Below the pieces are notes generated by a model, which saw only the letters and a program-made list of their open reading frames with translations, did not search any database and had not been told where the DNA came from. Below are positions 1 to 64,000 of a stretch of 64,000 bases of DNA, in pieces. Origin of the DNA: Rhodovastum atsumiense. GTDB taxonomy: Bacteria; Pseudomonadota; Alphaproteobacteria; Acetobacterales; Acetobacteraceae. The DNA is taken from contig NZ_OW485601.1 in NCBI RefSeq assembly GCF_937425535.1, positions 5,501,501-5,565,500 of the forward strand. Direction: 5' to 3'. How positions within the stretch are numbered: position 1 is the stretch's first letter; the number at the start of each line of letters is the position of its first letter. A program made the position numbers and the translations under genes.

Positions 1-3000
1 GGTGCAGGCGGCATCGACCCTCGGCATCGGGGTCCGCCTGCACTGTCCAGGCCACGTCCAGCCGTCCGCCCTCATGGCCGAGCGCGCCGTGCTTGATGGC
101 ATTCGTGGCCAGTTCGTGCAGGGCCAGTGCGAGCAGTTGCACGGTGTGGCCGGGCAGCACCACCGGTGGTCCGCCGACCCGTGCCTGCGATCCGGCATCG
201 GCACCGTGGGCAGCAAGCTCAAGGCGTACCAACTCCTCCACCAGAATGCCGGACGAGCCCTCCCGCGACAGCAGCGCCTGCGCGCGTCCCAGGGCGGCGA
301 GCCGTTGCTCGAAGCGCATCCCGAAATCGTCGAGCGAGTCACTGGTCACGAGCGTCTGGTCGGCAATACCGCCGATTACCGCGAGCAGATTGCGTGTGCG
401 ATGCTGTACCTCGGCGACCAGCACCTTCTGCACTTCCTGCATCCGGCGCAGGTCATGGACATCGGTCGAGGTGCCGAGCCACTCGACGATATGTCCTTCG
501 GCGTTGCGCACCGGCCTGGCCCGGGTCTGGAACCACCGCCAGGCTCCCTGTGCGGCATCCAGGAGGCGATGCTCGGTCTCCAGCCCGCCCACCCGGTCCG
601 CCTCTGCCCAGGCCGCCATGACGGGCTCGCGATCACCGGGATGCACGGCGCCAAGCCAACCATGGCCATGACTCTCCGCCCCGGACAGGCCGGTGAAGGT
701 GCTCCATTGCGGGCTCGACCAGGTCCATCTGCCACCGTCGGTGGCCCGCCAGACGAACTGCGGGATGCCCTCCACGAGCGCCCGCTGCCGTGCTTCCTCG
801 TCACGGAGTGCAGCCTCGACCCGCTTCAGTTCGGTAACGTCCTGCCCGATGCCGCCGATCCGTTCCACCGCCCCGCTCGCACTTCGCATCGGGAAGTCGG
901 TGTTGCGCAGCCAGCGTAGCGCGCCGTCCGGGCGGCGGATGCGGTACTCGAATGTGACATGATCGCCTTCGCACACGCGGGCGATGCAGGCCACGGCACG
1001 CTCGCGGTCTTCCTCGACGATCAGGGCGGCCCAGCTTCGCAAGCCGTTGTCGGCGAACACGGTCTCGCGGTCGGCACCGTAGATCGCCTCGAAGGCCGGG
1101 CTCAGGTATTCCCATTGCAGGGTCTTGGCATTCCGGATCCAGAGCACATCGGAAGATGCTTCGCCGAACTGGCGAAAGCGCGCCTCGCTCTCGCGCAACC
1201 GCCGGAGAATCTGCAGGCGTTCGATCAGGTTGGCCGCGAGCCGGGCGAGCACGTCGAGAAAGCGGAGCATATCTCCCGTGGGCGTGCGGCATTCACGCCA
1301 TTGGGCCGAGAGCATGCCGACGATCCGGCCACTATGCGCGCGGAGCGGCAGGGACACGACGGACAGGAAACCCGAGCTCCGGAACGCCGCGGCATCATCC
1401 GACCCGGCATCGAACTGCTCAAGGTCGGAGATGATGATGCGTTTGCCGGCCCGAAGGGCGCGGCCGCAGGCGCTGTCGCTGTCGGCCCGCACCCACTCCC
1501 AGTGCGTGGCGGATTCTGGATGGAAACCACGGCAGGCCATCAGCTTCAGCCTGTTGGTTTCGGCGTGCAGCTCCTGGATGCTGGCCGCGTCCGACCGCAT
1601 GAGCACGGTGGCAGCTTCGACGATCCGGCTGTAAAGGGCTTCCGGCTCGCGCATGCCGACCAGGTCGGTGCTGACGCTCTGCAGCGTCTGCATGGCGGCG
1701 AGGTCGGCGGCGAGCCGCGTCTCGCTCTCACGCAGCGCCGCTTCCGCGATCTTGCGTTCATGGATGTCGATGTTCATCCCGACCCATTTTCGGACGATGC
1801 CGGCCGGGTCGGGAACTGGCACGGCACGCATGTTGGTCCAGCGCCATCCATTGCTGGCGACGCTGCGCAGGCGGAATTCCGCATCCACATGACGCCGCCC
1901 CGCCACCGCCTCGCGCCATTGTCGTTCGGCGCAGGAGCGATCCTCGGGGTGGATCGCATTCACCCAGCCATGGCCGAGCCATTGCGCCAGGGACTGACCA
2001 GTGTAGGCACGCCAGCTCGGGCTGTCGGCAGTCACCATCCCGTCCGCTTCGGTTTCCCACACGGCCTGTGCCCAGCTCTCGACCAGCAGGCGGAACCGCT
2101 CCTCGTTGTCGCGCAGCGCCGCTGCTGTGCGTTGGCGTTCGCTGATATCGCGCACGATGGCCCACATCATGTCCGGCTCACCCCCGGCGTCGCGCACCAG
2201 GATGGTGCGTAGCTCAACGGGAAGAACAGTCCCGTCTTTGCGGCGATATTCCTTTTCGTAGATGTCGGAGTAGCCGCGCAGCAGAATCTGATCCTGGACG
2301 ATGCGGGCTTCAAAGGAATGCCAACGCTCCGGTGTCAGGTCCTGGTATGTCATCGTGTGCAACTCGTCGGCCGTGTAGCCCAGCATCTCGCGATAGAGAT
2401 CGTTGAATTCGACGACGCGCCCGTCCATGGCGACCTGCACGAAAGCATCCCGCAGACTCTCGTGCAGCATCCGGTAGCGCAGCTCCGAAAGGCGCAGCTT
2501 CTCCTCGCTTTGCTTGCGTTCTGTGACGTCGGTCACGACGCCTGCCATGCGGACTGGCCAACCTGCGGCGTCGTGGTCGGTGCGGCCGAGCATGGCGATC
2601 CAATGGACGTTGCCGTCCGGCCAGCGCACGCGCACCTCGCAGGACAGCAGGCCGGTCTGCCGCGCCCGTTCAAAGGCCGAGCGGAAGACCGGTCGGTCTG
2701 CCTCGAGCACGTGATACTCGGCAATGGCCTGGCTCCATGCGGGTTGCAACTCCTGATAGCCGAACATCTGATCGTGGCGCAGCGACCGGATGGACGGCGT
2801 GCCGGCGACCAGGTCCAGGTCCCATGTGCCGATCTCCGCCGCCTCCATCACGAACTGGAGCCGTGCTTCGGCATCGCGCAGGCTGTCCGTCGCGGCAGCG
2901 AGGGCGATCGCGGTGATGTCGGCCTCTCTCAGCCCAAGCGATGCAGACCTGCCCTTGGCCAGGTTTTGCACCATCCCGGGATCCACCAGGGCCAGGATCG

Positions 3001-3937
3001 GCTGGGCGATCCGGGCCGCGGCCCGGCGGGCCAGGACAAAGGCCGCGGCCAGCGCCAGGGCGGAGAAGGTGAGGATGGTCCCGAGCGCCCGCCAGAGCGG
3101 CCCGTAGAACGCGGCGCGGGGAATGCCGACGATGACGCTCCAGCCGGACGGGCCGGGCCGGCTCCAGGTGGTGAGCAGCTTCGTGCCTTCGAGCGACGTC
3201 GTTTCCGCGATATCCTCGTCGCGGGCAAAGAGGAGCGCCAGGAAATCCGGGCTGGCCGACTTGCCGATGAAATACTCCGGCCGGTGTGTGCGTGCGACGA
3301 TGACGCCCTTGCGGTCTGCTACCGAGACCAGCCAGCCAGGGGGCGGGTGCTGTCGCTGGATGGCCGCGTCGAAGGCATGCAGCGAGGGGGCCATGGCCAG
3401 GATCAGGCCGGCGCCCCCGTCGGCCTGCCGGACTGGAACGTCGATGGCGACGGTCAGGCGCTGCGCTGTCTGGCCGAAGAACACGTCGGACACCGAGGGC
3501 CTGCCCGTGGCAAGGACGCGGCGCTGATTCTCCAGGTTCTGCCGCCTGGGAAGCGATGTGCCGGGGGGCGCCGCGGTGTTCATCACCTGCTCTCCGTCCT
3601 TGCGCAGGACCAGGATGGTTCCCTCCGGGTCCTCGCGCGAGAGGAACGCCTCCGCCTGGGCGCGGAACGTCGGCAGGTCGCCGGTGATCAGGGCATGGGA
3701 GGACGCCAGCACCTGGAGCGCGGCGATGCGGGCATGCAGTTCCCCCTCGACGGCGAGCGCGATGCCGCGGGCCATTGCCTGCGCCTGCTGCGCGGCCAAT
3801 TGCCGCTCGACCCGGTAATCGGCAAAGACCACCCCGGCCGCGAGCAGGATCAGCGGCAGCGAGGCGACCAGGACAAGGTGCGAGAGACGTGCCCGAAGCG
3901 ATGGCGAGGGGCCAGTTTGGACGGCAACGGTCCTCAC
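1..3937 (-). CDS. dCache/multi-PAS/GAF sensor histidine kinase, HWE type (3' end outside window)
   Basis: The reading frame stays open from a GTG at 3937 to the left edge (over 1300 codons), so its stop lies outside. The start is supported by AAGGAG seven bases upstream. Two membrane segments (about residues 19-40 and 280-305) flank an extracellular dCache-like sensor. Then come PAS domains near 350-480, 480-610 and 610-740, a GAF-like domain near 750-900, PAS domains near 915-1040 and 1045-1160, and a kinase core. The core has the phosphoacceptor box EVQHRTRNLL near 1170 and the N-box HELATNAIKHGAL near 1280, the pattern of HWE/HisKA_2 kinases. It should sense a small ligand outside the cell plus several cytoplasmic cues and pass phosphate to a response regulator not seen here. 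The signal and partner are unknown. Confidence 0.9.
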   Translation of the reverse strand, partial: MRTVAVQTGPSPSLRARLSHLVLVASLPLILLAAGVVFADYRVERQLAAQQAQAMARGIALAVEGELHARIAALQVLASSHALITGDLPTFRAQAEAFLSREDPEGTILVLRKDGEQVMNTAAPPGTSLPRRQNLENQRRVLATGRPSVSDVFFGQTAQRLTVAIDVPVRQADGGAGLILAMAPSLHAFDAAIQRQHPPPGWLVSVADRKGVIVARTHRPEYFIGKSASPDFLALLFARDEDIAETTSLEGTKLLTTWSRPGPSGWSVIVGIPRAAFYGPLWRALGTILTFSALALAAAFVLARRAAARIAQPILALVDPGMVQNLAKGRSASLGLREADITAIALAAATDSLRDAEARLQFVMEAAEIGTWDLDLVAGTPSIRSLRHDQMFGYQELQPAWSQAIAEYHVLEADRPVFRSAFERARQTGLLSCEVRVRWPDGNVHWIAMLGRTDHDAAGWPVRMAGVVTDVTERKQSEEKLRLSELRYRMLHESLRDAFVQVAMDGRVVEFNDLYREMLGYTADELHTMTYQDLTPERWHSFEARIVQDQILLRGYSDIYEKEYRRKDGTVLPVELRTILVRDAGGEPDMMWAIVRDISERQRTAAALRDNEERFRLLVESWAQAVWETEADGMVTADSPSWRAYTGQSLAQWLGHGWVNAIHPEDRSCAERQWREAVAGRRHVDAEFRLRSVASNGWRWTNMRAVPVPDPAGIVRKWVGMNIDIHERKIAEAALRESETRLAADLAAMQTLQSVSTDLVGMREPEALYSRIVEAATVLMRSDAASIQELHAETNRLKLMACRGFHPESATHWEWVRADSDSACGRALRAGKRIIISDLEQFDAGSDDAAAFRSSGFLSVVSLPLRAHSGRIVGMLSAQWRECRTPTGDMLRFLDVLARLAANLIERLQILRRLRESEARFRQFGEASSDVLWIRNAKTLQWEYLSPAFEAIYGADRETVFADNGLRSWAALIVEEDRERAVACIARVCEGDHVTFEYRIRRPDGALRWLRNTDFPMRSASGAVERIGGIGQDVTELKRVEAALRDEEARQRALVEGIPQFVWRATDGGRWTWSSPQWSTFTGLSGAESHGHGWLGAVHPGDREPVMAAWAEADRVGGLETEHRLLDAAQGAWRWFQTRARPVRNAEGHIVEWLGTSTDVHDLRRMQEVQKVLVAEVQHRTRNLLAVIGGIADQTLVTSDSLDDFGMRFEQRLAALGRAQALLSREGSSGILVEELVRLELAAHGADAGSQARVGGPPVVLPGHTVQLLALALHELATNAIKHGALGHEGGRLDVAWTVQADPDAEGRCRLH

Positions 3938-4216
3938 GGTGGCTCTCCTTGCGGCCCGGTGCCTGTCGGGAGGCCATCGTGACCAGGTGAGGCACCGTAA
4001 GCTGGTTGATGATTATTATTCGATTTCTTCTCAACCTGCTCTGCGTTCGCATTGATTTGTTCGATGTGGCATTGACGTGCATCAAGCAGACCCGCGAGAG
4101 GGCCTCGTTGCTTGAGAAATGTCTGTTCAATGCTGCGAGATGAGCGCGGGACAGGTTTCCGGCAGTCCTCCTTGAACGGCCCGATCCTGCGAACCCTGGA
4201 CGTCGCAACAAAAAGC

Positions 4217-4228
4217 GGGTATATACCC
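4217..4228. promoter_or_regulatory. Palindromic operator, first copy (upstream of marR)
   Basis: A perfect 12-bp palindrome GGGTATATACCC ends five bases before the ATG of the MarR gene. An identical copy sits 17 bases before the start of the downstream MFS gene. MarR-family proteins usually bind such short palindromes over their own promoters, so autorepression is the natural reading. The binding itself is inference. Confidence 0.7.
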
Positions 4229-4233
4229 TTTTC

Positions 4234-4632
4234 ATGAGGTCCCCTTGCTATTGCACAGCGCTGCGGATGGCCACCCGCAGGCTCGGCGCCATCTACGACG
4301 CTCCGCTCACCCCCCTGGGCATCAACATCGCCCAGTTTTCGCTGTTGCGGATGATCCAGCGGACCCAACCCGTCAGCCTCACCGAACTGGGACGGCTTGC
4401 CGCCCTGGACCGCTCCACGGTCGGGCGGAACGTGCGGGTGCTGGCGCGGCTGGGGATGGTGGCGCAGGGACCCGGGAAGGATCAGCGGGAAGCAATGATC
4501 ACGCTCTCACCGCGGGGGATCGAGACGTTGCAGGCGGCCGCGCCGCTCTGGCAGGCCTGCCAGCAGGCGGTCGAAGCGCGGCTGGGGGAGGAGCGGATCC
4601 GCGCTTTGGCGGACATCCTCGACGCCATCTGA
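4234..4632 (+). CDS. MarR-family transcriptional regulator
   Basis: This 132-residue protein has the MarR winged-helix pattern: an N-terminal dimerisation helix, PLGINIAQFSLLRMI, a recognition-helix region LGRLAALDRSTVGRNVRVLARLG, and a basic wing followed by MITLSPRG. It belongs to the subgroup starting with a CxCTALR-like motif. Such proteins repress adjacent transporter or catabolic genes and release DNA on binding a small aromatic or lipophilic ligand. No Shine-Dalgarno sequence precedes the ATG, and the operator palindrome lies almost on top of it, so the transcript may be leaderless. The MFS gene follows on the same strand after 47 bases with its own copy of the operator. Confidence 0.88.
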   Translation: MRSPCYCTALRMATRRLGAIYDAPLTPLGINIAQFSLLRMIQRTQPVSLTELGRLAALDRSTVGRNVRVLARLGMVAQGPGKDQREAMITLSPRGIETLQAAAPLWQACQQAVEARLGEERIRALADILDAI

Positions 4633-4650
4633 ATTTCATTGCGCTGAAAC

Positions 4651-4662
4651 GGGTATATACCC
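4651..4662. promoter_or_regulatory. Palindromic operator, second copy (upstream of MFS gene)
   Basis: Second exact copy of GGGTATATACCC, lying between the marR stop and the MFS start. Two exact 12-mers only in front of these two genes make a shared MarR regulon likely. Confidence 0.7.
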
Positions 4663-4679
4663 ATATTCAGGACACCATC

Positions 4680-5996
4680 ATGAATGCTCCACCCGTTGCG
4701 TTATCCCGCCAGCCCGGTCTCGTCGGCCTGCTGGCTCGCAAGGGCGTCCACTACGGCTGGGTCGTGGCCGGCGTCACCTTCCTCACCATGCTGGCCACGG
4801 CGGGCGCCGTCGGTGCCCCCGGCATCCTGATCGGGCCGCTGCAGGGCGAATTCGGCTGGGCGACGGCCGACATCTCCTCGGCCTTCGCCGTGCGACTGGT
4901 CCTGTTCGGCCTGATGGGGCCGTTCGCCGCCGCCTTCATGAACCGCTTCGGCGTCCGCCGCGTCGCCGGCTTCGCCCTGGCGCTGAACGCGGCCGGGATC
5001 CTGGGCTCGCTTGCCATGACGCAACTCTGGCAGTTGCTGCTGCTGTGGGGCGTCGTCGTCGGCTTCGGCACCGGCCTCACCGCCATGGTGCTGGGGGCGA
5101 CGGTGGCGACCAGGTGGTTCGTCCACCGGCGCGGCCTCGTCATGGGGCTGCTGACCGCGAGCACCGCAACCGGCCAGTTGGTCTTCCTGCCGCTGCTCGC
5201 GCAACTGACCGAAAGCGTCGGTTGGCGGGGAGCGCTGGTTTTCGTGCTCGCCATCCTGGCCCTCACCGCCGTCGTGGTGCTGCTGCTGATGCGCGATGCA
5301 CCGGCTGATGTCGGGCTCATGCCCTATGGCGCGACGGAGCCGCCCGTCACCGTCGCCCGGCCGGCGACCTTGCGGGCCATGCTGGCCTCGCCGCTGCTGG
5401 CGTTGCGGGAGGCATCGGGCTCGACCACTTTCTGGGTCCTGTTTGCGTCTTTCTTCGTCTGCGGCGCCAGCACCAACGGCCTCATCCAGACGCATTTCGT
5501 CCCGCTCTGCGGCGATTTCGGCCTCTCCGCGGTCACCGCGGCGGGGATGCTCGCGGCGATCGGCGTCTTCGATTTCCTCGGCACCGTCGGATCCGGATGG
5601 TTGTCCGATCGTTTCGACAGCCGCCGCCTGCTGTTCTGGTACTACGGGCTGCGCGGCCTGTCGCTGATCTACCTGCCGTTCACCGATTTCAGCTTCGGCC
5701 AATTGTCGGTGTTCGCGGTTTTCTACGGGCTGGACTGGGTGGCGACGGTGCCCCCCACGGTGAAGCTGACGGCGGACCGCTTCGGCCCGCGCGCCAACCT
5801 CGTCTTCGGCTGGGTGTTCGCCGGCCATCAGCTCGGCGCCGCCGTCGCGGCCTATGGCGCCGGCTTCAGCCGCACCTTCTATGCCACTTATCTCCCGGCC
5901 TTCTTCGTGGCGGGCCTGCTCTGCGTCGTCATTGCCCTCGTGGTCGTCGGCGTCCGTGAGGGGCGGGTCGCGCCGGCCGCCGTTCCGCCGGGCTGA
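4680..5996 (+). CDS. MFS transporter, MarR-controlled
   Basis: A 438-residue, 12-helix major facilitator protein. The ATG at 4680 is chosen because AGGA lies eight bases upstream and the MarR palindrome just before it; the frame is open further upstream but that part overlaps marR. The N-terminal segment HYGWVVAGVTFLTMLATAGA and the loop FMNRFGVRRVAG are typical of the monocarboxylate/oxalate-type MFS branch. The substrate cannot be told from sequence. Its pairing with a MarR regulator suggests inducible uptake or efflux of an organic acid or aromatic compound. Confidence 0.85.
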   Translation: MNAPPVALSRQPGLVGLLARKGVHYGWVVAGVTFLTMLATAGAVGAPGILIGPLQGEFGWATADISSAFAVRLVLFGLMGPFAAAFMNRFGVRRVAGFALALNAAGILGSLAMTQLWQLLLLWGVVVGFGTGLTAMVLGATVATRWFVHRRGLVMGLLTASTATGQLVFLPLLAQLTESVGWRGALVFVLAILALTAVVVLLLMRDAPADVGLMPYGATEPPVTVARPATLRAMLASPLLALREASGSTTFWVLFASFFVCGASTNGLIQTHFVPLCGDFGLSAVTAAGMLAAIGVFDFLGTVGSGWLSDRFDSRRLLFWYYGLRGLSLIYLPFTDFSFGQLSVFAVFYGLDWVATVPPTVKLTADRFGPRANLVFGWVFAGHQLGAAVAAYGAGFSRTFYATYLPAFFVAGLLCVVIALVVVGVREGRVAPAAVPPG

Positions 5997-6010
5997 GCTT
6001 CATAAGCGTC

Positions 6011-6194
6011 AGGAAAGGCAAGGGCTTTGCCCTTGACTCACGTCGTGCGCAGGCACGCCATCCCGTAACGGGCCACAAGGCCCTTGGATCCCATTCTCGC
6101 TGCGCGGCACAGAGTCCTGGGTTCCAAGGGTGAAGCCCTTGGCGGAGGTCCAGGAGGCGGAGCCTCCTGGTCGGGTGCGGGGCAAAGCCCCGCC
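6011..6194 (+). repeat. Composite hairpin repeat, copy A
   Basis: A block of successive inverted repeats follows the MFS stop codon: CAAGGGCTTTGCCCTTG, a CAAGG...CCTTG hairpin, a conserved CGCTGCGCGGCA core, CCAAGGG...CCCTTGG, CCAGGAGGCGGAGCCTCCTGG, and GCGGGGCAAAGCCCCGC. Four other copies occur in this window, each beginning directly after a gene and in the same sense as that gene. It may act as a strong multi-hairpin terminator or 3'-end stabiliser. Open frames through it are not believable genes. Confidence 0.85.
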
Positions 6195-6328
6195 AAAAGG
6201 CGTATCCGGGCATCGTCTTCGTTGCGTTCCAAAAGATAGCAACGACTTCGTTTTCATCACGTGTGAAATCGCAAAACCGATGCCCTGGTCAGCCGGTTTC
6301 CCGCGATCGGATGTCGTCACCGAATCTC

Positions 6329-6347
6329 TTGACATATGTCATATGTC
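6329..6347 (+). promoter_or_regulatory. Candidate promoter/operator of the sialate-type operon
   Basis: A perfect -35 hexamer TTGACA (6329-6334) runs into GACATATGTC and a tandem repeat ATATGTC-ATATGTC (6334-6347). No convincing -10 is visible. Related TATGTC repeats lie upstream of the GntR gene about 2.4 kb away. E. coli NanR binds tandem hexamers, so this could be the operator of the NanR-like regulator encoded downstream. Confidence 0.45.
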
Positions 6348-6465
6348 GGCGCACGGTTCGTTGCGGGTGCCACTGTTCGAGATGCAGGCGGGTGCCGTGC
6401 GAATGGCTTGCCGGCATCCTGGGGCTGCGGCCCTGCCATGCCGGCCATCACCAGGGAGGTGAGGG

Positions 6466-7284
6466 ATGACCGACATCTTTTCGGTCAAAGATAAGGTAAT
6501 CGTGGTGACCGGAGGGCTCGGCCAGCTTGGCTCGCAGTTCTCGCAATGGCTCGCCTCGCAGGGGGCGCGGGTGGCGATCTACAGCCGCCGGCCGTTCAGC
6601 GCGGAGCAGACCGAAGCGAAGTTCCCGGGGCTCGGGAAGCGGATCGTCGTCTACCACGCGAGCGTCCAGGACAAGGACGCGCTGGAAGCCGCGACCCGGC
6701 AACTGGTGGCCGAGTGGGGCACGCCGCACGTGCTCATCAACAACGCCGGGATCGATTCCAAGCCATCCGGCTCGGCCGACCAGAACGGCCCGTTCGAGAC
6801 CTATCCCCGCAAGTACTGGGACGAGGTGATCGACGTCAACCTGACCGGCGTCATGCAATGCTGCCAGGTGATCGGCTCGCGGATGGCCGGGCAAGGTCGT
6901 GGCAGCATCATCAATGTCGGTTCGATGTACGGCATGGTCTCTCCCAACCAGGCGCTCTATGCCTATCGGGAGAAGCGGGACGGCGTACCGTTCTTCAAGG
7001 CGGTTCCGTATGCGGCCTCGAAGGCCGGATTGCTGAACCTGACACGCTATTTGGCCACGTACTGGGCGCCGAAGAATGTCCGGGTGAACACCGTGACCTT
7101 CGGCGGCGTGAAGACGGCGAATTTCGACAAGGAATTCATCGAGGCCTTCCTGCAGCGCGTGCCGCTCGGCCGCCAGGCGGAAATCGACGAGTTCAATGGC
7201 GTCGTGCAGTTCCTGGCCTCCGACGCCTCCACGTACATGACGGGCTCCAACGTGGTGGTGGATGGCGGGTTCACCGCCTGGTAG
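6466..7284 (+). CDS. Short-chain dehydrogenase/reductase
   Basis: A 272-residue classical SDR. It shows the NAD(P) motif TGGLGQLG (15-22), NNAG (92-95), the catalytic serine near 153 and Y182-x3-K186, and ends with the usual DGGFTAW. A strong GGGAGGTGAGGG precedes the ATG. It begins a same-strand group with an MFS transporter, a NanR-like regulator and a NanA-like aldolase, so its substrate is probably a sugar acid, sialic acid derivative or breakdown product. SDR genes of similar appearance occur in nonulosonate (legionaminate/pseudaminate) loci, but here the neighbours point to catabolism. Exact substrate unknown. Confidence 0.85.
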   Translation: MTDIFSVKDKVIVVTGGLGQLGSQFSQWLASQGARVAIYSRRPFSAEQTEAKFPGLGKRIVVYHASVQDKDALEAATRQLVAEWGTPHVLINNAGIDSKPSGSADQNGPFETYPRKYWDEVIDVNLTGVMQCCQVIGSRMAGQGRGSIINVGSMYGMVSPNQALYAYREKRDGVPFFKAVPYAASKAGLLNLTRYLATYWAPKNVRVNTVTFGGVKTANFDKEFIEAFLQRVPLGRQAEIDEFNGVVQFLASDASTYMTGSNVVVDGGFTAW

Positions 7285-7332
7285 CCCGTCGCGCCTGACC
7301 AACCAACACAACGACGAAGTCGGACAAGACAG

Positions 7333-8670
7333 ATGGAAACGGCTGCAGCGATAACGGACTCCGTGCCTGTGGAAAAGCGCACGAGCCTCGCGACCGTGGT
7401 GGGATCGAGCCTGATCGGGACCACGATCGAGTTTTATGACTTCTTCATTTACGGGACGGCAGCGGCGCTGGTGTTCCCGCACCTTTTCTTCCCAACGCTC
7501 TCCCCGGTGGCCGGGCTGATGGCCGCCTATGCCACGCTGGCCATTCCCTTCCTGACCCGCCCGATCGGGGCCGTGCTGTTCGGCCATTACGGCGACCGGC
7601 TGGGCCGCAAGAAGATGCTGATCGTGGCCCTGCTGATCATGGGCCTGTCCACCTTCGCCATCGGCCTGGTGCCGGGCTACGACACCATCGGCATCTGGGC
7701 GCCCATCCTGGTCATCACCTGCCGTCTGCTGCAGGGCTTCGCGCTCGGCGGCGAGTGGGGCGGTGCCGCGACCATGGTCATCGAATACGCGCCCCCGGAG
7801 AAGCGCGGCTTCTATGGCACCTTCGTGCAGCTCGGCAATGTCATCGGGCTGTTCACCTCCGCGCTGGTCTTCGCGGTCATCCCGCGCGACATGCTGCTGG
7901 CCGGCGGCTGGCGCATACCTTTCCTGATCAGCATCGTCGCTCTGGCCGTGGGCCTCTATATCCGCAACAACATCGAAGAGACGCCGCTGTTCAAGGAACT
8001 GAAGAGCAGCGGTGCCGCCGTGCCGCGCGTCCCGGTCATGGAGATCCTGCGCCGCGGCAAGCGCGCCGTCCTGCTGGCGATGGGCGTGCGCACCGGCGAG
8101 ATCATCCTGGGCTGGCTGGTGATCGGCTTCCTGCTGTCCTACGCCACGCGCAACCTCGGCTACAATTCGACCCAGGTCCTGTACGTGATCCTCGCCGCGA
8201 GCGCGCTGGACATGATCACGGTGCCGCTGGCCGGCTACCTGTCCGACCGGCTGGGCCGGCGCCCGGTGTTCCTGTTCGGGGCCTGCGTCGCCGCGGTGAT
8301 GGCCTTCCCGATGTTCTGGCTGGTCGACCTCGGCAGCTTTCCGATCTTCCTCTGCGTCGTGGCCTTCGCCTATGCCTTCGGCAATGGCGTGATGTTCGCG
8401 GTGCAGCCCGCCTTCTTCTCCGAGGCCTTTGATACTGGCGTCCGCTACACCGGGATCTCGCTCGGCTTCCAGTTGGCCAACATCATCGGCGGGCTGACGC
8501 CGCTGATCGGCACCTGGCTCATCCAGATGAGCGGCGGCAAGTCCTGGTCGATCTCGCTGTTCCTGCTGGTGGGATCGCTGGTCACCATCGGCTGCGTGCT
8601 CAGCATGCGCGAGACCGCCGGCCGGCGGCTGGAGACACGGCCGGTGGCGCCGGCCGCCGCGGAGGACTGA
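7333..8670 (+). CDS. MFS transporter, metabolite:H+ symporter (MHS) family
   Basis: A 445-residue protein with 12 predicted helices and MHS hallmarks: SSLIGTTIEFYDFFIYGTAA at the first helix, GHYGDRLGRKK in the loop between helices 2 and 3, RLLQGFALGGEWGGA in helix 4, and a repeat DRLGRRPVFLFG in the second half. MHS members carry organic acids, shikimate, proline/betaine or related solutes with protons. It sits 48 bases after the SDR gene and upstream of a NanR/NanA-like pair, so uptake of sialic acid or a related keto-sugar acid is a reasonable guess. The ribosome-binding site is weak. Confidence 0.85.
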   Translation: METAAAITDSVPVEKRTSLATVVGSSLIGTTIEFYDFFIYGTAAALVFPHLFFPTLSPVAGLMAAYATLAIPFLTRPIGAVLFGHYGDRLGRKKMLIVALLIMGLSTFAIGLVPGYDTIGIWAPILVITCRLLQGFALGGEWGGAATMVIEYAPPEKRGFYGTFVQLGNVIGLFTSALVFAVIPRDMLLAGGWRIPFLISIVALAVGLYIRNNIEETPLFKELKSSGAAVPRVPVMEILRRGKRAVLLAMGVRTGEIILGWLVIGFLLSYATRNLGYNSTQVLYVILAASALDMITVPLAGYLSDRLGRRPVFLFGACVAAVMAFPMFWLVDLGSFPIFLCVVAFAYAFGNGVMFAVQPAFFSEAFDTGVRYTGISLGFQLANIIGGLTPLIGTWLIQMSGGKSWSISLFLLVGSLVTIGCVLSMRETAGRRLETRPVAPAAAED

Positions 8671-8778
8671 GTGGCGACAGCGCGCGCACCCATGCCGCGT
8701 TGTCATGCCGGGCGGCGGAACCCTCGCGCCGCCCGGCGCTGCGGCTCTTTTCGTGACGCTTGCCACGATGACCGCCAA

Positions 8779-8812
8779 TATGTCCGCTGGTATGTCCGCT
8801 CCTGTGTCCTTT
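8779..8812. promoter_or_regulatory. Tandem TATGTCCGCT repeats upstream of the GntR gene
   Basis: TATGTCCGCT occurs at 8779-8788 and exactly again at 8791-8800, with a weaker TGTGTCCTTT at 8803-8812, giving a 12-base period. The TATGTC core matches the repeats at 6334-6347. In-phase direct repeats are the form used by NanR-type regulators, so these may be autoregulatory sites. Confidence 0.4.
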
Positions 8813-8908
8813 GGAGGCCGGCATGGCCTGGACGGGGCGCGAGCGGAACGGCATGCGGAAGGTGGGAATGGTGGGATCGGACCCGGTGGTGGATCGCGGA
8901 GCGGCGGC

Positions 8909-9736
8909 ATGGTAGCCATCAGGCCACCCGTTCCGGCCGATCCGACATCGCTGCCGGAGGGAGACGGGCGCACCCGCCGTCGGCGCGGCGACCGGCTGCA
9001 CGGACTGGTGGTCGAATCGCTCGAATCGGACATCCTGTCCGGCCGCCTGCGGATCGGCGACCGCCTGCCGTCGGAGGCCGAGATCGCCGCGACCTTCGAT
9101 GTCAGCACCCGTACCGTGCGCGAGGCATTGCAGATCCTGGAAACCCGCGGCCTGGTGCAGCGCCGCCATGGCGAGCGGGCCGAGGTGGTGCGCGACGACG
9201 TCGGCAAGTTCCTCGACTCGCTGGCGGTGACGCTGAAGCAGTTGTTCATGGGCCAGCCGCAATATTTCGTGCAGCTCATGGATGTGCGCCGGATCATCGA
9301 GCTCGACGTCGTCGACCGGCTGGCCGGCACGGGCGGGGAGGTCAGCGAGGAAGTGGAACGGGCGCTGGCCGGCATGCGTGCCGCCGCCGAGGCCGACGAC
9401 TTTCCCCGCTTCACGGTGCACGACGCCGCCTTTCACCTTGGCCTGGTGCACTCGGTTCCGAACGGGATCCTGCATGTCCTGTACGAGAACCTCTACGCCC
9501 TGATCGTGGAGGTGATCCGGGTCGCCAGCGCGGTGCCGCAGAAGCCGCTCGCGATCGGCTATGCCGAGCACGAGGAAATCTACCGCCTGATCCGGGCGGG
9601 CGATGCGGCCGCGGCCCGGCAGGCCCTGGCCCGGCAGATCGAGGGCAGTGCCGGCTATGTCAGGATCGCGCTGCAGGCCAGGCGCCCCGCCGCCGCCGGC
9701 CGCAGGCGCACGCGCTCGCGCGGGGAAGGGGGGTAG
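8909..9736 (+). CDS. GntR-family regulator, FCD subgroup, NanR-like
   Basis: From the ATG at 8909 the protein has 275 residues. An open extension back to 8705 is rich in unlikely residues and covers the candidate operators, so the internal start is preferred although its ribosome-binding site is weak. The order is a basic linker (RTRRRRGDRL), a GntR winged helix (GDRLPSEAEIAATFDVSTRTVREALQ, wing with HGERAEV), and an all-helical FCD ligand domain with metal-binding histidines (VHDAAFHLGLVHS). The wing GERAEV, the N-terminal extension and the downstream nanA-like gene resemble E. coli NanR. Sialic acid or its analogue would be the inducer by analogy. Confidence 0.82.
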   Translation: MVAIRPPVPADPTSLPEGDGRTRRRRGDRLHGLVVESLESDILSGRLRIGDRLPSEAEIAATFDVSTRTVREALQILETRGLVQRRHGERAEVVRDDVGKFLDSLAVTLKQLFMGQPQYFVQLMDVRRIIELDVVDRLAGTGGEVSEEVERALAGMRAAAEADDFPRFTVHDAAFHLGLVHSVPNGILHVLYENLYALIVEVIRVASAVPQKPLAIGYAEHEEIYRLIRAGDAAAARQALARQIEGSAGYVRIALQARRPAAAGRRRTRSRGEGG

Positions 9737-9818
9737 CCCCGCCGGGGGGCGCCGCCCTGCCGCCGCGCTTCCACCGGACTGCGAAGAGAGGACGGGCGAT
9801 GGTGCCCGGTCATGTCCC

Positions 9819-10733
9819 ATGAATGAAATCCCAGCCTACCCCGCACGGCTCGCCGGCCTGCATGCCGCACTGATGACGCCGTACGACGCGGCGGGGGAGG
9901 TTTCCGAGCCTTGCCTGCGGCAATTGGTTGCTGCCGTGTTCAACCAGGGCCTCGATGGCCTGTATGTCGGGGGATCGACCGGCGAATCGCTGCTGCTGAC
10001 CACCGAGGAACGGCAGCGTGTCTTCCGCGTGGCGGCCGAGGAAGGGAAGGGGTGCGGTGCCTTGATCGGGCATGTCGGCGCCATTTCCACCCGCGAGGCG
10101 CAGATCCTGGCGCGCAGTTGCGCCGCGCTGGGCTATGACGCCGTGTCGGCGATCCCACCGATCTATTTTCAGCATTCGCGCGCGGCGATCCGCGACTATT
10201 ACGCGGCGATCGTCGATGCGGCGGAGGGCTTGCCCCTCATCCTCTACAACGTGCCGGCGATGAGCGGGATTCGCTTCACGCTGGCCGAGCTGCAGGACCT
10301 GCTGGGGCTGCCGGGCGTGGTGGGCATCAAGCAGACCACGAACGACATGTACCAGATGGAGCAGTTGCATCGGGGCTTTCCGGGGCTGCTGCTGCTGAAC
10401 GGCTTCGACGAAATGCTGCTGGCCGGGCTGGTCTCGGGCGCCAATGGCGGCATCGGCAGCACCTATAACGTGATGGGGCAGCGCTATCGTGAGTTGCGGC
10501 GCCTGGTGCTGGCCGGTGACACGGCGGGGGCGCTCGCCGTGCAGTCCCGCTGCAACGCGGTGATCGACACCTTGCTGGCATTCGGCGTGTTTCCCGCGCT
10601 GAAATACCTGCTGTTCAGGCTGGGCATCATCCGCACCCCGCTCTGTCGCGCCCCGATGGAGAGCCTCACCGGGGGCGCCATTGACCGCCTCGATGCCATC
10701 GCCGCCGAACTTGCGGGCGAACTCGGCCGCTGA
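9819..10733 (+). CDS. nanA: N-acetylneuraminate lyase-like aldolase (DapA/NanA family)
   Basis: A 304-residue class I aldolase of the DapA fold. GGSTGE at 51-56, Tyr143 in YNVPAMSG and the Schiff-base Lys171 in GIKQT line up with NanA. Beyond the family core, stretches such as DMYQMEQL, NGFDEMLLAGL, GANGGIGSTYNVMG and the ending with PLCRAPM closely follow E. coli NanA rather than DapA or KDG aldolase. It should split a sialic acid into pyruvate and N-acetylmannosamine. A seven-codon reading frame with a better ribosome site (start 9799) ends in a 2-base overlap with this start. No nanE or nanK is visible nearby, so the pathway is incomplete in this window. Confidence 0.8.
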   Translation: MNEIPAYPARLAGLHAALMTPYDAAGEVSEPCLRQLVAAVFNQGLDGLYVGGSTGESLLLTTEERQRVFRVAAEEGKGCGALIGHVGAISTREAQILARSCAALGYDAVSAIPPIYFQHSRAAIRDYYAAIVDAAEGLPLILYNVPAMSGIRFTLAELQDLLGLPGVVGIKQTTNDMYQMEQLHRGFPGLLLLNGFDEMLLAGLVSGANGGIGSTYNVMGQRYRELRRLVLAGDTAGALAVQSRCNAVIDTLLAFGVFPALKYLLFRLGIIRTPLCRAPMESLTGGAIDRLDAIAAELAGELGR

Positions 10734-11138
10734 GGCAAGCTCACTCACTCCAGCGAACCTGAAGCGTCTCTGCGGGAGGCGGCGGACACCACCGTCGCCT
10801 CCCGTCGCATGCGGTGGGGGAGGCGCACCCGCCGCTCGATCCCTTCACGGCGCCGTGAACTCCCCAATCTCCCACGGATTTTGCTCCAAATCGCTTGCGG
10901 GAGCGCCTTTCGGACTAAGACGCGATAACCTATCCTTATCACGTATGAATAGAGTCTGCCTTATTCTGGTTAAGTCATTGATAAATAAGAAAACTGCTAA
11001 ATCCTGATTTGAGTGACCTCACGGGGCATCGGACGCACGCGGACACACCGGGCATACCGATGGGGCGTCGGCCCGGGACGAGCCGACGGTTCTTGCGGGG
11101 GAATGAGGGGGGATGTTCTCGGGCGTGGGCGCGGGATT
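10734..11138. other. Intergenic stretch without a recognisable gene
   Basis: About 400 bases between nanA and repeat copy B. The first half is GC-rich, then an AT-richer patch follows around 10920-11005. Short open frames cross it but lack ribosome-binding sites and family resemblance. No terminator, tRNA or operator was convincing. Confidence 0.5.
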
Positions 11139-11297
11139 GGCGGGGTTTCACCCCGCACCCGACCAGGGCTTTGCCCTGGACCGACCAAGGGCTTTGCCCT
11201 TGGAACCCGGTTTTTCTGTGCCGCGCAGCGCGAATGGGATCCAAGGGCCTTGTGGCCCTTGGCGGGTCAAGGGCGGAGCCCTTGCCTTACTTTCTTA
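11139..11297 (-). repeat. Composite hairpin repeat, copy B
   Basis: Same element as copy A but inverted in the window, because the gene it follows (lpxB) is on the minus strand; it begins two bases after the lpxB stop. Read with lpxB it gives CAAGGGCTCCGCCCTTG, CAAGGGCCACAAGGCCCTTG, the CGCTGCGCGGCA core, CAAGGGCAAAGCCCTTGG, CCAGGGCAAAGCCCTGG and GCGGGGTGAAACCCCGC. Confidence 0.85.
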
Positions 11298-11299
11298 CT

Positions 11300-12466
11300 T
11301 CAGTGCCCATCCAGCACGGCCAGCACTTCCCGCGCCGCGGCTTCCGAAGGCAGGCCGACGGGTGGTGCCAGATGCTGTACTACGGTGCGGAAGGCGGCGC
11401 GCTGGGCCTCGGCGGCGGCACGGTCGTTCAGCAGGTTTTCCACGGTTTCGGCCAGCCGGGCCGGGGTGCAGTCCTGCTGCAGCAATTCGGGCACCACTTC
11501 GCGTCCGGCCAGCAGGTTCACCATGGCGACGTGCGGCACCCGGATCAGGTGCCGGGCGATCACAGCCGTGACCGGGTTCACCCGGTAGGTGACGGCCATC
11601 GGCACGCCGGCCAGGGCCAGTTCCAGCGTCGAGGTGCCGGATTTGGTCAGGGCGACCGAGGCCGCGGCATAGGCGTCGTGCTTGTCGGCAAGCTCCGTGA
11701 CCACGAGCGGCTGCACGGGCCAGTTGGCTGTCGCCTGATGCACCGTCTCGGCCACGGCGGAGGCGACCGGCACCACCGGCACCAGGCCCGGCACGCGCCC
11801 GGCCAGCAGCCCGAGCGTGCGCCCGAACACCGGCAGCAGGCGCGGCACTTCGCTGCGGCGGCTGCCGGGCATCAGCACCAGCACGGGCGCGTCCGCCCCC
11901 AGCCCGTGGGCGGCGCGGAACCGGGCGGCATTGCCATGGTCCGTGCCCGATTGCAGCACCGGGTGGCCGACGAAGGAGGCCGGCAGGCCGTGGCCGGCGA
12001 AGAAGCCGGGCTCGAAGGGCAGCAGGCAGAGCAGCCTTTCCCACAGGCCGGGGTAATGCCGGACCCGCTTCTCGCGCCAGGCCCAGACCTGGGGGGCGAC
12101 GTAATGCACGCGCGGAATGCCGGCACCGGCCACGCGGCGCAGCAGGCGCAGGGTGAAGCCGGGGCTGTCGATGGTTACCAGTACGCCCGGTCGCTGCCGG
12201 CGCACGTCCTCGGCGGTGTGTTTCAGCAGGCGGCTGAGGCGGCGCAGGCGCGGCAGTACCTCGATCAGCCCCATCACCGCCAGTTCCTGCATCGGGAACA
12301 GCGGCACCAGGCCCTGTTCGGCCATGCGTGGCCCGCCGACGCCGGCAAAGCGCAGCCCTGGCCGCAGGTCGCGCAGGGCGGCCATCAGCCGGGCACCGAG
12401 CACATCGCCGCTTTGTTCACCGGCAACGAGATAGATCAGGGGGTCAGGAGGAACATCCGCGCTCAT
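11300..12466 (-). CDS. lpxB: Lipid-A-disaccharide synthase
   Basis: A 388-residue GT19 glycosyltransferase. It joins UDP-2,3-diacylglucosamine to lipid X at the inner face of the cytoplasmic membrane, the fifth committed step of lipid A synthesis. Seen motifs are AGEQSGDVLGARL at the N-terminus, GVGGPRM, ELAVMGLIEVLP, VTIDSPGFTLRLL, YVAPQVWAWR, LPFEPGFF, FVGHPV, LMPGSRRSEV and the late TKSGTSTLELAL. The length is normal for the family. It stands alone here without lpxA/lpxD/fabZ. Repeat copy B lies immediately behind its stop. Confidence 0.95.
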   Translation of the reverse strand: MSADVPPDPLIYLVAGEQSGDVLGARLMAALRDLRPGLRFAGVGGPRMAEQGLVPLFPMQELAVMGLIEVLPRLRRLSRLLKHTAEDVRRQRPGVLVTIDSPGFTLRLLRRVAGAGIPRVHYVAPQVWAWREKRVRHYPGLWERLLCLLPFEPGFFAGHGLPASFVGHPVLQSGTDHGNAARFRAAHGLGADAPVLVLMPGSRRSEVPRLLPVFGRTLGLLAGRVPGLVPVVPVASAVAETVHQATANWPVQPLVVTELADKHDAYAAASVALTKSGTSTLELALAGVPMAVTYRVNPVTAVIARHLIRVPHVAMVNLLAGREVVPELLQQDCTPARLAETVENLLNDRAAAEAQRAAFRTVVQHLAPPVGLPSEAAAREVLAVLDGH

Positions 12467-12511
12467 GCGCCTGCATAGGGCGCGACGGCAGATGCGTCCA
12501 TGGTGGCCGGA

Positions 12512-12688
12512 TCAGTTGGTGCACCAGGACTCCGGATGGCGTTCGCGGGCGGCGACTGCCTCCCCCGCGGCCACCAGCACGGCCCGCATTTCCTCCAGGG
12601 TCACGCCGTCGCTGTCCATGACGGCGCGAATCAACGGGTCGCTTAACAGCGTCTCGAAGGTCAGGGGCGTGAAGGGCTCCGCATACAC
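12512..12688 (-). CDS. Possible small acidic protein of unknown function
   Basis: A frame ending in TGA at 12512 encodes a plausible soluble, acidic helical peptide of about 58 residues (PFTPLTFETLLSDPLIRAVM, then DSDGVTLEEMRAVLVAAGE). The frame stays open towards the end of the COG0523 gene without an ATG; a GTG at 12688 is the assumed start. It lies between that GTPase gene and lpxB on the same strand. The peptide is protein-like rather than shadow-like, but no family is recognised and the start is uncertain. Confidence 0.35.
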   Translation of the reverse strand: MYAEPFTPLTFETLLSDPLIRAVMDSDGVTLEEMRAVLVAAGEAVAARERHPESWCTN

Positions 12689-12825
12689 GTCGGGACACTC
12701 CGGCTGGCGCGGGGCACGCTCTGGTAGCTGTGACTGTGCCAGTGTGAGGCGATCCTGGCCAGCCGGTATATCAACAATTTCGCGAGCTATGGCGAAAGCG
12801 ACCCTACCGATAGGTGCGGAATCGA

Positions 12826-13890
12826 TCAGACCGGGCCGGTCGTGTCGCGTGCGGCATCCTCGAAGGCACGCAACCCCGCGGCGATGGTGTCGCGGTCGAG
12901 GTCCCGGGTGATGAACACCAGGCGCGAGGACCGGTCATCGTCCTCCGCCCAGGCCGGCAACAGCACCGGCTCGTGGAACAGGTGCTGCACCCCGTGGATC
13001 GCCACCGGCCGTGCCTGGCCTTCCAGGTTGAGGATTCCCTTCACCCGCAACAGGTTTTCCCCGCGGGTGGCGATCAGCATCTCCAGATAGGTGCCAATAC
13101 CCTGCCAGTGCAGCGGCGTTTCCCAGGTCAGGCAGAAGGCGGCGATGCGGGCGTCGTGCCGGTTCGGGTCATGGTGGTGATGATGTGCGTGCCCGTGCCG
13201 CGCCGCGGCGAAGGCCTCGGCATCGAGCCAGCGCCGCACGTCGCCGATCTTGCCGCCGGCATCGAACAGCCCGCAATCGAGGATCTCCGACGGATGGAGC
13301 GCCCCTTTCACCGCCGTCAGCAGCGGGGCCGCCGGATTGAGCCGGCGCAGTCGCTCGGTCAGGGTGGCGAGCCCGCCGGCGGGCAGCAGGTCGGTCTTGG
13401 ACAGCACCAGCCGGTCGGCCACCGCCACCTGTCGCACCGCTTCTTCCTGCGCGTCGAGCTGGGCCGGCGCGTTCACCGCGTCCACCACTGTCACCACACC
13501 ATCGAGCCGGTAGCGGACCGCGACCGAGGCGTCGCCCATCAGCGTCTGGATGATCGGGGCGGGATCAGCGAGGCCGGTGGTTTCGATCACCACCCGCCTG
13601 ACCGCACCGGCGGCGACGCGCGGGGCGAGGTTGCGCAGCGCCCGCACCAGGTCGCCGCGCACCATGCAGCACAGGCAGCCCGCGTTCAGCAGCACGGTGT
13701 CCTCGTCCAGCGTCTCGACCAGCAGGTGGTCGATGCCGATCTCGCCGAACTCGTTCACCAGCACCGCGGTGCCGGCCAGGGCCGGATCGTGCAGCAGGTG
13801 GTTCAGCAGCGTGGTCTTGCCGGCGCCGAGGAAGCCGGTCAGCACCGTGACCGGCACCAGGCCGGCGCCGGCGGGGACGGTTTCAGACAT
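12826..13890 (-). CDS. COG0523 (CobW/ZigA-like) GTP-dependent metallochaperone
   Basis: A 354-residue G3E GTPase. Visible parts are the Walker A region [10 protein letters not shown] (18-27), the metal-binding CLCC at 72-75, the G4 motif SKTD (164-167), a histidine stretch at 231-241 ([10 protein letters not shown]) and a C-terminal CobW_C domain. COG0523 proteins pass metal to client enzymes; those with this CxCC and next to zur act in zinc scarcity. The ATG overlaps the 3' end of hisI by eight bases, so the two are translated together, and zur is divergent just beyond. This context argues for zinc rather than cobalt. Confidence 0.88.
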
Positions 13891-14290
13891 GGGCGGTGCC
13901 GTAGAGGCGCTCGGGGTCGATCTCGGGGGCCATGATCTCCTGCAGCGCGCCGTCGCGGGTGGCGCGGTAGAAGCAACTGCGGCGGCCGGTGTGGCAGGCG
14001 ACGCCCTTCTGGTCGACCAGCAGCAGCAGCGCGTCGCCGTCGCAGTCGATTCGCAGTTCCACCAGATGCTGCACCTGCCCGGAGCTCTCGCCCTTGCGCC
14101 AGAGCTGGCCGCGGCTGCGGCTGAAATAGCAGACCCGGCCGGTCGCCAGGGTCTCGGCGATGGCGTCGCGGTTCATCCAGGCCAGCATGAGCACCTCGCC
14201 GGTGTCGTGCTGCTGGGCAATGGCGGTGACGAGGCCGTTCGCGTCGAAGCGGAGCGACTGCCACAGGGAAGGGATGTCGGTGCTGGTCAT
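13883..14290 (-). CDS. hisI: Phosphoribosyl-AMP cyclohydrolase
   Basis: A 135-residue single-domain HisI, the third step of histidine synthesis (opening the adenine ring of PR-AMP). The zinc and magnesium sites are visible: aspartates 82, 84 and 86 around Cys83, then Cys99 and Cys106 in [16 protein letters not shown] and the basic [11 protein letters not shown] are family signatures. HisI is a zinc enzyme. It heads an operon with a COG0523 metallochaperone and faces zur across 17-20 bases, so it may be a zinc-regulated copy or simply a client of the chaperone. Whether another hisI exists elsewhere cannot be seen. Confidence 0.93.
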
Positions 14291-14310
14291 GCCTGCTATC
14301 CTGCCGCGTG

Positions 14311-14793
14311 ATGGTGCAAGAAGGAAATCCCGGGGCGTTCTCGGCCCGCACGACAGCCCTGCTCGACCGCGCGGCCCGGCTGTGCGAGGAGCGGGGCGCG
14401 AAGCTCACCGACCTGCGGCGCGACGTGCTCGGCCTGATTCTGGAGACCGAGGCGCCGACCGGGGCGTACGAGCTGCTCGACCGACTGCGCGCCCGGCGCG
14501 GCGGCGGTGCCCCGCCCACGGTGTACCGGGCACTGGATTTCCTGGTGGAGCAGGGGCTGGTGCACCGGCTGGAACGGCTTTCGGCCTTCGTCGGCTGCAT
14601 CGACGTATGCGAGGCGCCGCATGCGCATCACGAGGCGGTGCAGTTCCTGATCTGCCGGGGCTGCGGCCGGGTGACCGAGATCGAGGACCACGGCCTCGCC
14701 GAGGCGCTGGCGGCGGCGGCGCGGCGGGTCGGTTTCACGGTGACCGGTGCGACCATCGAGGCGGAGGGGCTCTGCGCCAATTGCCGCTCCTGA
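14311..14793 (+). CDS. zur: Zinc uptake regulator of the Fur family
   Basis: A 160-residue Fur-family repressor starting at ATG 14311; a GTG directly before it is an alternative. It has the winged helix (LTDLRRDVLGLIL, PPTVYRALDFLVEQGLVHRLE), the HAHHEAVQF histidine cluster and the structural zinc cysteines C115xxC118 and C155xxC158. The HAHHE..QFLICRGCG pattern and the divergent hisI-COG0523 operon favour Zur over Fur or PerR. With Zn(II) it would repress zinc-saving genes. No clear Zur box was found in the tiny gap to hisI; any site would lie inside one of the coding regions. Confidence 0.85.
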   Translation: MVQEGNPGAFSARTTALLDRAARLCEERGAKLTDLRRDVLGLILETEAPTGAYELLDRLRARRGGGAPPTVYRALDFLVEQGLVHRLERLSAFVGCIDVCEAPHAHHEAVQFLICRGCGRVTEIEDHGLAEALAAAARRVGFTVTGATIEAEGLCANCRS

Positions 14794-14821
14794 GTCGGTG
14801 CCTGCCGGCCCTGGTGGTTGC

Positions 14822-15571
14822 TCAGCCGTTTTCCGATTGCAGCCGCAGCCGCTCGCGCAGCAGCAGCGCGAACACCGGGGGGTTATCGCGCAGGTAGCGC
14901 CCCGCCAGGCGGCGCGGATCGCTGGCCAGCCGGTGCAGCCATTCCAGCCCGTGGCGCTGCATGAACCCGGGCGCGCGCGGGACGGCGCCGGCGAGGAATT
15001 CCAGGCTGGCGCCGACGCACAGGCCAAGCCCCTGGGCCCGGCCGGTAGCGTGGATGGCGGCGGCCAGCTTCTCCTGTCGCGGCGAGCCGACCGCCAGCAG
15101 CACCAGCCGCGCCGGGTGGTCGAGCACGAATTGCACGGTTTCGCGGAAGGCGCCGGCATCGCGGTCGAAGCCCATCGGCGGGTCGAAATGCGCCGGCGGG
15201 GCGAGGCCGCAGCGGGCCACCAGCGCGGGCAGGTGGTGGGGGGCCAGTCCGACGATGGTGATCCGCTCTCCGGGATGGAGATGTTGCTGCAGCAGCAGCG
15301 CCGTCAGGTCGCTGCCCGGGGCGACCGCGGGGCAGGGCAGGCCGAGCAGCCGGGCCGCGCCCCCCACCACCCGGCTGTCGAGCAGACACAGCAAGGCGCC
15401 GTGGTAAAGCGGGGCCAGCGCCGGCTGGCGGGCCAGGCGCACCAGGTGGTCGGCGTTCGGCGTGACCACGTAGCCGAACGGGGCCTGCGGCGGGCGCGCG
15501 GCGAGGTGCCGGGCGGCGGCTTCGGTCGGCAGGTCGGCGAAGTCGAGGCCGAGCAGCCGGACCGTGCGCAT
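14822..15571 (-). CDS. WecG/TagA/CpsF-family glycosyltransferase
   Basis: A 249-residue GT26 protein. Family marks are TPNADHLVRL near the N-terminus, the LLDSRVVGGAARLLG segment, ITIVGLAPH, VLLAVGSPRQEK, LGLCVGASLEFLAG and RAPGFMQRHGLEWLHRLASDPRRL. Members move ManNAc-type or similar sugars onto lipid-linked precursors on the cytoplasmic side of the membrane. The start at 15571 begins five bases after the GH5 gene stop; ATG 15589 would overlap it and is possible. Coupling to a secreted glycosidase suggests a small exopolysaccharide locus. Confidence 0.85.
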   Translation of the reverse strand: MRTVRLLGLDFADLPTEAAARHLAARPPQAPFGYVVTPNADHLVRLARQPALAPLYHGALLCLLDSRVVGGAARLLGLPCPAVAPGSDLTALLLQQHLHPGERITIVGLAPHHLPALVARCGLAPPAHFDPPMGFDRDAGAFRETVQFVLDHPARLVLLAVGSPRQEKLAAAIHATGRAQGLGLCVGASLEFLAGAVPRAPGFMQRHGLEWLHRLASDPRRLAGRYLRDNPPVFALLLRERLRLQSENG

Positions 15572-15575
15572 GGCG

Positions 15576-16661
15576 TCAACGCTGGGCATGCAGACCCAGC
15601 GCGGCAAGCAGGTCGGGGTCGAGCCGGGCGCCGGGATGGGGACGCAGCGCGAAGCCCAGGCTGTCATCGTAGCCCCACAGGGCCCAGCCGATGCCCTCGC
15701 GTTCCATCGCCGTGCGCATGGCGGTGATCCAGGCCAGCCGGGTTGCCCGGTCCAGCCTGTTGCTGGCGCCGAATTCCCCGGCAACGAGGTGCACCTCATT
15801 GCGGCGCGCCCACTCGCCGGCACGACGCACGGCCTGGCGTACCTTCTCGGCGTCCCAGTGTTCGGAGCAGTACCACTTGGCGACCTCGCGCGTGCGGGTG
15901 TCGGCCGCCGCGGCCTGGGCGCGGGCGCAATCCTGGGGCGAGGAGGTCGGGAAAGGCAGGCGCGCGAGGGCGCGATGGTCGAGCGAAGGCTCGAAGGCGC
16001 CGACCGTGGTCAGCACCTGCGGCTCGTAGATATGGATGGTGTAGACGACGTTGCGGTCGGCGACGGGGGAGAGTGACTTGAGGCCTTTGATGCTGCTCCA
16101 GTCCGGGCCGGTCAGCACCACCGTGGCGTCCGGCAGGGCGGCGCGGATGCGCCCGAGCGCTTCCTGCTGCAACGCGCCCCAGCGCGCCGGATCGGAAAAG
16201 ACCGGCTCGTTCACGATTTCGGGGAAGGTCAGCTTCGGGTCGAGCCCACGCAGGGCGGGGGCGGTCCGTTGCCACAGGTCCAGCAGGGCCTTGGCATCAG
16301 TCGGGGAGCTTTCCAGCTTCCAGTCGTGCTTGTGCCAGCCGACCATGACGCCGAAGCCGTGGCGCTGGATACGCTTGATGGTATCAACCAAAAGTCCGGT
16401 GCGCCCGGCAAGCACATCTGGCTGAACTGCCAGACGAACAAAGGTAAAGCCAACCTGGTGCAATGAATCCAGTTCCTGATCACTGATATAGTTCGCCAGA
16501 AAGCGATCATCTCGACTGACAGGAAATCTGAACCAATTGGTAAAATTGATTCCGCGTTCCATAACAGAAAGTCGTTCCGCAGGCACATCAGCGTGTGCGG
16601 AAGAGTAGAATCCAAAAAAGACAGTTATCAATATAACGAGAACCCGCATCATCTGCGCCAT
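15576..16661 (-). CDS. Secreted glycoside hydrolase family 5 (cellulase-like)
   Basis: From the ATG at 16661 the protein has 361 residues with a signal peptide (MRVLVILITVFFGFYSSAHA core). GH5 motifs are GINFTNWFR, FVRLAVQPD, the acid/base Glu in TFPEIVNEP, the YTIHIYEP strand, the nucleophile Glu in LVAGEFG and a late WALWGYDDS. It probably cleaves a beta-glucan in the periplasm or outside. The frame is open further upstream to 16763 but that part does not look like protein. The first 250 bases are clearly more AT-rich than the rest of the gene. It overlaps or abuts the WecG-type gene, so it may trim the exported polysaccharide rather than feed on cellulose. Confidence 0.85.
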   Translation of the reverse strand: MAQMMRVLVILITVFFGFYSSAHADVPAERLSVMERGINFTNWFRFPVSRDDRFLANYISDQELDSLHQVGFTFVRLAVQPDVLAGRTGLLVDTIKRIQRHGFGVMVGWHKHDWKLESSPTDAKALLDLWQRTAPALRGLDPKLTFPEIVNEPVFSDPARWGALQQEALGRIRAALPDATVVLTGPDWSSIKGLKSLSPVADRNVVYTIHIYEPQVLTTVGAFEPSLDHRALARLPFPTSSPQDCARAQAAAADTRTREVAKWYCSEHWDAEKVRQAVRRAGEWARRNEVHLVAGEFGASNRLDRATRLAWITAMRTAMEREGIGWALWGYDDSLGFALRPHPGARLDPDLLAALGLHAQR

Positions 16662-16932
16662 TGGAATGATCATTTGGACGAACGACGCGGTACATCGGAA
16701 TTGGTTGCTTACGATAGTCGCAAAATGCGGCGGAAAATATATGTGATTATTTGTTATGAACAAGGATCAACTGTGAATGTGGAATGTTTTTGACGATGCC
16801 TCTATGCTTCTCGCCGGCCAGCGGAAGCAGGCGGGCGGCCTTTCGCCCCGGTATTCCGGCCGTTGATGGTGATGCCGCGCCCCCCGCGCAGGTCAGTCGC
16901 CTGACCCAGGCGACGATGAGGGAGAACAGGCC

Positions 16933-17793
16933 ATGCCGTTGAAGGACATCCTGGTTCACCTGGACGCGTCGCCGCGCTGCGGCGTGCGCCTGGAGATCGC
17001 CACTCGCCTGGCGGCGCGGCACGGGGCGCACCTGACCGGGCTCTATGTGGTCGACCTGCCATCCCCCGACCTGTTCTATGGCTTCCCTTCGGCTTTCCTG
17101 GACCTGCAACGGGCCGAGGACATCGTCGGACGCATGCGCGCCACCGCCGCCGAGGAGGCGCGCCGGATGGAAGCGATCTTCGCCGCGCTGCTGCAGCGCG
17201 AGGGGCTGTCCGGGGAGTGGCGCCTGATGGATGGCTTCGGCGGGGAGACCGTCGCCCGGCACGGGCGCTATGCGGATCTGATCGTGGTGGGCCAGCCCTC
17301 GCCGCGCGGCGAGACCGATCCGCCGGCGGACCTGCCGGTCGCCACGCTGATGGCATCGGGACGGCCGCTGCTGATCGTGCCGTTCGTCGGCAGTTTCCCG
17401 GTGACCGGCCAGAGCGTGCTGGTCGGCTGGAACGCCAGTGCCGAGGCGGCCCGCGCGGTGGCCGCGGCGCTGCCGCTGCTGGCGGGGGCGCGGAAGGTCA
17501 CGGTGCTGTCGATCAATCCCCGGCGCGACCTGGGCGTCAGCGGCGAGGGGAACCTGCCCGCCGCCGATCTGGCCACCCATCTCGCGCGCCACGGCATCGC
17601 CGCCGAGGCCGTGCACACCGTGGCGGACGACATTTCCGAAGGCGATGTGCTGCTGTCCTATGCGGCCGACATCGGCGCCGATCTGCTGGTCTGCGGCATG
17701 TACGGCCGTTCCCGCGCCCGCGAGATGCTGTTCGGCGGCGTCAGCCGGAGCCTGCTCGCGGAGATGACGCTTCCCGTGTTCATGTCCCATTGA
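16933..17793 (+). CDS. Tandem universal stress protein (UspA x2)
   Basis: A 286-residue protein with two Usp folds, about 1-150 and 155-286. The first starts MPLKDILVHLDASPR and ends with ADLIVVGQPS. The second starts QSVLVGWNASAEAARAV and carries the nucleotide-loop pattern GADLLVCGMYGRSRAREMLFGGVSRSLL, close to the canonical GxxGxS/R ATP-binding motif; the first lacks a clean one. AGGGAG precedes the ATG. Such double Usp proteins accumulate in stress or growth arrest; the client is unknown. It stands alone, with GH5 divergent upstream. Confidence 0.9.
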   Translation: MPLKDILVHLDASPRCGVRLEIATRLAARHGAHLTGLYVVDLPSPDLFYGFPSAFLDLQRAEDIVGRMRATAAEEARRMEAIFAALLQREGLSGEWRLMDGFGGETVARHGRYADLIVVGQPSPRGETDPPADLPVATLMASGRPLLIVPFVGSFPVTGQSVLVGWNASAEAARAVAAALPLLAGARKVTVLSINPRRDLGVSGEGNLPAADLATHLARHGIAAEAVHTVADDISEGDVLLSYAADIGADLLVCGMYGRSRAREMLFGGVSRSLLAEMTLPVFMSH

Positions 17794-18043
17794 ACCGGCC
17801 GGCCCGAGGCGGGCCCCGGGGATGAGGCGGGACGGGAATGTTCCCGCTGTTCCCCTGGGCCGGTCTTTGGAGTAAGACAGGAACCAGTTCGCCTTCATTT
17901 CCGAAGAAGGCGGAGCAGTCACGCCGGGAGCATGTCACGACCGGCGGGGTGGTTCTGCCTGTGTCCTGCGAATTGCGTGACAAAGATCTCGGCGTCGTAA
18001 TTATTTTGACGTTATTCTTAATCACCCAGCCCGGGAGGCAATG

Positions 18044-18259
18044 ATGTCTATCGGGAACGTCATCCAGCAAGATTCCCTTGTCTATGTCTACGATGAGAAA
18101 GGCCGGCAGACCGCCGCTTTCGATGTCGGGCCGAAAGGCAGGCTGGTGGGGCATACGAGCACGACGGTGAGCGTCCGCCGCGGTGCCTTCACCTACACCT
18201 ACGATGAAGAAGGATATCGCAAGGGGAAGATCGTGGCGGCCGACGCCGCGAGCGGTTGA
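18044..18259 (+). CDS. Small conserved hypothetical protein (beta-rich)
   Basis: A 71-residue soluble protein preceded by GGGAGG at five bases from ATG 18044 (ATG 18041 is too close to it). It shows two similar halves, SLVYVYDEKGRQTAAFD and AFTYTYDEEGYRKGKIV, separated by STTVSVRRG, which suggests a small repeated beta fold. I recall similar short proteins in other Acetobacteraceae but know no function. It is a believable gene by ribosome site, codon use and internal repeat. It converges with tsaC. Confidence 0.7.
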   Translation: MSIGNVIQQDSLVYVYDEKGRQTAAFDVGPKGRLVGHTSTTVSVRRGAFTYTYDEEGYRKGKIVAADAASG

Positions 18260-18290
18260 CGGCGCCGGCCGCGAGGCCGGCACGGCGTCA
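18257..18290. terminator. Bidirectional hairpin between convergent stops
   Basis: TGACG...GCCGGCC, loop GCGA, GGCCGGC...CGTCA. The outer bases of the stem are the two stop codons of the convergent genes. No U-tract is present, so termination is plausible but not certain. Confidence 0.45.
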
Positions 18291-19268
18291 GGAGCGTGGC
18301 GCGCTGGCGCGTTGCAGCCGGTCGTTGATCGCCAGTCCCAGGCCGCTCTCCGGCACCGCCATCACCGCGATGCCGCGCAGCCCCTGGATCTGGCCTTCGG
18401 CGTCCAGCGCCCGCAGCCCGGTGAACAGGTTGGCGGCGGCTTCCGTCAGGTTGCCGGCGGCACTGAGCTGAAACACCGCGCCAGCCCCCGGCAGGGGCGG
18501 ACCGAACGCCAGCAGCGCTTCGTCGGCGGCAACGTCCTGTGCCGCGAGCCGCACCGGCAGGGTCGGCGCGTAATGCGACACCATCAGCCCCGGTGACCGC
18601 AGCGTCCGCGCCGCCTGCGCCGCCGCCGGGGTGATGCCCCGTCCCACCGGGCCGACCACGGCCTCGATCGCCTCGCAGGTCGCGCCGCCGGGCCGCAGCA
18701 GGAAGGGGCGCGGTCCGGTCAGGTCCAGCACCGACGACTCCACCCCCACCGGGCAGGGGCCGCTGTCCAGCACGGCGGCGATTCGCCCGCCGAGTCCCTC
18801 CAGCACATGCGCCGCCGTGGTCGGGCTGACCTGTCCCGAACGGTTGGCCGAGGGGGCCGCGACCGGCCGGCCCACCACGCGCAGCAGCGCCAGCGTATCC
18901 GCCTGGGCGGGTACGCGTACCGCGAGCGTCTCCAGCCCCGCGCCGGCGAGCAGGGCGACCGGGCAGGTGACCCGCCGCGGCAGCACCAGCGTCAGCGGCC
19001 CCGGCCAGAACGCCTCGGCCAACCTGCGGGCGGCCGGGTTGGCTTCCACATGGGCGAAGGCGGACTCGGCATCGGGATAGTGGCAGATCAGCGGATTGAA
19101 GTGCGGCCGTCCCTTCGCCTCGAAGATGCATGCCACCGCCCGGGCCTGGGTGGCGTCGGCGCCCAGGCCGTAAACGGTTTCGGTGCCGAAGGCGACCAGT
19201 TCGCCGGCGCGCAGCAATTCCGCGGCATGGGCGATCCCGGCCGCATCGGGGCGCAGTATTTCAGTCAT
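18288..19268 (-). CDS. tsaC: L-threonylcarbamoyladenylate synthase (Sua5/YwlC type)
   Basis: A 326-residue protein with an N-terminal YrdC domain (about 1-200) and the extra Sua5 C-terminal domain (about 215-320). Motifs are FGTETVYGLGADA, KGRPHFNPLICH, FWPGPLTLVL, VAVRVPA, PSANRSGQVSPTTAAHV and the linker HYAPTLPVRL. It makes threonylcarbamoyl-AMP from threonine, bicarbonate and ATP for t6A37 of tRNAs reading ANN codons, an essential cytoplasmic step. Its start overlaps the stop of the CysQ-type gene by four bases (ATGA). Confidence 0.93.
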   Translation of the reverse strand: MTEILRPDAAGIAHAAELLRAGELVAFGTETVYGLGADATQARAVACIFEAKGRPHFNPLICHYPDAESAFAHVEANPAARRLAEAFWPGPLTLVLPRRVTCPVALLAGAGLETLAVRVPAQADTLALLRVVGRPVAAPSANRSGQVSPTTAAHVLEGLGGRIAAVLDSGPCPVGVESSVLDLTGPRPFLLRPGGATCEAIEAVVGPVGRGITPAAAQAARTLRSPGLMVSHYAPTLPVRLAAQDVAADEALLAFGPPLPGAGAVFQLSAAGNLTEAAANLFTGLRALDAEGQIQGLRGIAVMAVPESGLGLAINDRLQRASAPRS

Positions 19269-20029
19269 GTCCGGCCCGTGGCGTAGAAATGCGGGTTGAC
19301 GAAGCCCGGCTTGCCGTAGCGTAGCGCCGCCCCGGTCTCGCCGTCATGGACGCTGCCGCCGGCCGCTTCCAGCACCGCCTGCGCCGCGCAGGTGTCCCAT
19401 TCCATGGTGGTGCCGAAGCGCGGATAGAGATCCGCGGCCCCTTCGGCCAGCAGGCAGAACTTCAGCGCCGAGCCGATATGCACCCTGGCGGCGACCGGCC
19501 GGCCGGCCAGGAACGACTCGAGCCGGGCGACATCGCCATGCCGGCGGCTGGCCAGGACGGTCAGCCCTTCAGGGGGCGGGTGCCGCGCCGCGATCGGCGA
19601 CTCCACGCCGCCCGCGCGCCGGACCGCGCCCCATCCGACGATGCCGCCGTACAGCAGGCCCTTCGCCGGCGCGCCCACCACGCCCAGCACCGCCCGCCCG
19701 GCGCGCACGAGTCCGATGCAGACCGCGAAATCGTCGCCGCCTGCGGTGAATTCCCGCGTGCCGTCCAGCGGGTCGACGCACCAGAAACTGTCGGCCGTCG
19801 CCGGTACATCCCCCGCGGCGATCGCTTCCTCGGCCACCACGGGCAGGTCGGGCGTTGCCGCGCGCAGGCCGGCGGCGATGATCGCCTCGGCGGCTTCGTC
19901 GGCTTCGGTGACCGGCGAGCGGTCCGCCTTCTGGCGCGCCGTGAAGCCGCGCCGGCGGACCGCCAGAATGGTCTCGCCGGCCTCGGCGGCAAGATCGAAG
20001 GCCAGGGCGAGCAGGGCTGCGTCATCCAT
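19265..20029 (-). CDS. cysQ: 3'(2'),5'-bisphosphate nucleotidase, CysQ-like
   Basis: From ATG 20029 the protein has 254 residues of the inositol monophosphatase superfamily. The metal-binding motifs are VVAEE, DPLDGTREF and the late MEWDTCAAQAVLEAAGG. CysQ removes the 3' phosphate from PAP, a by-product of sulfate assimilation. An upstream GTG (20050) adds seven residues but has no spaced ribosome site. It forms a two-gene unit with tsaC and is divergent from pepA. SuhB-type inositol phosphatase is the alternative; EFTAGGDDFAV favours CysQ. Confidence 0.85.
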   Translation of the reverse strand: MDDAALLALAFDLAAEAGETILAVRRRGFTARQKADRSPVTEADEAAEAIIAAGLRAATPDLPVVAEEAIAAGDVPATADSFWCVDPLDGTREFTAGGDDFAVCIGLVRAGRAVLGVVGAPAKGLLYGGIVGWGAVRRAGGVESPIAARHPPPEGLTVLASRRHGDVARLESFLAGRPVAARVHIGSALKFCLLAEGAADLYPRFGTTMEWDTCAAQAVLEAAGGSVHDGETGAALRYGKPGFVNPHFYATGRT

Positions 20030-20134
20030 GCGTCCACCATAGAGGTGCACCCCCCTGGCGCAAGGCCACCGCTCTGGCGAAGCATGACATGGCTGCTACA
20101 GTTGCGGCGTTTATCGCCCCCGGGAGTTTGCCGC

Positions 20135-21625
20135 ATGCTTGACGTCGCGTTCGCCAAATCCGTCCTGCCGAAGTCCGGAGCCCTCGTGCTGCTTGCCGAG
20201 GAGGGCGGCTCGCGCGATGCCCTGTTCACCGCAGCCGACCAGGCGACCGGCGGCGCGCTCACGCGGGCCCTGGAAGCGGCCGAGTTCACCGGCCGGAAGG
20301 CGCAGACCTGCACGATCCTCGGGCCCGGCGCCGGGTTCTCGCGCGTCGTCGTGGTCGGGCTGGGCAAGCTCGCCGAGGTGACCCCCGTCGTCGCGGAGGA
20401 AGTCGGCGGCGCCATCGTGGCCGCGCTGGCCCGCGAGCCCGCCGTCGCCGTCGCCGCCGCCGAGCTCACGGCGGATCTGGCGGCCGCGGTCGCGTATGGC
20501 GCCGTGCTGCGCGCCTATCGCTTCGATCGTTACCGTACCAAGGAAAAGCCCGAGGACAAGCCGAACCTGGCCAAGCTGACCCTGCTGGTCGCCGATGCCG
20601 GTCGCGTGCGTGAGGCCTGGGCCTCGGCGCGGGCGGTGGCGGAGGGCGTGCATCTCTGCCGCGACCTGGTCAGCGAGCCGGCCAACGTGCTGACGCCCGC
20701 GGAAATGGCGGAACGTTGCCGCAAGCTGGAATCGCTCGGCCTCAAGGTGGAGGTGTTCGGTCCCAAGGAAATGGCGCGGCTTGGCTTCGGCGCGCTGCTC
20801 GGCGTCGCCCAGGGCAGTGCCAACGAACCGCGCATGGTGGTTCTGCACTGGCAGGGCGCCTCCACCAGCGGCAAGGGCCGGCGTGCCCGTTCCGCCAAAC
20901 CGCTGGCCTTCATCGGCAAGGGCGTCACCTTCGACACCGGCGGCATCAGCATCAAGCCGGCGCAGGGCATGGAGGACATGAAATACGACATGGCCGGTGC
21001 CGGCGCCGTGATCGGGCTGATGGCGGCGCTGGCCGGGCGCAAGGCGCGGGTCGACGTGGTCGGCCTGGTCGGCCTGGTCGAGAACATGCCGAGCGGCACC
21101 GCACAGCGTCCGGGTGATGTGGTGAAGACCGCCTCTGGCCAGACCGTCGAGGTGATCAACACCGATGCCGAAGGCCGGCTCGTGCTTGCGGATGTGCTCT
21201 GGTATTGCCAGGAGAAACTGGATCCCGCCTTCATGATCGACCTGGCGACGCTGACCGGCGCGATGGTGGTGGCGCTCGGGCACGAGCATGCCGGTTTCTT
21301 CAGCAACGACGAGGAACTGGCCCAGCGCCTGCACGCCGCCGGCGAGGCGACCGGCGAGAAGGTCTGGCGCATGCCGCTGGCCGATGCCTATGACAAGCTG
21401 ATCAAGTCTGACATCGCCGACATGAAGAATATCGGAGGCCGCCCGGCCGGCGCGATTTCCGCCGCGCAATTCCTGCAGCGCTTCGTCAACGGCAAGTCCT
21501 GGGCGCATATCGATATCGCCGGCACCGCCTGGGCCACCAAGGACCAACCGGTGACGCCGAAGGGCGCGACCGGGTTCGGCGTGCGCCTGCTCGACCGGCT
21601 GGTCGCCGACCATTTCGAAACCTGA
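20135..21625 (+). CDS. pepA: Leucyl aminopeptidase (M17)
   Basis: A 496-residue M17 peptidase. The first 170 residues are the regulatory macro-like domain. The catalytic domain has the metal ligands in GKGVTFDTGGISIKP, in DMAGAGA and in NTDAEGRLVLAD, plus IDLATLTGAMVVALG, KSDIADMKNIGGRPAGAI and WAHIDIAGTAW. The start is ATG 20135 with GGGAG eight bases upstream; a long open frame reaching further upstream overlaps cysQ and is a shadow. It removes N-terminal residues from peptides in the cytoplasm. A second, shorter M17 paralogue follows after 22 bases, then holC. Confidence 0.95.
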   Translation: MLDVAFAKSVLPKSGALVLLAEEGGSRDALFTAADQATGGALTRALEAAEFTGRKAQTCTILGPGAGFSRVVVVGLGKLAEVTPVVAEEVGGAIVAALAREPAVAVAAAELTADLAAAVAYGAVLRAYRFDRYRTKEKPEDKPNLAKLTLLVADAGRVREAWASARAVAEGVHLCRDLVSEPANVLTPAEMAERCRKLESLGLKVEVFGPKEMARLGFGALLGVAQGSANEPRMVVLHWQGASTSGKGRRARSAKPLAFIGKGVTFDTGGISIKPAQGMEDMKYDMAGAGAVIGLMAALAGRKARVDVVGLVGLVENMPSGTAQRPGDVVKTASGQTVEVINTDAEGRLVLADVLWYCQEKLDPAFMIDLATLTGAMVVALGHEHAGFFSNDEELAQRLHAAGEATGEKVWRMPLADAYDKLIKSDIADMKNIGGRPAGAISAAQFLQRFVNGKSWAHIDIAGTAWATKDQPVTPKGATGFGVRLLDRLVADHFET

Positions 21626-21647
21626 GACGGAGGCGCACCAACTTCCC

Positions 21648-23063
21648 ATGCCAGAGCTTCGCCTCATCGCGCAGCCCGGCGCCATGCCCCGGGCGGTGCC
21701 GGTGGGCGAGGGCACACCGCTGCCGCGCCCGGCCCGGCGCGCGGCCAGGGGGGGGCGGTTCGCCGGCCGTGCTGGCGAACTGTGCGAGGTATTCGCTGCC
21801 GGCGAGCACCTGTTGCTGGTCGGCACCGGCACCGGCGGCGAGCGGGCCTTGCTGGACGCCGGCGCGCGGGCGGCCTGCCGCCTCGCCGCCTTTCCGGCGA
21901 TTGCGCTCGATGCGCGCGGTCTTTCCGCCGCCGAGGCGACGGCGCTGGCTGCCGGCGCCTGGCTGCGCAGTTGGCGCTACCAGCACCTGCGCACCCGTCC
22001 GGCCGAGGATGCGCCACGGCTCGCGGCCTTCGAGTTGGTCACGGCGGAAGCGGCATCGGTCGCGCCCGCCTGGGCCCGGGCGGAGGCGGTGCTGCGCGGC
22101 GTCTGTTTCGCCCGCGACCTGGTCGCCGAGCCGGGCTGCACGCTGACTCCTGCCGGTTTCGTCGAGCGGCTGGCGCCGCTGGCCGCGCATGGCATCACGA
22201 TTTCGGTGCTGGGACCGCGTGCGTTGCGGGCGCAGGGGTTCGGGGCGCTGCTGGCGGTCGGCGCCGGGGCGGCGACGCCGCCGCGGCTCGCGGTGCTGCG
22301 CTGGAAAGGCCGGCTCAAGGCCCCGCCGATCGCCTTTGTCGGCAAGGGCATCACCTTCGACACCGGCGGGCTCTCGCACAAGCCGGCCAGGGGCATGGAG
22401 CGCATGAGCGGCGACATGGCCGGGGCGGCCGCCTGTGCCGGGGCGATCCTGGCCCTGGCGCTGCGGCGTTCGCCGGCGCCGGCGGTCGCGGTGCTGGCGC
22501 TGGCCGAGAACGCCATCGGTGCGGCCAGTTACCGGCCGGGCGATGTGCTGCGCAGCCATGCTGGCCGCACCATCGAGGTGGTGGACACCGATGCCGAGGG
22601 CCGGCTTGCGCTGGCGGATGCACTGTCCTGGACGCGGCAGACCTGCCGGCCGCGGGCGATGATCGACCTCGCCACGCTGACCGGCAGTGTCGTCACCACG
22701 CTCGGTCACCACATGGCCGGGCTGTTCGACAACGATCCCGTGCTTGGGGCCTGGGTGGCGGCGGCGGGGGTGGCGGTCGGCGAGCCGGTGTGGAAGCTGC
22801 CGATCGACACGGACCATCGCGCCGCTCTCGACTCCGACATCGCCGATCTGCGCCAATGCGCCGCGGGCCGGTTGCTGCCGGATGCCTGCCATGCCGCCGC
22901 CTTCCTGCGCGAGTTCGCGGGCGGGACGCGCTGGGCACATCTGGACATCGCCGGGGTGGCCCGGCGAGAGGAACCCTGCGAGTTGCTGCCGGCCGGGCCG
23001 ACCGGGTTCGGCGTGCGGCTGCTCGACCGACTGGTGGCGATGCGCTTCGAGGATGTGGACTGA
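21648..23063 (+). CDS. Second M17 leucyl aminopeptidase paralogue
   Basis: A 471-residue M17 peptidase. The metal and catalytic motifs are kept: GKGITFDTGGLSHKP, GDMAGAAA, VDTDAEGRLALAD, IDLATLTGSVVTTLG, LDSDIADLRQ. Compared with the neighbouring pepA it has ISIKP changed to LSHKP, NTDAEGR to VDTDAEGR, and KNIGGRPAGAISA to RQCAAGRLLPDACHA. These changes lie around the active site, so specificity may differ. Its N-terminal domain is more divergent. Likely an old tandem duplication; the pair is co-transcribed with holC, which starts two bases after its stop. Confidence 0.9.
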   Translation: MPELRLIAQPGAMPRAVPVGEGTPLPRPARRAARGGRFAGRAGELCEVFAAGEHLLLVGTGTGGERALLDAGARAACRLAAFPAIALDARGLSAAEATALAAGAWLRSWRYQHLRTRPAEDAPRLAAFELVTAEAASVAPAWARAEAVLRGVCFARDLVAEPGCTLTPAGFVERLAPLAAHGITISVLGPRALRAQGFGALLAVGAGAATPPRLAVLRWKGRLKAPPIAFVGKGITFDTGGLSHKPARGMERMSGDMAGAAACAGAILALALRRSPAPAVAVLALAENAIGAASYRPGDVLRSHAGRTIEVVDTDAEGRLALADALSWTRQTCRPRAMIDLATLTGSVVTTLGHHMAGLFDNDPVLGAWVAAAGVAVGEPVWKLPIDTDHRAALDSDIADLRQCAAGRLLPDACHAAAFLREFAGGTRWAHLDIAGVARREEPCELLPAGPTGFGVRLLDRLVAMRFEDVD

Positions 23064-23065
23064 GC

Positions 23066-23524
23066 ATGGCGGAAATCGGCTTCTACCATCTCACCCGGAC
23101 CGGGGCCGACCAGGCCTTGCCGCAATTGCTCGGTCGCACCCTGGCGGCGGGGCAGCGGGCCATGGTGCTGTGCGGCAGCGAGGAACGGGTGGCGGCACTG
23201 GACACGGCCTTGTGGCTCTGCCCGGACCCGGACTGGTTGCCGCACGGCACGCCCGCCTCGGGCCATGCCGGATTGCAGCCGATCTGGATCACGCATCTCG
23301 ACGCCGGCGCGGACGGCGCGGCCAATGGCGCGCGGTTCCTGTTCCTGCTGGACGGTGCCGAAAGCGCGCGGCTGGATCTGTTCGACCGCGTGTTCGACCT
23401 GTTCGACGGTGCCGACGAGACGGCGGTGCAGGCGGCGCGGCGGCGCTGGGTGGCGGCCCGGGACGGTGGCCACGCGCTGGCCTATTGGCAGCAGACCGCG
23501 CGCGGCTGGGAAAAGAAAGCCTGA
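23066..23524 (+). CDS. holC: DNA polymerase III chi subunit
   Basis: A 152-residue HolC. The family pattern is visible in IGFYHLTRT, ALPQLLGRTLAAGQRAMVLC, a helix ALDTALW, DWLPHG, PIWIT and FLFLLDGAESARLDLFDRVFDLFDG. Chi links the clamp-loader complex to single-strand binding protein at the replication fork. Gene order pepA-holC is also common in gammaproteobacteria. A longer frame upstream in the same phase is a shadow of the peptidase gene. Confidence 0.92.
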   Translation: MAEIGFYHLTRTGADQALPQLLGRTLAAGQRAMVLCGSEERVAALDTALWLCPDPDWLPHGTPASGHAGLQPIWITHLDAGADGAANGARFLFLLDGAESARLDLFDRVFDLFDGADETAVQAARRRWVAARDGGHALAYWQQTARGWEKKA

Positions 23525-23554
23525 GGCTGCAACAGATCTTTTCCCGATCCGGTC

Positions 23555-24994
23555 TCAGTTGAAGGTCATGTCCGCGGTGCTGACGCCCCAGTTCCAGCGC
23601 AGCAGCACGCTCTCGCCATGGGTGCCGAAGGACACACGCTGTCCCCAGGCATGGCTGGCATCGTCATGGTCGGCGGTGATCCGGACCGTCGAAGGATCCA
23701 CGCCCTGGAACACGAGCCTGTCCTGGCCCGATTCGAAGTCGTCGATGACGCGATCCCCGGCGGTGTCGGTGAAGTGGAACAGGTCCGCGCCGGAGGTACC
23801 GGTCTGGATGCCGCCGGTTGCGGCGGCCGCGGCCGGCGCCGTATCGGTGAAGCTGAAACTTTGTGTGCCCGACTGGCGGAAATCGAGGTCGGCCGTCGCG
23901 ATCGCATGGCCGTTGTAGCTGGCCGTGTCGAGATAGAGGTTGCGGTCCGATCCCGTGCCGTTCCAGGCGTCGTTGAGGAACGTCATTTCTACCCGGTGGC
24001 TGCCCCCGGCCCAGTTTCCGCGCAGCGTGACCGTGTCGGATTGCCCCGTCGCGTGATGGGCCTTTGCCGTCAGCGTGCCGCCGATCTGGTGGCCGTCTAC
24101 TTTCACCACGTATCGGGCATCGCCCTGCGAGGCGTCTTCCGAAATCTTCAGGACCAGCCGGTCGGGGCCATCGCCGAGCGTCACCGCGGCGGCCCCGGCG
24201 GGGGATGACGGGGGCGCGGATGCGGACGCGGTGGGGGGCGCCAGCGTGCCGCCGGTCCATTGTGCCATGCTGACATAGTCGACCTGGATGTCGACATGGT
24301 TGACGCCGCTATGGTTCGGCGAGCCGCCATACCATTGCTCGGACGCGGCACCGACATTGCCCTGCACGGCGACGCTCATCGGGATGGATGGAACGTGCTG
24401 CGTCACCGTGTGGATCAGCGAGCCGTCGACGTAGAAGCTGATTTTCCCGGGCGTCCAGTCGGTGGTGTAGGTGTGCCACTGGCTGTAGTCGATGTCGAAC
24501 TGATGAGGGCGATACTGGTCCTCGCCGCTGGCGCCTGCCCAGTGGACCGTGGACATCCCGTCGCCGCGAGGCGTCTCCAGGATGTCGATCTCGGGCGGCC
24601 AGGTATGGGGAGGGGTCGGCCAGAGCAGGAAGACCGGACCGGTGCCGTCGAGTTCCTGGCTGACCTTGGCGCGGATCTCGACCCGGCCATAAGTGATGCT
24701 GCAGCCGGTGCCGCCTGGCGCCCCGGCCCATGGCGCCGTCGAGACGCCGGAGGTGTTCCAGATGCCGTCATGCCCCTTGTCGAGGCCGATGGTCAGCTTG
24801 CCGTTGCCGACCGCGAGTTCGCCGGGCGCCCAGCGGAAGGCGCCGTTGTGGTAAAGGTTACCACCCTCGTAGACGGTGCCCCAATTGGAACGGTCAAGCG
24901 AGCCGCCGTCGAATCCGTCAAATAATACCTGCCGAAGTCCGGCCACATTCTCGGTGGAAGGGGCAATGTTTCCCGTGGTGGTCGATGTCGGCAT
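23555..24994 (-). CDS. GH16 endoglucanase with carbohydrate-binding module and RTX-like C-terminus
   Basis: A 479-residue protein in three parts. Residues 20-250 are a GH16 beta-jelly roll with the catalytic EIDILE (E135, D137, E140) and WHTYTTDWTPGKISFYVDG. A proline/alanine linker follows (about 252-275). Residues 278-370 resemble calcium-dependent xylan-binding modules (RYVVKVDGHQIGG...NDAWNGTGSDRNLYLDTASYNG). The C-terminus (about 400-479) contains GTSGADLFHFTDTAGDRVIDDFESGQDRLVF, like the end of RTX/M10 proteins. There is no N-terminal signal peptide, which fits type I secretion. It likely cuts beta-1,3/1,4-glucans outside the cell. The region upstream is very AT-rich. Confidence 0.88.
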   Translation of the reverse strand: MPTSTTTGNIAPSTENVAGLRQVLFDGFDGGSLDRSNWGTVYEGGNLYHNGAFRWAPGELAVGNGKLTIGLDKGHDGIWNTSGVSTAPWAGAPGGTGCSITYGRVEIRAKVSQELDGTGPVFLLWPTPPHTWPPEIDILETPRGDGMSTVHWAGASGEDQYRPHQFDIDYSQWHTYTTDWTPGKISFYVDGSLIHTVTQHVPSIPMSVAVQGNVGAASEQWYGGSPNHSGVNHVDIQVDYVSMAQWTGGTLAPPTASASAPPSSPAGAAAVTLGDGPDRLVLKISEDASQGDARYVVKVDGHQIGGTLTAKAHHATGQSDTVTLRGNWAGGSHRVEMTFLNDAWNGTGSDRNLYLDTASYNGHAIATADLDFRQSGTQSFSFTDTAPAAAAATGGIQTGTSGADLFHFTDTAGDRVIDDFESGQDRLVFQGVDPSTVRITADHDDASHAWGQRVSFGTHGESVLLRWNWGVSTADMTFN

Positions 24995-25471
24995 GTGTGT
25001 GCTCTTGAGTTCTGTGATAAAATTTCCGTGATCAAGGTATATGCATCAACTGCTGGTTTTATCAAATTAAAGTTATTTCTATAATTGATAAATATCAAAG
25101 TTATGAAATCATCAAAAAATACGCTTGAAAATTTCTCTGTATAGAGAAAATACTTTTCTTGATCGAATTATATGCTTATTTTAGTGTGACTTATATTTTT
25201 CATTGAAATGGCGTTGCTGCCAAATTTTGGCCAGCATCAGTATAGATACGAGAATTCAGACCGAATTTGGAATAATCTCGCTCGGGCTGGCGCGTGCCTG
25301 TCCGTCAGGCTGTTCAACCCACGGCGCATCACCCATCCGCGATTCGACAAGGCGCGGCTTCGGGGCCTACCGCTGGAAACGTCCAGGAAACCGATACCAC
25401 AGAGAAAACGATATATCTCGTGAGGGCGAGTCACGCAGGCGAACGATGCCGGCCCCGGACGCCGGGGGGTG
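24995..25471. other. AT-rich intergenic region with palindromes
   Basis: Between the GH16 gene and the ABC remnants, 25000-25250 is strikingly AT-rich for this genome. It holds TTGATA-AA-TATCAA (25085-25098) and TTTCTCT-GTAT-AGAGAAA (25132-25149), both perfect inverted repeats that could be operators of the GH16 gene. The remaining part to 25471 is GC-rich and no gene is supported; a 71-residue open frame at 25208 has no ribosome site. Confidence 0.5.
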
Positions 25472-25603
25472 ATGACAGGGGCTGCGCTTGTCTCGGCCCT
25501 GGCGCTGCCGGGGGCGCGTCCGGCCCGGGCGGCGCTGCCCGAGCATCCGCGCTGGCGGCTGGTGTTCGTCAATCACGTCATGCACGGGAAGGAAGCAGGA
25601 TGA
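25472..25603 (+). pseudogene. Remnant of a periplasmic sugar-binding protein (ABC system)
   Basis: A 43-codon frame encodes a signal peptide-like start (MTGAALVSALALPGARPARA) followed by ALPEHPRWRLVFVNHV, which resembles the mature N-terminus of sugar ABC binding proteins (RWKFVFVNHV type). It then jumps to an unrelated MHGKEAG and stops. The stop overlaps the next start (ATGA). A deletion appears to have joined the beginning of the binding-protein gene to the tail of another gene of the operon. The identification rests on a short match. Confidence 0.5.
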
Positions 25604-26158
25604 ACGTGCCATCCCGGCCTGCCGCATTGAGCGCGGAGAACGTCACCAAACGCTTCGGTCCGCTGGCCGGCGTGTCGCTGCACGTCGCCGCCGGCGAGAT
25701 CCTTGGCATCCTCGGCGACAACGGCGCCGGCAAGTCGACACTGGTCAAGATCCTCACCGGCTACCAGCCGCCCGGCAGCGGTCGCCTGTTCGTCTACGGC
25801 GAGGAAGTCGCGCTACGCTCGGTGGATCATGCCCGTGCCCTCGGCATCGAATGCGTCTACCAGAACCTTGCCTTGGTCGATGGGCTGAGCGTCGCCCATA
25901 ACCTGTTCCTGAACCGGGAAATATGGGGGGCGCGAATCCGCGCTGATCCTCGACCTGATCCGGCGCCTGCGCGCCAAAGGCGAGCCGGCGATCGTGATGA
26001 TCATGTACAACGACGCGCAGACGCTCGAGATCGCCGACCGGATCATGTTGGTGCAGCGCGGCACTGTCACCTACGAGCGGGGCGCGCAGGAAACCTCGGT
26101 GGAGGAACTGCTGAGCGTGGTGCGGCGGGAATATCAGGCCTTGCGGGCGGGGGTGTAG
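25600..26158 (+). pseudogene. Sugar ABC transporter ATP-binding protein, internally deleted and frameshifted
   Basis: From ATG 25600 (AAGGAAG upstream) the frame encodes a good ABC N-terminus: GILGDNGAGKSTL (Walker A), then the Q-loop VYQNLALVDGLSVAHNLFLNRE. Near 25925-25931 the frame shifts by one, and the continuation in the other frame reads ESALILDLIRRLRAKGE...MYNDAQTLEIADRIMLVQRGTVTYERG up to TAG 26156. The signature LSGGQ and Walker B, about 80-90 residues, are missing, and the H-loop histidine is replaced (MYND). It is related to FrcA/RbsA-type single-domain ATPases for ribose, fructose or similar sugars. It cannot hydrolyse ATP. Confidence 0.8.
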
Positions 26159-26160
26159 CT

Positions 26161-26315
26161 GGCGGGGTTTCACCCCGCACCCGACCAGGAGGCTTCGCCT
26201 CCTGGACCTCCACCAAGGGCTTCGCCCTTGGATCCCATTCCTTGCCGCGCAGCGAGACTGGGGTGCAGGGGCCGTGTGGCCCCTGCCGGGTCCAGGGCAG
26301 CGCCCTGGCCTTTTC
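26161..26315 (-). repeat. Composite hairpin repeat, copy C
   Basis: Belongs to the minus-strand gpt gene, whose stop it touches. Read with gpt it gives CCAGGGCGCTGCCCTGG, CAGGGGCCACACGGCCCCTG, the CGCTGCGCGGCA core, CCAAGGGCGAAGCCCTTGG, CCAGGAGGCGAAGCCTCCTGG and GCGGGGTGAAACCCCGC. Its far end lies two bases from the ABC pseudogene stop. Confidence 0.85.
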
Positions 26316-26813
26316 TTAGCTCGCCTGCTTCTCCCGCTTGGCCAACGGCACCGCGAATTGCGGCTCGGTGTCCCAGGGGAACAGGATCCAGGTGTTCTGG
26401 CTGACCTCGGTGATGAAGGTGTCAACCAGTTGCTTGCCCGCCGGCTTGGCATAGACCGTGGCGAAATGTGCCTTGGGCAGCAGCGAGCGCACCACGCGGG
26501 CGGTGGTGCCGGTATCGACCAGGTCGTCGATCAGCAGGAAGCCTTCCCCGTCTCCCGCCGCCACCGGCGGCTTCAGCACCTGTGGCGCGCCGATTTCGGT
26601 CTCGCCTGCGGCGCCGCGGCCATAGGTGACAACCGAGACGGTTTCCACCAGCCGCGCTTCCAGTTCGCGCGCGATGATGGCCGCGGGGATCAGGCCGCCG
26701 CGCGTGATTGCAACGATCCCGTTGAAAGGGCCGAGATCGATCAACCGCCACGCGAGCGCGCGCGCGTCGCGGTGCAACTGATCCCACGTCACCGTGTAGT
26801 AATGGGCCGGCAT
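26316..26813 (-). CDS. gpt: Xanthine-guanine phosphoribosyltransferase
   Basis: A 165-residue type I PRTase. The order matches E. coli Gpt: [37 protein letters not shown], the PRPP loop [35 protein letters not shown] and TWILFPWD near the end. It salvages guanine and xanthine with PRPP at the inner membrane face. The ATG shares one base with the csaA stop (TGATG), so translation is coupled. Longer upstream frame parts are shadows. Confidence 0.93.
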
Positions 26814-27145
26814 CAGAACAAACGTCCTCCGAGAGGCACTTTGAAGTCGGGCCTCACTAGCACGACTGCGCCGTCCTCGTCGGGAACTCCGAGCGTCAGC
26901 ACCTCGCTTTCGAAGGGGCCGATGCGGCGGGGCGGGAAGTTCACCACCGCCAGCACCTGCCGACCGATCAGCGTGTCCGGCTTGTAGTGGGCGGTCAGTT
27001 GCGCCGAGGAACGCTTCACGCCGAGCGGCGGGCCGAACTCGATCCATAGCCTGATCGAAGGTTTGCGCGCTTCCGGGAATGGTTGGGCGTCGACCACCTT
27101 GCCAACCCGGATCTCCAGCCTGTCGAAATCCTCGATCGTCGCCAC
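26813..27145 (-). CDS. csaA: CsaA-like tRNA-binding/chaperone domain protein
   Basis: A 110-residue single EMAP/OB-fold protein with [68 protein letters not shown] and VVLVRPD. CsaA of Bacillus subtilis has exactly this size and binds tRNA or exported proteins. The start is the GTG at 27145, preceded by GGGGGC; ATG 27172 would add nine residues without family similarity. Very long frames that continue upstream here are antisense to the ggt gene. Confidence 0.88.
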
Positions 27146-27286
27146 CTTTGCCCCCTGTCGGCTTGTCCTCATGATCGCGTCGGTCTGCGCGGTTGCCAAT
27201 GGGAAAGCCCCGTGCCAGCGTCGTGACACCGACTCCGGGCGCCCGCGCGCGGCCGGGACAGGGGGACGAAGTAAGGAGACGGCTGC

Positions 27287-28885
27287 GTGCGTGACTTCCA
27301 GTTGCCGGGCCGCAGCCCGGTGCTTTCCGCCCACGGCATGGCGGCGACCTCGATGCCGCAGGCGACGCTCGCTGCCCTGGACGTGCTGCGTGCCGGTGGC
27401 AACGCCATGGACGCGGCGATCGCCGCGGTGGCGGTGCTGTGCGTTGTGGAGCCCCAATCGACCGGCATCGGCGGCGATTGTTTCTGCCTCTATGCCCCGG
27501 CCGGCGAGCGTCGCGTGGTGGCGCTGAACGGCTCCGGCCGTGCCCCCGCCGGTGCGTCGATGGATTACTTCGAGGCGCATGGCATCAGCGCGCTCGAGGC
27601 CACCTCGCCGCATGCGGTGACGGTGCCCGGCGCCATCTCGGCCTGGGAGACGCTGCTTGCCGCACATGGCAGCAAGAGCCTGGACGAGGTGCTGCGCCCG
27701 GCCATCGCCTGTGCCGAGGAGGGGTTCTTCGTTTCTTCCCGTGTCGGGTATGACTGGGAGAGTGCCGCGGGCAAGCTGCGCGCGACCGGGGCGACATCGT
27801 TCCTGCCCGGCGGCAACGCCCCGCGCTACGGCGACCGCTTCGTCCAGCCGCACCTGGCCGCGACCCTGCGTGCCATCGCCCGTCACGGCGCCCGCGCCTT
27901 CTACGAGGGCGAGGTGGCGGCCGACATGGTGGACAGTCTGCGCCGCCGCGGCGGCGTGCATACCGAAGAGGATTTCGCCACCGGCCGCACTGCCGCGCAT
28001 TTCGTCGCCCCCATCCGCATCGGCTGGCACGAGTACGAGGTCTGGCAATGCCCGCCGAACGGGTCGGGGCTGCTGGTGCTGATGATGCTGGGCATCCTGG
28101 GCGGGCTTGGCCCGGCGCCGGACGGGCCGCTCGGGATCACCCGCTGGCACCGCCAGATCGAAGCGTCGCGCCTGGTCTATCGCGATCGCGACGCCTTCCT
28201 TGCCGATCCGCTGCAGGTCGAGGTGCCGGTGGCGAAGCTGACCGGCCCGGACTACCTGGCCGGGTTGCGCCGGCTGATCCGCGACGATGCCACCGTGGCG
28301 GACCTGCCCGCGCCCGGCGAAACCCTGCTGCCGCCGCATCGCGACACCGTCTACCTCTCGGTGGTCGATCGCGACGGCAATGCGTGCAGCTTCATCAACT
28401 CGCTGTTCGAGCATTTCGGCTCGGGCATCCTGGCCGAGCGGTCCGGGGTGATGCTGCACAATCGCGGCCTCGGCTTCCGGCTTGATCGCGGCCATCCCAA
28501 CTGCATCGCCCCGCTCAAGCGGCCCTTGCACACGATCATTCCGGGCATGGTGACCCGCAATGGCGAGGCGGTGCTCTCCTATGGCGTCATGGGCGGGCAT
28601 TACCAGCCCTTCGGCCAGACCAGCTTCCTGGCCAATTACTTCGACTACGGCCTCGACCTGCAGGAGGCGATCGACCTGCCGCGGGTGTTTCCCTTCGGGG
28701 GAAAAGTCGAGGTCGAGCGTGGCGTGCCGGCCGCGTTGTGCGAGGGGCTGGCCCGTCTCGGCCATGTCGTCGCCCCGATCGACCGGCCGCATGGCGGCGG
28801 CCAGGCGATCTGGATCGACCGCAGCCGCGGCTGTCTGGTCGGGGCCTCGGATCCGCGCAAGGATGGCTGCGCCCTGGGCTACTGA
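27287..28885 (+). CDS. Gamma-glutamyltransferase family protein (cytoplasmic type)
   Basis: A 532-residue Ntn-hydrolase beginning with GTG (AAGGAG seven bases upstream). Marks are [36 protein letters not shown], the processing threonine in [22 protein letters not shown], and the terminal GGHYQPFGQ, plus HGGGQAIWI. Unlike secreted GGTs it has no signal peptide. Such YwrD-like members may act on acylated amino compounds or glutathione-like adducts. An amidase gene follows in the same direction after 190 bases, hinting at a shared catabolic use, not proven. Confidence 0.88.
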
Positions 28886-29075
28886 ACCTGAGAGCGCAAA
28901 AGGGAGGGCAAGAAAGAGATCCGATTTCCGATCGGGATCTGCGCCGCATCGCCATGTGTCGGGTCGCCGCGCGGCGGCCGCGGACACGGGGGCGAAACCG
29001 CGGGGGATCCTGCCGCCCGACATCGTCGTGTCCCACGCCCGCATGAAGGCGCGGCCCAGTGCCGCGGCATGAGCC

Positions 29076-30566
29076 ATGGAACCCTGTGATCTCACTGCGC
29101 AAGAAGCACGATCCCTGATTGGCCGCAAGTTGCTCTCGCCGGTCGAGCTGGTGGAGAGCTGCATCGCCCGCATCGAAGCGGTCGACCCTGCCGTCAATGC
29201 CATGGTCACGCGCGACTTCGCCCGTGCCCGCGCGAGCGCGCACGATGCCGAATCCGCGGTGATGAACGGGCAGTTGCTGCCCGCCCTGCACGGGTTGCCG
29301 TTCGGGGTGAAGGACCTGCAGGCGACCGCCGATCTGCGCACCACCTGGGGCAGCCCGATCTTCCGCGACCATGTGCCCAGCGAGGACCAGCTCATCGTGC
29401 ACGCGCTGCGGCGGGCCGGTGGCATCGTGCTCGGCAAGACCAACACGCCCGAATTCGGCGCCGGCGCCAACACGCGCAATGCCGTGTTTGGCGCCACCGG
29501 CAACCCCTTCGATCCGGAGCGTTCGGCGGCCGGCTCCTCGGGCGGCTCGGCGGTGGCGCTGGCCACCGGGATGGTGCCGCTCGCCACCGGATCGGATACC
29601 GGCGGCTCGCTGCGCAACCCGGCGGCCTTCTGCGGCATCGTCGGCTTTCGCCCGAGCCCCGGCCTGGTGGCGAACGAGAAGCGCTCCTCCGGCTGGTCGC
29701 CGCTGCCGGTGATCGGCCCGATGGCGCGCACCGTGCCGGATGTGTGCCTGCTGCTTTCAGCGATGGTGGCCGGCGATGGCTATGATCCGCTCGCCAGTAC
29801 TCTCCTCGGGCGGTCGGGGCGTGACCCGGAGGCGTTCTTCCCGCCGCAGCGTGTCGATCTTTCCCGCCTGCGCGTGGCCCTGACGCCGGATTTCGGCTTC
29901 GCCCCCACCTCGCGCGAGATCATGGAACTGTTCGCCGAGAAGGTGGGGTTGTTCCGCCATGTCTTCATCCGCGCCGAGGACGCCTCGCCGGATTGCCGTG
30001 GCGCCGACGAGGCCTTCGAGATCCTGCGTGGCGTCGATTTCCTGGCTGGCTACCTCGAGCATGTGCGGACGCGGCCGCAGGATGTCGGGCCGAACGTGCG
30101 CGGCAATGTGGAGAGCGCCCTGCGCCTCACCGCCGAGGACGTGGCGCGCGCGCAGACGCTGCAGGCCGCCATGTACCGGCGTTGGCAGGGTTTCTTCCTC
30201 GGCTTCGACGTGATCATCACCCCCACCATCACCATCAGCCCGCGCCCCTGGCAGGAACTTTATCCGGTCGAGATCGACGGGATCCAAACCCGCAGCTATT
30301 TCCACTGGCTGGCGCTGGCCTATGCGGTGACGCTGGTCGGGCATCCGGCGGTCAGCCTGCCGGTGGGGCTCGATCGCAACGGCCTGCCGTTCGGCCTGCA
30401 GATCGTGGGACCGCGCGGGGGCGATGCCTTCGTCCTGTCGGTGGCGGCCGAGCTGGAGGCGCTGCTGGCCGGCGATCCGCGCACGGCGCGGCCGGTGCCG
30501 GACATCGCCCGGCTGCAGGCGGCACCGCCGATCGCGGAGATGCCGGGGTTCCTGGGCTTCGACTGA
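29076..30566 (+). CDS. Amidase (amidase signature family)
   Basis: A 496-residue amidase. The Ser-cisSer-Lys triad is visible: Lys in PFGVKDLQ, the cis-serine in GSSGGSAVALATG and the nucleophile in TGSDTGGSLRNPAAFCG. Further marks are LGKTNTPEFGAGANT and the late HPAVSLPVGLDRNGLPFGLQIVGPRG. It hydrolyses a carbon-nitrogen amide bond; the substrate is unknown. GatA is unlikely as no gatB/gatC is near and the C-terminal half differs. It follows the gamma-glutamyltransferase gene. Confidence 0.88.
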   Translation: MEPCDLTAQEARSLIGRKLLSPVELVESCIARIEAVDPAVNAMVTRDFARARASAHDAESAVMNGQLLPALHGLPFGVKDLQATADLRTTWGSPIFRDHVPSEDQLIVHALRRAGGIVLGKTNTPEFGAGANTRNAVFGATGNPFDPERSAAGSSGGSAVALATGMVPLATGSDTGGSLRNPAAFCGIVGFRPSPGLVANEKRSSGWSPLPVIGPMARTVPDVCLLLSAMVAGDGYDPLASTLLGRSGRDPEAFFPPQRVDLSRLRVALTPDFGFAPTSREIMELFAEKVGLFRHVFIRAEDASPDCRGADEAFEILRGVDFLAGYLEHVRTRPQDVGPNVRGNVESALRLTAEDVARAQTLQAAMYRRWQGFFLGFDVIITPTITISPRPWQELYPVEIDGIQTRSYFHWLALAYAVTLVGHPAVSLPVGLDRNGLPFGLQIVGPRGGDAFVLSVAAELEALLAGDPRTARPVPDIARLQAAPPIAEMPGFLGFD

Positions 30567-30583
30567 TCCCGGAACGGGATCAG
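30563..30583. terminator. Hairpin between convergent amidase and glycosyltransferase genes
   Basis: CTGATCCC-GGAAC-GGGATCAG, a perfect 8-bp stem whose left arm contains the amidase stop. There is no U-tract; a weak bidirectional terminator is possible. Confidence 0.4.
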
Positions 30584-30606
30584 GTGCGCGGGGCTGGTGG
30601 GGCGTA

Positions 30607-31581
30607 TCAGCAGTTCCCCATCCGCCGCATCAGTGCCCGCAGTGCCGAGGGCCAGCGAGAAGGGGGCAGCGACGCTGGGTCGGTCCGGGTGGCATCCTGT
30701 CGCGTGGGGGGCATCTGGAAGAGGCGGGCGCAGCGATCGAGCGACGCACCGCGCTGAACCAGCAGGTCACGTTCCTCCTCGGAGAGGATGTCCATGTATT
30801 GCGCGACCATCTGGTCGTTCCAGAGTTTCATGGCGGCGTAGTCGTATCGGGGATGCCGCGCCGGCATGCCGGGGGGCGGTTGCATGCGGTAATAGCCTGG
30901 CCTGTTGCTCAGCAGCACCCGCGCCCCCGCCATGAAGCAATCCAGCAACAGGACGAAGCCGTACCCGTCCTGGCACGTGGCGTTGCACCAGATGTTGTTC
31001 GCCTGCAGGAAGTTGCGGCGGATCACTGGCTTGAGCAGGCCATAGTCGAATCCCGAGCTTCTGGGCATGGATTTGCGCAGGAAGGTCCGCAGTGGCAGGG
31101 CCCGGACCTGGTCGGCCGGCCGCAGCACGGTTCCCATCGGCTGACCGGTGACGGCATCGCAAAGGAACTGGTTGTCGAGGACAATATCCGCCTGCTGTTC
31201 ATTACCAATTTGGATCATGCGCTCCAGCCGGTCCCCCCCAAGCCAGTCCTCTGCATCCAGCACGGTGACCCAGCGCCCGCGGGCAAGCGAGAGCGCCCGA
31301 TTGCATGCGGCCGGGATGCCGACGGGCTCGCGACCGCCGAAGACGCGCAGCCGCCGTTCTCCCCGCGCGATCTCGCGCAGCAGCCCCCCCGTGGCATCGT
31401 CGGAGCCGTCATCCCACGCGATCACCTCCAGGTCCGTGAGGCTCTGCCGCAGGACGGACCCGACGGCACGATCGATGGTGTCGACGGCATTGCGGGCGGG
31501 CAGGATAACGCTGACGCAGGGGCCAACCGCAGCCCTTGCGGCAGGCGAAGGGGGAGACTGCATCGGGGATTCCTTGGTCAT
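30607..31581 (-). CDS. Glycosyltransferase family 2
   Basis: About 324 residues from ATG 31581 (ATG 31596 adds five residues). A GT-A fold is clear in the first 120 residues: VSVILPARNAVDTIDRAVGSVLRQSL, the nucleotide-binding DDGSDDATG, NRALSLARGRWVTVLDAEDWL with the DxD-like acid pair. The second half contains a W-rich acceptor region and no membrane helices. It transfers an unknown sugar to an unknown acceptor. It is divergent from the DUF6502/DUF5666 genes across a 101-base region with a strong palindrome. Confidence 0.82.
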   Translation of the reverse strand: MTKESPMQSPPSPAARAAVGPCVSVILPARNAVDTIDRAVGSVLRQSLTDLEVIAWDDGSDDATGGLLREIARGERRLRVFGGREPVGIPAACNRALSLARGRWVTVLDAEDWLGGDRLERMIQIGNEQQADIVLDNQFLCDAVTGQPMGTVLRPADQVRALPLRTFLRKSMPRSSGFDYGLLKPVIRRNFLQANNIWCNATCQDGYGFVLLLDCFMAGARVLLSNRPGYYRMQPPPGMPARHPRYDYAAMKLWNDQMVAQYMDILSEEERDLLVQRGASLDRCARLFQMPPTRQDATRTDPASLPPSRWPSALRALMRRMGNC

Positions 31582-31597
31582 CTTGCCAGGAGGCATA

Positions 31598-31618
31598 ACG
31601 TGGGAAATTATCCCACGT
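31598..31618. promoter_or_regulatory. Perfect inverted repeat in the divergent region
   Basis: ACGTGGGA-AATTA-TCCCACGT, 8-bp arms with a 5-base spacer, lying just upstream of the glycosyltransferase start and 65 bases before the DUF6502 start. Its position between divergent genes and perfect symmetry suggest an operator for a dimeric regulator. The regulator is unknown; DUF6502 itself is a candidate. Confidence 0.55.
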
Positions 31619-31682
31619 CAACATGCCGCGGCGGAGCCATTGATTCCCGCGCGGTATGGCGGCAGTCTCCGAAGGGATTGAG

Positions 31683-32528
31683 ATGGTTTCGGATCGAACG
31701 GCCTCGCGCGACGTGTTGCTGAAGGCGGTGCTTCGCCTGCTTCGCCCGCTCGTACGCCTGCTCGCCCGCAACGGCGTCACCTATCCGGTGTTCGCGGAAT
31801 TGTTGCGCGGCCTTTATGTGGATGTGGTGGCACGCGACCTGTTGCGCGATCCCCGCGACCGCACCGACAGCCGCATCAGCCTGCTCAGTGGCGTGCACCG
31901 CAAGGAGATCCGCCGTTGGCGGGAGGCCGGCGCGGCGTCGCTGGACGTGCCGGAAGACGTGACGCTGAGCAGCCAGATCATCGCCCGTTGGCTGGGGGCG
32001 GAACCCTGGCGCGACCCGGATGGCACCCCGCGCGCCTTGCCGCGGCTTGCCTCGGCCGGTTCGCCATCCTTCGAGGAACTTGTTGCCTCGTGCACGCGTG
32101 ACCTGCGGCCGCGGGCGGTGCTGGACGCCTGGATGGAGCAGGGGCTGGTCAGCGTCGATGCGCAGGACCGCGTGGTGTTGGATATCCGCGCCTTCGTGCC
32201 TTCGCCTGGTCGCGACGAGCAGATGTTCTATTTTGCCCGCAACCTGCATGACCACATTGCCGCGGCCAGTGCCAATGTCACTGGTTCCGGGGTGGCGCGT
32301 TTCCTCGATCGCAGTGTCCATTACGACCGGCTGCCGGTGGAAGCGGCGGCGCGGCTGGAAGCGCTTGGCCGCGAGTCCGCGCAGGCGATGCTGCTGGCGG
32401 TGAACCGGGCCGCCATCGAGATTGCCGACCGGGCCGATGCCACGGCCACGCCGGGTGGGGCCACGCAGCGGGTCAACCTGGGCGTCTACCTGTATGTCGA
32501 GGATGAGTCGCCGGAGACGCGGACGTGA
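31683..32528 (+). CDS. DUF6502 family protein
   Basis: A 281-residue protein from ATG 31683, with GAAGGGA upstream; a start at 31656 lacks such a site. It matches what I know of DUF6502: LLRPLVRLLARNGVTYPVFAELLRGLYVDVVARDLL, then SRISLLSGVHRKEIRRW, a helix-turn-helix-like segment, and SVHYDRLPVEAAARLEALGRESAQAML. The fold suggests DNA binding, but no function is established. Its stop overlaps the start of the DUF5666 lipoprotein gene (GTGA), a pairing that suggests one job. Confidence 0.8.
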   Translation: MVSDRTASRDVLLKAVLRLLRPLVRLLARNGVTYPVFAELLRGLYVDVVARDLLRDPRDRTDSRISLLSGVHRKEIRRWREAGAASLDVPEDVTLSSQIIARWLGAEPWRDPDGTPRALPRLASAGSPSFEELVASCTRDLRPRAVLDAWMEQGLVSVDAQDRVVLDIRAFVPSPGRDEQMFYFARNLHDHIAAASANVTGSGVARFLDRSVHYDRLPVEAAARLEALGRESAQAMLLAVNRAAIEIADRADATATPGGATQRVNLGVYLYVEDESPETRT

Positions 32529-33721
32529 GGCGGCGCTGGCTGTCGCTGGCACTATTCGCCGCGACGCTGCCGGGTGGGTGCGGCTTGCCGCCTGCTCCGC
32601 CGCTTGACGCCGACCGGGGCATTGGCGGTACCGGGATCGATGTTGCTGACCGGGGCATTGGCGGCACCGGGATCGTTGGTGTCGTCGGCAAGGATGGCAC
32701 CCTGGCCATCGCCGGACGACAGATTGGGACTAACGCCGTGGCGAGCGTGCACGTCGACGGGCTGCCCGCCGGGTTGGACGCCCTGCGCCCCGGCCAGGTG
32801 GTCGCCGTGGCTGCCCAATGGCAGCAGGACCGTCTGCAGGCCCGCACGCTGGCCGTTCGCCATGAGGTTTCCGGTCCGGTGGAGGAGGTTGCCGCAGAGG
32901 GTGACCGTATCGTGGTCGCGGGACAGACGGTGCGGTTGGAGGGAGCGGACAGCGCGCCGCGCCGTGGCGAGTGGGTCGCGGTGAGCGGGCTGCGCGATGC
33001 CGAGGGGGTGATCCGGGCCTCGCGCGTCGACCAGCGGCGGCCGGGAGAGGTGTCGGTGTCCGGCCTGCTGGAAGCGGACGGGCGGGGATGGCGTCTTGGT
33101 GCCTTGGCGGTGCGGGGTGCCGTGCTGCCGCCGGCCGGGCAGCGGATCCGGGTGACCGGCCGCTATGTACGTGGCGTGCTGCAGGTGCGTTCGGCGGGGC
33201 CGGATCCGCTTCTGGATTTTCCGCCGGCCATCGACCGTTTCCTGGTCGAGGCCTATCCGCGCAGCGAAGGCGGCCGGCTGTGGCTTGTCCCTGGGCTGAG
33301 CGTTGTCATGGCGCCGTCCTTCACCCTGGTCCCGACCGGTGGACCGCTCGTCATCGCCCTGACGCTGGAGGCCGATCGTGGCCTGGTCGCGACCGGCGTG
33401 CAGGAGATGGGTGGAGGGCAGTCCGATGCTGGTTCGCCCGGCGCGGCTCCGGGTGGGCCGGGGCAGCATGGATCCGCCGGCCACGGAGGCATGGGGAATG
33501 GCCCAGGTGCTGCGCCAGGCGGGGCAGCGCCCGGTGGCGGTGGGCCAGGCAATGCAGGCCCGGGTAGTGATGGGCCGGGCGGGGCTGGTGGCCCGGGAGG
33601 CGGGCCGGGCGGGGTTGGTGGCCCGGGAGGCGGCGGCCCGGGGAATGACGGGCCCGGTGGCGGTGGGCCGGGGGGTGCCGGCGGGCCGGGGGGCGGTGGC
33701 GGTGGAGGGCCGGGCAGATGA
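32525..33721 (+). CDS. DUF5666-containing envelope protein with glycine-rich tail
   Basis: A 398-residue exported protein starting with GTG in a four-base overlap with DUF6502. The N-terminus is a signal peptide ending near LPGGCGLPP, a poor lipobox. Next come two GIGGTGI-type repeats (about 31-50) and several small beta-barrel DUF5666 units to about 290 (VSGPVEEV...IVVAGQTVRL, VSVSGLLEADGRGWRLGALAV and similar). The last 100 residues are almost only G, P, A, N, D and S in collagen-like GGPG units. The tail is probably disordered or fibrous. Role unknown; location periplasm or outer membrane. Confidence 0.8.
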   Translation: MRRRWLSLALFAATLPGGCGLPPAPPLDADRGIGGTGIDVADRGIGGTGIVGVVGKDGTLAIAGRQIGTNAVASVHVDGLPAGLDALRPGQVVAVAAQWQQDRLQARTLAVRHEVSGPVEEVAAEGDRIVVAGQTVRLEGADSAPRRGEWVAVSGLRDAEGVIRASRVDQRRPGEVSVSGLLEADGRGWRLGALAVRGAVLPPAGQRIRVTGRYVRGVLQVRSAGPDPLLDFPPAIDRFLVEAYPRSEGGRLWLVPGLSVVMAPSFTLVPTGGPLVIALTLEADRGLVATGVQEMGGGQSDAGSPGAAPGGPGQHGSAGHGGMGNGPGAAPGGAAPGGGGPGNAGPGSDGPGGAGGPGGGPGGVGGPGGGGPGNDGPGGGGPGGAGGPGGGGGGGPGR

Positions 33722-33775
33722 GGCGACGTATGGCTTCCGTTCAACCTCGGCCCGGCCGCATCGCGGCGCCCCGGC

Positions 33776-34033
33776 TTAGCTGCGGCCGCCGTCGAGGAAA
33801 GCGTTAAAGGTGATCAGGGTGTAGGTGTCGCGCACACCAGGAATGGTCTGGACCTTCTCGGTCACGAACAGGCCCGTATCCTCGTCCGGCTGGAGATAGA
33901 ACTTGCCGAGCAGGTCGTACTGGCCCGATGTCGAATGCAACTCCGACAACTGCTCGATCGTGTCGGCGGCGACCCGGGCGACCTCGTAGGCGCGTCCCAT
34001 CTCGCATTTGATCATCACGAAGATCGGTCTCAT
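33776..34033 (-). CDS. Stand-alone Lrp/AsnC ligand-binding (RAM) domain protein
   Basis: An 85-residue protein consisting only of the AsnC C-terminal alpha/beta sandwich: FVMIKCEMGRAYEVARVAADTIEQLSELHSTSGQYDLLGKFYLQPDEDTGLFVTEKVQTIPGVRDTYT in outline. The DNA-binding helix-turn-helix of Lrp is absent. Such SARDs form octamers that sense amino acids. It lies 101 bases downstream of livF on the same strand, so an amino-acid-sensing link with the transporter is possible. Confidence 0.82.
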   Translation of the reverse strand: MRPIFVMIKCEMGRAYEVARVAADTIEQLSELHSTSGQYDLLGKFYLQPDEDTGLFVTEKVQTIPGVRDTYTLITFNAFLDGGRS

Positions 34034-34134
34034 GGCATCCAACCGTTGATGGTTGCGGACCGGGGTCCGGGCGCTTGTTGTAGCCTCAATGCATCCGACT
34101 GTGCCAGCCCAGGCCCCCTGTTGCCGGCCCGGCG

Positions 34135-34836
34135 TCAGAGATGCAGATGCGCCGCCCGCAGCCTCGCATCGTCGCGCAGCTCCTGCATCAGGCCGGTCCA
34201 GATCACGCTGCCCTTCTCGATCACCACCGCCCGGTCGGAGACGCGGGCGGCGAAATGCAGGTTCTGCTCCGCCAGCACCACCGCCACGCCCGCCGCCTTC
34301 AGCGCCTGCACCGTGGCCGCCATCTGCCCGACCACCACCGGCGCCAGCCCCTCGGACGGCTCGTCCAGCAGGATCAGTCGCGGATTGCCCATCAGCGTGC
34401 GCGCGATCGCCAGCATCTGCTGCTCGCCCCCGCTCATCCGCCCGGCCCGGCGCCGGCGCGCCGCCGCGAGATTGGGGAACAGCGCAAACAGCCGCTCCTC
34501 GGTCCAGGCTGGCACGCCCGCGCGTGGCTCCTGGCGTCCGACGGCCAGGTTCTCCGCCACCGTCAGGTCGGAAAAGATGCGCCGCTCCTCCGGCACGTAG
34601 CCCAGGCCGAGCCGGGCGATGCGATGCGGCTCCAGCCCCGCGATCGCCTGTCCCTCGAAGCTGATCCGCCCGCTCGCCGGTCGCACCAGCCCCATCACCG
34701 ATTTCAGCGTGGTGCTCTTGCCCGCGCCATTGCGCCCGAGCAGCACCACCACCTCGCCGGCGCCGACCTCGAAGCCGATTCCGTGCAGGATGTGCGCGCG
34801 GCCATAGAAACTGTGCAGCCCGGCGACCTCCAGCAT
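34135..34836 (-). CDS. livF: Branched-chain amino acid-type ABC transporter ATPase LivF
   Basis: A 233-residue ATPase: Walker A GRNGAGKSTT, Q-loop YVPEERRIFSDLTVAENL, signature MSGGEQQML, Walker B LILLDEPSEGLAP and the Q/H switch AEQN. This is the LivF pattern (short, with EERRIF and AEQNL). It is the last gene of the SBP-livHM-livG-livF operon; its ATG overlaps the livG stop (TGATG). Confidence 0.93.
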   Translation of the reverse strand: MLEVAGLHSFYGRAHILHGIGFEVGAGEVVVLLGRNGAGKSTTLKSVMGLVRPASGRISFEGQAIAGLEPHRIARLGLGYVPEERRIFSDLTVAENLAVGRQEPRAGVPAWTEERLFALFPNLAAARRRRAGRMSGGEQQMLAIARTLMGNPRLILLDEPSEGLAPVVVGQMAATVQALKAAGVAVVLAEQNLHFAARVSDRAVVIEKGSVIWTGLMQELRDDARLRAAHLHL

Positions 34837-35594
34837 CACGGGTCACCTGCCAGCGCGTCCGCGCCCAGATACACCGCGCGTACCGCGGCATCGGCACGGA
34901 TCGTGGCGGCATCGCCCGCGGCGATCAACCGGCCGCGATCGAGCACCAGGATGCGGTCGGCGACGCCGAACACCACGTCCATGTCGTGTTCAGTGAACAG
35001 CACGGCCAAGGCGCGTTCCGTCGCCAGCCGCCGCACCAGCGCCATCAGCGCCGCACGCTCGGCCGGCGCCATGCCGGCGGTTGGCTCGTCCATTAGCAGC
35101 AACCGCGGCGCGCCGGCCAGCGCCACCGCCAGTTCCAGCCGCTTGACGTCGCCATAGGCGAGCACGCCGGCGGCACGCCCGGCCTGCTCTGCCATGCCCA
35201 CCTCGGCCAGCAGTGTCTCGGCCTCGGCCACGAACAGGCTGTCAGCGGGCCGCCAGAACCGCCAGGTGGCGCCGCGATGCGCCTGCAACGCCACCTGCAC
35301 GTTCTCGCGCACCGTCATCGAGGCGAAGGTCGCGGCGATCTGGAAGCTGCGCCCCACGCCCAGCCGCGCGATGCGCCGGGGCGGCAGCCCGGTGATGTCG
35401 CGCCCCGCCAGCCGCACGCGGCCGGCATCCGGCCGCACCTGTCCGCCGACCATGTTGAAGCATGTCGATTTGCCGGCACCGTTCGGCCCGATCAGCGCCA
35501 GCATCTCGCCCGCCGCCAGCGCGAAGGACACGTCGTCCACCGCGCGCACGCCGCCGAAGCTCTTACGCACCCCTTGCACCGCCAGCACCGTCAT
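34836..35594 (-). CDS. livG: Branched-chain amino acid-type ABC transporter ATPase LivG
   Basis: A 252-residue ATPase: Walker A GPNGAGKSTCFN, Q-loop GRSFQIAATFASMTVRENV, a modified signature region LAYGDVKRLELAVALAG instead of LSGGQ, Walker B LLLMDEPTAGMAP and H-loop LFTEHDMDVVFG. The YG(D/E)QR-like signature is normal for LivG. Its start overlaps the stop of the permease gene by four bases (ATGA). Confidence 0.93.
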   Translation of the reverse strand: MTVLAVQGVRKSFGGVRAVDDVSFALAAGEMLALIGPNGAGKSTCFNMVGGQVRPDAGRVRLAGRDITGLPPRRIARLGVGRSFQIAATFASMTVRENVQVALQAHRGATWRFWRPADSLFVAEAETLLAEVGMAEQAGRAAGVLAYGDVKRLELAVALAGAPRLLLMDEPTAGMAPAERAALMALVRRLATERALAVLFTEHDMDVVFGVADRILVLDRGRLIAAGDAATIRADAAVRAVYLGADALAGDP

Positions 35595-37426
35595 GCCCGG
35601 TCCCGTTCCCCGAGCCGTTGTGCCGCGCCGGCGATGCCCTGCGGGAAGGCCAGCACCAGGGCGATGATTGCCAGCCCCAGCACCAGGCGCCAGCGATCGG
35701 TCGCCAGCAGCAGCGTGTCGTACAGCCCGGTATAGGCCAGGGCCCCCAGCACCGGCCCGGCCATGGTCTGCACCCCGCCAAGCAGCACCATGACCAGCGC
35801 GTCCACCGAACGCTCGATCGAGATCATGGTCGGGAACACGCTGCCTTTCGAATAGGCCGCCAGCGCCCCCGCCAGCCCCGCCGCGGCACCGGCCAGGGCG
35901 AAGGCGGCCATGCGCAGCGGTGCCGGCCACAGCCCCGTTGCCTCGGCCCGTGCGGCCGAATCGCGACAGGCGCGCAGCGCGTAGCCGAAGGGCGAGAACA
36001 GCACCCGGCGCAGCAGCACGGCTCCGCCGGCGCACAAAGCCAGGGTCAGCCACCAGAACACCGCCGGGTCGGCGGCCCAGGGCGCGGGCCAGACTCCCAG
36101 GATGCCGTTATCGCCGCCGGTCGCCTCGCTCTGGAACGAAGCCGCCCACACGATCTGCGCGAAGGCCAGGGTCAGCATGGCCAGGTAGACGCCCGATAGC
36201 CGCACCACGAAGGCGGCGAAGGCCAGTGCCGCCACGCCCGCCGCCACCGGTGCCAGCGCCAGCCCCGCCGCCATCGGCCACGCAAGCTGCGTCGCCGCCA
36301 GCGCGGCGGCATAGGCGCCGATACCGAACCAGGCGGCATGGCCGAAGCTCGCCATGCCACCCGGCCCCATGATGACGTGCAGGGACGCCGCGAACAGAAC
36401 GGCGATCATTGCCTCGGTCAGCACCGACAGTGCGAAGGGGCCGACCAGGAACGGTGCCGCCATGCCGGCCACCAGCACCGCCAGCCCGAGCCAGCGCAGC
36501 GCGCGGCCGGCCGGCCGGATCAGTGCCAGCGCCTGCGTCTCGCCGCGCGCCGCCGCCTGCGCCCGGCCGAGCAGCCCATGCGGGCGCACCGCCAGCACCA
36601 CTGCCATCACCACGAACACCAGCACCAGCGTGGCTTTCGGCAGCAGCACGATGCCGAAGGCCTGCAGCTCGGCGATCAGCAGGCTGGCCAGGAAGGCGCC
36701 CGGCAGGCTGCCCATGCCGCCAACCACTACCACGACGAAGGCGTCGGTGATGACGGAGAGATCCATGTGCAGGTTCGCCGACCCGTCCGGCAAGGCGAGC
36801 GCGCCGCCGAGCCCGGCCAGCCCGGCACCGAGCGCGAACACGGTGGTGAACAGCAGCCGCTGGTCGACGCCCAGCGCCGCCACCATCTCGCGGTCTTCGG
36901 TAGCCGCGCGTACCCGCACGCCCCAGCGCGTGCGCCCGAGCAGCAGCCACAATCCCAGCAGCACCAGCGGGCCAATGCCGATCAGGATCAGGTCATAAAG
37001 CGGGAAGCGCGCCCCGGCGATGGTGACGAAGCCGCGCAGCCAGCGGGGCCGGGAAAGCGAGAGGTCGTTCGGTCCCCAGGCCAGCAGCACCAGTTCCTGC
37101 ACCACCAGCACCACCCCGAAGGTGGCGAGCAGTTGCAGCAGTTCCGGCGCCCGATACAGCCGGCGCAGCAAGCCGGTTTCCAGCAGCACGCCGATGGCGG
37201 CGACGGCGAGCGCCGCCAGCAGCACTCCCGCGACGTGCCAGCCCGGCTCGCGCGGCAGCCGGGTGAGGATGCTGAAGCCGATATAGGCCCCGAGCATGAA
37301 CAGGCTGCCGTGGGCGAAATTCACCACGCGCGTCACGCCGAAGATCACGGTCAGCCCCGCCGCCACCAGGAACAGCGAAGACGCCCCGGCGAGCCCGGTC
37401 AGGAACTGGATCAGAACGAAGTCCAA
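35591..37426 (-). CDS. Fused LivH-LivM permease of a branched-chain amino acid-type ABC transporter
   Basis: One 611-residue membrane protein joins both permeases. Residues 1-290 are LivH (GLTVIFGVTRVVNFAHGSLFMLGAY, the EAA-like loop GVRVRAATEDREMVAALGV, DAFVVVVVGGMGSLPGAFLASLLI). A linker with GRAQAAARGETQALALIRPAG follows. Residues 320-600 are LivM (VIMGPGGMASFGHAAWFGIGAYAAA, SPFGYALRACRDSAARAEATGL, DALVMVLLGGVQTMAGPVLGALAYTGL). The proteins are normally separate. Fusion fixes a 1:1 ratio. Substrate could be branched-chain amino acids, amides or urea-like compounds. Confidence 0.92.
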   Translation of the reverse strand: MDFVLIQFLTGLAGASSLFLVAAGLTVIFGVTRVVNFAHGSLFMLGAYIGFSILTRLPREPGWHVAGVLLAALAVAAIGVLLETGLLRRLYRAPELLQLLATFGVVLVVQELVLLAWGPNDLSLSRPRWLRGFVTIAGARFPLYDLILIGIGPLVLLGLWLLLGRTRWGVRVRAATEDREMVAALGVDQRLLFTTVFALGAGLAGLGGALALPDGSANLHMDLSVITDAFVVVVVGGMGSLPGAFLASLLIAELQAFGIVLLPKATLVLVFVVMAVVLAVRPHGLLGRAQAAARGETQALALIRPAGRALRWLGLAVLVAGMAAPFLVGPFALSVLTEAMIAVLFAASLHVIMGPGGMASFGHAAWFGIGAYAAALAATQLAWPMAAGLALAPVAAGVAALAFAAFVVRLSGVYLAMLTLAFAQIVWAASFQSEATGGDNGILGVWPAPWAADPAVFWWLTLALCAGGAVLLRRVLFSPFGYALRACRDSAARAEATGLWPAPLRMAAFALAGAAAGLAGALAAYSKGSVFPTMISIERSVDALVMVLLGGVQTMAGPVLGALAYTGLYDTLLLATDRWRLVLGLAIIALVLAFPQGIAGAAQRLGERDRA

Positions 37427-37447
37427 GGCAGTCGCGCCGGCTTGTCC

Positions 37448-38650
37448 TCAGGCCGGCCGCAGCTTGCGCACCACCTCGTCGGCGGGCAGGGCGGCGGCGC
37501 CGTCCACATAGCGCCAGTCCACCATCGTGCCACGCCCGGCCTTCACGGCGGTCCGGCCGACATAGGTGCCGAGCGTGGACTGGTGATCGATCGCCCGCCA
37601 GCTCGCGCGCCCGAACGGGGTATCGAATCCGGTACCGGGCAGGGCGTCGCAGAGCTGTTCGGTGCCAGTGCCGCCCGCCCGGACGATACCGGCGACGATC
37701 GCGCCGATCAGGGCGTGGCCGACCACCGACCCCATCTTCGGCGGCACGTTGAATTTCGCCTGGTAGGCGGCAATGAACGCCCGGTTGGCCGGGTCGGCCA
37801 CCGAGTCCACCGGATAGCCGGTCACGATCCAGCCCTCCGGCGTTTCCTCGCCGAGCGGATCGAGATATTCCGGCTCGCCGGTCAGCACCGAGACCACGCT
37901 GCGGCTCTCGAACAGGCCGCGCGTGTTACCCTGGCGGACGAAATTGGTCAGGTCCGGTCCGAAGGTGACGTTCAGGATCGCCTCCGGCCGGGCCGCTTCC
38001 AGCGCCGCCACGGTGGCGCCGGCATCGATCCGCCCGAGCGCCGGATATTGCTCGGCGACGAAGCTCACGTCCGGGCGCTTCGCCTGCAGCAACTGGCGGA
38101 ACCACTTCACCGTGGAGGTGCCGTATTCGTAGTTCGGCGCCACCGCCACCCAGCGCCGCGCCGGCAGCTTCGCCGCTTCCTCGACCAGCATCGCCGCCTG
38201 CATGTAGGTCGAGGGCCGCAGCCGGAAGCAGTAGCGATGGCCACGTTCCCAGACCAGCGCGTCGGTCAGCGGCTCGCCCGCGACGTACAGGACGCGGTTC
38301 TGCGCGGCGACGTCGGACAAGGCGAGGCCGACATTGGAAAGGTACCCGCCCGCCAGCAGGTCCACCTTCTGCTCGTTCAGCAATTCGCCGGCGATGCGCA
38401 CCGCGTCCTGCGGGCGACCGGCGTCGTCGCGGCTGATCACCTCGAGCGGGCGGCCCAGCACGCCACCCGCCGCATTCACCTGGGCCACGGCGAGCTGCCA
38501 GCCATTGCGGTAGGGCAGGGTGAAGCTGGGGATGGCGGTGTAGGAGTTGATCTCACCGATCCGGATCGGCACCGGCTGCGCCCGCAGGATGGCAGGGGTC
38601 GCCAGCGCGGCGGCGCTGCCGCACAGCACGGCGCGGCGTGTCAGGCTCAT
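37448..38650 (-). CDS. ABC transporter substrate-binding protein (LivK/amide-binding family)
   Basis: A 400-residue periplasmic binding protein from ATG 38650 (GGGAGA upstream). A Tat-like signal LTRRAVLCGSAAALATPAILRAQ is followed by IRIGEINSYTAIPSFTLPYRNGWQLAVAQVNAAGGVLGRPLEVISRDDAGRPQDAVR, typical of the Leu/Ile/Val-binding Peripla_BP_6 group. AGGYLSNVGLALSDVA and WVAVAPNYEYGTSTVKWF are further marks. It leads the operon with the fused permease and two ATPases. The ligand is not predictable from sequence. Confidence 0.9.
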   Translation of the reverse strand: MSLTRRAVLCGSAAALATPAILRAQPVPIRIGEINSYTAIPSFTLPYRNGWQLAVAQVNAAGGVLGRPLEVISRDDAGRPQDAVRIAGELLNEQKVDLLAGGYLSNVGLALSDVAAQNRVLYVAGEPLTDALVWERGHRYCFRLRPSTYMQAAMLVEEAAKLPARRWVAVAPNYEYGTSTVKWFRQLLQAKRPDVSFVAEQYPALGRIDAGATVAALEAARPEAILNVTFGPDLTNFVRQGNTRGLFESRSVVSVLTGEPEYLDPLGEETPEGWIVTGYPVDSVADPANRAFIAAYQAKFNVPPKMGSVVGHALIGAIVAGIVRAGGTGTEQLCDALPGTGFDTPFGRASWRAIDHQSTLGTYVGRTAVKAGRGTMVDWRYVDGAAALPADEVVRKLRPA

Positions 38651-39184
38651 CTGTCGTCGTCTCCCGGCGCTGTCGCTCAGCGCATTCCGTCCTTGCCCTT
38701 GCCCGTATCGACCAGCGGGCTCCGCGGGCACGCGGATCTCCATAGCGTCGAAATGGCTGTCGATACAGGCGTTATCCTTGTGGCCCGGTGGCACGTCGAT
38801 GCCGGAGCGGTGGAATGAACTCATTCCTTAAATATCTATCTGATATGCAAATTTAGCGTGGATGTTTTCACGACCTTGCGAATGCCATCCCGGGCACGCC
38901 AGGCCCCTGCAAACACCCAAAGATCCCCGGTTGCTGCCACTCTGGATCCGCCCCGGAACCGGACCGATCACGCTGATTGATTTGTACTTCGTTCTGAATC
39001 AAAGCCTTGCCAGGCGGCTTTCCGTCGCGGGGCAGGGGCGGGAGGGGCAGGGCGCACGCAATTCGCCATCCCCCACCCGGGTATCACCCATGGTAAGTCT
39101 TCGCCTTGTCGGCCAACCCGTGCAATGAGACGGGCTCGACAAGCGGGGGGAAATCAGGCTTCCGATCCCACCTGACAATCATAT
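38651..39184. other. Intergenic region between the divergent ABC operon and acetyltransferase gene
   Basis: About 530 bases carrying both promoters. An AT-rich patch lies around 38820-38860, and an imperfect TTGATT...AATCAA inverted repeat near 38977-39002. No reading frame with a ribosome site or RNA gene was found. Confidence 0.5.
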
Positions 39185-41860
39185 ATGCTGCAGCGCAACA
39201 TGGTTCTTCTCCGCCCAGGCTCCGGCCGATTCCGCTCCGAGGCGCTGTTCCGCCCGAAATCCGTCGCCGTCCTCGGCGCCGGGACGGAGCTCGGCGCCAT
39301 CGTCATGGCGAACATGCTTGCCGCCGGGTTCAAGGGGGCCATCCTCCCGGTCGCACCCGGTCAGCATGCCATCTCCGGCGTACTCGCCTATGACGGGATT
39401 GACGCCCTGCCGGTGGCCCCCGATCTCGCCGTGTTGTGCGACGGTGCCATGCCGCTCGATGCCACCTTCGCCGCGCTCGCGAAGCGGGGTACGCATGCGG
39501 GGGTGGTGGTCGGCGATACCGGCAGCCTACGCGACGCGGCGCTCACGCACAATGTCCGGGCCCTCGGTCCGGGCTCGTTCGGCATCGTGGTGCCGGAAAT
39601 CGGCTTGAACGCGTCCTGCTCACATCTCCAGCCGCGTCCTGGCCGCATCGCGCTGGTCTCGCAATCGGCGGCGCTCTGCCGCTCGGTGCTGGACTGGGCC
39701 GAGCCGAACGGGGTCGGGTTCAGCCACATCATCGGCATCGGTGGCAACACCGACCTCGGCTTTGGCGTGGTGCTGGACTGGCTCGCCCGCGACCCTGGGA
39801 CCGGTGCCATCCTGCTCGACATCCGCCACATCAAGGACCGCCGGGCCTTCATCTCGGCGGCCCGCGCCGCCGCCCGGCTGCGCCCGATGGTGGCGATCCG
39901 GCCGGGCGGGCGCATGCAGGATCCCTCGGGCGAGGCCGATGCCGCGCTGGTGGCGGCGCTGCGCCGATGCGGCATTCTCGCCGTGCCGAACATGGACGAC
40001 TTCCTGGCCGCGGCCGAAACGCTGACCCGCGCCCGCCCGGCCCGCGGCGAGGCGCTGGCCGTCGTCACCAATGCCCATGGCCCGGCGCAGCTGGCCGCCG
40101 ACGCCGCGCTGGAATTCGGGCTGAAGCTGGCCGAGCTGACGCCCGAGACCCGCAATACGATCACCCAGGCCCTGCCCGGCGCCTTCCGCCCCGGCGGCAC
40201 CAGCGTCACCGATTCCGGCAGCCCCGGCGCCGACATCGTCTATGCCGCGCCGGGCAACCCCACCAAGCTGGCCGAGGCCGCCTCGCTGCTGGCCGGGGCC
40301 CGCGAAGTCGGCGGCGTCCTGGTCGTGCACGCCCCGACCGGCGCGCAGGACGAGGCCGCCATCCAGGGGATCGCCGCCGCCGCGGCCAAGGTGAAGGTGC
40401 CGATGGTGGTCTGTGCCATGGGCGAGACCACCGGGGGCGTACATCGCCGCCGCCTCGCCGATGCCGGCGTGCCGGTCTTCCCCGCCCCTGAGCAGGCCGT
40501 GCGCGGCTTCCTGCACCTGGTGCAGGACCGCCGCAACCGCGCCGCCGCCCGCGAGCTGCCGCCGCGCACCGTCCTGCGCATCGCCCCCGACCAGGCCGAG
40601 GTCCGCCGCGCCTTCCGCCGCGCCCGCGCCGCCGACCGGCTGATGCTGACCCAGGACGAGGCGATGGTGGTGCTGGGTGCCTACGGCATCCCGGTGGTGC
40701 CGAGTCGTCCGGCCATGGGCGCCGAGGACGCCGCCTACGCCGCCACCATGCTCGGCTTCCCGGTGGTACTGAAGCGCCGCCGCGCCGACCGGCCGGACCC
40801 CAACGCCAAGAGCGGCCTGGTGCTGGACCTGCGCGACGCCGACCAGGTGCGCACCGCCGCCACCATGCTGGAACGGCGCGGCGAGCCCGGTCCGGAGAGT
40901 GAGAACACCGGCTTCGTGGTGCAGCGCCAGGTCGGCCGTGCCCGCGAGCTGCTGATGCGGGTCAGCGAGGACAAGACCTTCGGCCCGACCCTGGTGTTCG
41001 GCCAGGGCGGCACCGCCGCGCAGTTCCTGCGCGATGTCGCGATCGACCTGCCGCCGCTCAACCTGCCGCTGGCCCACGCCCTGATCGCGCGCACCCGGGT
41101 TGCCGCCACGCTCGGCCCGCTGCACGACCAGCCGGCGGCGAACCAGGAAGCGGTGGCCGACGCGCTGGTGCGGCTCAGCCAGTTGGTGGTGGATTTCCCC
41201 GAGATCGCCGAGATCGACGTCAACCCGATGTTCGCCGATGCCGACGGCGTGCTGGTGGCGGATGCCTGGATTCGCCTGCGCGCGGACGCAGAAGCGCCGG
41301 GGCGGCTGGCCATCCCGCCCTATCCGGCCGAGCTCAGCACCATCTACGACGCCCGCGGCGAGATGCTCACCGTCCGTCCGATCCGCCCCGAGGACGCCGC
41401 CGCCCATGGCGAGTTCTTCAAGCGGCTTTCGCCCGAGGATGTCCGCTACCGGTTCTTCTCGGCCCTGCGCGAGCTGTCGGCCGAGCAGGTCTCCCGCCTC
41501 ACCCAGATCGACTACGAGCGGGAGATAGCCTTCGTCGCCGTGCGCGAGGAGACCGGCGAGACCGTCGGCGTCGCCCGGTTGGTGCGCGAGATGAACGGCA
41601 GCGATGGCGAGTTCGCCGTGGTGGTGGAACCCTCGATGAAGGGGCGGGGGCTGGCGCGCTACCTGATGAACCAGTTGATCGCCTGGGGCCGCACCCAGGG
41701 GCTGACCGATGTCGTCGGGCAGGTGCTGTCGGACAACGCGCCGATGATCGCCTTCGTTCGCCACATCGGTTTCTCGGTCCGCCGCGTGCCGGGCGAGGAG
41801 GATATCGTCGAGGCGCGCTTGGCCCTGGTGCCGGAACCCGTCGCCGCCGCCTCCGACTGA
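39185..41860 (+). CDS. PatZ/Pat-type protein lysine acetyltransferase (acyl-CoA synthetase-like plus GNAT)
   Basis: An 891-residue protein. Residues 20-470 are the NDP-forming acyl-CoA synthetase-like CoA-binding part (FRPKSVAVLGAG, LVSQSAALCRSVLDWA with the serine in place of the catalytic histidine region). Residues 490-710 are an ATP-grasp domain (LGAYGIPVVPSRPA, GFPVVLKRR, VFGQGGTAAQF). Residues 745-880 are a GNAT domain (TVRPIRPEDAAAHGEFFKRLS, VVVEPSMKGRGLARYLMNQL). The architecture matches PatZ, which acetylates and silences acetyl-CoA synthetase and others. Starts at 39185 or 39200 are both possible; neither has a strong ribosome site. Confidence 0.9.
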   Translation: MLQRNMVLLRPGSGRFRSEALFRPKSVAVLGAGTELGAIVMANMLAAGFKGAILPVAPGQHAISGVLAYDGIDALPVAPDLAVLCDGAMPLDATFAALAKRGTHAGVVVGDTGSLRDAALTHNVRALGPGSFGIVVPEIGLNASCSHLQPRPGRIALVSQSAALCRSVLDWAEPNGVGFSHIIGIGGNTDLGFGVVLDWLARDPGTGAILLDIRHIKDRRAFISAARAAARLRPMVAIRPGGRMQDPSGEADAALVAALRRCGILAVPNMDDFLAAAETLTRARPARGEALAVVTNAHGPAQLAADAALEFGLKLAELTPETRNTITQALPGAFRPGGTSVTDSGSPGADIVYAAPGNPTKLAEAASLLAGAREVGGVLVVHAPTGAQDEAAIQGIAAAAAKVKVPMVVCAMGETTGGVHRRRLADAGVPVFPAPEQAVRGFLHLVQDRRNRAAARELPPRTVLRIAPDQAEVRRAFRRARAADRLMLTQDEAMVVLGAYGIPVVPSRPAMGAEDAAYAATMLGFPVVLKRRRADRPDPNAKSGLVLDLRDADQVRTAATMLERRGEPGPESENTGFVVQRQVGRARELLMRVSEDKTFGPTLVFGQGGTAAQFLRDVAIDLPPLNLPLAHALIARTRVAATLGPLHDQPAANQEAVADALVRLSQLVVDFPEIAEIDVNPMFADADGVLVADAWIRLRADAEAPGRLAIPPYPAELSTIYDARGEMLTVRPIRPEDAAAHGEFFKRLSPEDVRYRFFSALRELSAEQVSRLTQIDYEREIAFVAVREETGETVGVARLVREMNGSDGEFAVVVEPSMKGRGLARYLMNQLIAWGRTQGLTDVVGQVLSDNAPMIAFVRHIGFSVRRVPGEEDIVEARLALVPEPVAAASD

Positions 41861-42020
41861 ACCGCTCCGTCGCCTGCCACCGCGCCGCCGCCGAGTCGCC
41901 CGCGGGGGAGAGTGCATCCTTCCGGCAACGACATCGCCGCTCCGCTTCCGCGTCTGGCCAAGCCGGCTTCCCATGGGGCCGGCAAGGGACCATATGACGC
42001 GAAACGACGGAGACACAGCC

Positions 42021-42305
42021 ATGGCCATGAGCGGCGACGCACCGCCCCATCACTGCGGCAACCATCTCGAAGACGGGCCGCCGGCCGATCTGAGCCATGC
42101 CGGCGCGGTGATCGACAAGGCGATCGAATACATGGTCGGGCAGAATATCGGCTCGCTGGCCATTGCCTCGGCCCTGCTCGGCGGCGCGCTGGGCATGCTG
42201 GCCCGCAGCCTCGGCGACGAGGCGATCATCCGCGTGCTGGACAATGCCATCGCCAGCGTGCGCGCGGGCGAGCTGCATCACCTCGACGGCAGCGGGCGGG
42301 CCTGA
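42021..42305 (+). CDS. Hypothetical protein with one hydrophobic segment
   Basis: A 94-residue protein starting at ATG 42021 (GGAG eight bases upstream). ATG 41994 is an alternative with AAGGGA at four bases. The N-terminus is His/Asp-rich (DAPPHHCGNHLEDGPPADLSH); the middle has a membrane or buried segment, IGSLAIASALLGGALGMLARSLG; the end is charged. No family is recognised. It lies upstream of rpmB. Confidence 0.6.
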   Translation: MAMSGDAPPHHCGNHLEDGPPADLSHAGAVIDKAIEYMVGQNIGSLAIASALLGGALGMLARSLGDEAIIRVLDNAIASVRAGELHHLDGSGRA

Positions 42306-42335
42306 GCGGCCGTATCCGCCGCACGTCCATCGAAC

Positions 42336-42364
42336 TTGACGACTCCGGGGCGTTCCGCCATAAG
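42336..42364 (+). promoter_or_regulatory. Sigma-70-type promoter of rpmB
   Basis: TTGACG (42336-42341), a 17-base spacer, then CATAAG (42359-42364), about 60 bases before the rpmB ATG. Five of six and four of six matches to the consensus with ideal spacing. Confidence 0.55.
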
Positions 42365-42425
42365 CCGCGCCTTCCCTTGCACGTGGCGCGTTTGCGCGCG
42401 CCCTTGATTTTCCGAGGTTTTCGCG

Positions 42426-42722
42426 ATGTCCCGCCGCTGCCAGATCACCGGCAAGGGCGTGCTGACTGGCAACAACGTCAGCCACGCCAACAACAAGACG
42501 CGCCGGCGTTTCCTGCCCAACCTGCAGGAGACTTCGCTTTTGTCCGATATCCTCGGGGTGAGCGTCACCATGCGCCTGTCCACCCGGGCGATCCGCACGG
42601 TCGAGCACAACGGAGGCATCGACTCCTTCCTGCTCGGCACCCCCGACCGCCGGCTGCCGGAAGATGCGCTGGCGCTGAAGCGGCGGATCGAGAAGGCCCA
42701 GGCCCGGCGCCAGGCCGCCTGA
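42426..42722 (+). CDS. rpmB: 50S ribosomal protein L28
   Basis: A 98-residue L28. It begins [34 protein letters not shown] and continues [24 protein letters not shown], the usual alphaproteobacterial form. It lacks the zinc-ribbon cysteines of the C+ form: only one cysteine (residue 5) is seen, so it is a zinc-independent version. It forms a single-gene unit with its own promoter and a strong terminator. Confidence 0.97.
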
Positions 42723-42748
42723 TCAGCCGATTCGGTTGACGCGCTAGC

Positions 42749-42778
42749 CGGAAAGGCCCGCCAAAGCGGGCCTTTCCG
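42749..42778. terminator. Terminator of rpmB
   Basis: A perfect 13-bp stem, CGGAAAGGCCCGC-CAAA-GCGGGCCTTTCCG, 26 bases after the rpmB stop. The tail is not U-rich, as is common in high-GC genomes. Confidence 0.8.
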
Positions 42779-42799
42779 CATTCAGCGAGTTCACATGTC

Positions 42800-42835
42800 A
42801 GGGACATGTCCGCTATTTACGGCGGGCATGTCCCT
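42800..42835. promoter_or_regulatory. Inverted repeat in the leader of the DUF3857 gene
   Basis: AGGGACATGTCCGC (42800-42813) and GCGGGCATGTCCCT (42822-42835) form a 14-bp stem with one mismatch, ending 15 bases before the start. It also contains the self-palindrome GACATGTC. It could be an operator or an RNA hairpin near the ribosome site. Confidence 0.45.
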
Positions 42836-42850
42836 GTTCATGAGACCGCG

Positions 42851-44782
42851 ATGATCCTTTGGCTCCGGACGGCCTTGCGCCCGGTCCTGCTTGTTCTGCT
42901 GCTCGTCGCCCCGGCCAGGGCCCAGGAGATGGCAACGCCGCAGGAACCGCCGGTCACGGCCGGCACGATCGTCCCCCCATCGCCGAAGCACGTCGCGCAT
43001 GTGCGGGTCGACCGCGCGGTGACGGTGTTCACGGTCAACGCCGACGGCACCTATACCGAAACTGCCGAGCTGGACCACACGCTGCTGACCCAGCGTGGCG
43101 TTGCCCAGCGCGATCGTGCCGCGGTCACTTTCTATTCCCGGTCGCAGCGTCTCGAGGTGCTGGAGGCCTGGGTCGACCAGCCCGACGGCACCCGCCTGCC
43201 GGTCGGGCCTGAAGGCCGTTTCACCCGTCCCTCCGCGGCCAGCCAGGGGGCCCCCGGCTTCACCGGCAGCCAGACCACCACCGTGGTGTTCCCGCAGGTG
43301 CGGCCCGGCAGCCGCACTCACATCAAGTACCGGCGCATCCAGACCACCCCACCGCTGCTGGGCTTCAACGCCTGGTCGGAAGGCGAGCTGGAGAATGCCG
43401 CCGTCGAGGACCGCCTCGTCATCGACGCCCCGGCCGGGTTGCCCCTGTACTGGAAAAGCCGCGGCAGCGTCACTGTCACCGAGACCAGTGAAGCCGGGCG
43501 CCGCCGCATCGAGGCGGTGATTGCCCCGTCATCCGGCCAGGCCCCCGAACGCGACGCCGTGGCCAGCAGCGATTTCCAGCCGATCTTCCTGGCCAGCACG
43601 CTCCCCGACCTCGCCAGTCTCGGCGCCATCTATTACCGCCAGAGCCAGGAGCGGGCGGTGGTCACGCCGGAAATCGCGACGCTGGCCGCGCGCATCGTCG
43701 GCGAGCGCACCGGGCTGGACGCGGCGCGCGCCATCTACGACTGGGTCAGCGTCAACATCCGCTACGTCGCCGTCTATCTGAACCCAGATGACGGCTGGGT
43801 GCCGCACGAGGCCGCCGAGGTGCTCAGGAACGGCTACGGCGACTGCAAGGACCACACGGTGCTGATGCAGACCCTGCTGGCCGCCCGCGGCATCGTCGGC
43901 CAGGCGGCGCTGATCCACTGGGGCAATCGCTACAACGACCTGCCGCTCGCCCATCCCTTCCAGTTCAACCACGCCATCATCTACCTGCCCGACTACGACC
44001 TGTTCCTCAATCCAACCAATCCGTATGCGCCGTTCGGCTCGCTGGATCGCACGCTGTCCGGCAAGACCGTGGTGATCGCCACCGGCACCGGCCGGGTGTT
44101 GAGGACCCCTGCCTCGACGCCGGCCAGTTATCGGTACGCGATCGCCAGCCGCGTCGGCATCGACGACGAGGGCAATATCGACGGCAGCGCCGGCTACGTC
44201 CTTTCGCCCAACGTGGATACCGGGTTCCGCTCCTGGCTGGCCAATGCCAGTTCCCCCCGCGACCTGGCGGAACGCCTGCTACTCGGCACCCCCGAAGGCG
44301 GCTTCGGCAGCCTGCAGGCGAGCGACCCGCGCGATCTCGGCACGCCGCTGGCGGTGACCGCGACCTGGCGCAGCCCGCACGGTGTCACCTTCCGTGACGG
44401 CGCCGCCGCCATCACCATCCCGGCCGGGCCTGATATCAAGCCGGTCTATGGATTGCGCCGCTACCTCTCGGCCAGCGGCAGCCGCCACACGCCGATGCTG
44501 GTGGGCGCCACCGATCTCAGTTGGACCACCACCATCAGCCTGCCGGCCGGACTGACCGCCACCACGCTGCCGGCGCCGGTGACGGTGCGGACCCCGGCCG
44601 GACACTATACCGCCCGCTACGAACGCGCCGGCGCCCAGGTGCTGGTCCAGCGCAACCTCGTCATCGCCCAGGACGTGTTCCAGCCGGCAGAGTACCCGGA
44701 CCTTGAGCGCCTGCTGTACGCGGCCCTCGATGACGCCCGGGCGACGATGACGCTCGCGCGCGCGGAAGTGGGGATCCGGTAG
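42851..44782 (+). CDS. Secreted DUF3857 / transglutaminase-like protein
   Basis: A 643-residue protein from ATG 42851 with a signal peptide (LRTALRPVLLVLLLVAPARA). Residues 40-260 are a DUF3857 beta domain. The transglutaminase-like core follows at about 265-400: IYDWVSVNIRYVAVY, NGYGDCKDHTVLM with the cysteine at 332, and FNHAIIY with the histidine at 374. The third position is FLNPTNPY, Asn where most relatives have Asp. The C-terminal part is beta-rich. Family members are periplasmic and poorly understood; peptide-bond cleavage or cross-linking is assumed. Repeat copy D follows its stop. Confidence 0.85.
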   Translation: MILWLRTALRPVLLVLLLVAPARAQEMATPQEPPVTAGTIVPPSPKHVAHVRVDRAVTVFTVNADGTYTETAELDHTLLTQRGVAQRDRAAVTFYSRSQRLEVLEAWVDQPDGTRLPVGPEGRFTRPSAASQGAPGFTGSQTTTVVFPQVRPGSRTHIKYRRIQTTPPLLGFNAWSEGELENAAVEDRLVIDAPAGLPLYWKSRGSVTVTETSEAGRRRIEAVIAPSSGQAPERDAVASSDFQPIFLASTLPDLASLGAIYYRQSQERAVVTPEIATLAARIVGERTGLDAARAIYDWVSVNIRYVAVYLNPDDGWVPHEAAEVLRNGYGDCKDHTVLMQTLLAARGIVGQAALIHWGNRYNDLPLAHPFQFNHAIIYLPDYDLFLNPTNPYAPFGSLDRTLSGKTVVIATGTGRVLRTPASTPASYRYAIASRVGIDDEGNIDGSAGYVLSPNVDTGFRSWLANASSPRDLAERLLLGTPEGGFGSLQASDPRDLGTPLAVTATWRSPHGVTFRDGAAAITIPAGPDIKPVYGLRRYLSASGSRHTPMLVGATDLSWTTTISLPAGLTATTLPAPVTVRTPAGHYTARYERAGAQVLVQRNLVIAQDVFQPAEYPDLERLLYAALDDARATMTLARAEVGIR

Positions 44783-44790
44783 GTCGGGTT

Positions 44791-44951
44791 AAGAAAGGCC
44801 AGGGCTTTGCCCTGGACCCAGCAGGGGTCAGGAGACCCCTGCACCCCTATCGCGCTGCGCGGCAGAAAGTTTGGGTTCCAAGGGCTTTGCCCTTGGTGGA
44901 GGTCCAGGAGGCGAAGCCTCTGGCGGGATCGGGCCGCGAAGCGGACCGATG
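44791..44951 (+). repeat. Composite hairpin repeat, copy D (last hairpin diverged)
   Basis: Starts nine bases after the DUF3857 gene stop: CCAGGGCTTTGCCCTGG, CAGGGGTC...GACCCCTG-like hairpin, the CGCTGCGCGGCA core, CCAAGGGCTTTGCCCTTGG, CCAGGAGGCGAAGCCTC with a shortened arm. The terminal GCGGGGC...GCCCCGC hairpin is replaced by CGGGCCGCGAAGCGGACCG, suggesting decay or recombination. Confidence 0.8.
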
Positions 44952-44964
44952 GCAGCGCCCCGCT

Positions 44965-46746
44965 TCAGCGCAATTCCGGGACGCGGTCCAGCAGGGCCGC
45001 CGTCAGTTCCTCCCGGCGTTCCCACAGCGAGCGGTACCAGGCGTGGCGGCGCGAAGCCTGGGCCGCGAGCATGCGCCGGCGTGCCACCATGGCGCGGGCG
45101 GAATCGGCCAGGGTGCGGCCTTGCGAGGGCGTCGCCAGCAGGTGCAGCAGGCATTTCTGCAGATCGGCGGCATCCTGGACCAGCAATCCGGTGCGGCCAT
45201 CCTCGATGCTGTCGGCATACACGGTGGGCGTGGCGATGGCGGTCACGCGGTGGGCTGCCGCCTCGATGAATTTAAGATCTGATTTGCAACGATTAAAGGC
45301 GTTGTCACGCAGCGGCATGAACGAAAGTTCCGACTGCGACAGCAGGTCCAGGTAGGTGTCGTAGTTGCAGAGGGGCGTGAAGGTCTTGTGCGGCGTCTGC
45401 AGGGCATCGAACAGGCCCCGGTCGGCCAGGATGCGGAACTGCAGGCGCTCCCCGGCGAGGGCCGCGGCCGCGTTCAGCCCTGGCAGGAACTGTGGCCATT
45501 CCTCTTCCCGGTTGATGCCTGCGAAGAACAGGGTCAGCCGGTTCGGATCGGTGTAGTTGCGCACAGCGGGCAGTCGCGCGATGGCGTTCGGGAACACCGC
45601 CACTTCGGGATTGTGGCTTCGCAGCACCGCGGCCAGGGGGTCGGTGGAGGTCTGCACCGCGTGCACGCCGCGGAAGCTGAGGATCGACTCGTGCTGCATG
45701 GCGGGCAGGAAGTCGGGGTGATCGTCGAACTCGCACAGCACCAGCCAGCCTTCGGCGATCAGGGAGCGCAGTGTCGCAAGCCCTGTCTCGCCGGCCAACA
45801 CCGGGCGATGGAAGATGAAGATACGTGCCGAATCGGCATCATCCCCTTTTGGGGTCGGGGCGCCCGGGGCGAGCACCTCGGTGGTCACCCCGGGGATGGA
45901 CGTCAGCGCCTGCAACGGCTGCGTCACGCGCACATGGCTGACGCCGCCGACATGCTCGAGCATGGTCGAGCAGACATGCAGCGGTGCCGGAACACGCCGT
46001 GCCGCGCGCCAGACATGTTGCAGGGGCTGGGCGCGCTCGCGATAGGCCGTTACGTCGATGCCCAGTGCCACCAGGGCGGGGGCGGCGTCGCGCACGAATT
46101 CCTCACTGGCGGCGGCATCGAAGATGCGCGGCGCGACCTCGACCGGCAGCAGCCCGGCGCCAAGCACCGCCCGGCGCGTCGCCGCGCGGGTAAACCAGCG
46201 CAGATGGGTGCGGTCGAACAGCCCGGTTTCCTCGTAGTCCCAGGTGCCGCGCAGCAGGCGTTCGACGAAGCTCCAGTGCTCGGCGTTGGGCATGCAGATC
46301 AGCACGACCCCATCGGGGCTCAGGGCCTCGGCCTGGCGGGTGAGCACCGACCACGGATCACGCAGATGCTCGAGCACATCGCCATAGATGATGCAGTCGA
46401 ACGGTCCGGTGCCGAACGGGAAGGGATCCGCCTCGACATCGCCGATGGCGACCTGGTCGAGTCGGGTCGCGGCGAGCCGGGCCGCATCCACGTCCAACTC
46501 GATGCCAAGAAAGCGGCAGGCCGGATTGCGGCGCTTGTACTCGGCCCCGAGCGCCCCGGTGGCGCAACCGACATCGAGCACGGCGCGGGCATCGAGGGGA
46601 ATACGGTCGAGCAGGTCGGGATTTGGCACATCGGGATACGGCAGCATGAAGGTGTGATGCCTGCTTGGCAGGAAACGAGCAAGAGCAGTCAGGCCGGCCA
46701 CCGCCTCTTCTCTGTCCTTTCTTGCCGGATGTTGCGATTCAGACAT
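44965..46746 (-). CDS. Methyltransferase-glycosyltransferase fusion
   Basis: A 593-residue protein. Residues 30-220 are a class I SAM methyltransferase: VLDVGCATGALG at 56-67, GIELDVDAARLAA, IIYGDVLEHLRDP, LICMPNAEHW. Residues 250-580 look like a GT-B fold: LEHVGGVSHVRVTQPLQAL, IFIFHRPVLAG, VCEFDDHPD-like segment, RLTLFFAGINREEEWPQFLP, a donor-side ELSFMPLRDNAFNRCKSDLKFIEAAAHRV and GRTGLLVQDAADL. It probably builds a methylated glycan. The nearest same-strand upstream genes are fliI-fliJ, so flagellin glycosylation is one possibility. Confidence 0.82.
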   Translation of the reverse strand: MSESQHPARKDREEAVAGLTALARFLPSRHHTFMLPYPDVPNPDLLDRIPLDARAVLDVGCATGALGAEYKRRNPACRFLGIELDVDAARLAATRLDQVAIGDVEADPFPFGTGPFDCIIYGDVLEHLRDPWSVLTRQAEALSPDGVVLICMPNAEHWSFVERLLRGTWDYEETGLFDRTHLRWFTRAATRRAVLGAGLLPVEVAPRIFDAAASEEFVRDAAPALVALGIDVTAYRERAQPLQHVWRAARRVPAPLHVCSTMLEHVGGVSHVRVTQPLQALTSIPGVTTEVLAPGAPTPKGDDADSARIFIFHRPVLAGETGLATLRSLIAEGWLVLCEFDDHPDFLPAMQHESILSFRGVHAVQTSTDPLAAVLRSHNPEVAVFPNAIARLPAVRNYTDPNRLTLFFAGINREEEWPQFLPGLNAAAALAGERLQFRILADRGLFDALQTPHKTFTPLCNYDTYLDLLSQSELSFMPLRDNAFNRCKSDLKFIEAAAHRVTAIATPTVYADSIEDGRTGLLVQDAADLQKCLLHLLATPSQGRTLADSARAMVARRRMLAAQASRRHAWYRSLWERREELTAALLDRVPELR

Positions 46747-46808
46747 CTTTCGTGGCAGAATATTTTACTATGGATCCAAATTCCGGCGCGATGCGCGCCC
46801 AGCGCCGA

Positions 46809-47234
46809 TCAAGGCCTTCGCGCGGAGCGGCTGGCGGCTTCGTCCATCGCGGCCTGGGCGCGTCGGGCCGCCTTGATGGCGTGGTGCGCATCATGCACGG
46901 CCAGCAGGCGCTCGGCCGCTTCGGCGTTGGTCCGGGCCATGGCGAGCGCGCTGCGTGCCTCGGCGGTGGCGGCACCGGCGCGCTGGTGCGAATCGTCCGC
47001 CTGTGCCCTTGCCCGCAGGCCATGCGGCAGCCAGGCGGCGAAAGCCTCCGCCATGGCATCGTCGGCGCCCGGCGCGGCGGCGGCTGCCCGTTCGCGGACG
47101 ATCCCGCCTTCCGCGGCCGCGAGGGCGGCGCGGGTGGCGTCTTCTTCCTGCAGGCGGGTGGCGAGCGTCCGGCGCGCATCTTCACAGGCCAGGCGCCGCA
47201 GCCGCAGCAGGGTCAGCATCACGGCGCGGTTCAT
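46809..47234 (-). CDS. fliJ: FliJ-like flagellar export chaperone
   Basis: A 141-residue, nearly all-helical protein rich in Ala, Arg and Glu (LLRLRRLACEDARRTLATRLQEEDATRAALAAAEGGIVRERA), forming a long coiled coil as FliJ does. Sequence identity in this family is low, so the call rests mainly on the four-base ATGA overlap with fliI and on size. FliJ sits in the FliI hexamer and helps engage the export gate FlhA. Confidence 0.8.
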   Translation of the reverse strand: MNRAVMLTLLRLRRLACEDARRTLATRLQEEDATRAALAAAEGGIVRERAAAAAPGADDAMAEAFAAWLPHGLRARAQADDSHQRAGAATAEARSALAMARTNAEAAERLLAVHDAHHAIKAARRAQAAMDEAASRSARRP

Positions 47235-48610
47235 GACACGGGCGCTTCGAGCGCGGTGCGCAACTGCGCGAAGCTGTCGGCCAGGCCGGTCCGCTCGTCG
47301 CGGCCCTGGCGCAGCAGCGCCTCGATGCGCGGCGCCACCGCGATGGCCTCGTCCACCGCCGGATCCGTCCCCGCGCGATAGGCACCGAGTCGCACCAGAT
47401 CAGCCATGTCGGCGTGCAGCTTCAGGATCGCGCGGGCCCGCCGGGTGAGGGCGTTCTCCTCGGCGCCGTTGCATCCAGGCACCGCCCGCGACAGCGAACG
47501 CAGCACGTCCACCGCCGGATAGCGTCCGCCCTCGGCGATGCGGCGGTCGAGGATGACATGGCCATCGAGGATGCCGCGCACCGCATCGGCCACCGGCTCG
47601 TCATGGTCGTCCCCTTCGACCAGCACCGTGAACAGTCCGGTGATATGGCCGGCGGAACGGCCGGGGATGTCAGGTCCGGGGCCGGCACGTTCCAGCAGGC
47701 GGGGCAACTCGGCGAAGACGCTGGGCGGAAAGCCGCGGGTGGCCGGCGGCTCGCCGGCGGACAGGCCGATCTCGCGCAGCGCCAGGCAGAACCGGGTGAC
47801 GCTGTCCATCAGCAGCAGCACGCTCTTGCCCTGGTCACGGAAATGCTCGGCGACCGTCATGGCGGTGTGGGCGGCCTCGCGGCGCAGCAGCGGCGGCGTA
47901 TCGGACGTCGCCACCACCACCACGGCCCGGGCGAGTCCCTGCCGGCCCAGGTCGTCCTCGATGAACTCGCGCACTTCCCGTCCGCGCTCGCCGACCAGGG
48001 CCAGCACCGCCACGTCGCAGGCGGTGTGGCGGGCGAGCATGGCGAGCAGTGTCGATTTGCCGACGCCGGAGGCGGCGAACAGCCCCAGCCGCTGGCCGCG
48101 GCGGCAGGTGGTGAAGGCATTGAGCACGCGCACGCCGAGATCGAGCCGCTCGCCCAGCCGGGCCCGCCGGGTCGCGTCCGGCGGCGCGGCGCGAACCGGG
48201 CGAGGGGCGGGGCCGCGCGCCAGCTTGCCGCGCCCGTCGAGTGGCCGCCCGAGCGGATCGATGACGCGGCCGATCCAACTGTCGTCGACGGCGAGGGTCG
48301 GCCCAGGCGGCGCATCGGGATGCGGGATGGCGCCACGCGCGGCGGCGCCCGGGCCCAGGCCATCGGCCGGGCCATAGGTCATGGCCTGCGCCAGCCCGCC
48401 GCGGAAGCCGACGATTTCCGCCGCCACCTGCCGGCCGTTGCGGCTGGAGAGGGAAAGGCGATCCCCGACCGAGAGATGGTGCGACAGGCCGCCGATCTCC
48501 ACGGCCAGGCCGGAGACACCGACGATGCGCCCTTCCATGCAGGTGGGAGGGATGTCGTGCAGCGCGGCCAGGGCGCTGGCGCTGCGCTGGGCGAGGGAGG
48601 CGCGTCTCAT
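47231..48610 (-). CDS. fliI: Flagellum-specific ATPase
   Basis: A 459-residue type III export ATPase. An N-terminal beta-barrel (VGDRLSL) is followed by the catalytic core: GRVIDPLGRPLDG, Walker A FAASGVGKSTLLAMLAR, VGERGREVREFIEDDL, LLLMDSVTRFCLALREIGLSAGEPPATRGFPPSVFAELPRLLERAG, and ILDGHVILDRRIAEGGRYPAVDVL. The ERGREV and RGFPPSVF segments separate it from F1-beta. It powers unfolding and export of flagellar subunits. Divergent from ctrA, which in alphaproteobacteria controls flagellar genes. Confidence 0.95.
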   Translation of the reverse strand: MRRASLAQRSASALAALHDIPPTCMEGRIVGVSGLAVEIGGLSHHLSVGDRLSLSSRNGRQVAAEIVGFRGGLAQAMTYGPADGLGPGAAARGAIPHPDAPPGPTLAVDDSWIGRVIDPLGRPLDGRGKLARGPAPRPVRAAPPDATRRARLGERLDLGVRVLNAFTTCRRGQRLGLFAASGVGKSTLLAMLARHTACDVAVLALVGERGREVREFIEDDLGRQGLARAVVVVATSDTPPLLRREAAHTAMTVAEHFRDQGKSVLLLMDSVTRFCLALREIGLSAGEPPATRGFPPSVFAELPRLLERAGPGPDIPGRSAGHITGLFTVLVEGDDHDEPVADAVRGILDGHVILDRRIAEGGRYPAVDVLRSLSRAVPGCNGAEENALTRRARAILKLHADMADLVRLGAYRAGTDPAVDEAIAVAPRIEALLRQGRDERTGLADSFAQLRTALEAPVS

Positions 48611-48780
48611 TTTTCGATCTTTGTTTCCTGAAATTTTCTCGCACGCGTGGAACGAGGCGAATTCGCCTTCCGTTCCGTCTCGAATTTTATTTTTACACCA
48701 TTAAGGTTAGGAATTCGTGGCGAAATGCACGCCTGGGTGGTATACGGTTCGCAACCATGGATGGATAAAGGGTTTCAACA

Positions 48781-49617
48781 ATGCGCGTCCTGCTGGTTGA
48801 AGACGACATCACCACAGCCCGTGGCCTGAGTCTGATGCTCCGCTCCGGCGGGGCGGTTGTGGACCATGCCGATACCGGCGAGGAAGGGCTCGAGCTCGCC
48901 CGCCACTACGACTACGACATCCTCGTGCTCGATCTGATGCTGCCGGACATGGAAGGCTACGAGGTGGTCCGTCGTCTGCGGGCGGCGCGGGTCGACGTTC
49001 CGGTGCTGATCCTGTCCGGCCTGACGCGGCCGCAGGCCAAGGTGAAGGGCCTGGCACTCGGGGCCGACGACTTCCTGACCAAGCCCTTCGACCAGGGCGA
49101 GCTGATCGCCCGTGTCCAGGCGATCGTCCGGCGCAGCAAGGGGTTCAGCCAGCCCTCGCTGCAGCTTGGCAACCTGCAGCTCAATCTCGACAGCCGCGAG
49201 GTGCGGGTCGGTGGCCTGCCGGTGCATCTGACCGGCAAGGAATACGCGATCCTTGAATTGATGGTGCTGCGCAAGGGCATGGTCCTGACCAAGGAGGCCT
49301 TCCTGAACCATCTCTATGGCGGCATGGACGAGCCGGAGATGAAGATCATCGACGTCTTCATCTGCAAGCTGCGCAAGAAGCTGGCTTTGGCCGGTGCCGA
49401 CAACCTGATCGGCACGGTATGGGGGCGGGGCTACATGATCCGCGAGCCATCCCCGCTGGAAACGGCGCTCACGCCGGCGCCCCTGCCGCCGACGCGCCTG
49501 TCCGCGCCGTTGCCGCATGCCCCGTCGCCGCATGCCCCGGTGCAACGTTCCCAGATGGCCGATGCGCCGGCGCCTTATGCCGCGTCCGGCCGGCAGGCCG
49601 CGCTCAGCGCGGCCTGA
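48781..49617 (+). CDS. ctrA: Response regulator CtrA with C-terminal extension
   Basis: A 278-residue OmpR/PhoB-type regulator. The receiver (1-120) has the acidic pair E7-D8-D9, phosphoacceptor D51 in LVLDLMLPD and [28 protein letters not shown]. The winged helix (125-230) contains [52 protein letters not shown] and [10 protein letters not shown], which is diagnostic for CtrA. The last 45 residues are a low-complexity Pro/Ala tail, longer than in Caulobacter CtrA. In Rhodospirillales CtrA mainly controls motility; AAGGG precedes the start and fliI is divergent. Confidence 0.95.
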
Positions 49618-49635
49618 ACTCCCGTGCGGGACTCG

Positions 49636-51312
49636 TTACGCGGTGCAGCCTTCTTCGCGCAGCAGGGCGACGACGGCCTCGGTGGCGACGTCCCGTTCGG
49701 TGAAGGCCCGGCCGATGCCGCGGGCCAGCACGAAGGTCAGTCTGCCGTCGCGCATCTTCTTGTCGCGCCGCATGTGGCTGACCAACGTTTCCGCCGACAG
49801 ACGCCGGTTGAGCTGGTGCAGCTCCGCCGGCAATCCCACCGCCGCGACATGCCTGACCACGCGTTCGGCATCCTCGCCGCTGCACAGCCCCAGCCGTGCC
49901 GACAGGCGGAAGGCGAGCCCGAGGCCGATCGCCACCGCTTCCCCGTGCAGCAGCGTGCCGTAGCCGAGCTCGGCCTCCAGCGCGTGGCCGAAGGTGTGGC
50001 CGAGATTGAGCAGGGCGCGGCCGTCGTTCGGCTTTTCCTCGCGCTCGTCGTCGCCGACCACCTGGGCCTTGAAGGCACAGGCGCGCATCACCGCATCGGC
50101 CTGCGCCGCGCGGTTGCCGCCGACCACCGCGCCGCCGTGCTGCTCGCACCAGGCGAAGAACGCGGCATCGCCGATCAGGCCGGCCTTGACGATCTCCGCA
50201 TAGCCCGCGCGCAGCTCGCGCAGCGGCAGCGTCGCCAGCGCGCCGGTGTCGGCCAGCACCATGTGCGGCTGGTGAAAGGCACCCAGCAGGTTCTTGCCGT
50301 GGCGGGTGTTGATGCCGGTCTTGCCGCCTACCGAGGAATCGACCTGGGACAGCAACGTGGTCGGCACCTGCACGAAGGGCAGGCCGCGCAGCGTGGTCGC
50401 CGCGGCGAAGCCCGCGAGGTCGCCCACCACGCCGCCGCCGAGGGCGATCACCGCGCTGCGCCGCTCGATGCCGCCTTCCAGCAACTGGTCCACCACCGTC
50501 TCGTAGGTGGCGAGCTTCTTCGAGGTCTCGCCGGGCGGCACGGTGATCGTGCGGCTTTCGAAGGCGCAGGCCTCCAGCCCGCGCAGCAGCGCCGGCAAAT
50601 GCAACGGCGCCACCGTGGCGTCCGTCACCACAACGGCCCGTTTCTGCGGCAGCACCGGGGCCAGCAACGCGCCGGCACGTTCGATCAGGCCCTCGCCAAC
50701 CACCACGTCGTAGCTGGCCGAGGACAGCGCCAGCGACAGCCGCCGCGGCGGACGGTGGGCCAGCAGCGCGTCCAGCACCTGGGTAGTGGTCGCGTCCGGG
50801 CTGTCGTCGCCGCAATCGACGATGATATCGGCCTCGGCATAGATCGGGTGCCGGGCAACCATCAGCCGCTCGAGCACCTGCGCGGGGTCATCCCCGTTCA
50901 GCAGCGGCCGGTGCGTGCGGCCCGCGACCCGGCGCAGCAGGGTGGGAAGCCGGCAGCGCAGCCAGATGCTGACCGCGTCCCGCCGCATCGTCGCGCGCGT
51001 CTCGGCATCCATGAACGCGCCGCCGCCGGTCGCCAGCACGATCTGATCGCCCGCCAGCAGACGCCGGATCACCCGCCGCTCGCCGTCACGGAATTCCCGC
51101 TCGCCGAAACGGGTGAACAGCTCGGCGATGGTGCAGCCGGCGGCCAGCTCGATTTCGGCATCCGCGTCGCGGAACGGCAGGCCGAGTCGGGCGGCCAGGC
51201 GTCGCCCGATCGAGGTCTTCCCGGCCCCCATCAACCCGACCAGAACGATGCTGCGACCGTCCAGCCAGTCCGGCAGAGACCAGCCTTCCTTTAAAGCAGT
51301 GTTGCCTCTCAT
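49636..51312 (-). CDS. aroKB: Bifunctional shikimate kinase / 3-dehydroquinate synthase
   Basis: One uninterrupted 558-residue frame from ATG 51312 holds two shikimate-pathway enzymes. Residues 20-180 are shikimate kinase: P-loop GLMGAGKTS (26-34), DADAEIE, ATGGGAFMD, GRTHRPLL. Residues 190-555 are dehydroquinate synthase: VVVTDATVAPLH, ETSKKLATYETVVDQLLEGGIERRSAVIALGGGVVGDLAGFAAATTLRGLPFVQVPTTLLSQVDSSVGGKTGINTRHGKNLLGAFHQP in outline, GYAEIVKAGLI, LNLGHTFGHALEAE, HGEAVAIGL. They are separate adjacent genes in most proteobacteria. No internal start with a ribosome site was obvious at the junction. Confidence 0.95.
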   Translation of the reverse strand: MRGNTALKEGWSLPDWLDGRSIVLVGLMGAGKTSIGRRLAARLGLPFRDADAEIELAAGCTIAELFTRFGEREFRDGERRVIRRLLAGDQIVLATGGGAFMDAETRATMRRDAVSIWLRCRLPTLLRRVAGRTHRPLLNGDDPAQVLERLMVARHPIYAEADIIVDCGDDSPDATTTQVLDALLAHRPPRRLSLALSSASYDVVVGEGLIERAGALLAPVLPQKRAVVVTDATVAPLHLPALLRGLEACAFESRTITVPPGETSKKLATYETVVDQLLEGGIERRSAVIALGGGVVGDLAGFAAATTLRGLPFVQVPTTLLSQVDSSVGGKTGINTRHGKNLLGAFHQPHMVLADTGALATLPLRELRAGYAEIVKAGLIGDAAFFAWCEQHGGAVVGGNRAAQADAVMRACAFKAQVVGDDEREEKPNDGRALLNLGHTFGHALEAELGYGTLLHGEAVAIGLGLAFRLSARLGLCSGEDAERVVRHVAAVGLPAELHQLNRRLSAETLVSHMRRDKKMRDGRLTFVLARGIGRAFTERDVATEAVVALLREEGCTA

Positions 51313-51385
51313 GGGCAGCGAGGCTAGCACACCGCCCGCCGGGGCCAAACGTCGCCCCCGGTTTTCCATGCAGGTCGGACAGTCC

Positions 51386-51535
51386 ATGAGCCGCGTCTTC
51401 CTCATTGTCGTGCTGGTCGGGGCCGTCCTGTTCGGCGCGGCGTTGCTCACCCTGGGGGCCTTCCCGCCCACGCCGGTGGCCAAGCAGATCCAGAAAGTGT
51501 TGCCGAACGATCGTTTCGCCCCGCGCGGCGGCTGA
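51386..51535 (+). CDS. Small single-pass membrane protein
   Basis: A 49-residue peptide: an N-terminal membrane helix (VFLIVVLVGAVLFGAALLTLGAF) then a short soluble tail PPTPVAKQIQKVLPNDRFAP. ATG 51386 gives the cleanest product; ATG 51369 adds six residues. The ribosome site is weak. It lies three bases before xerD and is divergent from aroKB, so it is probably the first gene of that transcript. I have seen similar short peptides at this spot in related genomes but know no function. Confidence 0.6.
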   Translation: MSRVFLIVVLVGAVLFGAALLTLGAFPPTPVAKQIQKVLPNDRFAPRGG

Positions 51536-51538
51536 GCC

Positions 51539-52459
51539 ATGGACAGGCATCTCGAGGCCTTCCTGGAGATGCTGCTGGCCGAGCGCGGGGCCGCCGCCAA
51601 CACGGTGGCGGCCTATCGTTCCGACTTGCTCGATGCCGCCGGCTTCGCCGCACGGCGTGGCGAGGCCCTGGTCGCTGCCGGGCCGGAGCTGCTGCGCGCC
51701 TATCTTTCGTGGCTTGCCGCCAGCGGGCTGTCCGCCCGCTCGGCGGCGCGCCGTCTCTCGGCGCTGCGGCAGTTCTACCGGTTCCTGCTGCGCGACGGTC
51801 TGCGCGCCGATGATCCCACCAGTCTGCTCGACAGCCCGAAGCAGCCCAGCCCCCTGCCGAAATTCCTGACCGAGGCGGAGGTCGACGCCTTGCTTGCCGC
51901 CGCTGCCGGGCGCGAGGGTCGGCAGGCGCTGGTGATGACCGCGGCGCTGGAGATCCTGTATGCCACCGGGCTGCGCGTTTCGGAGCTGCTGGCGCTGCCG
52001 CGTGCGGCGCTGTCCGGTGATGCCACGGTGCTGCTGGTGCGCGGCAAGGGCGGCCGCGAGCGGCTGGTGCCGCTGTCCGATGCCGCCCGTGACGCCGCCG
52101 CTGCACTGATCGCCGCGGAAGGGGGCGTCCGGAAAGGTGGAAAGGGGGGATGGCTGTTCCCCGGCCGCGATCCCCGCCGTGCGCTGACCCGGCAGGGTTT
52201 CGCGCAGATTCTCAAGCAGGTGGCGCTGGATGCCGGCCTGGATCCGGAACGGGTCTCGCCGCACGTGCTGCGCCATTCCTTCGCCAGCCACATGCTTGCC
52301 CGCGGCGCCGACCTGCGCAGCTTGCAGATGCTGCTCGGTCACGCCGATATCGCCACGACCGAAATTTATACCCACGTGCTGGCCGAGCGGCTGCAGCGCC
52401 TGGTGGAAGCGCACCACCCGCTCGCCCGGCGGGCCGAGGGCGCGTCCGCCGGGGGCTGA
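51539..52459 (+). CDS. xerD: Tyrosine recombinase XerD
   Basis: A 306-residue site-specific recombinase. The N-terminal SAM-like core-binding domain (1-105) is followed by the catalytic domain with Arg in YATGLRVSELLAL, Lys in RGKGGRERLVPL, HVLRHSFASHMLARGADLRSLQMLLGH and the nucleophile Tyr in ATTEIYTHV. Resolves chromosome dimers at dif with XerC at FtsK-active septa. XerC is the alternative; the context between aroKB and accA and the TTEIYTHV form favour XerD. Confidence 0.93.
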   Translation: MDRHLEAFLEMLLAERGAAANTVAAYRSDLLDAAGFAARRGEALVAAGPELLRAYLSWLAASGLSARSAARRLSALRQFYRFLLRDGLRADDPTSLLDSPKQPSPLPKFLTEAEVDALLAAAAGREGRQALVMTAALEILYATGLRVSELLALPRAALSGDATVLLVRGKGGRERLVPLSDAARDAAAALIAAEGGVRKGGKGGWLFPGRDPRRALTRQGFAQILKQVALDAGLDPERVSPHVLRHSFASHMLARGADLRSLQMLLGHADIATTEIYTHVLAERLQRLVEAHHPLARRAEGASAGG

Positions 52460-52491
52460 CCTGCCGTTCCGCAGGTGTTAAAGGGCCGCTC

Positions 52492-53448
52492 ATGCGCCAT
52501 TTCCTGGATTTCGAGAAGCCGATCGCCGAGCTCGAGAGCAAGATCGAAGAGCTGCGGAAGATGTCGGAGGCCGAGGGCCTCAACATCGCCGAGGAGGTCG
52601 GCAAGCTGACCGAGAAAGCCGACCGTCAGCTGCGCGCCACCTATGCGAAGCTGACGCCCTGGCAGAAGACGCAGGTCGCCCGCCATCCCGACCGGCCGAA
52701 GGCGAATGATTACATCGCCTCGCTGATCACCGACTGGACGCCGCTGGCCGGCGACCGCGCCTTTGCCGAGGACCGGGCGGTGCTCGGCGGGCTCGGGCGG
52801 TTCCGCGGCCGTTCGGTGATGGTGCTCGGCACCGAGAAGGGGTCCGACACCGAGAGCCGTGTCGCGCATAATTTCGGCATGGCCCGGCCCGAGGGCTACC
52901 GCAAGGCACGCCGGCTGATGCAGTTGGCCGGCCGCTTCGGCCTGCCGGTGCTGACCTTCGTCGACACCGCCGGCGCCTTCCCCGGCATCGAGGCGGAAGC
53001 CCGCGGCCAGGCCGAGGCGATCGCCCGGTCGATCGAGGCCTGCCTGGAAGCGCCGGTGCCGGTGGTCGCGACCATCATCGGCGAAGGCGGCTCGGGCGGG
53101 GCGATCGCGCTCGCCGCGGGCGATGCCGTGCTGATGCTGGAGCATTCCATCTACTCGGTCATTTCGCCGGAAGGCTGCGCCGCGATCCTGTGGAAGGACG
53201 CGGCCCAGGCCTCCGTCGCCGCCGAGGCGCTCAAGCTGACCGCCGAGGACCTGCGGCGGCTGAAGCTGATCGACACGGTCGTGCCCGAACCGCTGGGCGG
53301 CGCTCATCGCGATCCGGCCGCGGCGATCACCGCGGTGGGCAATGCGGTGCAGGCGGCGCTGACGCCGTTGCTGGCGCTGGAGCCGGCGGCACTCCAGGCG
53401 AAGCGGCGGGAGAAGTTCCTGGAAATGGGACGGGAACTGCCGGCCTAA
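52492..53448 (+). CDS. accA: Acetyl-CoA carboxylase carboxyltransferase subunit alpha
   Basis: A 318-residue AccA. It starts at ATG 52492 with AAGGG seven bases upstream; the same frame open further upstream is inside xerD. Marks are MRHFLDFEKPIAELESKIEELR, WQKTQVARHPDRP, GTEKGSDTESRVAHNFGMARPEGYRKARRLM, FVDTAGAFPGIEAEARGQAEAIARS, IIGEGGSGGAIAL and SVISPEGCAAILWKD. Makes malonyl-CoA with AccD and biotinylated AccB. Repeat copy E begins with the base after its stop. Confidence 0.96.
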   Translation: MRHFLDFEKPIAELESKIEELRKMSEAEGLNIAEEVGKLTEKADRQLRATYAKLTPWQKTQVARHPDRPKANDYIASLITDWTPLAGDRAFAEDRAVLGGLGRFRGRSVMVLGTEKGSDTESRVAHNFGMARPEGYRKARRLMQLAGRFGLPVLTFVDTAGAFPGIEAEARGQAEAIARSIEACLEAPVPVVATIIGEGGSGGAIALAAGDAVLMLEHSIYSVISPEGCAAILWKDAAQASVAAEALKLTAEDLRRLKLIDTVVPEPLGGAHRDPAAAITAVGNAVQAALTPLLALEPAALQAKRREKFLEMGRELPA

Positions 53449-53607
53449 GGCAAGGCGAGGGCTCTGCCCTCGACCCGGCAGGGGCCACAAGGCCCCTGCA
53501 CCCCCATCGCGCTGCGCGGCAAAAGATATGGGATCCAAGGGCCTCTGGCCCTTGGTGGAGGTCCAGGAGGCAAAGCCTCCTGGTCGGGTTTGGGGCAAAG
53601 CCCCAAC
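53449..53607 (+). repeat. Composite hairpin repeat, copy E
   Basis: Begins directly after the accA stop: CGAGGGCTCTGCCCTCG, CAGGGGCCACAAGGCCCCTG, the CGCTGCGCGGCA core, CCAAGGGCCTCTGGCCCTTGG, CCAGGAGGCAAAGCCTCCTGG, TTGGGGCAAAGCCCCAA. Several arms carry paired changes compared with copies A-D (for example CAAGGG/CCCTTG against CGAGGG/CCCTCG), which keep the stems intact. Confidence 0.85.
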
Positions 53608-53666
53608 GCGCATGATCCTCGAAACCGTGCCACTCTTCCCCCCCCGTCTCATTCAGGGAGGAGCGG

Positions 53667-54473
53667 ATGTCCCGCATCGTTGCCATCACCGGTGCGGCCG
53701 GCAATATCGGCCGCAAGCTGAGCGCGCACTGCGTGGGCCTGGGTTGGACCCTGCGCCGGCTCGATCGCAGCGCCATGCCGGGCGTGATCGCCGCCGATCT
53801 GCTGCAGTACGACGACACCTGGGCCGCCAGCTTCGCCGGGGTGGATGCGGTGATCCATCTGGCCGGCCATGGCTCGCAGTTCGGCGACTGGCGCATGGCG
53901 CAGGAGAACATCGACATGACCGCCAACGTGTTGCGCGCGGCGCGCCGGCACGGGGCGAGGCGGGTAATCTTCGCCAGTTCGAACTGGGTGATGGTGGGGT
54001 ATCGCTTCGCCGGGGTGACGATCACCCCGGACCTGACCCCGCATCCGCTGACGCCCTACGGCATGTCGAAGCTGGCGGGCGAACGCCTGGGCTGGGATGT
54101 CGCCCAGCAGGGGGTCGGCTTCATTGCCTTTCGCATCGGCTGGAATCAGCCGGTTCCCGGCAATCGCCCGGGGCCGCACATGACGATGGGGCGCTGGGGC
54201 CAGCAGATGTGGCTGTCCGACAGGGATCTCTGCCAGGCGCATGAGCGCGCCGTGTTGGCCGAGGGCGTGGACTTCGCCGTGCTCAATCTGATGAGCGACA
54301 ATCCCGGCATGCCCTGGGACATCGAGACAACGAAGCGGGTGATCGGCTACGCGCCGCAGGATGGCTGGACGGCGGAGCTGGACGAGGCAAAGAGCGCCCA
54401 GGAGGAGATGGCCCGTCGCAGCCGGGCCCTTGCCGCCGATCTGGAAGCGCAGGTGATGCTGTCCGAGTGGTAG
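53667..54473 (+). CDS. NAD-dependent epimerase/dehydratase family protein
   Basis: A 268-residue extended SDR with strong GGGAGGAG upstream. It shows ITGAAGNIGRKL (GxxGxxG), a DLLQYD acidic site, VIHLAGHG, the serine in FASSNWVMVG, and YGMSKLAGERLG (Tyr-x3-Lys). The short length and C-terminus resemble uronate dehydrogenase-like or sugar-oxidising members rather than GalE. The substrate is unknown. It is a single gene; the next gene is convergent. Confidence 0.82.
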   Translation: MSRIVAITGAAGNIGRKLSAHCVGLGWTLRRLDRSAMPGVIAADLLQYDDTWAASFAGVDAVIHLAGHGSQFGDWRMAQENIDMTANVLRAARRHGARRVIFASSNWVMVGYRFAGVTITPDLTPHPLTPYGMSKLAGERLGWDVAQQGVGFIAFRIGWNQPVPGNRPGPHMTMGRWGQQMWLSDRDLCQAHERAVLAEGVDFAVLNLMSDNPGMPWDIETTKRVIGYAPQDGWTAELDEAKSAQEEMARRSRALAADLEAQVMLSEW

Positions 54474-54524
54474 GCGCCCCGCCCGATGCACGCCAGGGGT
54501 GCGTCGGGCATCGATCGATCCGGC

Positions 54525-54884
54525 TTACCAGCCGTAATAGGCCGGGGGCGGCGGCGGCGCGTACACCACCGGCGGCGGGGCATAGATCACGCGGGGCGGC
54601 GGCGCGTAGACCACCGCGGGCGGTGGCGCGACCACGACCGGGGGAGGCGCGGCATAGACCGGCGGGGCCATCGCCCCGGCGATGGCGGCACCCACGCCCA
54701 GCCCGATGATGGCGCCGGCGATGGCTGCTCCATTGCCGCCGCGATGATAATAGTGCGGGGGCGGCGGCGGACGGTAGTAGTGCGGACCGCCCCAACCGGG
54801 GCCACCCCACTGCGCCTGCGCGGCAGGTGCGGCCAGCATCATCGCAACGATCGGGGCAACGAGCAGGACTGGACGGACGCGCAT
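54525..54884 (-). CDS. Secreted proline/tyrosine-rich protein with glycine-zipper segment
   Basis: A 119-residue exported protein. A signal peptide (LLVAPIVAMMLAAPAAQAQ) is followed by WGGPGWGGPHYYRPPPPPHYYHRGG, a glycine-zipper membrane-like stretch GAAIAGAIIGLGVGAAIAGAMA, and a tail of APPPVVV/YAPPP repeats ending in PPAYYGW. AAGGAA precedes the ATG. Likely inserted in or attached to the outer membrane; function unknown. Such proteins are frequent in Acetobacteraceae. Confidence 0.75.
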   Translation of the reverse strand: MRVRPVLLVAPIVAMMLAAPAAQAQWGGPGWGGPHYYRPPPPPHYYHRGGNGAAIAGAIIGLGVGAAIAGAMAPPVYAAPPPVVVAPPPAVVYAPPPRVIYAPPPVVYAPPPPPAYYGW

Positions 54885-55022
54885 GATCGGGTTCCTTTTC
54901 CGGCCAGGATGGGCTCATCCCCGCCGTGACAGGGAATCAAGCGCCGGGATGTGGCGGATTCGCGGCAGGCGCGTGGTGACATCCCGGCAGCGCTCATCAC
55001 GCTGCCGAGAGCATATTACGGC

Positions 55023-55808
55023 TTAACCGATATCGTTGAGGAATTCGGCCCGCGCGGCGGCCGCCTGTTGCAGGAACATTGAATCGGTGCCGCCGAGCAC
55101 GAAGCGCGCGCCCATGGAGACATAAGTGCGGGCATGGGTCTCGTCGAACACGGCATGCATGCCGGCGAACTTGGCGTGGCGGCCGCAGGCCTCGATGACC
55201 GCGCGATAGGCGGCGGCCACGCGCTCATGGCCGATCTCGCCGGGAATGCCGAGGTCGGCGGTCAGGTCGGCGGTGCCGACCAGCAGGCAGTCGATCCCCG
55301 GCACGGCGGCGATCGCGTTCACGTTCGCCACGGCCTGCGCCGTCTCGATCATGACGGCGACCAGGACCTCGCGGTTGATCTCGCTCTGCGCGACCGCGAT
55401 TTCGGGCGCGCGGAAGCCATAGGCGGCGGCAGCCAGACCACCCCAACTGCGATTGCCGCGCGGGGGGAAGCGGAAGGCATTGGCGATGCGGCGCGCCTGC
55501 TCGGCGGTGTCCACATGCGGCACGATGATGCCCTGGGCGCCGTTGTCGAGCACACGGGTGCCTTCATCGAGCGCATCGGTGCAGATGCGCACGATCGGCG
55601 CGACGCCGGCCGGCAGGGCGGCAAGGCAGAGCTCGCTCGCCTCGTGGATGCTGAAGGCGCCGTGCTCCATGTCGATGAACAGCCAATGGTAACCGGCTGC
55701 CCGGGCAAGGGCGGGCACCGCGGCGGTGCGCATATGGTGCAGGCCATAGCCAAGCGCCATCTTACCGGCACGCAGCCGCGCCAGCGCGGCGTTGGGAATG
55801 AGAGGCAT
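55023..55808 (-). CDS. HpcH/HpaI-family class II aldolase
   Basis: A 261-residue TIM-barrel enzyme from ATG 55808 (GGGGAG upstream). It has LRAGKMALGYGLHHMRTAAVPALARAAGYHWLFIDMEHGAFS with the metal Glu, DNGAQGIIVPHVDTAEQARR, a second metal region VMIETAQAVANVNAIAAVPGIDCLLVGTADLTADLG and a late FVLGGTDSMFLQQ. Family members cleave 2-keto-3-deoxy acids or 4-hydroxy-2-ketoacids to pyruvate and an aldehyde. The GYHWLFIDMEHG form points to the 2-keto-3-deoxy-rhamnonate-type branch. Substrate not certain. Confidence 0.85.
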   Translation of the reverse strand: MPLIPNAALARLRAGKMALGYGLHHMRTAAVPALARAAGYHWLFIDMEHGAFSIHEASELCLAALPAGVAPIVRICTDALDEGTRVLDNGAQGIIVPHVDTAEQARRIANAFRFPPRGNRSWGGLAAAAYGFRAPEIAVAQSEINREVLVAVMIETAQAVANVNAIAAVPGIDCLLVGTADLTADLGIPGEIGHERVAAAYRAVIEACGRHAKFAGMHAVFDETHARTYVSMGARFVLGGTDSMFLQQAAAARAEFLNDIG

Positions 55809-55976
55809 GGGAGACTCCCCGACACGATGCAGGAACGTGCTCCGGGCGGATCGAGGTGCCAAGCCCGAAGCACACAGGGGAGATACGTCATGAACGCAAC
55901 GGCGCCGCGTGGGGCGCCGCCAGCAATGAACCTGAATTATGCAAATGCAGCTTCGGTTGCTCGCCTGTGGAGGGAA

Positions 55977-56017
55977 GGAAAATGGGCGAGGCGGGCAGCG
56001 CGCCTCGCCCATTTTCC
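55977..56017. terminator. Strong terminator behind the GMC oxidoreductase gene
   Basis: GGAAAATGGGCGAGGCG (55977-55993) and its exact complement (56001-56017) form a 17-bp stem with a 7-base loop. It abuts the stop of the minus-strand GMC gene; on that strand the stem ends in ATTTTCC. The A/T-rich stem base makes it active in both directions. Confidence 0.8.
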
Positions 56018-57586
56018 TCAGATCTCGCCGCGACCCATCATTCCGGCCATGGCGTCGGCCTGGCGCAGGGCCAGGGCGACGATGGTCAGGGTGGGATTGC
56101 AGGACGCGCCGGTGGTGAACTGACTGCCATCTGAAACGAACAGGTTCGGCACGTCGTGCGTCTGCCCCCAGCGGTTCACCACGCCGTCGCGCGGATTGGC
56201 GCTCATGCGGTTGGTGCCCAGGTTGTGCGTGCTCGGATAGGGCGGCGTCAGGATGGTCCGCTTCGCGCCGACCGCCTCGTAGATCGCGGCGCCGCTGCGC
56301 CAGGCATGCCGGCGCATGGCGATGTCGTTGTCGTGGTCGTCATAATGCACGCTGGCCACCTTCAGGCCGAACCGGTCCTTCACGGCCGGATCGAGCGTGA
56401 CGCGGTTGGTCTCGCGCGGCATGTCCTCGCCGACCAGCCACATGCCGGCCATGTTGGCGTATCCCTCCATCGCCGCGGTGAAGTCGCGGCCCCAGGCGCC
56501 GGGCTGCAGGAAGGCCGCCATGAACGGCACGCCAAGCGAAAGCGTTTCCATCTCGTAGCCGCCGACGAAGCCGCGGGCGGGGTCGTTGCGGCTTTCGTCA
56601 CGCACGATGCCGGCCATGGTGGTGCCGCGATACATGTGCACCGGGCGCTCGAAGATGCCGTAGACGCTGCCGGTCATGTGCCGCATGTAGTTGCGCCCGA
56701 CCTGGCCGGAGCTGTTGGCCAACCCGTCCGGAAACGCCGCCGAGGCCGAGTTCAGCAGCAGCCTGGGGCTTTCGATCGAATTGCCGGCGACCGCCACCAC
56801 GCGGGCACGCTGGCGGTGTAGCGTGCCGGATTCGTCGGCGTAGACGACGCCGGTCACGCGGCCACGGTCATTGTGCTCGATGCGCACGGCCATGCAGCCG
56901 GGTCGCACCTCCAGCCGGCCGGTTGCCTCGCCCTTGGGGATCTCGGCGACCAGCGTCGACCATTTCGCCCCCATCTTGCAGCCCTGGAAGCAGAAGCCGA
57001 GCTGCTGGCAACTGGTCCGCCCGTCGCGCGGCTGGCTGTTGATCGACATGTTGCCGGTGTGCACGACCTGGTAGCCCAGCTTGTGCGCGCCGGCCGCCAT
57101 GACCTTGAAGTTGTTGTTGCCCGGCAGGCGCGGGATGTCGTGCGTGCCGGTGGTGCCCATGCGCAGCTCGGCGCGGTCGTACCAGGGCGCCATCTCATCG
57201 AGGCTGATCGGCCAGTCCAGCAGGTTGGCACCGGGCAGCGTGCCGTAGGTGCTTGCCGCCTTGAATTCGTGCGCGTGGAAACGCAACGAGGCACCTGCCC
57301 AGTGCACCGTCGATCCACCGACCGACTTGACGATCCAGGCCGGCAGGTTCGGGAAATCCTTCGCCACCCGCCACGATCCCGAGGTCGTGCGCATGTCCGT
57401 CCAGGCGAGCTGCGCGAAGCTCGCCCATTCGTCGTTGATGAAATCCTGGGTTTCGTGGCGCTTGCCGGCTTCCAGGATCACCACGCGCACGCCCTTCTGC
57501 GCGAGCTCGCTGCCGAGCGTGCCGCCGCCCGCGCCCGAGCCCACGATCACCACCACGCCGTCGTCGTCGAGGTCGAAGCTGGCCAT
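56018..57586 (-). CDS. GMC-family oxidoreductase (gluconate/sugar dehydrogenase large subunit type)
   Basis: A 522-residue FAD enzyme. The Rossmann motif VVIVGSGAGGGTLGSELAQKG, VVILEAGKRHE, the FAD-contact GGSTVHWAGASLRF, CFQGCKMGAKWST, a GMC loop VAVAGNSIESPRLLLNS, and the C-terminal THNLGTNRM...VVNRWGQTHDVPNLFVSDGSQFTTGASCNPTLTIVALA with the catalytic His/Asn region. It oxidises a sugar, sugar acid or alcohol. It follows a subunit-3-type partner gene by 15 bases; the cytochrome c subunit usual for gluconate dehydrogenase is not in the window. Confidence 0.88.
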   Translation of the reverse strand: MASFDLDDDGVVVIVGSGAGGGTLGSELAQKGVRVVILEAGKRHETQDFINDEWASFAQLAWTDMRTTSGSWRVAKDFPNLPAWIVKSVGGSTVHWAGASLRFHAHEFKAASTYGTLPGANLLDWPISLDEMAPWYDRAELRMGTTGTHDIPRLPGNNNFKVMAAGAHKLGYQVVHTGNMSINSQPRDGRTSCQQLGFCFQGCKMGAKWSTLVAEIPKGEATGRLEVRPGCMAVRIEHNDRGRVTGVVYADESGTLHRQRARVVAVAGNSIESPRLLLNSASAAFPDGLANSSGQVGRNYMRHMTGSVYGIFERPVHMYRGTTMAGIVRDESRNDPARGFVGGYEMETLSLGVPFMAAFLQPGAWGRDFTAAMEGYANMAGMWLVGEDMPRETNRVTLDPAVKDRFGLKVASVHYDDHDNDIAMRRHAWRSGAAIYEAVGAKRTILTPPYPSTHNLGTNRMSANPRDGVVNRWGQTHDVPNLFVSDGSQFTTGASCNPTLTIVALALRQADAMAGMMGRGEI

Positions 57587-57601
57587 GTCTGCGGTCCTCC
57601 C

Positions 57602-58138
57602 TCAGCTCGCCGGCAGCCAGTCGATGTCGTCGAAGCCGCGGTGGATGTAGCCGCCCAGCTCGTACGAAGGCCCCTCGTAGCCGAGCCGGGTCCAGACGGA
57701 ACGCTGGTTGTAGAGCGTTACCACCAGGTCGCCGCGCAACCGTTGGAAGAACGGCGTGGGCGCGATCGCGCGCAGAAGGGCGACCCGGTCGCGCTCCTGT
57801 GCCAGTTCGGCATAGGCGGCACCGTGACGCCGGCGCGATTCGGCATCGAGCTGATCGACCCCGCCCTCGATCAGCTCGCGCAACGCGGCCTCGGCGGCGA
57901 GCGCGTCATAGCCGCTGACCGCGGTGATGTAGACGGCATCGGGGAAGCCATCATGGGGGAAGATGTCGCGGGCGGCCCGTGCCAGCGTGACCAGGGTGGC
58001 GGGCCTGAGGTTCTTCGCCGCCTGCGCCCAGGCGGACTGCGGCGAGAGACCCATGCCGGCGGCGGCGACGGGGACGCTGGCCGCCCCCTGCAGGATGGCG
58101 CGGCGGCGCAGGGTGATGCGGCGATCGACGTTTCTCAT
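57602..58138 (-). CDS. Gluconate 2-dehydrogenase subunit 3 family protein
   Basis: A 178-residue exported protein. A twin-arginine-type signal (TLRRRAILQGAASVPVAAAGMGLSPQSAWA) precedes a helical domain with LVTLARAARDIFPHDGFPDAVYI, typical of the small subunit of periplasmic GMC dehydrogenases, and ends with YNQRSVWTRLGYEGPSYELGGYIHRGFDDIDWLP. The small subunit carries the large one through the Tat system, as the large subunit here has no signal. Both are in one operon with a glyoxalase gene. Confidence 0.88.
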   Translation of the reverse strand: MRNVDRRITLRRRAILQGAASVPVAAAGMGLSPQSAWAQAAKNLRPATLVTLARAARDIFPHDGFPDAVYITAVSGYDALAAEAALRELIEGGVDQLDAESRRRHGAAYAELAQERDRVALLRAIAPTPFFQRLRGDLVVTLYNQRSVWTRLGYEGPSYELGGYIHRGFDDIDWLPAS

Positions 58139-58168
58139 TGTTCGTTTCCTCCCGGTGGCCGCTGTTTG

Positions 58169-58564
58169 TCAGCGATAGCGGCCGTGTTTCTGCAGCATTT
58201 CGATCCGGTACCCGTCCGGATCGGTGACGAAGAAGAACTTTGCCATCAGCGCGCCCTCGCGGTGGAATTCCTTCACCGGATTGGGGGCAAGCCCCGCGGC
58301 GGTGAACCGCGCGTGCTCGGCCTCCAGGTCGTCCACCACGAAGGCGAGATGCCCGTAGCCTTCCCCAAGGGGATAAGGATCGGTGCGGTCGTGGTTGATG
58401 GTCAGCTCGATCTCGAAATCATCCTCCGCCCCCCGCAGGTAGACGAGGGTGAAGCCGTCGAAGGGAAAGCGGTCGGCGACCTCGAGCCCGAAGGCCCGTT
58501 GGTAGAACGCGACCGAGCGTGCCTCATCGAGCACGCGGATCATGGCATGGATGGGTTTCGCCAT
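58169..58564 (-). CDS. Glyoxalase I-like VOC protein
   Basis: A 131-residue VOC protein from ATG 58564 (GAGGAG upstream). HAMIRVLDEARSVAFYQRAFGLEVADRF carries the first metal His; IELTINHD, GYGHLAFVVDDLEAEHARF and FFFVTDPDGYRIEMLQ give the other ligands. It resembles lactoylglutathione lyase in size and order. As first gene of the operon with the GDH subunit and GMC enzyme, it may clear a reactive aldehyde made there. Longer upstream frame residues are unlikely. Confidence 0.85.
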   Translation of the reverse strand: MAKPIHAMIRVLDEARSVAFYQRAFGLEVADRFPFDGFTLVYLRGAEDDFEIELTINHDRTDPYPLGEGYGHLAFVVDDLEAEHARFTAAGLAPNPVKEFHREGALMAKFFFVTDPDGYRIEMLQKHGRYR

Positions 58565-58777
58565 CGTGGGGCAACTCCTCGAAAGGATGGGGACTGGCCA
58601 CGGGACTGGCCAGGAGCGCAAGGGTGCCGCACGCCATGGCGACCCGCAGGTCCGATGACGGTCCTGACGCCGCAATGCGGTCATGCCGGCTTCCCCTCCG
58701 CTTCTTGCGGGGCAGGATAGGAAGGAGAGGGAAGGCGTCGGTAGTAGCGGGCTATTGCCGGTGCGGCGGCGTGCGCG

Positions 58778-59101
58778 TCACGCCGCCGGCAATGCGGTCT
58801 CCCGGATGGCCTGGCGCCGCGCCACTTCCTGCGCATGCGCGTCCTGGTTGCGCAGCCAGTGCATGCAGGTCACCCGCAGGAACGAGGCCAGGTTGGGGAT
58901 GTCCCCGTGCCTGGCCAGGATCTCGTCATGCAGCACCGTGATGAAGCGGGTGACGGTCAGGCCCTCGGCCGCGGCGATCTGTTCGAGCGTGGCCCAGAAG
59001 GCCGCTTCCAGCCGGATCGACGTGGCATGCCCGTGCAGGCGCACGGCCCGGGTCTCGGCGGCGTAGGTGGCCGGGTCCTGTGACGTGAAAATGCGGCACA
59101 T
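58778..59101 (-). CDS. Ribbon-helix-helix domain protein
   Basis: A 107-residue protein with GGAGGGGG upstream. AVRLHGHATSIRLEAAFWATLEQIAAAEGLTVTRFITVLHDEILARHGDIPNLASFLRVTCMHWL shows the RHH pattern: a short beta strand (TSIRLE), then two helices as in the RHH_4 family. It may bind DNA as a dimer. Target unknown; nothing palindromic was noted in its own upstream region. Confidence 0.78.
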   Translation of the reverse strand: MCRIFTSQDPATYAAETRAVRLHGHATSIRLEAAFWATLEQIAAAEGLTVTRFITVLHDEILARHGDIPNLASFLRVTCMHWLRNQDAHAQEVARRQAIRETALPAA

Positions 59102-59178
59102 GCTGGTCTTTTCCCCCTCCGTTCCGGTTTGCCGCAGGATGGGGCAGGGCCTGCCGGCTTGCCAAGGAGATCCGCCGG

Positions 59179-60414
59179 TCAGTCGGCGCTGACCTCGGCC
59201 GCCGGCCGCCAGTTGTTGCGGGCCCGGGTCTCCGGCATCACCAGCTCGACCGCGAACACCGCCACCACGCCGACCAGCGCCAGCAGCAGGAAGGCGGTGC
59301 GGTCGTCGGTCAGGTCCGCGATTCCCCCGGCCAGCACGGTGCTCAGCGTGGCGCCGATGCCGGTCGCCAGCCCCAGCAGGCCGAGGCAGAGATTGAACCG
59401 CCCGCTGCCACGGGTGAGATCGGCGGCCACCAGCGGCAGCATCACCCCCAGCATCGCGGCCGAGATGCCGTCCAGGATCTGTGCCGCGACCATCACGGCG
59501 GGATCCTGCGTGCCGGCGAAGATCGCCGCCCGCAGCGGCAGGGCGGCGAAGCCCAGCAGCATCACCGGGCGGCGCCCCCAGCGCTCGGCGGCGACGGCGA
59601 CGCTGGGCGAGAGCAATGCCACCAGGAATTGCGGGCCGATGATGCAGGCGGCGATCAGCAGGTTGGCGGAATCACCGGCCTGCCGGGTCAGGGTGCCGCC
59701 TGCGAGCGGCAGCAGCGCGGCGTTGCACAGGTGAAACAGCAGGATGCACCCCGCGATCGCGATCAGGCGCCGGTCCTTCAGCAGGCGTTGCAGGCTGCCC
59801 GGCGCGGGGGGCGGGGCGTTCAGCGAGGCGCCATGGCCGCCGCCATGCACCGTCGAGAGGGCAAGGAGCGCCGGCACGGCGATGAACGCTGCCAGCCAGA
59901 ACACCGCCTGACTGTTCACCCAGGTGCCGACCGCGCCCATCAACAGGGCCCCGCAGGCATTGCCGATGGCGGCGAACCGGGCATTGCGGCCGATCCGCGC
60001 GGCGAACAGCGCCGGGCCGACCAGTGCCATGGTGAGGGCGGCGATCGCCGGGGTCAGCATGCAACTGGCGAAGCCATGCAGCGCCTGGGCCGTCATCACC
60101 GGCAGGGTGGCAGGCCACAGCGCCAGCATCGCGGCGCTGATGGCCACCAGCACCGTGGACAGCATCACCGCGCCGCGCTTGTGGCGCCAGACATCGACCA
60201 GCGCGCCGGCCGGCACCTGGCTTGCCATCATCGCCACCGTGCCGACGCCCAGCGCCAGGCCGATGCTGCCCTGCGTCCATTTGTTGCCGGTCAGGTAGAC
60301 CGCGATGAACGGGCCAAAGCCGGTCTGCAAGGTCGCCACGCAGAAATTCAGCCAGTCAAGGCCGGCAAGGCGCTCCCTGGCCATCTGCGTCTGGTTTCGG
60401 GTCATCGTCGGCAT
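59179..60414 (-). CDS. MFS transporter
   Basis: A 411-residue, 12-helix MFS protein. LDWLNFCVATLQTGFGPFIAVYL, MASQVPAGALVDVWRHKRGAVMLS and, in the second half, AERWGRRPVMLLGFAALPLRAAIFA are the MFS landmarks. It belongs to a group often annotated as membrane proteins with drug- or sugar-efflux likeness; the substrate is unknown. Its start follows the PRC-barrel stop without a gap, so the two are probably co-transcribed. Confidence 0.82.
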   Translation of the reverse strand: MPTMTRNQTQMARERLAGLDWLNFCVATLQTGFGPFIAVYLTGNKWTQGSIGLALGVGTVAMMASQVPAGALVDVWRHKRGAVMLSTVLVAISAAMLALWPATLPVMTAQALHGFASCMLTPAIAALTMALVGPALFAARIGRNARFAAIGNACGALLMGAVGTWVNSQAVFWLAAFIAVPALLALSTVHGGGHGASLNAPPPAPGSLQRLLKDRRLIAIAGCILLFHLCNAALLPLAGGTLTRQAGDSANLLIAACIIGPQFLVALLSPSVAVAAERWGRRPVMLLGFAALPLRAAIFAGTQDPAVMVAAQILDGISAAMLGVMLPLVAADLTRGSGRFNLCLGLLGLATGIGATLSTVLAGGIADLTDDRTAFLLLALVGVVAVFAVELVMPETRARNNWRPAAEVSAD

Positions 60415-60810
60415 TCAGGGCCCCACCGCCTGCACCGGCTTGCCTGGCCCCTTGTAATCTGGGGCCGCCCGAACGGTATTGGCAGGAACAGCGAGGGTAA
60501 TATCCAGTTTATCCTTGGTTTTTTGAAAACGTAATGCTGACCATGCCACCGCGACCTTGCGGTTACCTACCCCGAGGAAGCCGCCGACGTCCAGTACGAC
60601 TGCCACCGGCTGGCCCTCGGCATTGACCAGGATCTCGGCAATACGGCCGACCTCCTGGTTCTTGCCTTCATCTTCCACATGCACCAGTTGCCCCAGGACT
60701 TCGGCCGACTCGGCGGGCGGAATCGTCTGCACCGCCTGCGCCCAGGCCGGTGGCGCGAGCAGCAGAAGAGCCAGGAAAAGGGCGATCGGAAGGGTCAGCA
60801 GGATTGGCAC
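60415..60810 (-). CDS. Exported PRC-barrel domain protein
   Basis: A 131-residue protein. The start is the GTG at 60810, with GGAG five bases upstream, which gives a clean signal peptide (ILLTLPIALFLALLLLAPPAWAQA). A longer start at 60882 would bury it. The mature part is one PRC-barrel: EVLGQLVHVEDEGKNQEVGRIAEILVNAEGQPVAVVLDVGGFLGVGNRKVAVAWSALRF in outline. PRC-barrels bind other macromolecules. Periplasmic examples are common in Acetobacteraceae; role unknown. Confidence 0.82.
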   Translation of the reverse strand: MPILLTLPIALFLALLLLAPPAWAQAVQTIPPAESAEVLGQLVHVEDEGKNQEVGRIAEILVNAEGQPVAVVLDVGGFLGVGNRKVAVAWSALRFQKTKDKLDITLAVPANTVRAAPDYKGPGKPVQAVGP

Positions 60811-60859
60811 GCGTGCTCCAGGACAAGTGAAGACCGGACGAGACGGGCGCAGCAGCAGG

Positions 60860-62482
60860 TCATGCCATGAGCGCATCGGCAACCGGATGGTTCTCGACGA
60901 GGCGCATCAGACCGGCCAGACGATCGGCCAGGGCAGCCGGCGTGTCAGTGCGCAGCCGCACAATGCGCGGGGACCGCAGCGTGACACCGGAACGGTGGCG
61001 GGAGGAAAGCTGGGCCGCATCGAAGGCGATTTCCAGCACCAGCGCCTTCTCGACCTCGCGGACCGGGCCGAAGCGCGCGATCGTGTGAGCACGGATCCAG
61101 CGGTCGAGCCATGCCAGATCCTGTTCGCAGCCGGCGAATTCCGCCTTGCCGACCGGCACCAGGTCCTCGCCCTCCGTTGCGGCGGGCCGCCACAGCCCGA
61201 AGGTGCAGTCGGAATATCCGCTGCCGGGCCTGGCCTGACCCCGCTGCGCATACATCAGCACCGCCAGTCGCGTCAGCGGGTCGCGCTGCCAGGTCCAGCA
61301 CAGCCCCGGCTGCGGACCCGGCAGATAGGGCGCGTCCCCACGCCGGAGCATGAGCCCGGCAATCGCCGCGTCGCGCGTGCCGCCGTGCAGCGTCGCCAGC
61401 TCCGCGAGGCCCGTGAACGGGATCATCGGGGAGAGATCCATGCGCGCTGGCCGCGTGCGACCATGCCATTTTTCCAGCCGCGCGCGGCGTGCATCGAAGG
61501 GCAGGGGGCGGAGATCCTCCCCGTCCTCGAACAGGATGTCGTACAGTCGTACCGCTACCGGCATATCCCGCATTATCCGGGCGGTGACCGTCCTGCGGTT
61601 GAGCCGTGGCCGCAGCTCGGCGAAGGGGGCCACCGCGCCGTCGCGCACGGCCAGCAATTCGCCCTCCAGCACGGCCTGGAACTCCATCGCCGCCAGGATG
61701 TCCGGAAAGGCGGCGGAGATGTCTTCGGCATCGGCGGAGAACAGCCGCCGCCCGCCCGGCGTCGCCGCCAATTGCACGCGCAGCCCGTCCCATTTCCACT
61801 CCGCCCGCAAGGCGGCCGGATCGAGCCCCGCGAGATCCGGCGCGTGCAGCGGCGGGGCCTGCATCGGCGGATGGAAGGTCGGCGCCTCGCCCGGATCCGG
61901 CCGGGGACCGCGTCCTTCCACCCAGGCGAACAGCGTCCCGTAGGGGGGCGTCAGGCTGTGCCAGACCTCGTCGATCGCGTCGCTGGTGATGCGCCCCTCG
62001 GCCAGCTCCGCCACTGCGATCCTGGCGAGCCGCGCCGGGATGCCGGTGCGCAGGCCGCCGGTGACCAGCCTGAGCAGCGCAAAGCGGACCGAGGCATCGG
62101 ATATGGCGTCGAGCCAGCCGGCGACGATGCCGGGCAGGTCGGCCCTGGAGGCGGCCTGCAGCGTGGTGACCACCTCCGCCAGTGCCGGCGCGGCGGCGCC
62201 GGCGGGCGCGGTGGCGGGCCACATCAGCGCCACGGTTTCGGCCAGGTCGCCGACATGCTCATGGGACCAGGCGAACAGTTCCGGATCGGTGCGGGCGGTG
62301 GCCAGGGCGCGGAGCAGCGCCGGCCTGGCCGCGGTGAAGCCGGGCGCGCCGCCGAGAACCGCCAGGCCGAAGCCGCGGTCCGGGTCCGGCGTGGTGGCGA
62401 AATAGCGGCGCAGCAAGGCGATCCTGGCGTCCTGGCCCGGTGTGAAAGCCAGCCGTTCCAGCAGGTCGGCGAAAGGCGTCAT
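60860..62482 (-). CDS. ATP-dependent DNA ligase of the cisplatin-response type
   Basis: A 540-residue ligase: an N-terminal helical DNA-binding domain (1-200), the adenylation domain with nucleotide lysine K230 in EWKWDGLRVQL, VLEGELLAVRDG, RLYDILFEDGEDLRPLPFDARRARLE, GLMLRRGDAPYLPG and the motif region DPLTRLAVLMYAQRG, and an OB-fold end with FGLWRPAATEGEDLVPVGKAEFAGCEQDLAWLDRWIR. It matches the ligase found with a dedicated exonuclease, helicase and endonuclease in a damage-response module. Here only the exonuclease partner is present (four-base overlap). Confidence 0.9.
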   Translation of the reverse strand: MTPFADLLERLAFTPGQDARIALLRRYFATTPDPDRGFGLAVLGGAPGFTAARPALLRALATARTDPELFAWSHEHVGDLAETVALMWPATAPAGAAAPALAEVVTTLQAASRADLPGIVAGWLDAISDASVRFALLRLVTGGLRTGIPARLARIAVAELAEGRITSDAIDEVWHSLTPPYGTLFAWVEGRGPRPDPGEAPTFHPPMQAPPLHAPDLAGLDPAALRAEWKWDGLRVQLAATPGGRRLFSADAEDISAAFPDILAAMEFQAVLEGELLAVRDGAVAPFAELRPRLNRRTVTARIMRDMPVAVRLYDILFEDGEDLRPLPFDARRARLEKWHGRTRPARMDLSPMIPFTGLAELATLHGGTRDAAIAGLMLRRGDAPYLPGPQPGLCWTWQRDPLTRLAVLMYAQRGQARPGSGYSDCTFGLWRPAATEGEDLVPVGKAEFAGCEQDLAWLDRWIRAHTIARFGPVREVEKALVLEIAFDAAQLSSRHRSGVTLRSPRIVRLRTDTPAALADRLAGLMRLVENHPVADALMA

Positions 62483-63522
62483 CCGTCCGCACCGGGGCGC
62501 GCATCCCCGTCCTTTGGCCCGGCTTCGTCCTCCCCGTCATATCCCAGCAGCCGCAGCGCCCGACCGCGCACGCCGCGTTGCCCGAGGGCATGGATCAGCG
62601 CTTCCTCCCGCCCATGCGTCACCCACACCTCGGGCGCTCCCACCTCGTCCACCGTCGCGTTCAGCTCGTCCCAGTCGGCGTGGTCGGAAATCACCAGAGG
62701 CAGTTCCGCCCCGCTCTGCTGCGCGCGCCGGCGCAGCCGCATCCAACCGGAGGCCATGCACAGCACCGGCTCGGCCAGCCGCTGCGCCCACGCTTCCGCC
62801 GCCGCCGCCGGGGGTGCCAGCACGATCGCCCCTGCCAGCGCCGGCGCGGTGGCGGCGGGGCGCAATGCGCCCAGCCTCACGCCCAGGGCCTCGTACACCC
62901 CGCAAAGCGGCGCCAGGGCGCCATGCAGGTAAATCGGCGCATCCCAACCGGCTTGCCGCAGCAGCGCGATCATTCGCTGGCACTTGCCCAGCGAATAGCA
63001 GCCGACGAGATGCGTCCGCCCGGGAAACAGCGCCACCGAGGCCAGCAACCGTCCGATCTCGGCCGCCGCCGGCGGATGGCGGAATACCGGCAGTGCGAAG
63101 GTCGCCTCGGTGACGAAGACGTCGCAGGGGATCGGAACGAAGGCGTCACAGGTGGGATCCGGCGCCCGCTTGTAGTCGCCGCCGACCACGACGCGGCTAC
63201 CGCGCCAGGCCAGCACCACCTGCGCGCTGCCCAGCACATGGCCCGCCGGCTGCAGGGACAGCTCCACCTCGCCGATCCGCAGCGATTCCCCCCAGCGCAA
63301 GTCCTGCCAGGACGCGGCGGCGCGCTCGCCCAGGCGCGCGCGCATCAGCGCAATCGTCACCGGACTGGCCAACACCGCGCGATGGCCGGACCGCGCATGG
63401 TCGGAATGCGCATGGGTGATGACCGCCCGTTCCACCGGCCGAACGGGATCGATGAAGAACCCTCCCGGCTCGCAGCACAGCCCCTGCGGCGTGGGTTTCA
63501 ACCAGGTAGAAGGGTGCGGCAT
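62479..63522 (-). CDS. Ligase-associated DNA exonuclease (metallo-beta-lactamase fold)
   Basis: About 347 residues; ATG 63522 or GTG 63528, neither with a clear ribosome site. AVITHAHSDHARSGH is the HxHxDH zinc motif; PAGHVLGSAQVVL, VVVGGDYKRAPDPTCDAF and CYSLGKCQRMIALL follow, with a C-terminal beta-CASP-like LVISDHADWDELNATV. It is the usual partner of the downstream ligase, probably an SNM1/CPSF-like nuclease trimming ends before sealing. The ATGA overlap ties their expression. Confidence 0.9.
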   Translation of the reverse strand: MPHPSTWLKPTPQGLCCEPGGFFIDPVRPVERAVITHAHSDHARSGHRAVLASPVTIALMRARLGERAAASWQDLRWGESLRIGEVELSLQPAGHVLGSAQVVLAWRGSRVVVGGDYKRAPDPTCDAFVPIPCDVFVTEATFALPVFRHPPAAAEIGRLLASVALFPGRTHLVGCYSLGKCQRMIALLRQAGWDAPIYLHGALAPLCGVYEALGVRLGALRPAATAPALAGAIVLAPPAAAAEAWAQRLAEPVLCMASGWMRLRRRAQQSGAELPLVISDHADWDELNATVDEVGAPEVWVTHGREEALIHALGQRGVRGRALRLLGYDGEDEAGPKDGDARPGADG

Positions 63523-63631
63523 CGCCACATAATGTGGGTTGGCCAGGCCGGCGCTGCCAGGGCATCCGGCGCAGATTTCAAGCTGCTTACGAGCGACCTT
63601 ATATAATCAATTGAATTTAAACTAAAATATC

Positions 63632-64000
63632 CTAGCGGTCTGTCAGCCGGATCTCGATGCGGCGGTTCTTCGCGTAGGCGTCCGGCGTGTTGGCCGGGTC
63701 GAGCGGCTGATTCTCGCCGAAGGCGGTGGCGGCCAGCCGGGTCGGCGGGATGCCATCGGCGATCAGCAGCTTGACCACCGTGATGGCGCGTCCGGCCGAG
63801 AGCTCCCAGTTGCTGCCCCACCGGCTGTTCTCGATCTTCTGCCGGTCGGCGTGGCCGTCCACGCGCAGCACCCAGTTCACGTCGGCGGGGATCTCGGCGC
63901 TGATCTGCTTGAGCGTATCGGCCAGCTTGCTGATCTGCTCCACCCCGGCCGGGGTCAGGTCGGCGCTGGCCACCGGGAACAGCACCTCGCTCTGGAAGAC
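63632..64000 (-). CDS. OmpA/MotB-type peptidoglycan-binding protein (5' end outside window)
   Basis: The last 122 residues of a longer protein. VFQSEVLFPVASADLTPAGVEQISKLADTLKQI, LRVDGHADRQK, SNWELSAGRAITVVKLLIADGIPPTRLAATAFGENQPL and NRRIEIRLTDR are the OmpA C-terminal domain that holds peptidoglycan. The FQSEVLFPVASADLTPAG start is usual in cytoplasmic-membrane MotB/TolR-like proteins linked with flagellar or biopolymer-transport genes in alphaproteobacteria. The N-terminal part that would decide is outside. Confidence 0.85.
   Translation of the reverse strand, partial: VFQSEVLFPVASADLTPAGVEQISKLADTLKQISAEIPADVNWVLRVDGHADRQKIENSRWGSNWELSAGRAITVVKLLIADGIPPTRLAATAFGENQPLDPANTPDAYAKNRRIEIRLTDR

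Follow-up and report, generated by a model that had tools for sequence, protein, structure and literature searches.

A high-copy composite hairpin repeat at gene 3′ ends of Rhodovastum atsumiense is probably REP/REPIN-like and lacks a GTAG/CGTC tag and an associated RAYT

BIME, ERIC, BOX and RIME elements are modular intergenic mosaics of hairpins, and the repeat described here is like them in this respect while probably differing in sequence and in the order of its modules. We found no published description of this repeat family in the open-licence literature. According to an excerpt of Di Nocera et al. 2013 (PMC3733652), REPs in convergent gaps keep less than 20 bp from the 3′ end of either gene and those in tandem gaps lie close to the stop codon of the upstream gene; the excerpt also reports CGTC repeats missing in Acetobacteraceae. 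The initial annotation had set the repeat apart from REP/BIME palindromes by a strict orientation to the gene; placement offers no such distinction, given that the same excerpt describes REPs likewise.

The DNA analysed is a stretch of 64,000 nucleotides from R. atsumiense (the window). The five copies reported from it are all present, with ordered hairpins and an identical CGCTGCGCGGCA core (Table 1), and an own-strand stop codon lies 0-14 nt before each of them. The initial annotation had also read each copy as running in the sense of its gene, and this stands insofar as every copy follows a stop codon on its own strand; it does not describe copies 2, 3 and 4 fully, since these sit in convergent gaps and therefore each lie behind the end of a second gene or frame, on the opposite strand, as well. 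The far end of copy 3 is 2 nt from the stop codon of the plus-strand frame, and copy 4 is 13 nt from the opposite-strand stop codon. Rfam 15 gave no match in the window at gathering score, and we conclude that this is a real composite hairpin repeat outside the Rfam families at that score. When copies 5 and 2 were searched at a looser threshold, sub-threshold matches to miRNA and leader models appeared, which we take as chance matches arising from long hairpins.

Table 1. Copies of the composite hairpin repeat in the window and the parts of copy 5 (window positions)
Feature	Position	Strand	Structure	Neighbours
Copy 1	6011-6194	+	Full doublet; core 6098-6109	MFS transporter gene (+, stop ending 5996) / SDR gene (+); sense to both
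Copy 1, extra hairpin	6041-6070		Starts CGTC; inserted between S1 and S2	
Copy 2	11139-11297	-	Full doublet; core 11219-11230 (-)	lpxB (-, stop at 11300) / DHDPS-family gene (+, called end 10733); convergent, about 400 nt left over
Copy 3	26161-26315	-	Full doublet; core 26243-26254 (-)	Phosphoribosyltransferase-domain gene (-, stop at 26316) / + strand frame (stop 26156-26158); convergent gap filled
Copy 4	44791-44951	+	Doublet, right end altered; core 44853-44864	DUF3857/transglutaminase-like gene (+, stop ending 44782) / methyltransferase/glycosyltransferase-domain gene (-, stop at 44965); convergent
Copy 5	53449-53607	+	Full doublet	accA (+, stop ending 53448) / epimerase-like gene (+); sense to both
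Copy 5, S1	53456-53472	+	Hairpin CGAGGGC-TCT-GCCCTCG	
Copy 5, S2	53478-53499	+	Hairpin GCAGGGGCC-ACAA-GGCCCCTGC	
Copy 5, central core	53510-53521	+	CGCTGCGCGGCA	
Copy 5, S3	53535-53555	+	CCAAGGGC...GCCCTTGG; read as inverted counterpart of S2	
Copy 5, S4	53563-53583	+	CCAGGAGGC...GCCTCCTGG; read as inverted counterpart of S1	
Copy 5, S5	53590-53606	+	Hairpin TTGGGGC-AAA-GCCCCAA; right edge of full copies	

Genome-wide, the exact core occurs 201 times, compared with eight occurrences of the reversed pattern used as a control, and the copy number is thus far above chance. With a covariance model built on the left half, each of the 150 scored candidates gave a match (E < 1e-11), so that the family has at least 150 copies, with 149 on C1 and one on C2 among the matches listed. 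Of 200 Acetobacteraceae genomes, 91 gave a match. The close form of the element is known here only from this family; a plasmid search returned a 51-base partial match in two Pseudomonas plasmids. Along the chromosome we saw no strand bias (best two-arc split, P = 0.45).

The half unit consists of S1 and S2, two small palindromes in a row with ACC(C) after each, and a full copy is a near-palindrome in which S1, S2 and the core are followed by the inverted relatives S3 and S4 and by the terminal S5. S3 is in place in 89 of the 146 copies examined and S5 too in 84 of these, while 46 copies have no S3, so that singlets occur beside doublets. The main S1 variants in the genome are CCAGGGC, CAAGGGC and CGAGGGC, the other main S2 variant is CCAAGGGCC...GGCCCTTGG, and all six combinations of the main S1 and S2 variants were found, which makes the family a mosaic. 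Among 137 ungapped left halves 116 sequences are distinct, with a mean pairwise identity of 0.87. S3 is CCAAGGGC in 85 of 85 parsed doublets, in which S2 is of the GCAG type in 41, CCAA in 35 and CAAG in one (eight not parsed). Because S2 and S3 arms often differ in type, we reject a long inverted-repeat hairpin as a maintained structure. Copy 2 does form a single long hairpin whichever strand is folded; the RNA fold of copy 5 is branched, so the long hairpin is not preferred by every doublet. The left edge mostly has AAGG-like five-base forms, and neither GTAG nor CGTC is present among the 20 commonest forms in this genome and the 15 commonest in the congener G004; for the right edge, the tag was looked for by eye among the copies listed.

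The tie to gene 3′ ends proposed from the five window copies holds across the genome: 140 of the 146 copies examined have an edge no more than 35 nt away from a stop codon. Gene calls came from a codon-usage caller trained on the window, without annotation, which leaves starts uncertain and stops less so. One copy lies inside a called gene and eight overlap a gene in part. Neighbouring genes are convergent around 76 copies, co-directional around 64 (42 sense and 22 antisense to both neighbours) and divergent around one, and five copies are one-sided. For the 141 copies with both neighbours this gives 76 convergent and one divergent gap, compared with 35 and 55 of 265 non-overlapping element-free gaps, a background taken from the window plus the surroundings of elements and judged element-free by patterns. 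In tandem gaps, 56 of 64 copies are nearer the stop than the start, and 91 of the 119 copies with an upstream stop have the start of their hairpin no more than 15 nt behind it. That distance class is tied to translational effects in E. coli by a study cited in the part of PMC12306157 available. The median left over in convergent gaps is 19 nt with the element and 22 nt without it (P = 0.18), some leftover gaps being enlarged because the right part was not subtracted where a copy had inserted repeats or its S5 was not recognised; such flushness is what a compact genome would give and is therefore no evidence of targeting.

Strict orientation in the sense of a gene does not survive the larger sample. 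The element is antisense to both neighbours in 22 of the 64 copies between co-directional genes, and in the 18 full copies among these 22 it is the right edge that lies 3-34 nt from a stop codon. Full copies show no clear preference (26 sense to 18 antisense, P = 0.29), and since a full copy is near-palindromic its orientation means little; singlets in tandem gaps lean towards sense (16 vs 4, P = 0.012). In G004 the counts are 19 sense and 17 antisense (P = 0.87), and of the six gene ends that carry the element in both genomes, three differ in its orientation. The 146 copies from this genome and 90 from G004 thus rule out an element that is always in the sense of its gene, an attractive misreading drawn from five copies and now corrected.

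Occupancy varies between congeners. Inspected by eye, the accA 3′ end carries a copy in two genomes (the window genome and G001), truncated remnants in another two (G002 and G004), and no visible element in G003, G005 and G006, and the lpxB 3′ end carries it only in the window genome among six genomes with a match. Of the 90 G004 sites examined, six fall at gene 3′ ends that are also among the 146 sites here, both sets being incomplete. These comparisons showed presence and absence but caught no insertion or excision event.

Based on these results, we think it probable that the repeat is non-autonomous and of the REP/BIME/REPIN-like kind, that it builds up at the 3′ ends of genes and that transcripts containing it gain 3′-terminal hairpins from it. 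Some mobilising enzyme would have spread its copies, which may survive where they are least harmful, namely in the narrow gaps they occupy behind stop codons, most of all between convergent genes. Copies in such gaps are presumably transcribed from one or both sides. As the palindromes give the same hairpins on both strands, these might serve either way round as a stable mRNA 3′ end, blocking 3′-5′ exonucleases after Rho-dependent or weak intrinsic termination. As has been reported for REPs of E. coli, such hairpins may also get in the way of terminating ribosomes when they stand no more than about 15 nt from the stop codon.

One alternative is a selected composite terminator, in which hairpins and a T-rich tail stop RNA polymerase and copies are kept for ending transcription. 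When the strand opposite the element is read, S1 runs into a T-rich tail (5 or more T among 8 bases) in 54 of 146 copies, above flank controls with the same CCTT start taken 12, 20 and 30 nt out (18, 6 and 10 of 146), and G004 agrees with 32 of 90 compared with 8, 6 and 6. Moreover, the two stop codons of half the 76 convergent pairs are separated, apart from the element itself, by at most 19 nt. However, in the element's own sense a T-rich tail follows S5 in none of 84 copies and the core in two of 46 singlets. The antisense tail is also no commoner in this genome where it would be useful to a gene (18 of 42 sense, 27 of 76 convergent and 7 of 22 antisense copies), although convergent copies do lead in G004 (6 of 19, 14 of 23 and 4 of 17, respectively). 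A generic terminator scan of 44700-54000 returned three sites where 3.5 are expected, one of them inside a copy (S1 of copy 4 on the minus strand, 44815-44799), and most element sites are not common to G004. We therefore regard selection as a terminator as unlikely.

The initial annotation had also taken paired changes in the stem arms to mean that RNA structure is conserved. In the five copies the arms do vary as given there (CAAGGG/CCCTTG, CCAGGG/CCCTGG, CGAGGG/CCCTCG), and genome-wide they change by whole pairs (2183 Watson-Crick cells, 3 G-U, 5 A-C and 1 other), a pattern that does not separate selection on RNA from turnover of DNA palindromes, and with 3 G-U against 5 A-C cells it leaves RNA conservation unproven by itself. 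A conserved structured RNA, such as a 3′-UTR regulatory or stability module under selection in one orientation, would account for an alignment of 23 copies (21 distinct) in which 399 of 399 cells pair, for paired cells and a covariation score reached in none of 500 shuffles, for folding z-scores of -5.3 to -6.0 and for the sense lean of tandem-gap singlets. The measures more robust to relatedness are not extreme, however: the 4 pairs changed on both sides were reached by 21 of 500 shuffles and the 5 further pair types by 495 of 500. With no excess of wobble pairs and these mixed shuffle results, we do not accept RNA-specific covariation as proof. DNA-level palindrome turnover or a few amplified master copies give the same pattern, copy 2 folds as strongly on its other strand, copy 5 reaches z = -8.6 when folded as DNA, and neither full copies nor G004 show a clear orientation preference, which together make the structured RNA doubtful, a little more so than a terminator.

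For mobilisation we searched for Y1-type transposases in this genome and nine element-bearing relatives and found no candidate enzyme for the element. The single Y1_Tnp (RAYT-like) match in this genome scores 24.7 bits at a cut-off of 23, and its gene is flanked on both sides by GTAG repeats, with no hairpin pattern of the element in its 3.3 kb locus. Four of the relatives have one match each and five have none. Mobilisation by a RAYT is thus unsupported. In two relatives (L319 and L322) one S1-like hairpin was seen in the locus of the RAYT-like gene, on one side only. Least likely is a MITE that descends from a conventional DDE insertion sequence and would have terminal inverted repeats and a target duplication: the two halves are inverted relatives and some G004 doublets (L167, L179) finish with GGCCTT, which inverts the AAGGCC of the start, but the right end in the window genome has S5 in place of an inverse of the left end, which speaks weakly against it.

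A non-autonomous element accumulating at gene 3′ ends therefore remains our preferred reading. If right, it adds a widespread repeat family to a bacterial family with thin REP data and offers natural tests of two questions, whether palindromes spread with no RAYT adjoining them and whether mRNA ends are shaped by repeats next to stop codons. Strand-specific RNA-seq of R. atsumiense G2-11 is described in the part of PMC9938234 available. A far bolder version, to which we give little credence, is that a tag-less family mobilised by a non-RAYT enzyme took over mRNA 3′-end formation at well over 100 genes in each genome across much of the Acetobacteraceae, working equally from both strands because the unit is palindromic and doubling as a landing site for GTAG- and CGTC-type repeats.

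Compared with intrinsic (Rho-independent) terminators, the element likewise places a GC-rich hairpin after the stop codon, with an opposite-strand T-rich tail in about one third of copies, but it has no tail in the sense direction, several hairpins and the shifting sites of a repeat family. REPINs, as described in an excerpt of Bertels and Rainey 2011 (PMC3116915), resemble it as inverted doublets whose spacer allows a single long hairpin to form (S3 in 89 of 146 copies; the fold of copy 2), as singlets beside doublets and in their compensatory changes; there, however, a RAYT adjoins the repeat, whereas here the sole RAYT-like gene lies among another repeat and the element's arms need not match each other (S2 and S3 types). 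With the REPs of the GTAG and CGTC superfamilies, as far as the excerpt of PMC3733652 describes them, it shares short, high-copy intergenic palindromes (201 cores, at least 150 model matches) that form singlets and inverted dimers, a preference for convergent and unidirectional gaps (76 and 64 copies) close to stop codons, and the occurrence of several families per genome. It differs from them in having no GTAG or CGTC at its left end and in building each half from a pair of successive palindromes joined by ACC(C). We conclude that the element is probably REP/REPIN-like, without the GTAG/CGTC tag and without an associated RAYT.

Direct reading of the five copies in the window, each aligned in its own orientation, bore out the ordered hairpins around an invariant core that the initial annotation had described. 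Hairpin order and core were identical in all five, the core occurring five times in the window with zero mismatches; a hairpin is inserted in copy 1, and the right end of copy 4 is altered. Across the genome (9 contigs, the first, C1, of 6,482,810 bases), exact core matches numbered 201, compared with 8 for a reversed-pattern control. A left-half covariance model (hairpins S1 and S2) built from 23 copies returned at least 150 matches at 80–101 bits, a lower bound because every one of the 150 scored candidates matched, and a right-half model built from 19 copies also gave at least 150 (150 of 150 candidates scored). The context analysis covered 146 of the 150 left-half matches, leaving out one on contig C2 and three on C1.

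Coordinates of the element copies and of features near them or sharing parts with them (G000, the window's own genome; C1, its first contig)
Feature	Position	Strand	Remark
Copy 1	window 6011–6194	+	
Copy 2	window 11139–11297	−	follows lpxB (−)
Copy 3	window 26161–26315	−	beside phosphoribosyltransferase-domain gene (−)
Copy 4	window 44791–44951	+	
Copy 5	window 53449–53607	+	follows accA (+)
CGTCGTGCG...ACG hairpin	window 6041–6070 (copy 1); C1:1142900, 3557906, 3742600, 4928883		breaks into a stem or stands in for part of one
ABC ATPase-like sequence	window 25600–26158	+	Walker A motif (by eye); apparently spread over two or more frames, perhaps a decayed gene next to copy 3
accA region	window 52150–53448		start of the accA frame probably near 52492
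Core matches spaced 558–561 bases	G000:C1:3357658–3359910		at least five; probably a tandem repeat, not element copies
RAYT-like gene (locus L193)	G000:C1:3802768–3806061		flanked on both sides by GTAGGGCGGATAAGCG...ATCCGCC repeats
GTAG repeat inside element copies (examples)	C1:916442, C1:1272689		

The element had been proposed to be fixed to gene 3′ ends and always to run in the sense of its gene. With neighboring genes called by codon usage, the first claim held, as a stop codon lay within 35 nt of an element edge in 140 of 146 copies. The second failed: 76 copies were between convergent genes, 42 were sense to both neighbors and 22 were antisense to both, with one between divergent genes and five having only one neighbor in view. 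In 41 of the 42 sense copies no more than 30 nt separated the upstream gene's stop from the left edge, while the stop of the oppositely read gene was 3–34 nt from the right edge in all 18 antisense full copies and 6–26 nt from the core in the four short antisense copies. Therefore, what stays constant in placement is the nearby stop codon and not the strand. Between tandem genes the element was closer to the stop than to the start in 56 of 64 cases, and sense copies outnumbered antisense copies 42:22 (P = 0.017), with ratios of 16:4 for singlets, which lack S3 (P = 0.012), and 26:18 for full copies (P = 0.29). In the congener G004, 90 of at least 149 matches (150 candidates scored) comprised 23 convergent, 19 sense, 17 antisense and 22 one-sided copies, plus nine divergent copies, some of which may be miscalls by a gene caller trained on the window's genome.

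Subtracting the element from convergent gaps left a median of 19 nt, compared with 22 nt in element-free convergent gaps (n = 37, P = 0.18), and the tight fit is thus nothing special. What is special is which gap is occupied: 76 convergent and 1 divergent for the element, against 35 convergent and 55 divergent among 265 element-free, non-overlapping gaps. Selection against damage upstream of genes or targeting would account for this preference equally well.

Paired changes in the stems had been read as conservation of RNA structure. In the 23-copy alignment 399 of 399 cells were paired, and the percentage paired and the covariation score were reached by 0 of 500 shuffles; the hairpin structure is conserved. 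The RNA-specific part of the claim is not demonstrated, as other shuffle statistics were mixed (four pairs altered on both sides, matched by 21 of 500; five pair types, matched by 495 of 500) and no G-U excess was seen. Under selection at the RNA level, G-U would be expected to persist more readily than A-C. Stems of 137 copies held 2183 Watson-Crick pairs, 3 G-U, 5 A-C and 1 other, with no excess of G-U over A-C, a weak test on eight cells only. The same data are explained if a few master variants were amplified, or if palindromes were corrected at the DNA level.

By reading, the right half is an inverted relative of the left half around the core, S3 being the counterpart of S2 and S4 of S1, and some copies in the congener are inverted doublets with a GGCCTT end (loci L167 and L179). 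Composition varied across the 146 copies: 84 carried S3 and S5, 5 carried S3 only, 46 had no S3, and 11 had a GTAG-type repeat, a displaced S3 or both. All six combinations of the main S1 and S2 variants were found, the rarest twice. Folding covered copies 2 and 5: copy 2 formed a single long hairpin on either strand, and in copy 5 all hairpins were separate as DNA, while as RNA S2, S3 and S4 stayed separate and the S1 region paired with the S5 region.

A T-rich tail in the element's own sense followed S5 in 0 of 84 copies and the core in 2 of 46. On the opposite strand such a tail followed S1 in 54 of 146 copies, compared with 18, 6 and 10 for the controls; the congener had it in 32 of 90 (controls 8, 6 and 6). 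It was not commoner where useful to a gene in the window's genome (18/42 sense, 27/76 convergent, 7/22 antisense); in the congener, convergent copies ranked highest (14/23, versus 6/19 sense and 4/17 antisense). The opposite-strand tail is read here as belonging to the element's end, and it may lend weak terminator activity to some copies.

Judged by eye, the accA 3′ end carries the element in the window's genome and in relative G001 and a truncated one in G002 and G004, and none was seen in G003, G005 or G006. The accA part and the preceding stretch match separately in four of six relatives, the single accA-region match of the other two contains a stop, and the codon-usage call agrees with the tabulated start. 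At the lpxB 3′ end the element was present in the window's genome and not seen by eye in G001–G005; G006 gave no lpxB match. After the lpxB stop in G002 (L312), an A/T-rich hairpin is followed by CATTCGCGCTGCGCGGC, nearly the element's core, attached to an unrelated hairpin. Comparison of 90 congener sites with our 146 (protein identity ≥60%) gave at least six gene 3′ ends with the element in both, a lower bound because both site sets are incomplete; three were in the same and three in opposite orientation, the latter being compatible with insertions that happened independently and also with the loss of different doublet halves. A seventh pair had only a gene start in common, and four further homologous genes bear the element at different ends.

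Matches came from 18 of 60 relatives, all of the same family (18/36 within it, 0/24 in other families of the class). Scanning other Acetobacteraceae, as had been proposed, placed the element in 91 of the 200 genomes drawn and in 52 of their 102 genera. An order-wide draw (49/150 genomes) is uninformative on other families because all matching and all listed non-matching genomes were of the same family. In a phylum-wide draw of 299, 22 genomes besides the window's own matched weakly (36–56 bits), none labeled as the same class; three read closely (L315, L316, L317) have a similar hairpin pair joined by ACCC, in other classes of the phylum, a likeness that may stem from common descent, transfer or convergence. 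Searches of more than 40 genomes used stricter filters, under which weak matches are lost. Two Pseudomonas plasmids partially match the element (L318, NZ_CP107550.1, is one).

A Y1_Tnp search of the genome gave one match (24.7 bits, cut-off 23), in a locus where GTAG-type repeats flank it on either side and the element's hairpin patterns are absent. Nine element-bearing relatives had one match each in four and none in five, and in two of those four an S1-like hairpin lay in the same locus, on one side only. The one RAYT-like gene of the window's genome (L193) and its flanking repeats form a separate, apparently classical GTAG REP system, whose repeats also follow the element's core in 10 of 146 copies. 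The CGTCGTGCG...ACG hairpin starts with CGTC, despite the absence of CGTC repeats from Acetobacteraceae reported in an excerpt of PMC3733652.

Searches of an open-licence library listed no earlier description of the element in Acetobacteraceae. The initial annotation set it apart from REP/BIME palindromes by its orientation, a distinction that falls away, as orientation is not strict and placement is that described for REPs. According to excerpts of PMC3733652, GTAG/CGTC REPs chiefly occupy gaps between ORFs that converge or run the same way; in convergent pairs they lie <20 bp from either 3′ end, and in tandem pairs they sit close to the upstream ORF. E. coli REPs whose distance to a stop codon is <16 nt reportedly reduce translation (study cited in PMC12306157, in excerpt); here, of the 119 copies that have a stop upstream, 91 have a hairpin beginning within 15 nt of it. 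PMC3116915 (in excerpt) describes REPINs as REP doublets in inverted arrangement that are linked to RAYTs. The element is like REPs and REPINs in behavior, and differs from them in being without a GTAG/CGTC tag at its left end and without an associated RAYT.
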